64,000 bases of DNA, taken from assembly GCA_946699065.1 (NCBI GenBank), contig CAMPDV010001045.1:62001-126000 (forward strand). The letters run 5' to 3'. This DNA comes from Loxodes magnus. Lineage: Eukaryota; Ciliophora; Karyorelictea; Loxodida; Loxodidae. The position numbers and the translations under genes are program-made. Positions 1 through 64,000 of this stretch are shown one piece after another (positions within the stretch are counted from its first letter, which is position 1; the number at the start of each line of letters is the position of its first letter). The notes below the pieces were generated by a model, which saw only the letters and a list, made by a program, of their open reading frames with translations, did not search any database and had not been told where the DNA came from.

Positions 1-2348
1 CACCGTATAATCATGACTTCCCGATACGATGAACTCTGAATCACTGGATATAGCCACAGATCATACCTAATTTGTGTGACCACTCATGGTCTTACAGGTA
101 CCTGTCTTGACGTCCCATAGTCTCACCGTATAATCATGACTTCCCGATACGATGAACTCTGAATCACTGGATATAGCCACAGATCATACATAACTAGTGT
201 GACCACTCATGGTCTTACAGGTACCTGTCTTGACGTCCCATAGTCTCACCGTATAATCTGCACTTCCCGATACGATGAACTCTGAATCACTGGATATAGC
301 CACAGCATATACCTAACTAGTGTGACCACTCATGGTCTTACAGGTACCTGTCTTGACGTCCCATAGTCTCACCGTATAATCTGCACTTCCCGATACGATG
401 AACTCTGAATCACTGGATATAGCCACAGATCATACATGACTAGTGTGACCACTCATGGTCTTACAGGTACCTGTCTTGACGTCCCATAGTCTCACCGTAT
501 AATTTAAACTTCCCGATACGATGAACTCTGAATCACTGGATATAGCCACAGCAGATACATAACTAGTGTGACCACTCATGGTCTTACAGGTACCTGTCTT
601 GACGTCCCATAGTCTCACCGTATAATCTGCACTTCCCGATACGATGAACTATAAATCACTGGATATAGCCACAGATCATACATGACTAGTGAGACCACTC
701 ATGGTCTTACAGGTACCTGTCTTGACGTCCCATAGTCTCACCGTATAATCTGCACTTCCCGATACGATGAACTCTGAATCACTGGATATAGCCACAGCAT
801 ATACCTAACTAGTGTGACCACTCATGGTCTTACAGGTACCTGTCTTGACGTCCCATAGTCTCACCGTCTAATCATGACTTCCCGATACGATGAACTCTGA
901 ATCACTGGATATAGCCACAGCATATACCTAATTTGTGTGACCACTCATGGTCTTACAGGTACCTGTCTTGACGTCCCATAGTCTCACCGTATAATCATGA
1001 CTTCCCGATACGATGAACTCTGAATCACTGGATATAGCCACAGATCATACATAACTAGTGTGACCACTCATGGTCTTACAGGTACCTGTCTTGACGTCCC
1101 ATAGTCTCACCGTATAATCTGCACTTCCCGATACGATGAACTCTGAATCACTGGATATAGCCACAGCATATACCTAACTAGTGTGACCACTCATGGTCTT
1201 ACAGGTACCTGTCTTGACGTCCCATAGTCTCACCGTATAATCTGCACTTCCCGATACGATGAACTCTGAATCACTGGATATAGCCACAGATCATACATGA
1301 CTAGTGTGACCACTCATGGTCTTACAGGTACCTGTCTTGACGTCCCATAGTCTCACCGTATAATTTAAACTTCCCGATACGATGAACTCTGAATCACTGG
1401 ATATAGCCACAGCAGATACATAACTAGTGTGACCACTCATGGTCTTACAGGTACCTGTCTTGACGTCCCATAGTCTCACCGTATAATCATGACTTCCCGA
1501 TACGATGAACTCTGAATCACTGGATATAGCCACAGATCATACATGACTAGTGAGACCACTCATGGTCTTACAGGTACCTGTCTTGACGTCCCATAGTCTC
1601 ACCGTATAATCATGACTTCCCGATACGATGAACTCTGAATCACTGGATATAGCCACAGCATATACCTAACCTGTGTGACCACTCATGGTCTTACAGGTAC
1701 CTGTCTTGACGTCCCATAGTCTCACCGTATAATCATGACTTCCCGATACGATGAACTCTGAATCACTGGATATAGCCACAGATCATACAGAACTAGTGTG
1801 ACCACTCATGGTCTTACAGGTACCTGTCTTGACGTCCCATAGTCTCACCGTATAATTTAAACTTCCCGATACGATGAACTCTGAATCACTGGATATAGCC
1901 ACAGCAGATACACAACTAGTGTGACCACTCATGGTCTTACAGGTACCTGTCTTGACGTCCCATAGTCTCACCGTATAATCTGCACTTCCCGATACGATGA
2001 ACTCTGAATCACTGGATATAGCCACAGATCATACATGACTAGTGTGACCACTCATGGTCTTACAGGTACCTGTCTTGACGTCCCATAGTCTCACCGTATA
2101 ATTTAAACTTCCCGATACGATGAACTCTGAATCACTGGATATAGCCACAGCATATACATAACTAGTGTGACCACTCATGGTCTTACAGGTACCTGTCTTG
2201 ACGTCCCATAGTCTCACCGTATAATTTAAACTTCCCGATACGATGAACTCTGAATCACTGGATATAGCCACAGCAGATACACAACTAGTGTGACCACTCA
2301 TGGTCTTACAGGTACCTGTCTTGACGTCCCATAGTCTCACCGTATAAT
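1..2348 (-). pseudogene. WD40 array continuation, segment D, runs off window
   Basis: About 19 WD40 units occupy the low-coordinate edge. They lie in the frame restored by the third copy of the one-base deletion (the same phase, modulo three, as segment A). The array continues past base 1, so neither the gene's natural 3' end nor any flanking gene is seen. Blades with the SLN turn (tetrad Asp replaced by Asn) are common here. A damaged unit with framework TAG at 649-651 and GLT near 690 reappears near 13440-13490. The sequence from 1 to about 1,030 matches roughly 12,792-13,820. The relation to the main reading frame is the same as for segments B and C. Confidence 0.45.
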
Positions 2349-2455
2349 TTAAACTTCACGATACGATGAACTCTGAATCACTGGATATAGCCACAGATCA
2401 TACCTAATTTGTGTGACCACTCATGGTCTTACAGGTACCTGTCTTGACGTCCCAT

Positions 2456-2457
2456 AT
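2456..2457 (-). other. One-base deletion (frameshift), third copy
   Basis: This is the same missing G, 12,299 bp (100 x 123 - 1) from the second copy. TAA follows in the entering frame at 2349-2351. The unit also carries the TGA-for-GGA change in SGS at about 2357, as the other two copies do. Confidence 0.9.
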
Positions 2458-3229
2458 CTCACCGTATAATCATGACTTCCCGATACGATGAACTCTGAAT
2501 CACTGGATATAGCCACAGATCATACATGACTAGTGTGACCACTCATGGTCTTACAGGTACCTGTCTTGACGTCCCATAGTCTCACCGTATAATCTGCACT
2601 TCCCGATACGATGAACTCTGAATCACTGGATATAGCCACAGCATATACCTAACCTGTGTGACCACTCATGGTCTTACAGGTACCTGTCTTGACGTCCCAT
2701 AGTCTCACCGTATAATCATGACTTCCCGATACGATGAACTCTGAATCACTGGATATAGCCACAGATCATACCTAATTTGTGTGACCACTCATGGTCTTAC
2801 AGGTACCTGTCTTGACGTCCCATAGTCTCACCGTATAATTTAAACTTCCCGATACGATGAACTCTGAATCACTGGATATAGCCACAGCAGATACATAACT
2901 AGTGTGACCACTCATGGTCTTACAGGTACCTGTCTTGACGTCCCATAGTCTCACCGTATAATCTGCACTTCCCGATACGATGAACTATAAATCACTGGAT
3001 ATAGCCACAGATCATACATGACTAGTGAGACCACTCATGGTCTTACAGGTACCTGTCTTGACGTCCCATAGTCTCACCGTATAATCATGACTTCCCGATA
3101 CGATGAACTCTGAATCACTGGATATAGCCACAGCATATACCTAACTAGTGTGACCACTCATGGTCTTACAGGTACCTGTCTTGACGTCCCATAGTCTCAC
3201 CGTATAATCTGCACTTCCCGATACGATGA

Positions 3230-5200
3230 ACTCTGAATCACTGGATATAGCCACAGATCATACAGAACTAGTGTGACCACTCATGGTCTTACAGGTACCT
3301 GTCTTGACGTCCCATAGTCTCACCGTATAATTTAAACTTCCCGATACGATGAACTCTGAATCACTGGATATAGCCACAGCAGATACACAACTAGTGTGAC
3401 CACTCATGGTCTTACAGGTACCTGTCTTGACGTCCCATAGTCTCACCGTATAATCTGCACTTCCCGATACGATGAACTCTGAATCACTGGATATAGCCAC
3501 AGATCATACATGACTAGTGTGACCACTCATGGTCTTACAGGTACCTGTCTTGACGTCCCATAGTCTCACCGTATAATTTAAACTTCCCGATACGATGAAC
3601 TCTGAATCACTGGATATAGCCACAGCATATACATAACTAGTGTGACCACTCATGGTCTTACAGGTACCTGTCTTGACGTCCCATAGTCTCACCGTATAAT
3701 TTAAACTTCCCGATACGATGAACTCTGAATCACTGGATATAGCCACAGCAGATACACAACTAGTGTGACCACTCATGGTCTTACAGGTACCTGTCTTGAC
3801 GTCCCATAGTCTCACCGTATAATCATGACTTCCCGATACGATGAACTCTGAATCACTGGATATAGCCACAGATCATACATGACTAGTGTGACCACTCATG
3901 GTCTTACAGGTACCTGTCTTGACGTCCCATAGTCTCACCGTATAATCATGACTTCCCGATACGATGAACTCTGAATCACTGGATATAGCCACAGATCATA
4001 CATGACTAGTGTGACCACTCATGGTCTTACAGGTACCTGTCTTGACGTCCCATAGTCTCACCGTATAATCTGCACTTCCCGATACGATGAACTCTGAATC
4101 ACTGGATATAGCCACAGCATATACATAACTAGTGTGACCACTCATGGTCTTACAGGTACCTGTCTTGACGTCCCATAGTCTCACCGTATTATCATGACTT
4201 CCCGATACGATGAACTCTGAATCACTGGATATAGCCACAGCATATACCTAACTAGTGTGACCACTCATGGTCTTACAGGTACCTGTCTTGACGTCCCATA
4301 GTCTCACCGTATAATCTGCACTTCCCGATACGATGAACTCTGAATCACTGGATATAGCCACAGCAGATACATAACTAGTGTGACCACTCATGGTCTTACA
4401 GGTACCTGTCTTGACGTCCCATAGTCTCATCGTATAATCTGCACTTCCCGATACGATGAACTCTGAATCACTGGATATAGCCACAGCATATACCTAACCT
4501 GTGTGACCACTCATGGTCTTACAGGTACCTGTCTTGACGTCCCATAGTCTCACCGTATAATCTGCACTTCCCGATACGATGAACTCTGAATCACTGGATA
4601 TAGCCACAGCAGATACATAACTAGTGTGACCACTCATGGTCTTACAGGTACCTGTCTTGACGTCCCATAGTCTCACCGTATAATCTGCACTTCCCGATAC
4701 GATGAACTCTGAATCACTGGATATAGCCACAGCAGATACATAACTAGTGTGACCACTCATGGTCTTACAGGTACCTGTCTTGACGTCCCATAGTCTCACC
4801 GTATAATCTGCACTTCCCGATACGATGAACTCTGAATCACTGGATATAGCCACAGATCATACATGACTAGTGTGACCACTCATGGTCTTACAGGTACCTG
4901 TCTTGACGTCCCATAGTCTCACCGTATAATCTGCACTTCCCGATACGATGAACTCTGAATCACTGGATATAGCCACAGATCATACACAACTAGTGTGACC
5001 ACTCATGGTCTTACAGGTACCTGTCTTGACGTCCCATAGTCTCACCGTCTAATCTGCACTTCCCGATACGATGAACTCTGAATCACTGGATATAGCCACA
5101 GCATATACATAACTAGTGTGACCACTCATGGTCTTACAGGTACCTGTCTTGACGTCCCATAGTCTCACCGTATAATCTGCACTTCCCGATACGATGAACT
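3230..5200. repeat. Block duplicated at 17.7-19.6 kb, with one-unit length change
   Basis: The order matches 17,742-19,590 at an offset of 14,512 bp up to about 4,700 and of 14,389 bp beyond, so one 123-bp unit was gained or lost. Two cassette-2 changes (H/A before Asp) distinguish the copies. Confidence 0.83.
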
Positions 5201-6309
5201 CTGAATCACTGGATATAGCCACAGCATATACCTAACTAGTGTGACCACTCATGGTCTTACAGGTACCTGTCTTGACGTCCCATAGTCTCACCGTATAATC
5301 TGCACTTCCCGATACGATGAACTCTGAATCACTGGATATAGCCACAGCATATACCTAACCTGTGTGACCACTCATGGTCTTACAGGTACCTGTCTTGACG
5401 TCCCATAGTCTCACCGTATAATCTGCACTTCCCGATACGATGAACTCTGAATCACTGGATATAGCCACAGATCATACACAACTAGTGTGACCACTCATGG
5501 TCTTACAGGTACCTGTCTTGACGTCCCATAGTCTCACCGTCTAATCATGACTTCCCGATACGATGAACTCTGAATCACTGGATATAGCCACAGCATATAC
5601 ATAACTAGTGTGACCACTCATGGTCTTACAGGTACCTGTCTTGACGTCCCATAGTCTCACCGTATAATCATGACTTCCCGATACGATGAACTCTGAATCA
5701 CTGGATATAGCCACAGATCATACATGACTAGTGTGACCACTCATGGTCTTACAGGTACCTGTCTTGACGTCCCATAGTCTCACCGTCTAATCATGACTTC
5801 CCGATACGATGAACTCTGAATCACTGGATATAGCCACAGCATATACATAACTAGTGTGACCACTCATGGTCTTACAGGTACCTGTCTTGACGTCCCATAG
5901 TCTCACCGTATAATCATGACTTCCCGATACGATGAACTCTGAATCACTGGATATAGCCACAGATCATACATGACTAGTGTGACCACTCATGGTCTTACAG
6001 GTACCTGTCTTGACGTCCCATAGTCTCACCGTATAATCATAACTTCCCGATACGATGAACTATAAATCACTGGATATAGCCACAGATCATACATAATCTG
6101 TGTGACCACTCATGGTCTTACAGGTACCTGTCTTGACGTTCCATAGTCTCACCGTATTATCTCTACTTCCCGATACGATGAACTCTGAATCACTGGATAT
6201 AGCCACAGCATATACCTAACTAGTGTGACCACTCATGGTCTTACAGGTACCTGTCTTGACGTCCCATAGTCTCACCGTATAATTTAAACTTCCCGATACG
6301 ATGAACTCT

Positions 6310-9300
6310 GAATCACTGGATATAGCCACAGATCATACATGACTAGTGTGACCACTCATGGTCTTACAGGTACCTGTCTTGACGTCCCATAGTCTCACCG
6401 TATAATCATGACTTCCCGATACGATGAACTCTGAATCACTGGATATAGCCACAGCAAATACCTAACCTGTGTGACCACTCATGGTCTTACAGGTACCTGT
6501 CTTGACGTCCCATAGTCTCACCGTATAATCTGCACTTCCCGATACGATGAACTCTGAATCACTGGATATAGCCACAGATCATACATGACTAGTGTGACCA
6601 CTCATGGTCTTACAGGTACCTGTCTTGACGTCCCATAGTCTCACCGTCTAATCATGACTTCCCGATACGATGAACTCTGAATCACTGGATATAGCCACAG
6701 CATATACATAACTAGTGTGACCACTCATGGTCTTACAGGTACCTGTCTTGACGTCCCATAGTCTCACCGTATAATCTGCACTTCCCGATACGATGAACTC
6801 TGAATCACTGGATATAGCCACAGCAGATACATAACTAGTGTGACCACTCATGGTCTTACAGGTACCTGTCTTGACGTCCCATAGTCTCACCGTATAATCA
6901 TAACTTCCCGATACGATGAACTATAAATCACTGGATATAGCCACAGATCATACATAATCTGTGTGACCACTCATGGTCTTACAGGTACCTGTCTTGACGT
7001 TCCATAGTCTCACCGTATAATCATGACTTCCCGATACGATGAACTCTGAATCACTGGATATAGCCACAGCATATACCTAACTAGTGTGACCACTCATGGT
7101 CTTACAGGTACCTGTCTTGACGTCCCATAGTCTCACCGTATAATTTAAACTTCCCGATACGATGAACTCTGAATCACTGGATATAGCCACAGCAGATACA
7201 TAGTGTGTGTGACCACTCATGGTCTTACAGGTACCTGTCTTGACGTCCCATAGTCTCACCGTCTAATCATAACTTCCCGATACGATGAACTATAAATCAC
7301 TGGATATAGCCACAGATCATACATGACTAGTGTGACCACTCATGGTCTTACAGGTACCTGTCTTGACGTCCCATAGTCTCACCGTATAATCATGACTTCC
7401 CGATACGATGAACTCTGAATCACTGGATATAGCCACAGATCATACATGACTAGTGTGACCACTCATGGTCTTACAGGTACCTGTCTTGACGTCCCATAGT
7501 CTCACCGTATAATCATGACTTCCCGATACGATGAACTCTGAATCACTGGATATAGCCACAGATCATACCTAATTTGTGTGACCACTCATGGTCTTACAGG
7601 TACCTGTCTTGACGTCCCATAGTCTCACCGTCTAATCATGACTTCCCGATACGATGAACTCTGAATCACTGGATATAGCCACAGCATATACATAACTAGT
7701 GTGACCACTCATGGTCTTACAGGTACCTGTCTTGACGTCCCATAGTCTCACCGTATTATCATGACTTCCCGATACGATGAACTCTGAATCACTGGATATA
7801 GCCACAGATCATACATGACTAGTGTGACCACTCATGGTCTTACAGGTACCTGTCTTGACGTCCCATAGTCTCACCGTATAATCATAACTTCCCGATACGA
7901 TGAACTATAAATCACTGGATATAGCCACAGATCATACATAATCTGTGTGACCACTCATGGTCTTACAGGTACCTGTCTTGACGTTCCATAGTCTCACCGT
8001 ATTATCTCTACTTCCCGATACGATGAACTCTGAATCACTGGATATAGCCACAGCATATACCTAACTAGTGTGACCACTCATGGTCTTACAGGTACCTGTC
8101 TTGACGTCCCATAGTCTCACCGTATAATTTAAACTTCCCGATACGATGAACTCTGAATCACTGGATATAGCCACAGATCATACATGACTAGTGTGACCAC
8201 TCATGGTCTTACAGGTACCTGTCTTGACGTCCCATAGTCTCACCGTATAATCATGACTTCCCGATACGATGAACTCTGAATCACTGGATATAGCCACAGC
8301 ATATACCTAACTAGTGTGACCACTCATGGTCTTACAGGTACCTGTCTTGACGTCCCATAGTCTCACCGTATAATCTGCACTTCCCGATACGATGAACTCT
8401 GAATCACTGGATATAGCCACAGCAGATACATAACTAGTGTGACCACTCATGGTCTTACAGGTACCTGTCTTGACGTCCCATAGTCTCACCGTATAATCAT
8501 GACTTCCCGATACGATGAACTCTGAATCACTGGATATAGCCACAGCATATACATAACTAGTGTGACCACTCATGGTCTTACAGGTACCTGTCTTGACGTC
8601 CCATAGTCTCACCGTATAATCATGACTTCCCGATACGATGAACTCTGAATCACTGGATATAGCCACAGATAATACATAATCTGTGTGACCACTCATGGTC
8701 TTACAGGTACCTGTCTTGACGTCCCATAGTCTCACCGTATAATCATGACTTCCCGATACGATGAACTCTGAATCACTGGATATAGCCACAGCAGATACAT
8801 AACTAGTGTGACCACTCATGGTCTTACAGGTACCTGTCTTGACGTCCCATAGTCTCACCGTATAATCATGACTTCCCGATACGATGAACTCTGAATCACT
8901 GGATATAGCCACAGCAGATACATAACTAGTGTGACCACTCATGGTCTTACAGGTACCTGTCTTGACGTCCCATAGTCTCACCGTATAATTTAAACTTCAC
9001 GATACGATGAACTCTGAATCACTGGATATAGCCACAGCAGATACATAGTGTGTGTGACCACTCATGGTCTTACAGGTACCTGTCTTGACGTCCCATAGTC
9101 TCACCGTATAATCATGACTTCCCGATACGATGAACTCTGAATCACTGGATATAGCCACAGATCATACATGACTAGTGTGACCACTCATGGTCTTACAGGT
9201 ACCTGTCTTGACGTCCCATAGTCTCACCGTATAATCATGACTTCCCGATACGATGAACTCTGAATCACTGGATATAGCCACAGCAAATACCTAACCTGTG

Positions 9301-11309
9301 TGACCACTCATGGTCTTACAGGTACCTGTCTTGACGTCCCATAGTCTCACCGTATAATCTGCACTTCCCGATACGATGAACTCTGAATCACTGGATATAG
9401 CCACAGATCATACATGACTAGTGTGACCACTCATGGTCTTACAGGTACCTGTCTTGACGTCCCATAGTCTCACCGTCTAATCATGACTTCCCGATACGAT
9501 GAACTCTGAATCACTGGATATAGCCACAGCATATACATAACTAGTGTGACCACTCATGGTCTTACAGGTACCTGTCTTGACGTCCCATAGTCTCACCGTA
9601 TAATCTGCACTTCCCGATACGATGAACTCTGAATCACTGGATATAGCCACAGCAGATACATAACTAGTGTGACCACTCATGGTCTTACAGGTACCTGTCT
9701 TGACGTCCCATAGTCTCACCGTATAATCATAACTTCCCGATACGATGAACTATAAATCACTGGATATAGCCACAGATCATACATAATCTGTGTGACCACT
9801 CATGGTCTTACAGGTACCTGTCTTGACGTTCCATAGTCTCACCGTATAATCATGACTTCCCGATACGATGAACTCTGAATCACTGGATATAGCCACAGCA
9901 TATACCTAACTAGTGTGACCACTCATGGTCTTACAGGTACCTGTCTTGACGTCCCATAGTCTCACCGTATAATTTAAACTTCCCGATACGATGAACTCTG
10001 AATCACTGGATATAGCCACAGCAGATACATAGTGTGTGTGACCACTCATGGTCTTACAGGTACCTGTCTTGACGTCCCATAGTCTCACCGTCTAATCATA
10101 ACTTCCCGATACGATGAACTATAAATCACTGGATATAGCCACAGATCATACATGACTAGTGAGACCACTCATGGTCTTACAGGTACCTGTCTTGACGTCC
10201 CATAGTCTCACCGTATAATCATGACTTCCCGATACGATGAACTCTGAATCACTGGATATAGCCACAGATCATACATGACTAGTGTGACCACTCATGGTCT
10301 TACAGGTACCTGTCTTGACGTCCCATAGTCTCACCGTATAATCATGACTTCCCGATACGATGAACTCTGAATCACTGGATATAGCCACAGATCATACCTA
10401 ATTTGTGTGACCACTCATGGTCTTACAGGTACCTGTCTTGACGTCCCATAGTCTCACCGTCTAATCATGACTTCCCGATACGATGAACTCTGAATCACTG
10501 GATATAGCCACAGCATATACATAACTAGTGTGACCACTCATGGTCTTACAGGTACCTGTCTTGACGTCCCATAGTCTCACCGTATTATCATGACTTCCCG
10601 ATACGATGAACTCTGAATCACTGGATATAGCCACAGATCATACATGACTAGTGTGACCACTCATGGTCTTACAGGTACCTGTCTTGACGTCCCATAGTCT
10701 CACCGTATAATCATAACTTCCCGATACGATGAACTATAAATCACTGGATATAGCCACAGATCATACATAATCTGTGTGACCACTCATGGTCTTACAGGTA
10801 CCTGTCTTGACGTTCCATAGTCTCACCGTATTATCTCTACTTCCCGATACGATGAACTCTGAATCACTGGATATAGCCACAGCATATACCTAACTAGTGT
10901 GACCACTCATGGTCTTACAGGTACCTGTCTTGACGTCCCATAGTCTCACCGTATAATTTAAACTTCCCGATACGATGAACTCTGAATCACTGGATATAGC
11001 CACAGATCATACATGACTAGTGTGACCACTCATGGTCTTACAGGTACCTGTCTTGACGTCCCATAGTCTCACCGTATAATCATGACTTCCCGATACGATG
11101 AACTCTGAATCACTGGATATAGCCACAGCATATACCTAACTAGTGTGACCACTCATGGTCTTACAGGTACCTGTCTTGACGTCCCATAGTCTCACCGTAT
11201 AATCTGCACTTCCCGATACGATGAACTCTGAATCACTGGATATAGCCACAGCAGATACATAACTAGTGTGACCACTCATGGTCTTACAGGTACCTGTCTT
11301 GACGTCCCA
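6310..11309. repeat. Duplication at offset 2,829 bp (23 WD40 units)
   Basis: About 6,310-8,480 is repeated at 9,139-11,309. The order of cassettes, including the WNV and framework-TAG blades, is the same. One base differs near 7340/10160, where the later copy has the His-to-Leu blade. Confidence 0.88.
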
Positions 11310-14300
11310 TAGTCTCATCGTATAATCTGCACTTCCCGATACGATGAACTCTGAATCACTGGATATAGCCACAGCATATACCTAACCTGTGTGACCACTC
11401 ATGGTCTTACAGGTACCTGTCTTGACGTCCCATAGTCTCACCGTATAATCATGACTTCCCGATACGATGAACTCTGAATCACTGGATATAGCCACAGATC
11501 ATACATGACTAGTGTGACCACTCATGGTCTTACAGGTACCTGTCTTGACGTCCCATAGTCTCACCGTATAATCTGCACTTCCCGATACGATGAACTCTGA
11601 ATCACTGGATATAGCCACAGATCATACATGACTAGTGTGACCACTCATGGTCTTACAGGTACCTGTCTTGACGTCCCATAGTCTCACCGTATAATTTAAA
11701 CTTCACGATACGATGAACTCTGAATCACTGGATATAGCCACAGCAGATACATAGTGTGTGTGACCACTCATGGTCTTACAGGTACCTGTCTTGACGTCCC
11801 ATAGTCTCACCGTATAATCATGACTTCCCGATACGATGAACTCTGAATCACTGGATATAGCCACAGATCATACATGACTAGTGTGACCACTCATGGTCTT
11901 ACAGGTACCTGTCTTGACGTCCCATAGTCTCACCGTATAATCATGACTTCCCGATACGATGAACTCTGAATCACTGGATATAGCCACAGCATATACCTAA
12001 CCTGTGTGACCACTCATGGTCTTACAGGTACCTGTCTTGACGTCCCATAGTCTCACCGTATAATTTAAACTTCCCGATACGATGAACTCTGAATCACTGG
12101 ATATAGCCACAGATCATACCTAATTTGTGTGACCACTCATGGTCTTACAGGTACCTGTCTTGACGTCCCATAGTCTCACCTTCTTATCGACACTTCCCGA
12201 TACGATGAACTCTGAATCACTGGATATAGCCACAGATCATACATGACTAGTGTGACCACTCATGGTCTTACAGGTACCTGTCTTGACGTCCCATAGTCTC
12301 ATCGTATAATCTGCACTTCCCGATACGATGAACTCTGAATCACTGGATATAGCCACAGCATATACCTAACCTGTGTGACCACTCATGGTCTTACAGGTAC
12401 CTGTCTTGACGTCCCATAGTCTCACCGTATAATCTGCACTTCCCGATACGATGAACTCTGAATCACTGGATATAGCCACAGCAGATACCTAACTAGTGTG
12501 ACCACTCATGGTCTTACAGGTACCTGTCTTGACGTCCCATAGTCTCACCGTATAATCATGACTTCCCGATACGATGAACTCTGAATCACTGGATATAGCC
12601 ACAGATCATACATGACTAGTGTGACCACTCATGGTCTTACAGGTACCTGTCTTGACGTCCCATAGTCTCACCGTATAATTTAAACTTCCCGATACGATGA
12701 ACTCTGAATCACTGGATATAGCCACAGATAATACATAATCTGTGTGACCACTCATGGTCTTACAGGTACCTGTCTTGACGTCCCATAGTCTCACCGTATA
12801 ATCATGACTTCCCGATACGATGAACTCTGAATCACTGGATATAGCCACAGATCATACCTAATTTGTGTGACCACTCATGGTCTTACAGGTACCTGTCTTG
12901 ACGTCCCATAGTCTCACCGTATAATCATGACTTCCCGATACGATGAACTCTGAATCACTGGATATAGCCACAGATCATACATAACTAGTGTGACCACTCA
13001 TGGTCTTACAGGTACCTGTCTTGACGTCCCATAGTCTCACCGTATAATCTGCACTTCCCGATACGATGAACTCTGAATCACTGGATATAGCCACAGCATA
13101 TACCTAACTAGTGTGACCACTCATGGTCTTACAGGTACCTGTCTTGACGTCCCATAGTCTCACCGTATAATCTGCACTTCCCGATACGATGAACTCTGAA
13201 TCACTGGATATAGCCACAGATCATACATGACTAGTGTGACCACTCATGGTCTTACAGGTACCTGTCTTGACGTCCCATAGTCTCACCGTATAATTTAAAC
13301 TTCCCGATACGATGAACTCTGAATCACTGGATATAGCCACAGCAGATACATAACTAGTGTGACCACTCATGGTCTTACAGGTACCTGTCTTGACGTCCCA
13401 TAGTCTCACCGTATAATCTGCACTTCCCGATACGATGAACTATAAATCACTGGATATAGCCACAGATCATACATGACTAGTGAGACCACTCATGGTCTTA
13501 CAGGTACCTGTCTTGACGTCCCATAGTCTCACCGTATAATCATGACTTCCCGATACGATGAACTCTGAATCACTGGATATAGCCACAGCATATACCTAAC
13601 TAGTGTGACCACTCATGGTCTTACAGGTACCTGTCTTGACGTCCCATAGTCTCACCGTCTAATCATGACTTCCCGATACGATGAACTCTGAATCACTGGA
13701 TATAGCCACAGCATATACCTAATTTGTGTGACCACTCATGGTCTTACAGGTACCTGTCTTGACGTCCCATAGTCTCACCGTATAATCATGACTTCCCGAT
13801 ACGATGAACTCTGAATCACTGGATATAGCCACAGATCATACATGACTAGTGAGACCACTCATGGTCTTACAGGTACCTGTCTTGACGTCCCATAGTCTCA
13901 CCGTATAATCATGACTTCCCGATACGATGAACTCTGAATCACTGGATATAGCCACAGCATATACCTAACCTGTGTGACCACTCATGGTCTTACAGGTACC
14001 TGTCTTGACGTCCCATAGTCTCACCGTATAATCATGACTTCCCGATACGATGAACTCTGAATCACTGGATATAGCCACAGATCATACAGAACTAGTGTGA
14101 CCACTCATGGTCTTACAGGTACCTGTCTTGACGTCCCATAGTCTCACCGTATAATTTAAACTTCCCGATACGATGAACTCTGAATCACTGGATATAGCCA
14201 CAGCAGATACACAACTAGTGTGACCACTCATGGTCTTACAGGTACCTGTCTTGACGTCCCATAGTCTCACCGTATAATCTGCACTTCCCGATACGATGAA

Positions 14301-14647
14301 CTCTGAATCACTGGATATAGCCACAGATCATACATGACTAGTGTGACCACTCATGGTCTTACAGGTACCTGTCTTGACGTCCCATAGTCTCACCGTATAA
14401 TTTAAACTTCCCGATACGATGAACTCTGAATCACTGGATATAGCCACAGCATATACATAACTAGTGTGACCACTCATGGTCTTACAGGTACCTGTCTTGA
14501 CGTCCCATAGTCTCACCGTATAATTTAAACTTCCCGATACGATGAACTCTGAATCACTGGATATAGCCACAGCAGATACACAACTAGTGTGACCACTCAT
14601 GGTCTTACAGGTACCTGTCTTGACGTCCCATAGTCTCACCGTATAAT

Positions 14648-16860
14648 TTAAACTTCACGATACGATGAACTCTGAATCACTGGATATAGCCACAGATCAT
14701 ACCTAATTTGTGTGACCACTCATGGTCTTACAGGTACCTGTCTTGACGTCCCATATCTCACCGTATAATCATGACTTCCCGATACGATGAACTCTGAATC
14801 ACTGGATATAGCCACAGATCATACATGACTAGTGTGACCACTCATGGTCTTACAGGTACCTGTCTTGACGTCCCATAGTCTCACCGTATAATCTGCACTT
14901 CCCGATACGATGAACTCTGAATCACTGGATATAGCCACAGCATATACCTAACCTGTGTGACCACTCATGGTCTTACAGGTACCTGTCTTGACGTCCCATA
15001 GTCTCACCGTATAATCATGACTTCCCGATACGATGAACTCTGAATCACTGGATATAGCCACAGATCATACCTAATTTGTGTGACCACTCATGGTCTTACA
15101 GGTACCTGTCTTGACGTCCCATAGTCTCACCGTATAATTTAAACTTCCCGATACGATGAACTCTGAATCACTGGATATAGCCACAGCAGATACATAACTA
15201 GTGTGACCACTCATGGTCTTACAGGTACCTGTCTTGACGTCCCATAGTCTCACCGTATAATCTGCACTTCCCGATACGATGAACTATAAATCACTGGATA
15301 TAGCCACAGATCATACATGACTAGTGAGACCACTCATGGTCTTACAGGTACCTGTCTTGACGTCCCATAGTCTCACCGTATAATCATGACTTCCCGATAC
15401 GATGAACTCTGAATCACTGGATATAGCCACAGCATATACCTAACTAGTGTGACCACTCATGGTCTTACAGGTACCTGTCTTGACGTCCCATAGTCTCACC
15501 GTATAATTTAAACTTCCCGATACGATGAACTCTGAATCACTGGATATAGCCACAGCAGATACATAACTAGTGTGACCACTCATGGTCTTACAGGTACCTG
15601 TCTTGACGTCCCATAGTCTCACCGTATAATCTGCACTTCCCGATACGATGAACTATAAATCACTGGATATAGCCACAGATCATACATGACTAGTGAGACC
15701 ACTCATGGTCTTACAGGTACCTGTCTTGACGTCCCATAGTCTCACCGTATAATCATGACTTCCCGATACGATGAACTCTGAATCACTGGATATAGCCACA
15801 GCATATACCTAACTAGTGTGACCACTCATGGTCTTACAGGTACCTGTCTTGACGTCCCATAGTCTCACCGTCTAATCATGACTTCCCGATACGATGAACT
15901 CTGAATCACTGGATATAGCCACAGCATATACCTAATTTGTGTGACCACTCATGGTCTTACAGGTACCTGTCTTGACGTCCCATAGTCTCACCGTATAATC
16001 ATGACTTCCCGATACGATGAACTCTGAATCACTGGATATAGCCACAGATCATACATGACTAGTGAGACCACTCATGGTCTTACAGGTACCTGTCTTGACG
16101 TCCCATAGTCTCACCGTATAATCATGACTTCCCGATACGATGAACTCTGAATCACTGGATATAGCCACAGCATATACCTAACCTGTGTGACCACTCATGG
16201 TCTTACAGGTACCTGTCTTGACGTCCCATAGTCTCACCGTATAATCATGACTTCCCGATACGATGAACTCTGAATCACTGGATATAGCCACAGATCATAC
16301 AGAACTAGTGTGACCACTCATGGTCTTACAGGTACCTGTCTTGACGTCCCATAGTCTCACCGTATAATTTAAACTTCCCGATACGATGAACTCTGAATCA
16401 CTGGATATAGCCACAGCAGATACACAACTAGTGTGACCACTCATGGTCTTACAGGTACCTGTCTTGACGTCCCATAGTCTCACCGTATAATCTGCACTTC
16501 CCGATACGATGAACTCTGAATCACTGGATATAGCCACAGATCATACATGACTAGTGTGACCACTCATGGTCTTACAGGTACCTGTCTTGACGTCCCATAG
16601 TCTCACCGTATAATTTAAACTTCCCGATACGATGAACTCTGAATCACTGGATATAGCCACAGCATATACATAACTAGTGTGACCACTCATGGTCTTACAG
16701 GTACCTGTCTTGACGTCCCATAGTCTCACCGTATAATTTAAACTTCCCGATACGATGAACTCTGAATCACTGGATATAGCCACAGCAGATACACAACTAG
16801 TGTGACCACTCATGGTCTTACAGGTACCTGTCTTGACGTCCCATAGTCTCACCGTATAAT
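14648..16860 (-). pseudogene. WD40 array continuation, segment B, out of frame with segment A
   Basis: About 18 more WD40 units follow the TAA of segment A. They are encoded in a different frame because of the deletion at 16968/16969. The segment is the other half of a tandem duplication of about 2,213 bp (18 units minus one base). It therefore ends in the same way: a one-base deletion at 14755/14756 and a TAA at 14648-14650. It contains tetrad-damaged blades: Asp to Asn in the SLN blades, and His to Leu where GHT reads GLT near 15325, 15690 and 16065. TAG also replaces the framework GAG near 15290 and 15655. If the deletion is a sequencing or assembly error, this is simply the continuation of the giant gene. 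Otherwise it is untranslated or silent array. I cannot decide between these from sequence. Confidence 0.45.
14755..14756 (-). other. One-base deletion (frameshift), second copy
   Basis: This is the same missing G as at 16968/16969, in the same damaged unit, 2,213 bp away (18 x 123 - 1). TAA follows in the entering frame at 14648-14650. Confidence 0.9.
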
Positions 16861-19800
16861 TTAAACTTCACGATACGATGAACTCTGAATCACTGGATAT
16901 AGCCACAGATCATACCTAATTTGTGTGACCACTCATGGTCTTACAGGTACCTGTCTTGACGTCCCATATCTCACCGTATAATCATGACTTCCCGATACGA
17001 TGAACTCTGAATCACTGGATATAGCCACAGATCATACATGACTAGTGTGACCACTCATGGTCTTACAGGTACCTGTCTTGACGTCCCATAGTCTCACCGT
17101 ATAATCTGCACTTCCCGATACGATGAACTCTGAATCACTGGATATAGCCACAGCATATACCTAACCTGTGTGACCACTCATGGTCTTACAGGTACCTGTC
17201 TTGACGTCCCATAGTCTCACCGTATAATCATGACTTCCCGATACGATGAACTCTGAATCACTGGATATAGCCACAGATCATACCTAATTTGTGTGACCAC
17301 TCATGGTCTTACAGGTACCTGTCTTGACGTCCCATAGTCTCACCGTATAATTTAAACTTCCCGATACGATGAACTCTGAATCACTGGATATAGCCACAGC
17401 AGATACATAACTAGTGTGACCACTCATGGTCTTACAGGTACCTGTCTTGACGTCCCATAGTCTCACCGTATAATCTGCACTTCCCGATACGATGAACTAT
17501 AAATCACTGGATATAGCCACAGATCATACATGACTAGTGAGACCACTCATGGTCTTACAGGTACCTGTCTTGACGTCCCATAGTCTCACCGTATAATCAT
17601 GACTTCCCGATACGATGAACTCTGAATCACTGGATATAGCCACAGCATATACCTAACTAGTGTGACCACTCATGGTCTTACAGGTACCTGTCTTGACGTC
17701 CCATAGTCTCACCGTCTAATCATGACTTCCCGATACGATGAACTCTGAATCACTGGATATAGCCACAGATCATACAGAACTAGTGTGACCACTCATGGTC
17801 TTACAGGTACCTGTCTTGACGTCCCATAGTCTCACCGTATAATTTAAACTTCCCGATACGATGAACTCTGAATCACTGGATATAGCCACAGCAGATACAC
17901 AACTAGTGTGACCACTCATGGTCTTACAGGTACCTGTCTTGACGTCCCATAGTCTCACCGTATAATCTGCACTTCCCGATACGATGAACTCTGAATCACT
18001 GGATATAGCCACAGATCATACATGACTAGTGTGACCACTCATGGTCTTACAGGTACCTGTCTTGACGTCCCATAGTCTCACCGTATAATTTAAACTTCCC
18101 GATACGATGAACTCTGAATCACTGGATATAGCCACAGCATATACATAACTAGTGTGACCACTCATGGTCTTACAGGTACCTGTCTTGACGTCCCATAGTC
18201 TCACCGTATAATTTAAACTTCCCGATACGATGAACTCTGAATCACTGGATATAGCCACAGCAGATACACAACTAGTGTGACCACTCATGGTCTTACAGGT
18301 ACCTGTCTTGACGTCCCATAGTCTCACCGTATAATCTGCACTTCCCGATACGATGAACTCTGAATCACTGGATATAGCCACAGATCATACATGACTAGTG
18401 TGACCACTCATGGTCTTACAGGTACCTGTCTTGACGTCCCATAGTCTCACCGTATAATCATGACTTCCCGATACGATGAACTCTGAATCACTGGATATAG
18501 CCACAGATCATACATGACTAGTGTGACCACTCATGGTCTTACAGGTACCTGTCTTGACGTCCCATAGTCTCACCGTATAATCTGCACTTCCCGATACGAT
18601 GAACTCTGAATCACTGGATATAGCCACAGCATATACATAACTAGTGTGACCACTCATGGTCTTACAGGTACCTGTCTTGACGTCCCATAGTCTCACCGTA
18701 TTATCATGACTTCCCGATACGATGAACTCTGAATCACTGGATATAGCCACAGCATATACCTAACTAGTGTGACCACTCATGGTCTTACAGGTACCTGTCT
18801 TGACGTCCCATAGTCTCACCGTATAATCTGCACTTCCCGATACGATGAACTCTGAATCACTGGATATAGCCACAGCAGATACATAACTAGTGTGACCACT
18901 CATGGTCTTACAGGTACCTGTCTTGACGTCCCATAGTCTCATCGTATAATCTGCACTTCCCGATACGATGAACTCTGAATCACTGGATATAGCCACAGCA
19001 TATACCTAACCTGTGTGACCACTCATGGTCTTACAGGTACCTGTCTTGACGTCCCATAGTCTCACCGTATAATCTGCACTTCCCGATACGATGAACTCTG
19101 AATCACTGGATATAGCCACAGCAGATACATAACTAGTGTGACCACTCATGGTCTTACAGGTACCTGTCTTGACGTCCCATAGTCTCACCGTATAATCTGC
19201 ACTTCCCGATACGATGAACTCTGAATCACTGGATATAGCCACAGATCATACATGACTAGTGTGACCACTCATGGTCTTACAGGTACCTGTCTTGACGTCC
19301 CATAGTCTCACCGTATAATCTGCACTTCCCGATACGATGAACTCTGAATCACTGGATATAGCCACAGATCATACACAACTAGTGTGACCACTCATGGTCT
19401 TACAGGTACCTGTCTTGACGTCCCATAGTCTCACCGTCTAATCTGCACTTCCCGATACGATGAACTCTGAATCACTGGATATAGCCACAGCATATACATA
19501 ACTAGTGTGACCACTCATGGTCTTACAGGTACCTGTCTTGACGTCCCATAGTCTCACCGTATAATCTGCACTTCCCGATACGATGAACTCTGAATCACTG
19601 GATATAGCCACAGCAGATACATAACTAGTGTGACCACTCATGGTCTTACAGGTACCTGTCTTGACGTCCCATAGTCTCACCGTATAATCTGCACTTCCCG
19701 ATACGATGAACTCTGAATCACTGGATATAGCCACAGCATATACCTAATTTGTGTGACCACTCATGGTCTTACAGGTACCTGTCTTGACGTCCCATAGTCT

Positions 19801-22800
19801 CACCGTATAATCATGACTTCCCGATACGATGAACTCTGAATCACTGGATATAGCCACAGATCATACATAACTAGTGTGACCACTCATGGTCTTACAGGTA
19901 CCTGTCTTGACGTCCCATAGTCTCATCGTATAATCTGCACTTCCCGATACGATGAACTCTGAATCACTGGATATAGCCACAGCATATACCTAACCTGTGT
20001 GACCACTCATGGTCTTACAGGTACCTGTCTTGACGTCCCATAGTCTCACCGTATAATCATGACTTCCCGATACGATGAACTCTGAATCACTGGATATAGC
20101 CACAGCATATACCTAACCTGTGTGACCACTCATGGTCTTACAGGTACCTGTCTTGACGTCCCATAGTCTCACCGTATAATCTGCACTTCCCGATACGATG
20201 AACTCTGAATCACTGGATATAGCCACAGATCATACATGACTAGTGTGACCACTCATGGTCTTACAGGTACCTGTCTTGACGTCCCATAGTCTCATCGTAT
20301 AATCTGCACTTCCCGATACGATGAACTCTGAATCACTGGATATAGCCACAGCAAATACCTAACCTGTGTGACCACTCATGGTCTTACAGGTACCTGTCTT
20401 GACGTCCCATAGTCTCACCGTATAATCATGACTTCCCGATACGATGAACTCTGAATCACTGGATATAGCCACAGCATATACATAACTAGTGTGACCACTC
20501 ATGGTCTTACAGGTACCTGTCTTGACGTCCCATAGTCTCACCGTATAATCTGCACTTCCCGATACGATGAACTCTGAATCACTGGATATAGCCACAGATC
20601 ATACATGACTAGTGTGACCACTCATGGTCTTACAGGTACCTGTCTTGACGTCCCATAGTCTCACCGTATAATTTAAACTTCCCGATACGATGAACTCTGA
20701 ATCACTGGATATAGCCACAGCATATACATAACTAGTGTGACCACTCATGGTCTTACAGGTACCTGTCTTGACGTCCCATAGTCTCACCGTATAATCTGCA
20801 CTTCCCGATACGATGAACTCTGAATCACTGGATATAGCCACAGATCATACATGACTAGTGTGACCACTCATGGTCTTACAGGTACCTGTCTTGACGTCCC
20901 ATAGTCTCACCGTATAATTTAAACTTCCCGATACGATGAACTCTGAATCACTGGATATAGCCACAGCATATACCTAACTAGTGTGACCACTCATGGTCTT
21001 ACAGGTACCTGTCTTGACGTCCCATAGTCTCACCGTATAATCATGACTTCCCGATACGATGAACTCTGAATCACTGGATATAGCCACAGATCATACATAA
21101 CTAGTGTGACCACTCATGGTCTTACAGGTACCTGTCTTGACGTCCCATAGTCTCACCGTATAATCTGCACTTCCCGATACGATGAACTCTGAATCACTGG
21201 ATATAGCCACAGCATATACATAACTAGTGTGACCACTCATGGTCTTACAGGTACCTGTCTTGACGTCACATAGTCTCACCGTATAATCTGCACTTCCCGA
21301 TACGATGAACTCTGAATCACTGGATATAGCCACAGATCATACATGACTAGTGTGACCACTCATGGTCTTACAGGTACCTGTCTTGACGTCCCATAGTCTC
21401 ATCGTATAATCTGCACTTCCCGATACGATGAACTCTGAATCACTGGATATAGCCACAGATCATACATGACTAGTGTGACCACTCATGGTCTTACAGGTAC
21501 CTGTCTTGACGTCCCATAGTCTCACCTTCTTATCGACACTTCCCGATACGATGAACTCTGAATCACTGGATATAGCCACAGATCATACATGACTAGTGTG
21601 ACCACTCATGGTCTTACAGGTACCTGTCTTGACGTCCCATAGTCTCATCGTATAATCTGCACTTCCCGATACGATGAACTCTGAATCACTGGATATAGCC
21701 ACAGATCATACATGACTAGTGTGACCACTCATGGTCTTACAGGTACCTGTCTTGACGTCCCATAGTCTCACCTTCTTATCGACACTTCCCGATACGATGA
21801 ACTCTGAATCACTGGATATAGCCACAGATCATACATGACTAGTGTGACCACTCATGGTCTTACAGGTACCTGTCTTGACGTCCCATAGTCTCATCGTATA
21901 ATCTGCACTTCCCGATACGATGAACTCTGAATCACTGGATATAGCCACAGCATATACCTAATTTGTGTGACCACTCATGGTCTTACAGGTACCTGTCTTG
22001 ACGTCCCATAGTCTCACCGTCTAATCATGACTTCCCGATACGATGAACTCTGTATCACAGGATATAGCCACAGCAAATACCTAACCTGTGTGACCACTCA
22101 TGGTCTTACAGGTACCTGTCTTGACGTCCCATAGTCTCACCGTATAATCTGCACTTCCCGATACGATGAACTCTGAATCACTGGATATAGCCACAGCATA
22201 TACCTAACCTGTGTGACCACTCATGGTCTTACAGGTACCTGTCTTGACGTCCCATAGTCTCACCGTATAATCTGCACTTCCCGATACGATGAACTCTGAA
22301 TCACTGGATATAGCCACAGATCATACATGACTAGTGTGACCACTCATGGTCTTACAGGTACCTGTCTTGACGTCCCATAGTCTCACCGTATAATTTAAAC
22401 TTCCCGATACGATGAACTCTGAATCACTGGATATAGCCACAGCATATACCTAACCTGTGTGACCACTCATGGTCTTACAGGTACCTGTCTTGACGTCCCA
22501 TAGTCTCACCGTATAATCATAACTTCCCGATACGATGAACTCTGAATCACTGGATATAGCCACAGATAATACACAACTAGTGTGACCACTCATGGTCTTA
22601 CAGGTACCTGTCTTGACGTCCCATAGTCTCACCGTATAATCATGACTTCCCGATACGATGAACTCTGAATCACTGGATATAGCCACAGATCATACCTAAT
22701 TTGTGTGACCACTCATGGTCTTACAGGTACCTGTCTTGACGTCCCATAGTCTCACCGTATAATCATGACTTCCCGATACGATGAACTCTGAATCACTGGA

Positions 22801-25800
22801 TATAGCCACAGCATATACATAACTAGTGTGACCACTCATGGTCTTACAGGTACCTGTCTTGACGTCCCATAGTCTCACCGTATAATCATGACTTCCCGAT
22901 ACGATGAACTCTGAATCACTGGATATAGACACAGATCATACATGACTAGTGTGACCACTCATGGTCTTACAGGTACCTGTCTTGACGTCCCATAGTCTCA
23001 TCGTATAATCTGCACTTCCCGATACGATGAACTCTGAATCACTGGATATAGCCACAGCATATACATAACTAGTGTGACCACTCATGGTCTTACAGGTACC
23101 TGTCTTGACGTCCCATAGTCTCACCGTCTAATCATGACTTCCCGATACGATGAACTCTGAATCACTGGATATAGCCACAGATCATACATGACTAGTGTGA
23201 CCACTCATGGTCTTACAGGTACCTGTCTTGACGTCCCATAGTCTCACCGTATAATCTGCACTTCCCGATACGATGAACTCTGAATCACTGGATATAGCCA
23301 CAGCAGATACATAACTAGTGTGACCACTCATGGTCTTACAGGTACCTGTCTTGACGTCCCATAGTCTCACCGTATAATCTGCACTTCCCGATACGATGAA
23401 CTCTGAATCACTGGATATAGCCACAGCATATACATAACTAGTGTGACCACTCATGGTCTTACAGGTACCTGTCTTGACGTCCCATAGTCTCACCGTATAA
23501 TCATGACTTCCCGATACGATGAACTCTGAATCACTGGATATAGCCACAGCAGATACACAACTAGTGTGACCACTCATGGTCTTACAGGTACCTGTCTTGA
23601 CGTCCCATAGTCTCATCGTATAATCTGCACTTCCCGATACGATGAACTCTGAATCACTGGATATAGCCACAGATCATACATGACTAGTGTGACCACTCAT
23701 GGTCTTACAGGTACCTGTCTTGACGTCCCATAGTCTCACCGTATAATCATGACTTCCCGATACGATGAACTCTGAATCACTGGATATAGCCACAGATCAT
23801 ACATGACTAGTGTGACCACTCATGGTCTTACAGGTACCTGTCTTGACGTCCCATAGTCTCACCGTATAATCATGACTTCCCGATACGATGAACTCTGAAT
23901 CACTGGATATAGCCACAGATCATACAGAACTAGTGTGACCACTCATGGTCTTACAGGTACCTGTCTTGAAGTCCCATAGTCTCACCGTATAATCATGACT
24001 TCCCGATACGATGAACTCTGAATCACTGGATATAGCCACAGCAAATACCTAACCTGTGTGACCACTCCTGGTCTTACAGGTACCTGTCTTGACGTCACAT
24101 AGTCTCACCGTATAATCTGCACTTCCCGATACGATGAACTCTGAATCACTGGATATAGCCACAGATCATACCTGACTAGTGTGACCACTCATGGTCTTAC
24201 AGGTACCTGTCTTGACGTCCCATAGTCTCATCGTATAATCTGCACTTCCCGATACGATGAACTCTGAATCACTGGATATAGCCACAGATCATACATGACT
24301 AGTGTGACCACTCATGGTCTTACAGGTACCTGTCTTGACGTCCCATAGTCTCACCGTATAATCTGCACTTCCCGATACGATGAACTCTGAATCACTGGAT
24401 ATAGCCACAGATCATACATGACTAGTGTGACCACTCATGGTCTTACAGGTACCTGTCTTGACGTCCCATAGTCTCATCGTATAATCTGCACTTCCCGATA
24501 CGATGAACTCTGAATCACTGGATATAGCCACAGCAAATACCTAACCTGTGTGACCACTCATGGTCTTACAGGTACCTGTCTTGACGTCCCATAGTCTCAC
24601 CTTCTTATCGACACTTCCCGATACGATGAACTCTGAATCACTGGATATAGCCACAGATCATACATGACTAGTGTGACCACTCATGGTCTTACAGGTACCT
24701 GTCTTGACGTCCCATAGTCTCACCGTATAATCTGCACTTCCCGATACGATGAACTCTGAATCACTGGATATAGCCACAGCATATACATAACTAGTGTGAC
24801 CACTCATGGTCTTACAGGTACCTGTCTTGACGTCCCATAGTCTCACCGTATTATCATGACTTCCCGATACGATGAACTCTGAATCACTGGATATAGCCAC
24901 AGCAGATACACAACTAGTGTGACCACTCATGGTCTTACAGGTACCTGTCTTGACGTCCCATAGTCTCACCGTATAATCTGCACTTCCCGATACGATGAAC
25001 TCTGAATCACTGGATATAGCCACAGATCATACATGACTAGTGTGACCACTCATGGTCTTACAGGTACCTGTCTTGACGTCCCATAGTCTCATCGTATAAT
25101 CTGCACTTCCCGATACGATGAACTCTGAATCACTGGATATAGCCACAGAGAATACATAATCTGTGTGACCACTCATGGTCTTACAGGTACCTGTCTTGAC
25201 GTCCCATAGTCTCACCGTATAATCTGCACTTCCCGATACGATGAACTCTGAATCACTGGATATAGCCACAGCAGATACATAACTAGTGTGACCACTCATG
25301 GTCTTACAGGTACCTGTCTTGACGTCCCATAGTCTCACCGTATAATCTGCACTTCCCGATACGATGAACTCTGAATCACTGGATATAGCCACAGATCATA
25401 CCTAATTTGTGTGACCACTCATGGTCTTACAGGTACCTGTCTTGACGTCCCATAGTCTCACCGTATAATCATGACTTCCCGATACGATGAACTCTGAATC
25501 ACTGGATATAGCCACAGATCATACCTAATTTGTGTGACCACTCATGGTCTTACAGGTACCTGTCTTGACGTCCCATAGTCTCACCTTCTTATCGACACTT
25601 CCCGATACGATGAACTCTGAATCACTGGATATAGCCACAGATCATACCTAATTTGTGTGACCACTCATGGTCTTACAGGTACCTGTCTTGACGTCCCATA
25701 GTCTCACCGTATAATCATGACTTCCCGATACGATGAACTCTGAATCACTGGATATAGCCACAGATCATACCTAATTTGTGTGACCACTCATGGTCTTACA

Positions 25801-28800
25801 GGTACCTGTCTTGACGTCCCATAGTCTCACCGTATAATCATGACTTCCCGATACGATGAACTCTGAATCACTGGATATAGCCACAGATCATACATAACTA
25901 GTGTGACCACTCATGGTCTTACAGGTACCTGTCTTGACGTCCCATAGTCTCACCTTCTTATCGACACTTCCCGATACGATGAACTCTGAATCGCTGGATA
26001 TAGCCACAGCATATACCTAACCTGTGTGACCACTCATGGTCTTACAGGTACCTGTCTTGACGTCCCATAGTCTCATCGTATAATCTGCACTTCCCGATAC
26101 GATGAACTCTGAATCACTGGATATAGCCACAGATCATACCTAATTTGTGTGACCACTCATGGTCTTACAGGTACCTGTCTTGACGTCCCATAGTCTCACC
26201 TTCTTATCGACACTTCCCGATACGATGAACTCTGAATCACTGGATATAGCCACAGCATATACCTAACTAGTGTGACCACTCATGGTCTTACAGGTACCTG
26301 TCTTGACGTCCCATAGTCTCACCGTATAATCATGACTTCCCGATACGATGAACTCTGAATCACTGGATATAGCCACAGATCATACATAACTAGTGTGACC
26401 ACTCATGGTCTTACAGGTACCTGTCTTGACGTCCCATAGTCTCACCGTATAATCTGCACTTCCCGATACGATGAACTCTGAATCACTGGATATAGCCTCA
26501 GCATATACCTAACTAGTGTGACCACTCATGGTCTTACAGGTACCTGTCTTGACGTCCCATAGTCTCATCGTATAATCTGCACTTCCCGATACGATGAACT
26601 CTGAATCACTGGATATAGCCTCAGCAAATACCTAACATGTGTGACCACTCATGGTCTTACAGGTACCTGTCTTGACGTCCCATAGTCTCACCGTATAATC
26701 ATGACTTCCCGATACGATGAACTCTGAATCACTGGATATAGCCACAGCAAATACCTAACCTGTGTGACCACTCATGGTCTTACAGGTACCTGTCTTGACG
26801 TCCCATAGTCTCACCGTATAATCTGCACTTCCCGATACGATGAACTCTGAATCACTGGATATAGCCACAGCATATACCTAACTAGTGTGACCACTCATGG
26901 TCTTACAGGTACCTGTCTTGACGTCCCATAGTCTCATCGTATAATCTGCACTTCCCGATACGATGAACTCTGAATCACTGGATATAGCCTCAGCAAATAC
27001 CTAACATGTGTGACCACTCATGGTCTTACAGGTACCTGTCTTGACGTCCCATAGTCTCACCGTATAATCATGACTTCCCGATACGATGAACTCTGAATCA
27101 CTGGATATAGCCACAGCAAATACCTAACCTGTGTGACCACTCATGGTCTTACAGGTACCTGTCTTGACGTCCCATAGTCTCACCGTATAATCATGACTTC
27201 CCGATACGATGAACTCTGAATCACTGGATATAGCCACAGCAGATACACAACTAGTGTGACCACTCATGGTCTTACAGGTACCTGTCTTGACGTCCCATAG
27301 TCTCACCGTATAATCTGCACTTCCCGATACGATGAACTCTGAATCACTGGATATAGCCACAGATCATACCTAATTTGTGTGACCACTCATGGTCTTACAG
27401 GTACCTGTCTTGACGTCCCATAGTCTCACCGTATAATCATGACTTCCCGATACGATGAACTCTGAATCACTGGATATAGCCACAGCAAATACCTAACCTG
27501 TGTGACCACTCATGGTCTTACAGGTACCTGTCTTGACGTCCCATAGTCTCACCGTATAATCATGACTTCCCGATACGATGAACTCTGAATCACTGGATAT
27601 AGCCACAGCAGATACACAACTAGTGTGACCACTCATGGTCTTACAGGTACCTGTCTTGACGTCCCATAGTCTCACCGTATAATCTGCACTTCCCGATACG
27701 ATGAACTCTGAATCACTGGATATAGCCACAGATCATACATGACTAGTGTGACCACTCATGGTCTTACAGGTACCTGTCTTGACGTCCCATAGTCTCACCG
27801 TATTATCATGACTTCCCGATACGATGAACTCTGAATCACTGGATATAGCCACAGCATATACATAACTAGTGTGACCACTCATGGTCTTACAGGTACCTGT
27901 CTTGACGTCCCATAGTCTCACCGTATAATCATGACTTCCCGATACGATGAACTCTGAATCACTGGATATAGCCACAGCAAATACCTAACCTGTGTGACCA
28001 CTCATGGTCTTACAGGTACCTGTCTTGACGTCCCATAGTCTCACCTTCTTATCGACACTTCCCGATACGATGAACTCTGAATCACTGGATATAGCCACAG
28101 ATCATACATGACTAGTGTGACCACTCATGGTCTTACAGGTACCTGTCTTGACGTCCCATAGTCTCATCGTATAATCTGCACTTCCCGATACGATGAACTC
28201 TGAATCACTGGATATAGCCACAGCATATACCTAATTTGTGTGACCACTCATGGTCTTACAGGTACCTGTCTTGACGTCCCATAGTCTCACCGTCTAATCA
28301 TGACTTCCCGATACGATGAACTCTGTATCACAGGATATAGCCACAGCAAATACCTAACCTGTGTGACCACTCATGGTCTTACAGGTACCTGTCTTGACGT
28401 CCCATAGTCTCACCTTCTTATCGACACTTCCCGATACGATGAACTCTGAATCACTGGATATAGCCACAGCATATACACAACTAGTGTGACCACTCATGGT
28501 CTTACAGGTACCTGTCTTGACGTCCCATAGTCTCACCGTCTAATCATGACTTCCCGATACGATGAACTCTGAATCACTGGATATAGCCACAGATCATACA
28601 TGACTAGTGTGACCACTCATGGTCTTACAGGTACCTGTCTTGACGTCCCATAGTCTCACCGTATAATCATGACTTCCCGATACGATGAACTCTGAATCAC
28701 TGGATATAGCCACAGATCATACCTAATTTGTGTGACCACTCATGGTCTTACAGGTACCTGTCTTGACGTCCCATAGTCTCACCGTATAATCATGACTTCC

Positions 28801-31800
28801 CGATACGATGAACTCTGAATCACTGGATATAGCCACAGCAAATACCTAACCTGTGTGACCACTCATGGTCTTACAGGTACCTGTCTTGACGTCCCATAGT
28901 CTCACCTTCTTATCGACACTTCCCGATACGATGAACTCTGAATCACTGGATATAGCCACAGATCATACATGACTAGTGTGACCACTCATGGTCTTACAGG
29001 TACCTGTCTTGACGTCCCATAGTCTCACCGTATAATCTGCACTTCCCGATACGATGAACTCTGAATCACTGGATATAGCCACAGCATATACATAACTAGT
29101 GTGACCACTCATGGTCTTACAGGTACCTGTCTTGACGTCCCATAGTCTCACCGTATAATCATGACTTCCCGATACGATGAACTCTGAATCACTGGATATA
29201 GCCACAGCAGATACACAACTAGTGTGACCACTCATGGTCTTACAGGTACCTGTCTTGACGTCCCATAGTCTCACCGTATAATCTGCACTTCCCGATACGA
29301 TGAACTCTGAATCACTGGATATAGCCACAGATCATACATGACTAGTGTGACCACTCATGGTCTTACAGGTACCTGTCTTGACGTCCCATAGTCTCACCGT
29401 ATAATCATGACTTCCCGATACGATGAACTCTGAATCACTGGATATAGCCACAGCATATACCAAATTTGTGTGACCACTCATGGTCTTACAGGTACCTGTC
29501 TTGACGTCCCATAGTCTCACCTTCTTATCGACACTTCCCGATACGATGAACTCTGAATCACTGGATATAGCCACAGCAGATACATAACTAGTGTGACCAC
29601 TCATGGTCTTACAGGTACCTGTCTTGACGTCCCATAGTCTCACCGTATAATCTGCACTTCCCGATACGATGAACTCTGAATCACTGGATATAGCCACAGA
29701 TCATACCTAATTTGTGTGACCACTCATGGTCTTACAGGTACCTGTCTTGACGTCCCATAGTCTCATCGTATAATCTGCACTTCCCGATACGATGAACTCT
29801 GAATCACTGGATATAGCCACAGATCATACATGACTAGTGTGACCACTCATGGTCTTACAGGTACCTGTCTTGACGTCCCATAGTCTCATCGTATAATCTG
29901 CACTTCCCGATACGATGAACTCTGAATCACTGGATATAGCCACAGATCATACATGACTAGTGTGACCACTCATGGTCTTACAGGTACCTGTCTTGACGTC
30001 CCATAGTCTCACCGTATAATCTGCACTTCCCGATACGATGAACTCTGAATCACTGGATATAGCCACAGATCATACCTAATTTGTGTGACCACTCATGGTC
30101 TTACAGGTACCTGTCTTGACGTCCCATAGTCTCATCGTATAATCTGCACTTCCCGATACGATGAACTCTGAATCACTGGATATAGCCACAGCAAATACCT
30201 AACCTGTGTGACCACTCATGGTCTTACAGGTACCTGTCTTGACGTCCCATAGTCTCACCGTATAATCTGCACTTCCCGATACGATGAACTCTGAATCACT
30301 GGATATAGCCACAGATCATACATGACTAGTGTGACCACTCATGGTCTTACAGGTACCTGTCTTGACGTCCCATAGTCTCACCGTATAATCTGCACTTCCC
30401 GATACGATGAACTCTGAATCACTGGATATAGCCACAGCATATACATAACTAGTGTGACCACTCATGGTCTTACAGGTACCTGTCTTGACGTCCCATAGTC
30501 TCACCGTATTATCATGACTTCCCGATACGATGAACTCTGAATCACTGGATATAGCCACAGCATATACCTAACCTGTGTGACCACTCATGGTCTTACAGGT
30601 ACCTGTCTTGACGTCCCATAGTCTCATCGTATAATCTGCACTTCCCGATACGATGAACTCTGAATCACTGGATATAGCCACAGCATATACCTAACCTGTG
30701 TGACCACTCATGGTCTTACAGGTACCTGTCTTGACGTCCCATAGTCTCATCGTATAATCTGCACTTCCCGATACGATGAACTCTGAATCACTGGATATAG
30801 CCACAGAGAATACATAATCTGTGTGACCACTCATGGTCTTACAGGTACCTGTCTTGACGTCCCATAGTCTCACCGTATAATCTGCACTTCCCGATACGAT
30901 GAACTCTGAATCACTGGATATAGCCACAGCAGATACATAACTAGTGTGACCACTCATGGTCTTACAGGTACCTGTCTTGACGTCCCATAGTCTCACCTTC
31001 TTATCGACACTTCCCGATACGATGAACTCTGAATCACTGGATATAGCCACAGATCATACCTAATTTGTGTGACCACTCATGGTCTTACAGGTACCTGTCT
31101 TGACGTCCCATAGTCTCACCGTATAATCATGACTTCCCGATACGATGAACTCTGAATCACTGGATATAGCCACAGATCATACCTAATTTGTGTGACCACT
31201 CATGGTCTTACAGGTACCTGTCTTGACGTCCCATAGTCTCACCGTATAATCATGACTTCCCGATACGATGAACTCTGAATCACTGGATATAGCCACAGAT
31301 CATACCTAATTTGTGTGACCACTCATGGTCTTACAGGTACCTGTCTTGACGTCCCATAGTCTCATCGTATAATCTGCACTTCCCGATACGATGAACTCTG
31401 AATCACTGGATATAGCCACAGCAAATACCTAACCTGTGTGACCACTCATGGTCTTACAGGTACCTGTCTTGACGTCCCATAGTCTCACCGTATAATCATG
31501 ACTTCCCGATACGATGAACTCTGAATCACTGGATATAGCCACAGATCATACATGACTAGTGTGACCACTCATGGTCTTACAGGTACCTGTCTTGACGTCC
31601 CATAGTCTCACCGTATAATCATGACTTCCCGATACGATGAACTCTGAATCACTGGATATAGCCACAGCATATACACAACTAGTGTGACCACTCATGGTCT
31701 TACAGGTACCTGTCTTGACGTCCCATAGTCTCACCGTCTAATCATGACTTCCCGATACGATGAACTCTGAATCACTGGATATAGCCACAGATCATACATG

Positions 31801-34800
31801 ACTAGTGTGACCACTCATGGTCTTACAGGTACCTGTCTTGACGTCCCATAGTCTCACCGTCTAATCATGACTTCCCGATACGATGAACTCTGAATCACTG
31901 GATATAGCCACAGCATATACATAACTAGTGTGACCACTCATGGTCTTACAGGTACCTGTCTTGACGTCCCATAGTCTCACCGTATAATCTGCACTTCCCG
32001 ATACGATGAACTCTGAATCACTGGATATAGCCACAGATCATACATGACTAGTGTGACCACTCATGGTCTTACAGGTACCTGTCTTGACGTCCCATAGTCT
32101 CACCGTATAATCATGACTTCCCGATACGATGAACTCTGAATCACTGGATATAGCCACAGATAATACATAATCTGTGTGACCACTCATGGTCTTACAGGTA
32201 CCTGTCTTGACGTCCCATAGTCTCACCGTATAATCATGACTTCCCGATACGATGAACTCTGAATCACTGGATATAGCCACAGATCATACCTAATTTGTGT
32301 GACCACTCATGGTCTTACAGGTACCTGTCTTGACGTCCCATAGTCTCACCGTATAATCATGACTTCCCGATACGATGAACTCTGAATCACTGGATATAGC
32401 CACAGCAAATACCTAACCTGTGTGACCACTCATGGTCTTACAGGTACCTGTCTTGACGTCCCATAGTCTCACCGTATAATCATGACTTCCCGATACGATG
32501 AACTCTGAATCACTGGATATAGCCACAGCAGATACACAACTAGTGTGACCACTCATGGTCTTACAGGTACCTGTCTTGACGTCCCATAGTCTCACCGTAT
32601 AATCTGCACTTCCCGATACGATGAACTCTGAATCACTGGATATAGCCACAGATCATACATGACTAGTGTGACCACTCATGGTCTTACAGGTACCTGTCTT
32701 GACGTCCCATAGTCTCACCGTATTATCATGACTTCCCGATACGATGAACTCTGAATCACTGGATATAGCCACAGCATATACATAACTAGTGTGACCACTC
32801 ATGGTCTTACAGGTACCTGTCTTGACGTCCCATAGTCTCACCGTATAATCATGACTTCCCGATACGATGAACTCTGAATCACTGGATATAGCCACAGCAA
32901 ATACCTAACCTGTGTGACCACTCATGGTCTTACAGGTACCTGTCTTGACGTCCCATAGTCTCACCTTCTTATCGACACTTCCCGATACGATGAACTCTGA
33001 ATCACTGGATATAGCCACAGATCATACATGACTAGTGTGACCACTCATGGTCTTACAGGTACCTGTCTTGACGTCCCATAGTCTCATCGTATAATCTGCA
33101 CTTCCCGATACGATGAACTCTGAATCACTGGATATAGCCACAGCATATACCTAATTTGTGTGACCACTCATGGTCTTACAGGTACCTGTCTTGACGTCCC
33201 ATAGTCTCACCGTCTAATCATGACTTCCCGATACGATGAACTCTGTATCACAGGATATAGCCACAGCAAATACCTAACCTGTGTGACCACTCATGGTCTT
33301 ACAGGTACCTGTCTTGACGTCCCATAGTCTCACCTTCTTATCGACACTTCCCGATACGATGAACTCTGAATCACTGGATATAGCCACAGCATATACCTAA
33401 CCTGTGTGACCACTCATGGTCTTACAGGTACCTGTCTTGACGTCCCATAGTCTCACCGTCTAATCATGACTTCCCGATACGATGAACTCTGAATCACTGG
33501 ATATAGCCACAGATCATACATGACTAGTGTGACCACTCATGGTCTTACAGGTACCTGTCTTGACGTCCCATAGTCTCACCGTATAATCATGACTTCCCGA
33601 TACGATGAACTCTGAATCACTGGATATAGCCACAGATCATACCTAATTTGTGTGACCACTCATGGTCTTACAGGTACCTGTCTTGACGTCCCATAGTCTC
33701 ACCGTATAATCATGACTTCCCGATACGATGAACTCTGAATCACTGGATATAGCCACAGCAAATACCTAACCTGTGTGACCACTCATGGTCTTACAGGTAC
33801 CTGTCTTGACGTCCCATAGTCTCACCTTCTTATCGACACTTCCCGATACGATGAACTCTGAATCACTGGATATAGCCACAGATCATACATGACTAGTGTG
33901 ACCACTCATGGTCTTACAGGTACCTGTCTTGACGTCCCATAGTCTCACCGTATAATCTGCACTTCCCGATACGATGAACTCTGAATCACTGGATATAGCC
34001 ACAGCATATACATAACTAGTGTGACCACTCATGGTCTTACAGGTACCTGTCTTGACGTCCCATAGTCTCACCGTATAATCATGACTTCCCGATACGATGA
34101 ACTCTGAATCACTGGATATAGCCACAGCAGATACACAACTAGTGTGACCACTCATGGTCTTACAGGTACCTGTCTTGACGTCCCATAGTCTCACCGTATA
34201 ATCTGCACTTCCCGATACGATGAACTCTGAATCACTGGATATAGCCACAGATCATACATGACTAGTGTGACCACTCATGGTCTTACAGGTACCTGTCTTG
34301 ACGTCCCATAGTCTCACCGTATAATCATGACTTCCCGATACGATGAACTCTGAATCACTGGATATAGCCACAGCATATACCAAATTTGTGTGACCACTCA
34401 TGGTCTTACAGGTACCTGTCTTGACGTCCCATAGTCTCACCTTCTTATCGACACTTCCCGATACGATGAACTCTGAATCACTGGATATAGCCACAGCAGA
34501 TACATAACTAGTGTGACCACTCATGGTCTTACAGGTACCTGTCTTGACGTCCCATAGTCTCACCGTATAATCTGCACTTCCCGATACGATGAACTCTGAA
34601 TCACTGGATATAGCCACAGATCATACCTAATTTGTGTGACCACTCATGGTCTTACAGGTACCTGTCTTGACGTCCCATAGTCTCATCGTATAATCTGCAC
34701 TTCCCGATACGATGAACTCTGAATCACTGGATATAGCCACAGATCATACATGACTAGTGTGACCACTCATGGTCTTACAGGTACCTGTCTTGACGTCCCA

Positions 34801-37800
34801 TAGTCTCATCGTATAATCTGCACTTCCCGATACGATGAACTCTGAATCACTGGATATAGCCACAGATCATACATGACTAGTGTGACCACTCATGGTCTTA
34901 CAGGTACCTGTCTTGACGTCCCATAGTCTCACCGTATAATCTGCACTTCCCGATACGATGAACTCTGAATCACTGGATATAGCCACAGATCATACATGAC
35001 TAGTGTGACCACTCATGGTCTTACAGGTACCTGTCTTGACGTCCCATAGTCTCATCGTATAATCTGCACTTCCCGATACGATGAACTCTGAATCACTGGA
35101 TATAGCCACAGCAAATACCTAACCTGTGTGACCACTCATGGTCTTACAGGTACCTGTCTTGACGTCCCATAGTCTCACCGTATAATCTGCACTTCCCGAT
35201 ACGATGAACTCTGAATCACTGGATATAGCCACAGATCATACATGACTAGTGTGACCACTCATGGTCTTACAGGTACCTGTCTTGACGTCCCATAGTCTCA
35301 CCGTATAATCTGCACTTCCCGATACGATGAACTCTGAATCACTGGATATAGCCACAGCATATACATAACTAGTGTGACCACTCATGGTCTTACAGGTACC
35401 TGTCTTGACGTCCCATAGTCTCACCGTATTATCATGACTTCCCGATACGATGAACTCTGAATCACTGGATATAGCCACAGAATATACCTAACCTGTGTGA
35501 CCACTCATGGTCTTACAGGTACCTGTCTTGACGTCCCATAGTCTCATCGTATAATCTGCACTTCCCGATACGATGAACTCTGAATCACTGGATATAGCCA
35601 CAGCATATACCTAACCTGTGTGACCACTCATGGTCTTACAGGTACCTGTCTTGACGTCCCATAGTCTCATCGTATAATCTGCACTTCCCGATACGATGAA
35701 CTCTGAATCACTGGATATAGCCACAGAGAATACATAATCTGTGTGACCACTCATGGTCTTACAGGTACCTGTCTTGACGTCCCATAGTCTCACCGTATAA
35801 TCTGCACTTCCCGATACGATGAACTCTGAATCACTGGATATAGCCACAGCAGATACATAACTAGTGTGACCACTCATGGTCTTACAGGTACCTGTCTTGA
35901 CGTCCCATAGTCTCACCTTCTTATCGACACTTCCCGATACGATGAACTCTGAATCACTGGATATAGCCACAGATCATACCTAATTTGTGTGACCACTCAT
36001 GGTCTTACAGGTACCTGTCTTGACGTCCCATAGTCTCACCGTATAATCATGACTTCCCGATACGATGAACTCTGAATCACTGGATATAGCCACAGATCAT
36101 ACCTAATTTGTGTGACCACTCATGGTCTTACAGGTACCTGTCTTGACGTCCCATAGTCTCACCGTATAATCATGACTTCCCGATACGATGAACTCTGAAT
36201 CACTGGATATAGCCACAGATCATACCTAATTTGTGTGACCACTCATGGTCTTACAGGTACCTGTCTTGACGTCCCATAGTCTCATCGTATAATCTGCACT
36301 TCCCGATACGATGAACTCTGAATCACTGGATATAGCCACAGCAAATACCTAACCTGTGTGACCACTCATGGTCTTACAGGTACCTGTCTTGACGTCCCAT
36401 AGTCTCACCGTATAATCATGACTTCCCGATACGATGAACTCTGAATCACTGGATATAGCCACAGATCATACATGACTAGTGTGACCACTCATGGTCTTAC
36501 AGGTACCTGTCTTGACGTCCCATAGTCTCACCGTCTAATCATGACTTCCCGATACGATGAACTCTGAATCACTGGATATAGCCACAGCATATACACAACT
36601 AGTGTGACCACTCATGGTCTTACAGGTACCTGTCTTGACGTCCCATAGTCTCACCGTATTATCATGACTTCCCGATACGATGAACTCTGAATCACTGGAT
36701 ATAGCCACAGATCATACATGACTAGTGTGACCACTCATGGTCTTACAGGTACCTGTCTTGACGTCCCATAGTCTCACCGTCTAATCATGACTTCCCGATA
36801 CGATGAACTCTGAATCACTGGATATAGCCACAGCATATACATAACTAGTGTGACCACTCATGGTCTTACAGGTACCTGTCTTGACGTCCCATAGTCTCAC
36901 CGTATAATCTGCACTTCCCGATACGATGAACTCTGAATCACTGGATATAGCCACAGATCATACATGACTAGTGTGACCACTCATGGTCTTACAGGTACCT
37001 GTCTTGACGTCCCATAGTCTCACCGTATAATCATGACTTCCCGATACGATGAACTCTGAATCACTGGATATAGCCACAGATAATACATAATCTGTGTGAC
37101 CACTCATGGTCTTACAGGTACCTGTCTTGACGTCCCATAGTCTCACCGTATAATCATGACTTCCCGATACGATGAACTCTGAATCACTGGATATAGCCAC
37201 AGATCATACCTAATTTGTGTGACCACTCATGGTCTTACAGGTACCTGTCTTGACGTCCCATAGTCTCACCGTATAATCATGACTTCCCGATACGATGAAC
37301 TCTGAATCACTGGATATAGCCACAGATCATACATGACTAGTGTGACCACTCATGGTCTTACAGGTACCTGTCTTGACGTCCCATAGTCTCACCGTATTAT
37401 CATGACTTCCCGATACGATGAACTCTGAATCACTGGATATAGCCACAGCATATACCTAACTAGTGTGACCACTCATGGTCTTACAGGTACCTGTCTTGAC
37501 GTCCCATAGTCTCATCGTATAATCTGCACTTCCCGATACGATGAACTCTGAATCACTGGATATAGCCACAGCAAATACCTAACCTGTGTGACCACTCATG
37601 GTCTTACAGGTACCTGTCTTGACGTCCCATAGTCTCACCGTATAATCTGCACTTCCCGATACGATGAACTCTGAATCACTGGATATAGCCACAGATCATA
37701 CATGACTAGTGTGACCACTCATGGTCTTACAGGTACCTGTCTTGACGTCCCATAGTCTCACCGTATAATCATGACTTCCCGATACGATGAACTCTGAATC

Positions 37801-40800
37801 ACTGGATATAGCCACAGCAAATACCTAACCTGTGTGACCACTCATGGTCTTACAGGTACCTGTCTTGACGTCCCATAGTCTCACCTTCTTATCGACACTT
37901 CCCGATACGATGAACTCTGAATCACTGGATATAGCCACAGCAGATACATAGTGTGTGTGACCACTCATGGTCTTACAGGTACCTGTCTTGACGTCCCATA
38001 GTCTCACCGTATAATCTGCACTTCCCGATACGATGAACTCTGAATCACTGGATATAGCCACAGATCATACATGACTAGTGTGACCACTCATGGTCTTACA
38101 GGTACCTGTCTTGACGTCCCATAGTCTCACCGTATTATCATGACTTCCCGATACGATGAACTCTGAATCACTGGATATAGCCACAGCATATACATAACTA
38201 GTGTGACCACTCATGGTCTTACAGGTACCTGTCTTGACGTCCCATAGTCTCACCGTATAATCATGACTTCCCGATACGATGAACTCTGAATCACTGGATA
38301 TAGCCACAGCAGATACATAACTAGTGTGACCACTCATGGTCTTACAGGTACCTGTCTTGACGTCCCATAGTCTCACCTTCTTATCGACACTTCCCGATAC
38401 GATGAACTCTGAATCACTGGATATAGCCACAGATCATACATGACTAGTGTGACCACTCATGGTCTTACAGGTACCTGTCTTGACGTCCCATAGTCTCACC
38501 GTATAATCTGCACTTCCCGATACGATGAACTCTGAATCACTGGATATAGCCACAGCATATACATAACTAGTGTGACCACTCATGGTCTTACAGGTACCTG
38601 TCTTGACGTCCCATAGTCTCACCGTATAATCATGACTTCCCGATACGATGAACTCTGAATCACTGGATATAGCCACAGCAGATACATAACTAGTGTGACC
38701 ACTCATGGTCTTACAGGTACCTGTCTTGACGTCCCATAGTCTCACCTTCTTATCGACACTTCCCGATACGATGAACTCTGAATCACTGGATATAGCCACA
38801 GATCATACATAATCTGTGTGACCACTCATGGTCTTACAGGTACCTGTCTTGACGTCCCATAGTCTCACCGTATAATCTGCACTTCCCGATACGATGAACT
38901 CTGAATCACTGGATATAGCCACAGCATATACATAACTAGTGTGACCACTCATGGTCTTACAGGTACCTGTCTTGACGTCCCATAGTCTCACCGTATAATC
39001 TGCACTTCCCGATACGATGAACTCTGAATCACTGGATATAGCCACAGATCATACATGACTAGTGTGACCACTCATGGTCTTACAGGTACCTGTCTTGACG
39101 TCCCATAGTCTCACCGTATTATCATGACTTCCCGATACGATGAACTCTGAATCACTGGATATAGCCACAGAGAATACATAATCTGTGTGACCACTCATGG
39201 TCTTACAGGTACCTGTCTTGACGTCCCATAGTCTCACCGTATAATCTGCACTTCCCGATACGATGAACTCTGTATCACTGGATATAGCCACAGCAAATAC
39301 CTAACCTGTGTGACCACTCATGGTCTTACAGGTACCTGTCTTGACGTCCCATAGTCTCACCTTCTTATCGACACTTCCCGATACGATGAACTCTGAATCA
39401 CTGGATATAGCCACAGATCATACATGACTAGTGTGACCACTCATGGTCTTACAGGTACCTGTCTTGACGTCCCATAGTCTCACCGTATAATCTGCACTTT
39501 CCGATACGATGAACTCTGAATCACTGGATATAGCCACAGATCATACATGACTAGTGTGACCACTCATGGTCTTACAGGTACCTGTCTTGACGTCCCATAG
39601 TCTCACCTTCTTATCGACACTTCCCGATACGATGAACTCTGAATCACTGGATATAGCCACAGCAGATACATAGTGTGTGTGACCACTCATGGTCTTACAG
39701 GTACCTGTCTTGACGTCCCATAGTCTCACCGTATAATCTGCACTTCCCGATACGATGAACTCTGAATCACTGGATATAGCCACAGATCATACATGACTAG
39801 TGTGACCACTCATGGTCTTACAGGTACCTGTCTTGACGTCCCATAGTCTCACCGTATAATCTGCACTTCCCGATACGATGAACTCTGAATCACTGGATAT
39901 AGCCACAGCATATACATGACTAGTGTGACCACTCATGGTCTTACAGGTACCTGTCTTGACGTCCCATAGTCTCACCGTCTTATCATCACTTCCCGATACG
40001 ATGAACTCTGTATCACTGGATATAGCCACAGCATATACATAACTAGTGTGACCACTCATGGTCTTACAGGTACCTGTCTTGACGTCCCATAGTCTCACCG
40101 TATAATCTGCACTTCCCGATACGATGAACTCTGAATCACTGGATATAGCCACAGCATATACATAACTAGTGTGACCACTCATGGTCTTACAGGTACCTGT
40201 CTTGACGTCCCATAGTCTCACCGTATAATCTGCACTTCCCGATACGATGAACTCTGAATCACTGGATATAGCCACAGCATATACATAACTAGTGTGACCA
40301 CTCATGGTCTTACAGGTACCTGTCTTGACGTCCCATAGTCTCACCGTATAATCATGACTTCCCGATACGATGAACTCTGAATCACTGGATATAGCCACAG
40401 CAGATACATAACTAGTGTGACCACTCATGGTCTTACAGGTACCTGTCTTGACGTCCCATAGTCTCACCTTCTTATCGACACTTCCCGATACGATGAACTC
40501 TGAATCACTGGATATAGCCACAGATCATACATAATCTGTGTGACCACTCATGGTCTTACAGGTACCTGTCTTGACGTCCCATAGTCTCACCGTATAATCT
40601 GCACTTCCCGATACGATGAACTCTGAATCACTGGATATAGCCACAGCATATACATAACTAGTGTGACCACTCATGGTCTTACAGGTACCTGTCTTGACGT
40701 CCCATAGTCTCACCGTATAATCTGCACTTCCCGATACGATGAACTCTGAATCACTGGATATAGCCACAGATCATACATGACTAGTGTGACCACTCATGGT

Positions 40801-43800
40801 CTTACAGGTACCTGTCTTGACGTCCCATAGTCTCACCGTATAATCATGACTTCCCGATACGATGAACTCTGAATCACTGGATATAGCCACAGAGAATACA
40901 TAATCTGTGTGACCACTCATGGTCTTACAGGTACCTGTCTTGACGTCCCATAGTCTCACCGTATAATCTGCACTTCCCGATACGATGAACTCTGTATCAC
41001 TGGATATAGCCACAGCAAATACCTAACCTGTGTGACCACTCATGGTCTTACAGGTACCTGTCTTGACGTCCCATAGTCTCACCTTCTTATCGACACTTCC
41101 CGATACGATGAACTCTGAATCACTGGATATAGCCACAGATCATACATGACTAGTGTGACCACTCATGGTCTTACAGGTACCTGTCTTGACGTCCCATAGT
41201 CTCACCGTATAATCTGCACTTTCCGATACGATGAACTCTGAATCACTGGATATAGCCACAGATCATACATGACTAGTGTGACCACTCATGGTCTTACAGG
41301 TACCTGTCTTGACGTCCCATAGTCTCACCTTCTTATCGACACTTCCCGATACGATGAACTCTGAATCACTGGATATAGCCACAGCAGATACATAGTGTGT
41401 GTGACCACTCATGGTCTTACAGGTACCTGTCTTGACGTCCCATAGTCTCACCGTATAATCTGCACTTCCCGATACGATGAACTCTGAATCACTGGATATA
41501 GCCACAGATCATACATGACTAGTGTGACCACTCATGGTCTTACAGGTACCTGTCTTGACGTCCCATAGTCTCACCGTATAATCTGCACTTCCCGATACGA
41601 TGAACTCTGAATCACTGGATATAGCCACAGCATATACATGACTAGTGTGACCACTCATGGTCTTACAGGTACCTGTCTTGACGTCCCATAGTCTCACCGT
41701 CTTATCATCACTTCCCGATACGATGAACTCTGTATCACTGGATATAGCCACAGCATATACATAACTAGTGTGACCACTCATGGTCTTACAGGTACCTGTC
41801 TTGACGTCCCATAGTCTCACCGTATAATCTGCACTTCCCGATACGATGAACTCTGAATCACTGGATATAGCCACAGCATATACATAACTAGTGTGACCAC
41901 TCATGGTCTTACAGGTACCTGTCTTGACGTCCCATAGTCTCACCGTATAATCTGCACTTCCCGATACGATGAACTCTGAATCACTGGATATAGCCACAGC
42001 ATATACATTACTAGTGTGACCACTCATGGTCTTACAGGTACCTGTCTTGACGTCCCATAGTCTCACCGTCTTATCTGCACTTCCCGATACGATGAACTCT
42101 GAATCACTGGATATAGCCACAGCATATACATTACTAGTGTGACCACTCATGGTCTTACAGGTACCTGTCTTGACGTCCCATAGTCTCACCGTATAATCAT
42201 GACTTCCCGATACGATGAACTCTGAATCACTGGATATAGCCACAGCATATACATAACTAGTGTGACCACTCATGGTCTTACAGGTACCTGTCTTGACGTC
42301 CCATAGTCTCACCGTATAATCATGACTTCCCGATACGATGAACTCTGAATCACTGGATATAGACACAGATCATACATGACTAGTGTGACCACTCATGGTC
42401 TTACAGGTACCTGTCTTGACGTCCCATAGTCTCATCGTATAATCTGCACTTCCCGATACGATGAACTCTGAATCACTGGATATAGCCACAGCATATACAT
42501 AACTAGTGTGACCACTCATGGTCTTACAGGTACCTGTCTTGACGTCCCATAGTCTCACCGTCTAATCATGACTTCCCGATACGATGAACTCTGAATCACT
42601 GGATATAGCCACAGATCATACATGACTAGTGTGACCACTCATGGTCTTACAGGTACCTGTCTTGACGTCCCATAGTCTCACCGTATAATCTGCACTTCCC
42701 GATACGATGAACTCTGAATCACTGGATATAGCCACAGCAGATACATAACTAGTGTGACCACTCATGGTCTTACAGGTACCTGTCTTGACGTCCCATAGTC
42801 TCACCGTATAATCTGCACTTCCCGATACGATGAACTCTGAATCACTGGATATAGCCACAGCATATACATAACTAGTGTGACCACTCATGGTCTTACAGGT
42901 ACCTGTCTTGACGTCCCATAGTCTCACCGTATAATCATGACTTCCCGATACGATGAACTCTGAATCACTGGATATAGCCACAGCAGATACACAACTAGTG
43001 TGACCACTCATGGTCTTACAGGTACCTGTCTTGACGTCCCATAGTCTCATCGTATAATCTGCACTTCCCGATACGATGAACTCTGAATCACTGGATATAG
43101 CCACAGATCATACATGACTAGTGTGACCACTCATGGTCTTACAGGTACCTGTCTTGACGTCCCATAGTCTCACCGTATAATCATGACTTCCCGATACGAT
43201 GAACTCTGAATCACTGGATATAGCCACAGATCATACATGACTAGTGTGACCACTCATGGTCTTACAGGTACCTGTCTTGACGTCCCATAGTCTCACCGTA
43301 TAATCATGACTTCCCGATACGATGAACTCTGAATCACTGGATATAGCCACAGATCATACAGAACTAGTGTGACCACTCATGGTCTTACAGGTACCTGTCT
43401 TGAAGTCCCATAGTCTCACCGTCTAATCTCCACTTCCCGATACGATGAACTCTGAATCACTGGATATAGCCACAGCAAATACCTAACCTGTGTGACCACT
43501 CCTGGTCTTACAGGTACCTGTCTTGACGTCACATAGTCTCACCGTATAATCTGCACTTCCCGATACGATGAACTCTGAATCACTGGATATAGCCACAGAT
43601 CATACATGACTAGTGTGACCACTCATGGTCTTACAGGTACCTGTCTTGACGTCCCATAGTCTCATCGTATAATCTGCACTTCCCGATACGATGAACTCTG
43701 AATCACTGGATATAGCCACAGATCATACATGACTAGTGTGACCACTCATGGTCTTACAGGTACCTGTCTTGACGTCCCATAGTCTCACCGTATAATCTGC

Positions 43801-46800
43801 ACTTCCCGATACGATGAACTCTGAATCACTGGATATAGCCACAGATCATACATGACTAGTGTGACCACTCATGGTCTTACAGGTACCTGTCTTGACGTCC
43901 CATAGTCTCATCGTATAATCTGCACTTCCCGATACGATGAACTCTGAATCACTGGATATAGCCACAGCAAATACCTAACCTGTGTGACCACTCATGGTCT
44001 TACAGGTACCTGTCTTGACGTCCCATAGTCTCACCTTCTTATCGACACTTCCCGATACGATGAACTCTGAATCACTGGATATAGCCACAGATCATACATG
44101 ACTAGTGTGACCACTCATGGTCTTACAGGTACCTGTCTTGACGTCCCATAGTCTCACCGTATAATCTGCACTTCCCGATACGATGAACTCTGAATCACTG
44201 GATATAGCCACAGCATATACATAACTAGTGTGACCACTCATGGTCTTACAGGTACCTGTCTTGACGTCCCATAGTCTCACCGTATTATCATGACTTCCCG
44301 ATACGATGAACTCTGAATCACTGGATATAGCCACAGCAGATACACAACTAGTGTGACCACTCATGGTCTTACAGGTACCTGTCTTGACGTCCCATAGTCT
44401 CACCGTATAATCTGCACTTCCCGATACGATGAACTCTGAATCACTGGATATAGCCACAGATCATACATGACTAGTGTGACCACTCATGGTCTTACAGGTA
44501 CCTGTCTTGACGTCCCATAGTCTCATCGTATAATCTGCACTTCCCGATACGATGAACTCTGAATCACTGGATATAGCCACAGAGAATACATAATCTGTGT
44601 GACCACTCATGGTCTTACAGGTACCTGTCTTGACGTCCCATAGTCTCACCGTATAATCTGCACTTCCCGATACGATGAACTCTGAATCACTGGATATAGC
44701 CACAGCAGATACATAACTAGTGTGACCACTCATGGTCTTACAGGTACCTGTCTTGACGTCCCATAGTCTCACCTTCTTATCGACACTTCCCGATACGATG
44801 AACTCTGAATCACTGGATATAGCCACAGATCATACCTAATTTGTGTGACCACTCATGGTCTTACAGGTACCTGTCTTGACGTCCCATAGTCTCACCGTAT
44901 AATCATGACTTCCCGATACGATGAACTCTGAATCACTGGATATAGCCACAGATCATACCTAATTTGTGTGACCACTCATGGTCTTACAGGTACCTGTCTT
45001 GACGTCCCATAGTCTCACCTTCTTATCGACACTTCCCGATACGATGAACTCTGAATCACTGGATATAGCCACAGATCATACCTAATTTGTGTGACCACTC
45101 ATGGTCTTACAGGTACCTGTCTTGACGTCCCATAGTCTCACCGTATAATCATGACTTCCCGATACGATGAACTCTGAATCACTGGATATAGCCACAGATC
45201 ATACCTAATTTGTGTGACCACTCATGGTCTTACAGGTACCTGTCTTGACGTCCCATAGTCTCACCGTATAATCATGACTTCCCGATACGATGAACTCTGA
45301 ATCACTGGATATAGCCACAGATCATACATAACTAGTGTGACCACTCATGGTCTTACAGGTACCTGTCTTGACGTCCCATAGTCTCACCTTCTTATCGACA
45401 CTTCCCGATACGATGAACTCTGAATCGCTGGATATAGCCACAGCATATACCTAACCTGTGTGACCACTCATGGTCTTACAGGTACCTGTCTTGACGTCCC
45501 ATAGTCTCATCGTATAATCTGCACTTCCCGATACGATGAACTCTGAATCACTGGATATAGCCACAGATCATACCTAATTTGTGTGACCACTCATGGTCTT
45601 ACAGGTACCTGTCTTGACGTCCCATAGTCTCACCTTCTTATCGACACTTCCCGATACGATGAACTCTGAATCACTGGATATAGCCACAGCATATACCTAA
45701 CTAGTGTGACCACTCATGGTCTTACAGGTACCTGTCTTGACGTCCCATAGTCTCACCGTATAATCATGACTTCCCGATACGATGAACTCTGAATCACTGG
45801 ATATAGCCACAGATCATACATAACTAGTGTGACCACTCATGGTCTTACAGGTACCTGTCTTGACGTCCCATAGTCTCACCGTATAATCTGCACTTCCCGA
45901 TACGATGAACTCTGAATCACTGGATATAGCCTCAGCATATACCTAACTAGTGTGACCACTCATGGTCTTACAGGTACCTGTCTTGACGTCCCATAGTCTC
46001 ATCGTATAATCTGCACTTCCCGATACGATGAACTCTGAATCACTGGATATAGCCTCAGCAAATACCTAACATGTGTGACCACTCATGGTCTTACAGGTAC
46101 CTGTCTTGACGTCCCATAGTCTCACCGTATAATCATGACTTCCCGATACGATGAACTCTGAATCACTGGATATAGCCACAGCAAATACCTAACCTGTGTG
46201 ACCACTCATGGTCTTACAGGTACCTGTCTTGACGTCCCATAGTCTCACCGTATAATCTGCACTTCCCGATACGATGAACTCTGAATCACTGGATATAGCC
46301 ACAGCATATACCTAACTAGTGTGACCACTCATGGTCTTACAGGTACCTGTCTTGACGTCCCATAGTCTCATCGTATAATCTGCACTTCCCGATACGATGA
46401 ACTCTGAATCACTGGATATAGCCTCAGCAAATACCTAACATGTGTGACCACTCATGGTCTTACAGGTACCTGTCTTGACGTCCCATAGTCTCACCGTATA
46501 ATCATGACTTCCCGATACGATGAACTCTGAATCACTGGATATAGCCACAGCAAATACCTAACCTGTGTGACCACTCATGGTCTTACAGGTACCTGTCTTG
46601 ACGTCCCATAGTCTCACCGTATAATCATGACTTCCCGATACGATGAACTCTGAATCACTGGATATAGCCACAGCAGATACACAACTAGTGTGACCACTCA
46701 TGGTCTTACAGGTACCTGTCTTGACGTCCCATAGTCTCACCGTATAATCTGCACTTCCCGATACGATGAACTCTGAATCACTGGATATAGCCACAGATCA

Positions 46801-49800
46801 TACCTAATTTGTGTGACCACTCATGGTCTTACAGGTACCTGTCTTGACGTCCCATAGTCTCACCGTATAATCATGACTTCCCGATACGATGAACTCTGAA
46901 TCACTGGATATAGCCACAGCAAATACCTAACCTGTGTGACCACTCATGGTCTTACAGGTACCTGTCTTGACGTCCCATAGTCTCACCGTATAATCATGAC
47001 TTCCCGATACGATGAACTCTGAATCACTGGATATAGCCACAGCAGATACACAACTAGTGTGACCACTCATGGTCTTACAGGTACCTGTCTTGACGTCCCA
47101 TAGTCTCACCGTATAATCTGCACTTCCCGATACGATGAACTCTGAATCACTGGATATAGCCACAGATCATACATGACTAGTGTGACCACTCATGGTCTTA
47201 CAGGTACCTGTCTTGACGTCCCATAGTCTCACCGTATTATCATGACTTCCCGATACGATGAACTCTGAATCACTGGATATAGCCACAGCATATACATAAC
47301 TAGTGTGACCACTCATGGTCTTACAGGTACCTGTCTTGACGTCCCATAGTCTCACCGTATAATCATGACTTCCCGATACGATGAACTCTGAATCACTGGA
47401 TATAGCCACAGCAAATACCTAACCTGTGTGACCACTCATGGTCTTACAGGTACCTGTCTTGACGTCCCATAGTCTCACCTTCTTATCGACACTTCCCGAT
47501 ACGATGAACTCTGAATCACTGGATATAGCCACAGATCATACATGACTAGTGTGACCACTCATGGTCTTACAGGTACCTGTCTTGACGTCCCATAGTCTCA
47601 TCGTATAATCTGCACTTCCCGATACGATGAACTCTGAATCACTGGATATAGCCACAGCATATACCTAATTTGTGTGACCACTCATGGTCTTACAGGTACC
47701 TGTCTTGACGTCCCATAGTCTCACCGTCTAATCATGACTTCCCGATACGATGAACTCTGTATCACAGGATATAGCCACAGCAAATACCTAACCTGTGTGA
47801 CCACTCATGGTCTTACAGGTACCTGTCTTGACGTCCCATAGTCTCACCTTCTTATCGACACTTCCCGATACGATGAACTCTGAATCACTGGATATAGCCA
47901 CAGCATATACCTAACCTGTGTGACCACTCATGGTCTTACAGGTACCTGTCTTGACGTCCCATAGTCTCACCGTCTAATCATGACTTCCCGATACGATGAA
48001 CTCTGAATCACTGGATATAGCCACAGATCATACATGACTAGTGTGACCACTCATGGTCTTACAGGTACCTGTCTTGACGTCCCATAGTCTCACCGTATAA
48101 TCATGACTTCCCGATACGATGAACTCTGAATCACTGGATATAGCCACAGATCATACCTAATTTGTGTGACCACTCATGGTCTTACAGGTACCTGTCTTGA
48201 CGTCCCATAGTCTCACCGTATAATCATGACTTCCCGATACGATGAACTCTGAATCACTGGATATAGCCACAGCAAATACCTAACCTGTGTGACCACTCAT
48301 GGTCTTACAGGTACCTGTCTTGACGTCCCATAGTCTCACCTTCTTATCGACACTTCCCGATACGATGAACTCTGAATCACTGGATATAGCCACAGATCAT
48401 ACATGACTAGTGTGACCACTCATGGTCTTACAGGTACCTGTCTTGACGTCCCATAGTCTCACCGTATAATCTGCACTTCCCGATACGATGAACTCTGAAT
48501 CACTGGATATAGCCACAGCATATACATAACTAGTGTGACCACTCATGGTCTTACAGGTACCTGTCTTGACGTCCCATAGTCTCACCGTATAATCATGACT
48601 TCCCGATACGATGAACTCTGAATCACTGGATATAGCCACAGATCATACCTAATTTGTGTGACCACTCATGGTCTTACAGGTACCTGTCTTGACGTCCCAT
48701 AGTCTCATCGTATAATCTGCACTTCCCGATACGATGAACTCTGAATCACTGGATATAGCCACAGCAGATACACAACTAGTGTGACCACTCATGGTCTTAC
48801 AGGTACCTGTCTTGACGTCCCATAGTCTCACCGTATAATCTGCACTTCCCGATACGATGAACTCTGAATCACTGGATATAGCCACAGCAGATACATAACT
48901 AGTGTGACCACTCATGGTCTTACAGGTACCTGTCTTGACGTCCCATAGTCTCACCGTATAATCATGACTTCCCGATACGATGAACTCTGAATCACTGGAT
49001 ATAGCCACAGCATATACCAAATTTGTGTGACCACTCATGGTCTTACAGGTACCTGTCTTGACGTCCCATAGTCTCACCTTCTTATCGACACTTCCCGATA
49101 CGATGAACTCTGAATCACTGGATATAGCCACAGATCATACCTAATTTGTGTGACCACTCATGGTCTTACAGGTACCTGTCTTGACGTCCCATAGTCTCAC
49201 CGTATAATCATGACTTCCCGATACGATGAACTCTGAATCACTGGATATAGCCACAGATCATACCTAATTTGTGTGACCACTCATGGTCTTACAGGTACCT
49301 GTCTTGACGTCCCATAGTCTCATCGTATAATCTGCACTTCCCGATACGATGAACTCTGAATCACTGGATATAGCCACAGATCATACATGACTAGTGTGAC
49401 CACTCATGGTCTTACAGGTACCTGTCTTGACGTCCCATAGTCTCATCGTATAATCTGCACTTCCCGATACGATGAACTCTGAATCACTGGATATAGCCAC
49501 AGATCATACATGACTAGTGTGACCACTCATGGTCTTACAGGTACCTGTCTTGACGTCCCATAGTCTCACCGTATAATCTGCACTTCCCGATACGATGAAC
49601 TCTGAATCACTGGATATAGCCACAGATCATACATGACTAGTGTGACCACTCATGGTCTTACAGGTACCTGTCTTGACGTCCCATAGTCTCATCGTATAAT
49701 CTGCACTTCCCGATACGATGAACTCTGAATCACTGGATATAGCCACAGCAAATACCTAACCTGTGTGACCACTCATGGTCTTACAGGTACCTGTCTTGAC

Positions 49801-52800
49801 GTCCCATAGTCTCACCGTATAATCTGCACTTCCCGATACGATGAACTCTGAATCACTGGATATAGCCACAGATCATACATGACTAGTGTGACCACTCATG
49901 GTCTTACAGGTACCTGTCTTGACGTCCCATAGTCTCACCGTATAATCTGCACTTCCCGATACGATGAACTCTGAATCACTGGATATAGCCACAGCATATA
50001 CATAACTAGTGTGACCACTCATGGTCTTACAGGTACCTGTCTTGACGTCCCATAGTCTCACCGTATTATCATGACTTCCCGATACGATGAACTCTGAATC
50101 ACTGGATATAGCCACAGCATATACCTAACCTGTGTGACCACTCATGGTCTTACAGGTACCTGTCTTGACGTCCCATAGTCTCATCGTATAATCTGCACTT
50201 CCCGATACGATGAACTCTGAATCACTGGATATAGCCACAGCATATACCTAACCTGTGTGACCACTCATGGTCTTACAGGTACCTGTCTTGACGTCCCATA
50301 GTCTCATCGTATAATCTGCACTTCCCGATACGATGAACTCTGAATCACTGGATATAGCCACAGCATATACACAACTAGTGTGACCACTCATGGTCTTACA
50401 GGTACCTGTCTTGACGTCCCATAGTCTCACCGTATAATCTGCACTTCCCGATACGATGAACTCTGAATCACTGGATATAGCCACAGCAGATACATAACTA
50501 GTGTGACCACTCATGGTCTTACAGGTACCTGTCTTGACGTCCCATAGTCTCACCTTCTTATCGACACTTCCCGATACGATGAACTCTGAATCACTGGATA
50601 TAGCCACAGATCATACCTAATTTGTGTGACCACTCATGGTCTTACAGGTACCTGTCTTGACGTCCCATAGTCTCACCGTATAATCATGACTTCCCGATAC
50701 GATGAACTCTGAATCACTGGATATAGCCACAGATCATACCTAATTTGTGTGACCACTCATGGTCTTACAGGTACCTGTCTTGACGTCCCATAGTCTCACC
50801 GTATAATCATGACTTCCCGATACGATGAACTCTGAATCACTGGATATAGCCACAGATCATACCTAATTTGTGTGACCACTCATGGTCTTACAGGTACCTG
50901 TCTTGACGTCCCATAGTCTCACCGTCTAATCATGACTTCCCGATACGATGAACTCTGAATCACTGGATATAGCCACAGATCATACATGACTAGTGTGACC
51001 ACTCATGGTCTTACAGGTACCTGTCTTGACGTCCCATAGTCTCATCGTATAATCTGCACTTCCCGATACGATGAACTCTGAATCACTGGATATAGCCACA
51101 GCAAATACCTAACCTGTGTGACCACTCATGGTCTTACAGGTACCTGTCTTGACGTCCCATAGTCTCACCGTCTAATCATGACTTCCCGATACGATGAACT
51201 CTGAATCACTGGATATAGCCACAGATCATACATGACTAGTGTGACCACTCATGGTCTTACAGGTACCTGTCTTGACGTCCCATAGTCTCACCGTCTAATC
51301 ATGACTTCCCGATACGATGAACTCTGAATCACTGGATATAGCCACAGCATATACACAACTAGTGTGACCACTCATGGTCTTACAGGTACCTGTCTTGACG
51401 TCCCATAGTCTCACCGTATAATCATGACTTCCCGATACGATGAACTCTGAATCACTGGATATAGCCACAGCAAATACCTAACCTGTGTGACCACTCATGG
51501 TCTTACAGGTACCTGTCTTGACGTCCCATAGTCTCACCGTCTAATCATGACTTCCCGATACGATGAACTCTGAATCACTGGATATAGCCACAGATCATAC
51601 ATGACTAGTGTGACCACTCATGGTCTTACAGGTACCTGTCTTGACGTCCCATAGTCTCACCGTCTAATCATGACTTCCCGATACGATGAACTCTGAATCA
51701 CTGGATATAGCCACAGCATATACATAACTAGTGTGACCACTCATGGTCTTACAGGTACCTGTCTTGACGTCCCATAGTCTCACCGTATAATCTGCACTTC
51801 CCGATACGATGAACTCTGAATCACTGGATATAGCCACAGATCATACATGACTAGTGTGACCACTCATGGTCTTACAGGTACCTGTCTTGACGTCCCATAG
51901 TCTCACCGTATAATCATGACTTCCCGATACGATGAACTCTGAATCACTGGATATAGCCACAGATAATACATAATCTGTGTGACCACTCATGGTCTTACAG
52001 GTACCTGTCTTGACGTCCCATAGTCTCACCGTATAATCATGACTTCCCGATACGATGAACTCTGAATCACTGGATATAGCCACAGATCATACCTAATTTG
52101 TGTGACCACTCATGGTCTTACAGGTACCTGTCTTGACGTCCCATAGTCTCACCGTATAATCATGACTTCCCGATACGATGAACTCTGAATCACTGGATAT
52201 AGCCACAGATCATACATGACTAGTGTGACCACTCATGGTCTTACAGGTACCTGTCTTGACGTCCCATAGTCTCACCGTATTATCATGACTTCCCGATACG
52301 ATGAACTCTGAATCACTGGATATAGCCACAGCATATACCTAACTAGTGTGACCACTCATGGTCTTACAGGTACCTGTCTTGACGTCCCATAGTCTCATCG
52401 TATAATCTGCACTTCCCGATACGATGAACTCTGAATCACTGGATATAGCCACAGCAAATACCTAACCTGTGTGACCACTCATGGTCTTACAGGTACCTGT
52501 CTTGACGTCCCATAGTCTCACCGTATAATCTGCACTTCCCGATACGATGAACTCTGAATCACTGGATATAGCCACAGATCATACATGACTAGTGTGACCA
52601 CTCATGGTCTTACAGGTACCTGTCTTGACGTCCCATAGTCTCACCGTATAATCATGACTTCCCGATACGATGAACTCTGAATCACTGGATATAGCCACAG
52701 CAAATACCTAACCTGTGTGACCACTCATGGTCTTACAGGTACCTGTCTTGACGTCCCATAGTCTCACCTTCTTATCGACACTTCCCGATACGATGAACTC

Positions 52801-55800
52801 TGAATCACTGGATATAGCCACAGCAGATACATAGTGTGTGTGACCACTCATGGTCTTACAGGTACCTGTCTTGACGTCCCATAGTCTCACCGTATAATCT
52901 GCACTTCCCGATACGATGAACTCTGAATCACTGGATATAGCCACAGATCATACATGACTAGTGTGACCACTCATGGTCTTACAGGTACCTGTCTTGACGT
53001 CCCATAGTCTCACCGTATTATCATGACTTCCCGATACGATGAACTCTGAATCACTGGATATAGCCACAGCATATACATAACTAGTGTGACCACTCATGGT
53101 CTTACAGGTACCTGTCTTGACGTCCCATAGTCTCACCGTATAATCATGACTTCCCGATACGATGAACTCTGAATCACTGGATATAGCCACAGCAGATACA
53201 TAACTAGTGTGACCACTCATGGTCTTACAGGTACCTGTCTTGACGTCCCATAGTCTCACCTTCTTATCGACACTTCCCGATACGATGAACTCTGAATCAC
53301 TGGATATAGCCACAGATCATACATGACTAGTGTGACCACTCATGGTCTTACAGGTACCTGTCTTGACGTCCCATAGTCTCACCGTATAATCTGCACTTCC
53401 CGATACGATGAACTCTGAATCACTGGATATAGCCACAGCATATACATAACTAGTGTGACCACTCATGGTCTTACAGGTACCTGTCTTGACGTCCCATAGT
53501 CTCACCGTATAATCATGACTTCCCGATACGATGAACTCTGAATCACTGGATATAGCCACAGCAGATACATAACTAGTGTGACCACTCATGGTCTTACAGG
53601 TACCTGTCTTGACGTCCCATAGTCTCACCTTCTTATCGACACTTCCCGATACGATGAACTCTGAATCACTGGATATAGCCACAGATCATACATAATCTGT
53701 GTGACCACTCATGGTCTTACAGGTACCTGTCTTGACGTCCCATAGTCTCACCGTATAATCTGCACTTCCCGATACGATGAACTCTGAATCACTGGATATA
53801 GCCACAGCATATACATAACTAGTGTGACCACTCATGGTCTTACAGGTACCTGTCTTGACGTCCCATAGTCTCACCGTATAATCTGCACTTCCCGATACGA
53901 TGAACTCTGAATCACTGGATATAGCCACAGATCATACATGACTAGTGTGACCACTCATGGTCTTACAGGTACCTGTCTTGACGTCCCATAGTCTCACCGT
54001 ATAATCATGACTTCCCGATACGATGAACTCTGAATCACTGGATATAGCCACAGAGAATACATAATCTGTGTGACCACTCATGGTCTTACAGGTACCTGTC
54101 TTGACGTCCCATAGTCTCACCGTATAATCTGCACTTCCCGATACGATGAACTCTGTATCACTGGATATAGCCACAGCAAATACCTAACCTGTGTGACCAC
54201 TCATGGTCTTACAGGTACCTGTCTTGACGTCCCATAGTCTCACCTTCTTATCGACACTTCCCGATACGATGAACTCTGAATCACTGGATATAGCCACAGA
54301 TCATACATGACTAGTGTGACCACTCATGGTCTTACAGGTACCTGTCTTGACGTCCCATAGTCTCACCGTATAATCTGCACTTTCCGATACGATGAACTCT
54401 GAATCACTGGATATAGCCACAGATCATACATGACTAGTGTGACCACTCATGGTCTTACAGGTACCTGTCTTGACGTCCCATAGTCTCACCGTATAATCTG
54501 CACTTCCCGATACGATGAACTCTGAATCACTGGATATAGCCACAGCATATACATAACTAGTGTGACCACTCATGGTCTTACAGGTACCTGTCTTGACGTC
54601 CCATAGTCTCACCGTCTAATCATGACTTCCCGATACGATGAACTCTGAATCACTGGATATAGCCACAGCATATACATAACTAGTGTGACCACTCATGGTC
54701 TTACAGGTACCTGTCTTGACGTCCCATAGTCTCACCGTATAATCATGACTTCCCGATACGATGAACTCTGAATCACTGGATATAGCCACAGATCATACAT
54801 GACTAGTGTGACCACTCATGGTCTTACAGGTACCTGTCTTGACGTCCCATAGTCTCATCGTATAATCTGCACTTCCCGATACGATGAACTCTGAATCACT
54901 GGATATAGCCACAGCAGATACACAACTAGTGTGACCACTCATGGTCTTACAGGTACCTGTCTTGACGTCCCATAGTCTCACCGTATAATCTGCACTTCCC
55001 GATACGATGAACTCTGAATCACTGGATATAGCCACAGATCATACATGACTAGTGTGACCACTCATGGTCTTACAGGTACCTGTCTTGACGTCCCATAGTC
55101 TCACCGTATAATCATGACTTCCCGATACGATGAACTCTGAATCACTGGATATAGCCACAGATCATACATGACTAGTGTGACCACTCATGGTCTTACAGGT
55201 ACCTGTCTTGACGTCCCATAGTCTCACCGTATAATCTGCACTTCCCGATACGATGAACTCTGTATCACTGGATATAGCCACAGCAAATACCTAACCTGTG
55301 TGACCACTCATGGTCTTACAGGTACCTGTCTTGACGTCCCATAGTCTCACCGTCTAATCATGACTTCCCGATACGATGAACTCTGAATCACTGGATATAG
55401 CCACAGCATATACATAACTAGTGTGACCACTCATGGTCTTACAGGTACCTGTCTTGACGTCCCATAGTCTCACCGTATAATCATGACTTCCCGATACGAT
55501 GAACTCTGAATCACTGGATATAGCCACAGCAAATACCTAACCTGTGTGACCACTCATGGTCTTACAGGTACCTGTCTTGACGTCCCATAGTCTCACCTTC
55601 TTATCGACACTTCCCGATACGATGAACTCTGAATCACTGGATATAGCCACAGATCATACATGACTAGTGTGACCACTCATGGTCTTACAGGTACCTGTCT
55701 TGACGTCCCATAGTCTCACCGTCTAATCATGACTTCCCGATACGATGAACTCTGAATCACTGGATATAGCCACAGCATATACATAACTAGTGTGACCACT

Positions 55801-58800
55801 CATGGTCTTACAGGTACCTGTCTTGACGTCCCATAGTCTCACCTTCTTATCGACACTTCCCGATACGATGAACTCTGAATCACTGGATATAGCCACAGCA
55901 GATACACAACTAGTGTGACCACTCATGGTCTTACAGGTACCTGTCTTGACGTCCCATAGTCTCACCGTATAATCTGCACTTCCCGATACGATGAACTCTG
56001 AATCACTGGATATAGCCACAGATCATACATAATCTGTGTGACCACTCATGGTCTTACAGGTACCTGTCTTGACGTCCCATAGTCTCACCGTATAATCTGC
56101 ACTTCCCGATACGATGAACTCTGAATCACTGGATATAGCCACAGCAGATACATAACTAGTGTGACCACTCATGGTCTTACAGGTACCTGTCTTGACGTCC
56201 CATAGTCTCACCTTCTTATCGACACTTCCCGATACGATGAACTCTGAATCACTGGATATAGCCACAGATCATACCTAATTTGTGTGACCACTCATGGTCT
56301 TACAGGTACCTGTCTTGACGTCCCATAGTCTCATCGTATAATCTGCACTTCCCGATACGATGAACTCTGAATCACTGGATATAGCCACAGCAGATACATA
56401 ACTAGTGTGACCACTCATGGTCTTACAGGTACCTGTCTTGACGTCCCATAGTCTCACCGTATAATCTGCACTTCCCGATACGATGAACTCTGAATCACTG
56501 GATATAGCCACAGCAGATACATAACTAGTGTGACCACTCATGGTCTTACAGGTACCTGTCTTGACGTCCCATAGTCTCACCGTATTATCATGACTTCCCG
56601 ATACGATGAACTCTGAATCACTGGATATAGCCACAGATCATACATGACTAGTGTGACCACTCATGGTCTTACAGGTACCTGTCTTGACGTCCCATAGTCT
56701 CACCGTATTATCATGACTTCCCGATACGATGAACTCTGAATCACTGGATATAGCCACAGATCATACATGACTAGTGAGACCACTCATGGTCTTACAGGTA
56801 CCTGTCTTGACGTCCCATAGTCTCACCGTATAATCATGACTTCCCGATACGATGAACTCTGAATCACTGGATATAGCCACAGCAAATACCTAACCTGTGT
56901 GACCACTCATGGTCTTACAGGTACCTGTCTTGACGTCCCATAGTCTCACCTTCTTATCGACACTTCCCGATACGATGAACTCTGAATCACTGGATATAGC
57001 CACAGATCATACATGACTAGTGTGACCACTCATGGTCTTACAGGTACCTGTCTTGACGTCCCATAGTCTCACCGTATAATCTGCACTTCCCGATACGATG
57101 AACTCTGAATCACTGGATATAGCCACAGAGAATACATAATCTGTGTGACCACTCATGGTCTTACAGGTACCTGTCTTGACGTCCCATAGTCTCACCGTAT
57201 AATCTGCACTTCCCGATACGATGAACTCTGTATCACTGGATATAGCCACAGCATATACATAACTAGTGTGACCACTCATGGTCTTACAGGTACCTGTCTT
57301 GACGTCCCATAGTCTCACCGTCTAATCATGACTTCCCGATACGATGAACTCTGAATCACTGGATATAGCCACAGCAGATACACAACTAGTGTGACCACTC
57401 ATGGTCTTACAGGTACCTGTCTTGACGTCCCATAGTCTCACCGTATAATCTGCACTTCCCGATACGATGAACTCTGAATCACTGGATATAGCCACAGATC
57501 ATACATGACTAGTGTGACCACTCATGGTCTTACAGGTACCTGTCTTGACGTCCCATAGTCTCACCGTATAATCTGCACTTCCCGATACGATGAACTCTGA
57601 ATCACTGGATATAGCCACAGCATATACATAACTAGTGTGACCACTCATGGTCTTACAGGTACCTGTCTTGACGTCCCATAGTCTCACCGTCTAATCATGA
57701 CTTCCCGATACGATGAACTCTGAATCACTGGATATAGCCACAGATCATACATGACTAGTGTGACCACTCATGGTCTTACAGGTACCTGTCTTGACGTCCC
57801 ATAGTCTCACCGTATAATCATGACTTCCCGATACGATGAACTCTGAATCACTGGATATAGCCACAGATAATACATAATCTGTGTGACCACTCATGGTCTT
57901 ACAGGTACCTGTCTTGACGTCCCATAGTCTCACCGTATTATCATGACTTCCCGATACGATGAACTCTGAATCACTGGATATAGCCACAGATCATACCTAA
58001 TTTGTGTGACCACTCATGGTCTTACAGGTACCTGTCTTGACGTCCCATAGTCTCATCGTATAATCTGCACTTCCCGATACGATGAACTCTGAATCACTGG
58101 ATATAGCCACAGCAAATACCTAACCTGTGTGACCACTCATGGTCTTACAGGTACCTGTCTTGACGTCCCATAGTCTCACCGTATAATCATGACTTCCCGA
58201 TACGATGAACTCTGAATCACTGGATATAGCCACAGATCATACATGACTAGTGTGACCACTCATGGTCTTACAGGTACCTGTCTTGACGTCCCATAGTCTC
58301 ACCGTCTAATCATGACTTCCCGATACGATGAACTCTGAATCACTGGATATAGCCACAGCATATACACAACTAGTGTGACCACTCATGGTCTTACAGGTAC
58401 CTGTCTTGACGTCCCATAGTCTCACCGTATAATCTGCACTTCCCGATACGATGAACTCTGAATCACTGGATATAGCCACAGATCATACATGACTAGTGTG
58501 ACCACTCATGGTCTTACAGGTACCTGTCTTGACGTCCCATAGTCTCACCGTATAATCATGACTTCCCGATACGATGAACTCTGAATCACTGGATATAGCC
58601 ACAGCAAATACCTAACCTGTGTGACCACTCATGGTCTTACAGGTACCTGTCTTGACGTCCCATAGTCTCACCTTCTTATCGACACTTCCCGATACGATGA
58701 ACTCTGAATCACTGGATATAGCCACAGCAGATACATAGTGTGTGTGACCACTCATGGTCTTACAGGTACCTGTCTTGACGTCCCATAGTCTCACCGTATA

Positions 58801-61800
58801 ATCTGCACTTCCCGATACGATGAACTCTGAATCACTGGATATAGCCACAGATCATACATGACTAGTGTGACCACTCATGGTCTTACAGGTACCTGTCTTG
58901 ACGTCCCATAGTCTCACCGTATTATCATGACTTCCCGATACGATGAACTCTGAATCACTGGATATAGCCACAGCATATACATAACTAGTGTGACCACTCA
59001 TGGTCTTACAGGTACCTGTCTTGACGTCCCATAGTCTCACCGTATAATCATGACTTCCCGATACGATGAACTCTGAATCACTGGATATAGCCACAGCAGA
59101 TACATAACTAGTGTGACCACTCATGGTCTTACAGGTACCTGTCTTGACGTCCCATAGTCTCACCTTCTTATCGACACTTCCCGATACGATGAACTCTGAA
59201 TCACTGGATATAGCCACAGCAGATACATAGTGTGTGTGACCACTCATGGTCTTACAGGTACCTGTCTTGACGTCCCATAGTCTCACAGTATAATCTGCAC
59301 TTCCCGATACGATGAACTCTGAATCACTGGATATAGCCACAGATCATACATGACTAGTGTGACCACTCATGGTCTTACAGGTACCTGTCTTGACGTCCCA
59401 TAGTCTCACCGTATAATCATGACTTCCCGATACGATGAACTCTGAATCACTGGATATAGCCACAGCAAATACCTAACCTGTGTGACCACTCATGGTCTTA
59501 CAGGTACCTGTCTTGACGTCCCATAGTCTCACCTTCTTATCGACACTTCCCGATACGATGAACTCTGAATCACTGGATATAGCCACAGCAGATACACAAC
59601 TAGTGTGACCACTCATGGTCTTACAGGTACCTGTCTTGACGTCCCATAGTCTCACCGTATAATCATGACTTCCCGATACGATGAACTCTGAATCACTGGA
59701 TATAGCCACAGCATATACATAACTAGTGTGACCACTCATGGTCTTACAGGTACCTGTCTTGACGTCCCATAGTCTCACCGTATAATCATGACTTCCCGAT
59801 ACGATGAACTCTGAATCACTGGATATAGCCACAGCAAATACCTAACCTGTGTGACCACTCATGGTCTTACAGGTACCTGTCTTGACGTCCCATAGTCTCA
59901 CCTTCTTATCGACACTTCCCGATACGATGAACTCTGAATCACTGGATATAGCCACAGCAGATACATAACTAGTGTGACCACTCATGGTCTTACAGGTACC
60001 TGTCTTGACGTCCCATAGTCTCACCGTATAATCATGACTTCCCGATACGATGAACTCTGAATCACTGGATATAGCCACAGATCATACCTAATTTGTGTGA
60101 CCACTCATGGTCTTACAGGTACCTGTCTTGACGTCCCATAGTCTCACCGTATAATCATGACTTCCCGATACGATGAACTCTGAATCACTGGATATAGCCA
60201 CAGCATATACATAACTAGTGTGACCACTCATGGTCTTACAGGTACCTGTCTTGACGTCCCATAGTCTCACCGTATAATCATGACTTCCCGATACGATGAA
60301 CTCTGAATCACTGGATATAGCCACAGATCATACATGACTAGTGTGACCACTCATGGTCTTACAGGTACCTGTCTTGACGTCCCATAGTCTCATCGTATAA
60401 TCTGCACTTCCCGATACGATGAACTCTGAATCACTGGATATAGCCACAGCAGATACATAACTAGTGTGACCACTCATGGTCTTACAGGTACCTGTCTTGA
60501 CGTCCCATAGTCTCACCGTATTATCATGACTTCCCGATACGATGAACTCTGAATCACTGGATATAGCCACAGATCATACATGACTAGTGTGACCACTCAT
60601 GGTCTTACAGGTACCTGTCTTGACGTCCCATAGTCTCACCGTATTATCATGACTTCCCGATACGATGAACTCTGAATCACTGGATATAGCCACAGATCAT
60701 ACATGACTAGTGAGACCACTCATGGTCTTACAGGTACCTGTCTTGACGTCCCATAGTCTCACCGTATAATCATGACTTCCCGATACGATGAACTCTGAAT
60801 CACTGGATATAGCCACAGATCATACATGACTAGTGTGACCACTCATGGTCTTACAGGTACCTGTCTTGACGTCCCATAGTCTCACCTTCTTATCGACACT
60901 TCCCGATACGATGAACTCTGAATCACTGGATATAGCCACAGATCATACATGACTAGTGTGACCACTCATGGTCTTACAGGTACCTGTCTTGACGTCCCAT
61001 AGTCTCATCGTATAATCTGCACTTCCCGATACGATGAACTCTGAATCACTGGATATAGCCACAGCATATACATAACTAGTGTGACCACTCATGGTCTTAC
61101 AGGTACCTGTCTTGACGTCCCATAGTCTCACCGTCTAATCATGACTTCCCGATACGATGAACTCTGAATCACTGGATATAGCCACAGATCATACATGACT
61201 AGTGTGACCACTCATGGTCTTACAGGTACCTGTCTTGACGTCCCATAGTCTCACCGTATTATCATGACTTCCCGATACGATGAACTCTGAATCACTGGAT
61301 ATAGCCACAGATCATACATGACTAGTGAGACCACTCATGGTCTTACAGGTACCTGTCTTGACGTCCCATAGTCTCACCGTATAATCATGACTTCCCGATA
61401 CGATGAACTCTGAATCACTGGATATAGCCACAGCAAATACCTAACCTGTGTGACCACTCATGGTCTTACAGGTACCTGTCTTGACGTCCCATAGTCTCAC
61501 CTTCTTATCGACACTTCCCGATACGATGAACTCTGAATCACTGGATATAGCCACAGCAGATACACAACTAGTGTGACCACTCATGGTCTTACAGGTACCT
61601 GTCTTGACGTCCCATAGTCTCACCGTATAATCTGCACTTCCCGATACGATGAACTCTGAATCACTGGATATAGCCACAGATCATACATGACTAGTGTGAC
61701 CACTCATGGTCTTACAGGTACCTGTCTTGACGTCCCATAGTCTCACCGTATAATTTAAACTTCCCGATACGATGAACTCTGAATCACTGGATATAGCCAC

Positions 61801-64000
61801 AGCATATACATAACTAGTGTGACCACTCATGGTCTTACAGGTACCTGTCTTGACGTCCCATAGTCTCACCGTATAATCATGACTTCCCGATACGATGAAC
61901 TCTGAATCACTGGATATAGCCACAGCAAATACCTAACCTGTGTGACCACTCATGGTCTTACAGGTACCTGTCTTGACGTCCCATAGTCTCATCGTATAAT
62001 CTGCACTTCCCGATACGATGAACTCTGAATCACTGGATATAGCCACAGCAAATACCTAACCTGTGTGACCACTCATGGTCTTACAGGTACCTGTCTTGAC
62101 GTCCCATAGTCTCACCGTATAATCATGACTTCCCGATACGATGAACTCTGAATCACTGGATATAGCCACAGATCATACATGACTAGTGTGACCACTCATG
62201 GTCTTACAGGTACCTGTCTTGACGTCCCATAGTCTCACCGTCTAATCATGACTTCCCGATACGATGAACTCTGAATCACTGGATATAGCCACAGCATATA
62301 CACAACTAGTGTGACCACTCATGGTCTTACAGGTACCTGTCTTGACGTCCCATAGTCTCACCGTATAATCTGCACTTCCCGATACGATGAACTCTGAATC
62401 ACTGGATATAGCCACAGATCATACATGACTAGTGTGACCACTCATGGTCTTACAGGTACCTGTCTTGACGTCCCATAGTCTCACCGTATAATTTAAACTT
62501 CCCGATACGATGAACTCTGAATCACTGGATATAGCCACAGCATATACATAACCTGTGTGACCACTCATGGTCTTACAGGTACCTGTCTTGACGTCCCATA
62601 GTCTCACCGTATAATCTGCACTTCCCGATACGATGAACTCTGAATCACTGGATATAGCCACAGATCATACATGACTAGTGTGACCACTCATGGTCTTACA
62701 GGTACCTGTCTTGACGTCCCATAGTCTCACCGTCTAATCATGACTTCCCGATACGATGAACTCTGAATCACTGGATATAGCCACAGATCATACCTAACCT
62801 GTGTGACCACTCATGGTCTTACAGGTACCTGTCTTGACGTCCCATAGTCTCACCGTATAATCTGCACTTCCCGATACGATGAACTCTGAATCACTGGATA
62901 TAGCCACAGCAAATACCTAACCTGTGTGACCACTCATGGTCTTACAGGTACCTGTCTTGACGTCCCATAGTCTCACCGTCTAATCATGACTTCCCGATAC
63001 GATGAACTCTGAATCACTGGATATAGCCACAGATCATACATGACTAGTGAGACCACTCATGGTCTTACAGGTACCTGTCTTGACGTCCCATAGTCTCACC
63101 GTCTAATCATGACTTCCCGATACGATGAACTCTGAATCACTGGATATAGCCACAGCAGATACATAACTAGTGTGACCACTCATGGTCTTACAGGTACCTG
63201 TCTTGACGTCCCATAGTCTCACCGTCTAATCATGACTTCCCGATACGATGAACTCTGAATCACTGGATATAGCCACAGCATATACATAACTAGTGTGACC
63301 ACTCATGGTCTTACAGGTACCTGTCTTGACGTCCCATAGTCTCACCTTCTTATCGACACTTCCCGATACGATGAACTCTGAATCACTGGATATAGCCACA
63401 GCAGATACACAACTAGTGTGACCACTCATGGTCTTACAGGTACCTGTCTTGACGTCCCATAGTCTCACCGTATAATCTGCACTTCCCGATACGATGAACT
63501 CTGAATCACTGGATATAGCCACAGCATATACATAACTAGTGTGACCACTCATGGTCTTACAGGTACCTGTCTTGACGTCCCATAGTCTCACCGTATTATC
63601 ATGACTTCCCGATACGATGAACTCTGAATCACTGGATATAGCCACAGATCATACATGACTAGTGTGACCACTCATGGTCTTACAGGTACCTGTCTTGACG
63701 TCCCATAGTCTCACCGTATTATCATGACTTCCCGATACGATGAACTCTGAATCACTGGATATAGCCACAGATCATACATGACTAGTGAGACCACTCATGG
63801 TCTTACAGGTACCTGTCTTGACGTCCCATAGTCTCACCGTATAATCATGACTTCCCGATACGATGAACTCTGAATCACTGGATATAGCCACAGCAAATAC
63901 CTAACCTGTGTGACCACTCATGGTCTTACAGGTACCTGTCTTGACGTCCCATAGTCTCACCGTATAATTTAAACTTCCCGATACGATGAACTCTGAATCA
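16861..64000 (-). CDS. Giant WD40-repeat protein, 5' incomplete, read with TGA/TAG as sense
   Basis: From 63999 down to 16969 one frame holds about 382 consecutive WD40 units (15,677 codons) with no indel and no TAA that I could find. It is open only if TGA and TAG are sense codons. TGA occurs in the motif V-x-SVAIS, where WD40 proteins typically have Trp. TAG occurs in GHT(S/G/N)-x-V and in S(H/A)D-x-TV, where Gln, Glu, Lys or Asn are typical. A one-base deletion at 16968/16969 then shifts the frame, and TAA follows 36 codons later at 16861-16863, giving at least 15,700 residues. No start is visible; the many ATG and GTG codons are internal to repeats. There is no signal peptide, membrane segment or other domain, so only a protein-binding scaffold role can be inferred from the family. 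Alternatives: a standard-code pseudogene or coding-derived satellite. WD40 identity is certain; expression as one protein is not. Confidence 0.55.
16968..16969 (-). other. One-base deletion (frameshift), first in reading order
   Basis: The plus strand reads cccatatctc where every ordinary unit has cccatagtctc, so one G is missing in the RLWD codons. The new frame runs through the rest of the unit and meets TAA at 16861-16863, inside the next SLN turn. The site is not a homopolymer. It is the first break met when reading the gene from 64000 downward. Confidence 0.9.
22700..29190. repeat. Dispersed duplicate, copy 1 (offset 19,434 bp)
   Basis: The order of units matches 42,134-48,624 at a constant offset of 19,434 bp (158 units). 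Shared rare variants prove common origin: Ala to Ser (tatagacac) at about 22929/42363, the WD Trp to Cys change at 24097/43531, Met to Arg (actcctggt) nearby, and the tatagcctcag variants near 26500/45930. Confidence 0.9.
24172..24174 (-). other. Only CAG (Gln) codon noticed at the TAG position
   Basis: The cassette reads S-CAG-V-TGA-S, where other units have CAT, TAT, TGT or TAG before the Val. The duplicate at 43606-43608 has CAT. Gln is therefore tolerated at the position that TAG often occupies. Confidence 0.8.
27330..37320. repeat. Tandem duplication of 4,920 bp (40 WD40 units)
   Basis: Roughly 27,330-32,249 is repeated as 32,250-37,169, and the match runs on to about 37,320. The order of cassettes is the same unit by unit at an offset of 4,920 bp. 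Only a few differences were noticed: a cassette at 28470 against 33390, 30070 against 34990, D+1 codons near 31612/36532 and 31735/36655, and a single base near 35480. Boundaries are good to about one unit. Confidence 0.9.
30061..31044 (-). other. Example stretch: in-frame stop codons confined to cassette 1
   Basis: I counted eight consecutive units here. Cassette 1 reads, in plus-strand order: N-TAG-V-TGA-S, G-TAG-VFA, SHV-TGA-S, SYVYA, G-TAG-VYA, G-TAG-VYA, DYVFS and SYVSA. That is six in-frame stop codons in eight units, all at two of the 41 codon positions and none in the framework. Cassette 2 in these units has Y, N or K rather than TAG. The stretch shows how dense and how regular the stop codons are. 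Confidence 0.9.
36680..39600. repeat. Dispersed duplicate, copy 1 (offset 14,883 bp)
   Basis: About 24 units here recur in the same order at 51,563-54,483 at an offset of 14,883 bp (121 units). Both copies include the HYV cassette near 37950/52830 and the DYVFS cassette near 39170/54050. Confidence 0.88.
38450..42000. repeat. Tandem duplication of 1,722 bp (14 WD40 units)
   Basis: About 38,450-40,171 is repeated as about 40,172-41,893, and the copy then matches on to near 42,000. Shared markers include the blade with ttccgatac at 39500/41222 and the SDDKT turn with DTEF at 39975/41697. Fourteen units equals two seven-blade propellers. Two base differences were noticed at the junctions (N for Y at about 42007). 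Confidence 0.88.
42134..48624. repeat. Dispersed duplicate, copy 2 (offset 19,434 bp)
   Basis: This is the partner of 22,700-29,190. Near 47903 it carries a cassette that differs from copy 1 (28470) but matches the second tandem copy at 33390. This points to later exchange or to a different parent for that part. From about 48,960 to 50,350 the match to the 29.4-30.8 kb region continues at an offset of 19,557 bp, one unit longer. Confidence 0.88.
51563..54483. repeat. Dispersed duplicate, copy 2 (offset 14,883 bp)
   Basis: This is the partner of 36,680-39,600. A sub-block of it (about 52,500-53,300) appears again at about 58,400-59,200, 5,904 bp (48 units) further on. Confidence 0.87.
58400..59200. 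repeat. Third copy of the 52.5-53.3 kb block
   Basis: The cassette order matches 52,500-53,300 at an offset of 5,904 bp. The copies diverge on the high-coordinate side, where this one carries a second HYV cassette at about 59220. Confidence 0.8.

Follow-up and report, generated by a model that had tools for sequence, protein, structure and literature searches.

Does a stretch of DNA made of WD40 repeats, and interspersed throughout with TAG and TGA, belong to a gene or to satellite DNA, and what do these two codons mean in it? The question is raised by a contig of Loxodes magnus, a karyorelict ciliate whose macronuclear assembly is reported to span 706 Mbp, of which 231 Mbp are low-complexity tandem repeats (PMC11441545). 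The stretch analysed here, 64,000 nucleotides in full length, is called the window; coordinates preceded by a contig label (C1045 for the contig that holds the window) are those of the contig.

A WD40 array in a single frame

The minus strand of the window is entirely a WD40 array, in which 520 cores were counted in head-to-tail units (Table 1). The array monomer is one WD40 repeat of 123 bp, or 41 codons. With TAG and TGA masked as X, 860 amino acids translated from positions 18000-20580 matched the Pfam family WD40 (PF00400) in 20 stretches with 676.6 bits, for a cut-off of 27. A sequence-only reading of this DNA had described one indel-free frame over 47 kb with stops at almost only three codon positions, and both descriptions were borne out by our counts. 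All 381 whole units of positions 16969-64000 are exactly 123 bp long, with zero indels in a single frame, and 322 of the 323 stop-type codons in that frame fall at codons 17, 19, and 37. They comprise TGA at codon 19, after GHTxxV (n = 166), and TAG at codon 17, before that Val (n = 123), at codon 37, after the turn Asp (n = 33), and once at codon 28; the count of TAA is zero. The boundary that had been placed at 16969 is not the start of the array and marks only the first 1-bp deletion.

Table 1 Features of the window, in window coordinates
Feature	Position	Strand	Basis or remark
WD40 array (probable satellite), 123-bp units	1..64000	minus	520 cores; Pfam PF00400
381 indel-free units with 323 in-frame TAG/TGA	16969..64000	minus	unit and codon counts
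122-bp unit with 1-bp deletion (unit type 106), breaks the frame	16967..17088	minus	unit lengths
122-bp deletion unit, identical copy of type 106	14754..14875	minus	unit comparison
122-bp deletion unit, identical copy of type 106	2455..2576	minus	unit comparison
Longest standard-code open stretch, 285 aa, of TAG/TGA-free WD40 units	41509..42366	minus	query for relatives

On the contig, the array occupies the stretch between about 36.2 kb and the end of the contig (143.4 kb) and contains 870 units, of which 864 are 123 bp, four are 122 bp, and two are 124 bp long. Three of the 122-bp units lie in the window. Both 124-bp units are less than 1.3 kb from the contig end and could be assembly errors. 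At its 3' end the array breaks off inside a unit and gives way to AT-rich DNA, and its 5' end lies beyond the contig. After the array end, at about 36.2 kb on the minus strand, 19 bases of the form GT...TAG match the length of Loxodes introns (on average 19.3 bp; PMC11441545), which may be due to chance. The array units have a GC content of about 45%, compared with 25-29% in their surroundings, both in the window and at C1045:25460-25829; GC-biased conversion in recombining arrays would fit this, as would a foreign origin of the WD40 unit. Within the window, neither an Rfam family at the gathering threshold nor a tRNA was detected, and a 35-base core of the array had no exact match in viral_contigs. 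A reverse-transcriptase-like stretch noticed by eye beside the array yielded no family when three frames were searched against Pfam.

The meaning of TAG and TGA had been argued in the sequence-only reading from the likeness to textbook WD40 repeats. This argument is weak for the array, given that the profile scores do not separate Trp from Arg and Tyr, or Gln from Glu and Lys. The PF00400 score was 694.6 bits with TAG read as Gln and TGA as Trp; it was 696.1, 698.3, 690.0, and 687.2 bits with TGA read as Arg, Tyr, Ser, and Cys, and 694.8, 694.6, 690.2, and 677.8 bits with TAG read as Glu, Lys, Tyr, and Leu, respectively. As these scores favour neither Trp nor Gln, the residues are named by genes and not by the array. 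In bacterial relatives that use the standard code (nine loci), the commonest residue was Trp where codon 19 would fall (12 of 39) and Gln where codon 37 would fall (11 of 56), and the position of codon 17 held Trp in 14, Arg in 6, and Gln in 5 of 39 cases; these residues fit a Trp/Gln reading, which is not proof. Across the genome, the codon-19 motif was found in 70,049 exact copies with TGA and in six with TGG. This excess reflects homogenisation and by itself says nothing on the meaning of TGA.

The genetic code in genes outside the array

In the genome, 135 of 136 scored protein-kinase domains contained in-frame TAA, TAG, or TGA. All 150 scored ubiquitin domains (1,235 candidates) contained TAA or TAG and none contained TGA. 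Ubiquitin domains also occurred in tandem arrays of up to 56 kb with a period of about 1,060 bp, partly 228 bp (C32:1232544-1288873, C537:70502-103307, C930, C2553, and C1577). For scoring of the code, 30 of the 136 kinase domains were aligned, and each codon was scored by the residues of the other sequences in its column; one of 68 TAG codons was left out as it fell in a thin alignment column. Trp was by far the best residue for TGA (n = 21; +59.5 nats, next Phe with -9.3), and Gln was best for both TAA (n = 117; +23.5 nats, next Lys with +1.3) and TAG (n = 67; +29.4 nats, next Lys with +5.9). In one conserved Trp column of the kinases, TGG was used 22 times, TGA seven times, and TAT once.

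The eRF1 gene has 437 codons including the stop, with 13 TAA and 7 TAG in frame. Its sole TGA is the last codon and, in this one conserved gene, lies near the expected C terminus. When the in-frame codons were masked as X and compared with the solved chain 4d5n_A, 9 of the 20 masked codons aligned to Gln, and the other 11 to S (3), K (2), V (2), E (2), A (1), and T (1). A check of the eRF1 motifs, which had been proposed earlier, showed that the Gln of the GGQ motif is among those nine, and the TASNIKS region reads RA-TAA-NIKS. Two copies of the eRF1 gene were located 35 kb apart at C196:20499 and C196:55399, with 1,247 of 1,311 bases equal in an ungapped comparison, and a third, shorter match was located on C2. 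Conserved genes free of in-frame TAG and TGA had been named as the case that would speak against a reassigned code; the kinase domains and eRF1, which carry such codons, did not refute it.

A tRNA-Trp pattern that accepted CCA or UCA with one mismatch matched 132 times; the 100 matches listed lie on three contigs and all have CCA. The corresponding UCA pattern with zero mismatches had no match in the genome. Outside the anticodon, 98 of these 100 CCA matches, when read through, would satisfy the same strictness. A tRNA-Gln-like pattern matched 372 times (six times for the reversed control), and among six matches read, the anticodon was TTA in five and TTG in one. Matches of the tRNA-Trp-like and tRNA-Gln-like patterns were seen in tandem arrays repeating approximately every 187, 241, and 588 bp (C67:482300-491368, C148:157318-168721, and C130:557647-566467). 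Loxodes has been cited as having a tRNA-Trp(CCA) with a 4-bp anticodon stem and as being without tRNA-Trp(UCA) (PMC13092985).

Our analyses support a genome that reads TGA as Trp and both TAG and TAA as Gln. The earlier proposal of Trp for TGA and of Gln or Glu for TAG is thus upheld, with Trp and Gln as the best residues in the 30 kinase domains, and with eRF1 and an 827-codon WD40 frame described below in agreement. Among the codes that had been offered, the karyorelict one is matched by the kinases and eRF1, with TAA as Gln in addition. This is NCBI table 27, the code given for Loxodes (PMC11441545), and it is already known (PMC11441545, PMC4967479), so our result is a confirmation of a known case. 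The likeness to the karyorelict code of Loxodes and Parduczia covers Gln for TAA and TAG, Trp for TGA within genes, TGA as the last codon of eRF1, and a tRNA-Trp with CCA (no UCA being found here with one pattern), and no difference was found. TGA makes up 1.06% of the codons in the array units compared with 0.120% in Parduczia (PMC4967479), an excess which is an effect of the repeat.

Copy number, variation, and a gene with identical units

The assembly comprises 705,730,643 bases in 7,843 contigs. In it, the 35-base core was found with up to three mismatches 217,468 + 271,100 = 488,568 times, with zero matches for a reversed-pattern control. At 123 bp per copy this amounts to 60.1 Mb, or 8.5% of the assembly; the count is that of the assembly, whose tandem repeats are suspected by its authors to be misassembled (PMC11441545). 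The matches occurred on both strands, and the 100 listed were on contigs C2 to C6. An initial WD40 domain screen yielded 98,839 candidates, and 150 of these were scored. That the copy number is mostly an assembly artefact, with modest arrays inflated by misjoined repeats, seems unlikely to us. The authors of the assembly do regard misassembly of low-complexity repeats as a likely cause of the size difference between MIC and MAC (PMC11441545). However, the C1045 array is no copied block, as its longest exact repeated run has 24 units (none has 30) and 70 of its 169 unit types occur once. Exact repeats of at least 10 units hold 288 of 873 C1045 units.

Codon variation was tallied contig-wide in 867 units of 123 bp, three of which belong to a gene near 25.5 kb; the 122- and 124-bp units were left out. 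These units contain 781 TAG/TGA, at codons 19 (n = 366), 17 (n = 276), 37 (n = 95), 28 (n = 33), 33 (n = 6), and 35 (n = 5). Residue entropy peaks at codons 17, 35, 19, 16, 37, and 20. Codons 17, 19, 35, and 37 hold 742 of the 781 TAG/TGA and display 89 residue combinations, and pairwise comparison between distinct units gave 0.711 nonsynonymous and 0.003 synonymous differences per codon at these four. The 35 codons other than 16, 17, 19, 20, 35, and 37 gave 0.043 and 0.014, respectively. Four of the six stop-bearing codons thus coincide with codons 17, 19, 35, and 37, with P of about 0.00015 over 41 codons and P of 0.021 among the 13 codons that are one step from a stop. TAG and TGA would be found at these variable positions simply as the usual codons for the Gln and Trp variants. 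At 31 codons, with the ten variable codons (15-17, 19, 20, and 35-39) omitted, the 24 rare variant types consisted of 23 nonsynonymous and one synonymous, the neutral expectation from the observed spectrum being 82% nonsynonymous. The rare variants of the C1045 array show no sign of purifying selection. Changes from G to T on the coding strand are frequent among them (9 of 24), for which damage or strand-biased mutation is possible.

A second array family, on C1503, has a unit of 126 bp or 42 codons, and its core occurs 6,047 times in the genome. It varies at the matching codons 18, 20, 36, and 38, and also at 12, 13, 15, and 16. In the 126 units kept of 127 there are 130 TGA and zero TAA or TAG, and arrays of this type include stretches of up to 2,899 codons that are open under the standard code. 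At C1503:11252-14368, the 126-bp array ends in V-TGA-N-F-TGA followed by AT-rich DNA, which resembles the 3' end of a gene. Arrays of both families often lay close to a contig end with their coding strand directed outward, as at both ends of C9 (1.96 Mb; 4186-27988, minus, and 1913950, plus) and presumably at C38:62 (minus), C4:2225728-2262976 (plus), C6:1908545 (plus), and C5:7866 (minus); exceptions are C1045 itself and C2:231961 (minus), which is within a 2.8-Mb contig. Such arrays could be subtelomeric. The authors of the assembly reported that telomeres were not found (PMC11441545).

About 10 kb past the 3' end of the array, the minus strand of C1045:27458-24975 contains an intact frame of 827 codons from ATG to TGA. 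The frame includes 50 TAA, 15 TAG, and 5 internal TGA, two of the latter at the Trp of the WD signature (IRI-W-NI and FRR-W-NI) and three at codon 19. Pfam matched pentapeptide repeats (E 8.9e-9) and WD40 in six stretches (220.9 bits; 208.4 when masked). Weak matches (E 0.4 and 0.5) hint at a RING finger in the initial part of the frame, and the middle is Gln-rich. In the first 496 residues, Pfam found pentapeptide repeats and no NTPase domain. About seven blades were recognised by eye, namely one blade that has diverged in its first part, four full units of the satellite type, and two diverged blades. Each of the four units is identical to array units at 123 of 123 bases, with 6, 1, 4, and 8 exact copies in the array, and the identity starts and stops inside blades. 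The GC content is 0.46 and 0.44 in the two 300-base bins over this block and 0.25-0.34 in the other bins. This is the one gene with satellite-type units that was found. It shows that the array unit occurs in a gene-like frame that needs the table 27 code. The identity, which does not give the direction, shows that gene and array have exchanged sequence or share a recent origin.

Satellite DNA or gene

Taken together, we consider it probable that the window is satellite DNA which was amplified from, and has recently been exchanging sequence with, WD40 genes in the karyorelict code. The array shares with tandem satellite DNA its long, homogenised head-to-tail structure, its presence on both strands, and a frame-breaking unit that occurs in copies. 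The copying of this unit is indicated by the single type with a 1-bp deletion that is present three times; overall, frame loss involves two deletion types and 4 units of 870. Unlike usual satellite DNA, the monomer is a recognisable protein repeat, the variation follows codons, and identical units are found in a gene. We infer that the monomer would derive from WD40 genes like the pentapeptide-WD40 frame, in which selection may have diversified the surface codons 17, 19, 35, and 37, as it has in the NACHT-WD40 genes of fungi. Unequal exchange would then have amplified inner blades to several hundred thousand copies, which may still be exchanging sequence with genes, while the long arrays would by now evolve as satellite DNA, largely free of coding constraint. 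With TAA and TAG as Gln and TGA as Trp except near the mRNA 3' end, a code without a dedicated stop would leave such arrays open whether they are translated or not.

The proposed diversification has a counterpart in Podospora, where codons 7, 9, 25, and 27 of NACHT-WD40 units are under diversifying selection around the conserved codons 8 and 26 (PMC1805685) and lie on the interaction face (PMC1805685, PMC2873952). Like the NWD/HNWD genes of Podospora anserina, the array consists of near-identical WD40 units whose variation is concentrated in two codon pairs, one around a conserved V and one around a conserved D; the changes are nearly all nonsynonymous in both, and units are common to several places. 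V18 and D36 of the array have the same spacing as Podospora codons 8 and 26, and the variable pairs coincide, in a register set by spacing and the conserved V and D, with no alignment. The scale differs, with 69 units in a ten-gene family in Podospora (PMC1805685) compared with several hundred thousand copies and an array of more than 100 kb here. The domain structure differs as well, as the gene on C1045 has pentapeptide repeats before its WD40 blades and no NACHT was seen in it.

A further reading gives the satellite a function. It would be a working reservoir: through gene conversion or unequal exchange, expressed seven-bladed WD40 proteins, for example proteins that act in self/non-self or mating recognition, would obtain new blades from it. 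This reading is raised by the gene with four array-identical blades next to diverged ones, as such a supply would leave, and we regard it as a doubtful possibility. If true, hundreds of thousands of diversified WD40 recognition units would be held ready at the scale of a genome compartment.

Alternatively, the array could be part of one or many living giant genes, with a table 27 frame of tens of thousands of codons encoding very long WD40 proteins. The zero indels over 381 units and the absence of TAA from the frame are in its favour, as are the occurrence of in-frame units in the intact 827-codon gene, which shares contig and strand with the array, and the 126-bp family, with its standard-code open stretches of up to 2,899 codons and one array with a gene-like end. 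Nevertheless, the sense reading of TAG and TGA does not make the array a gene, because its core occurs about 488,600 times and so many units cannot all be genes. The frame-breaking unit present three times and the rare variants without a sign of purifying selection also speak against giant genes, and the 3' end of the array is cut inside a unit, whereas the nearby gene ends in diverged blades. We therefore think this very improbable. Decay of a pseudogene under the standard code, in which TAG and TGA would be true stops of a few origins multiplied by homogenisation, deserves next to no credence and is already refuted for the genome as a whole: the stops do occupy only six codon positions, 13 consensus codons are one substitution from a stop, and the earlier argument that decay would scatter stops is weak since homogenisation can copy few events many times, but in-frame stops pervade the scored kinase and ubiquitin domains, the kinase columns name Trp and Gln, and eRF1 contains many TAA and TAG codons.

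The code is not new; the unexpected part is a WD40 motif that makes up about one-twelfth of a genome assembly. Our literature search found nothing that joins WD40 and Loxodes, or that describes WD40 repeats as satellite DNA; it covered main texts, and supplements may describe the satellite. In the accessible text of the assembly report, the 231 Mbp of L. magnus tandem repeats appear only as low-complexity sequence (PMC11441545). WD40 gene totals from such genomes must exclude satellites. The 827-codon gene is the best lead to the origin of the satellite or to what the satellite feeds. A protein repeat with receptor-like variation can become a main component of a nuclear genome, here about 60 Mb out of 706 Mb, with identical units in a gene, which bears on the origins of satellites, on what a code without a dedicated stop permits, given that any array stays open in it, and on how WD40 recognition surfaces could be renewed.
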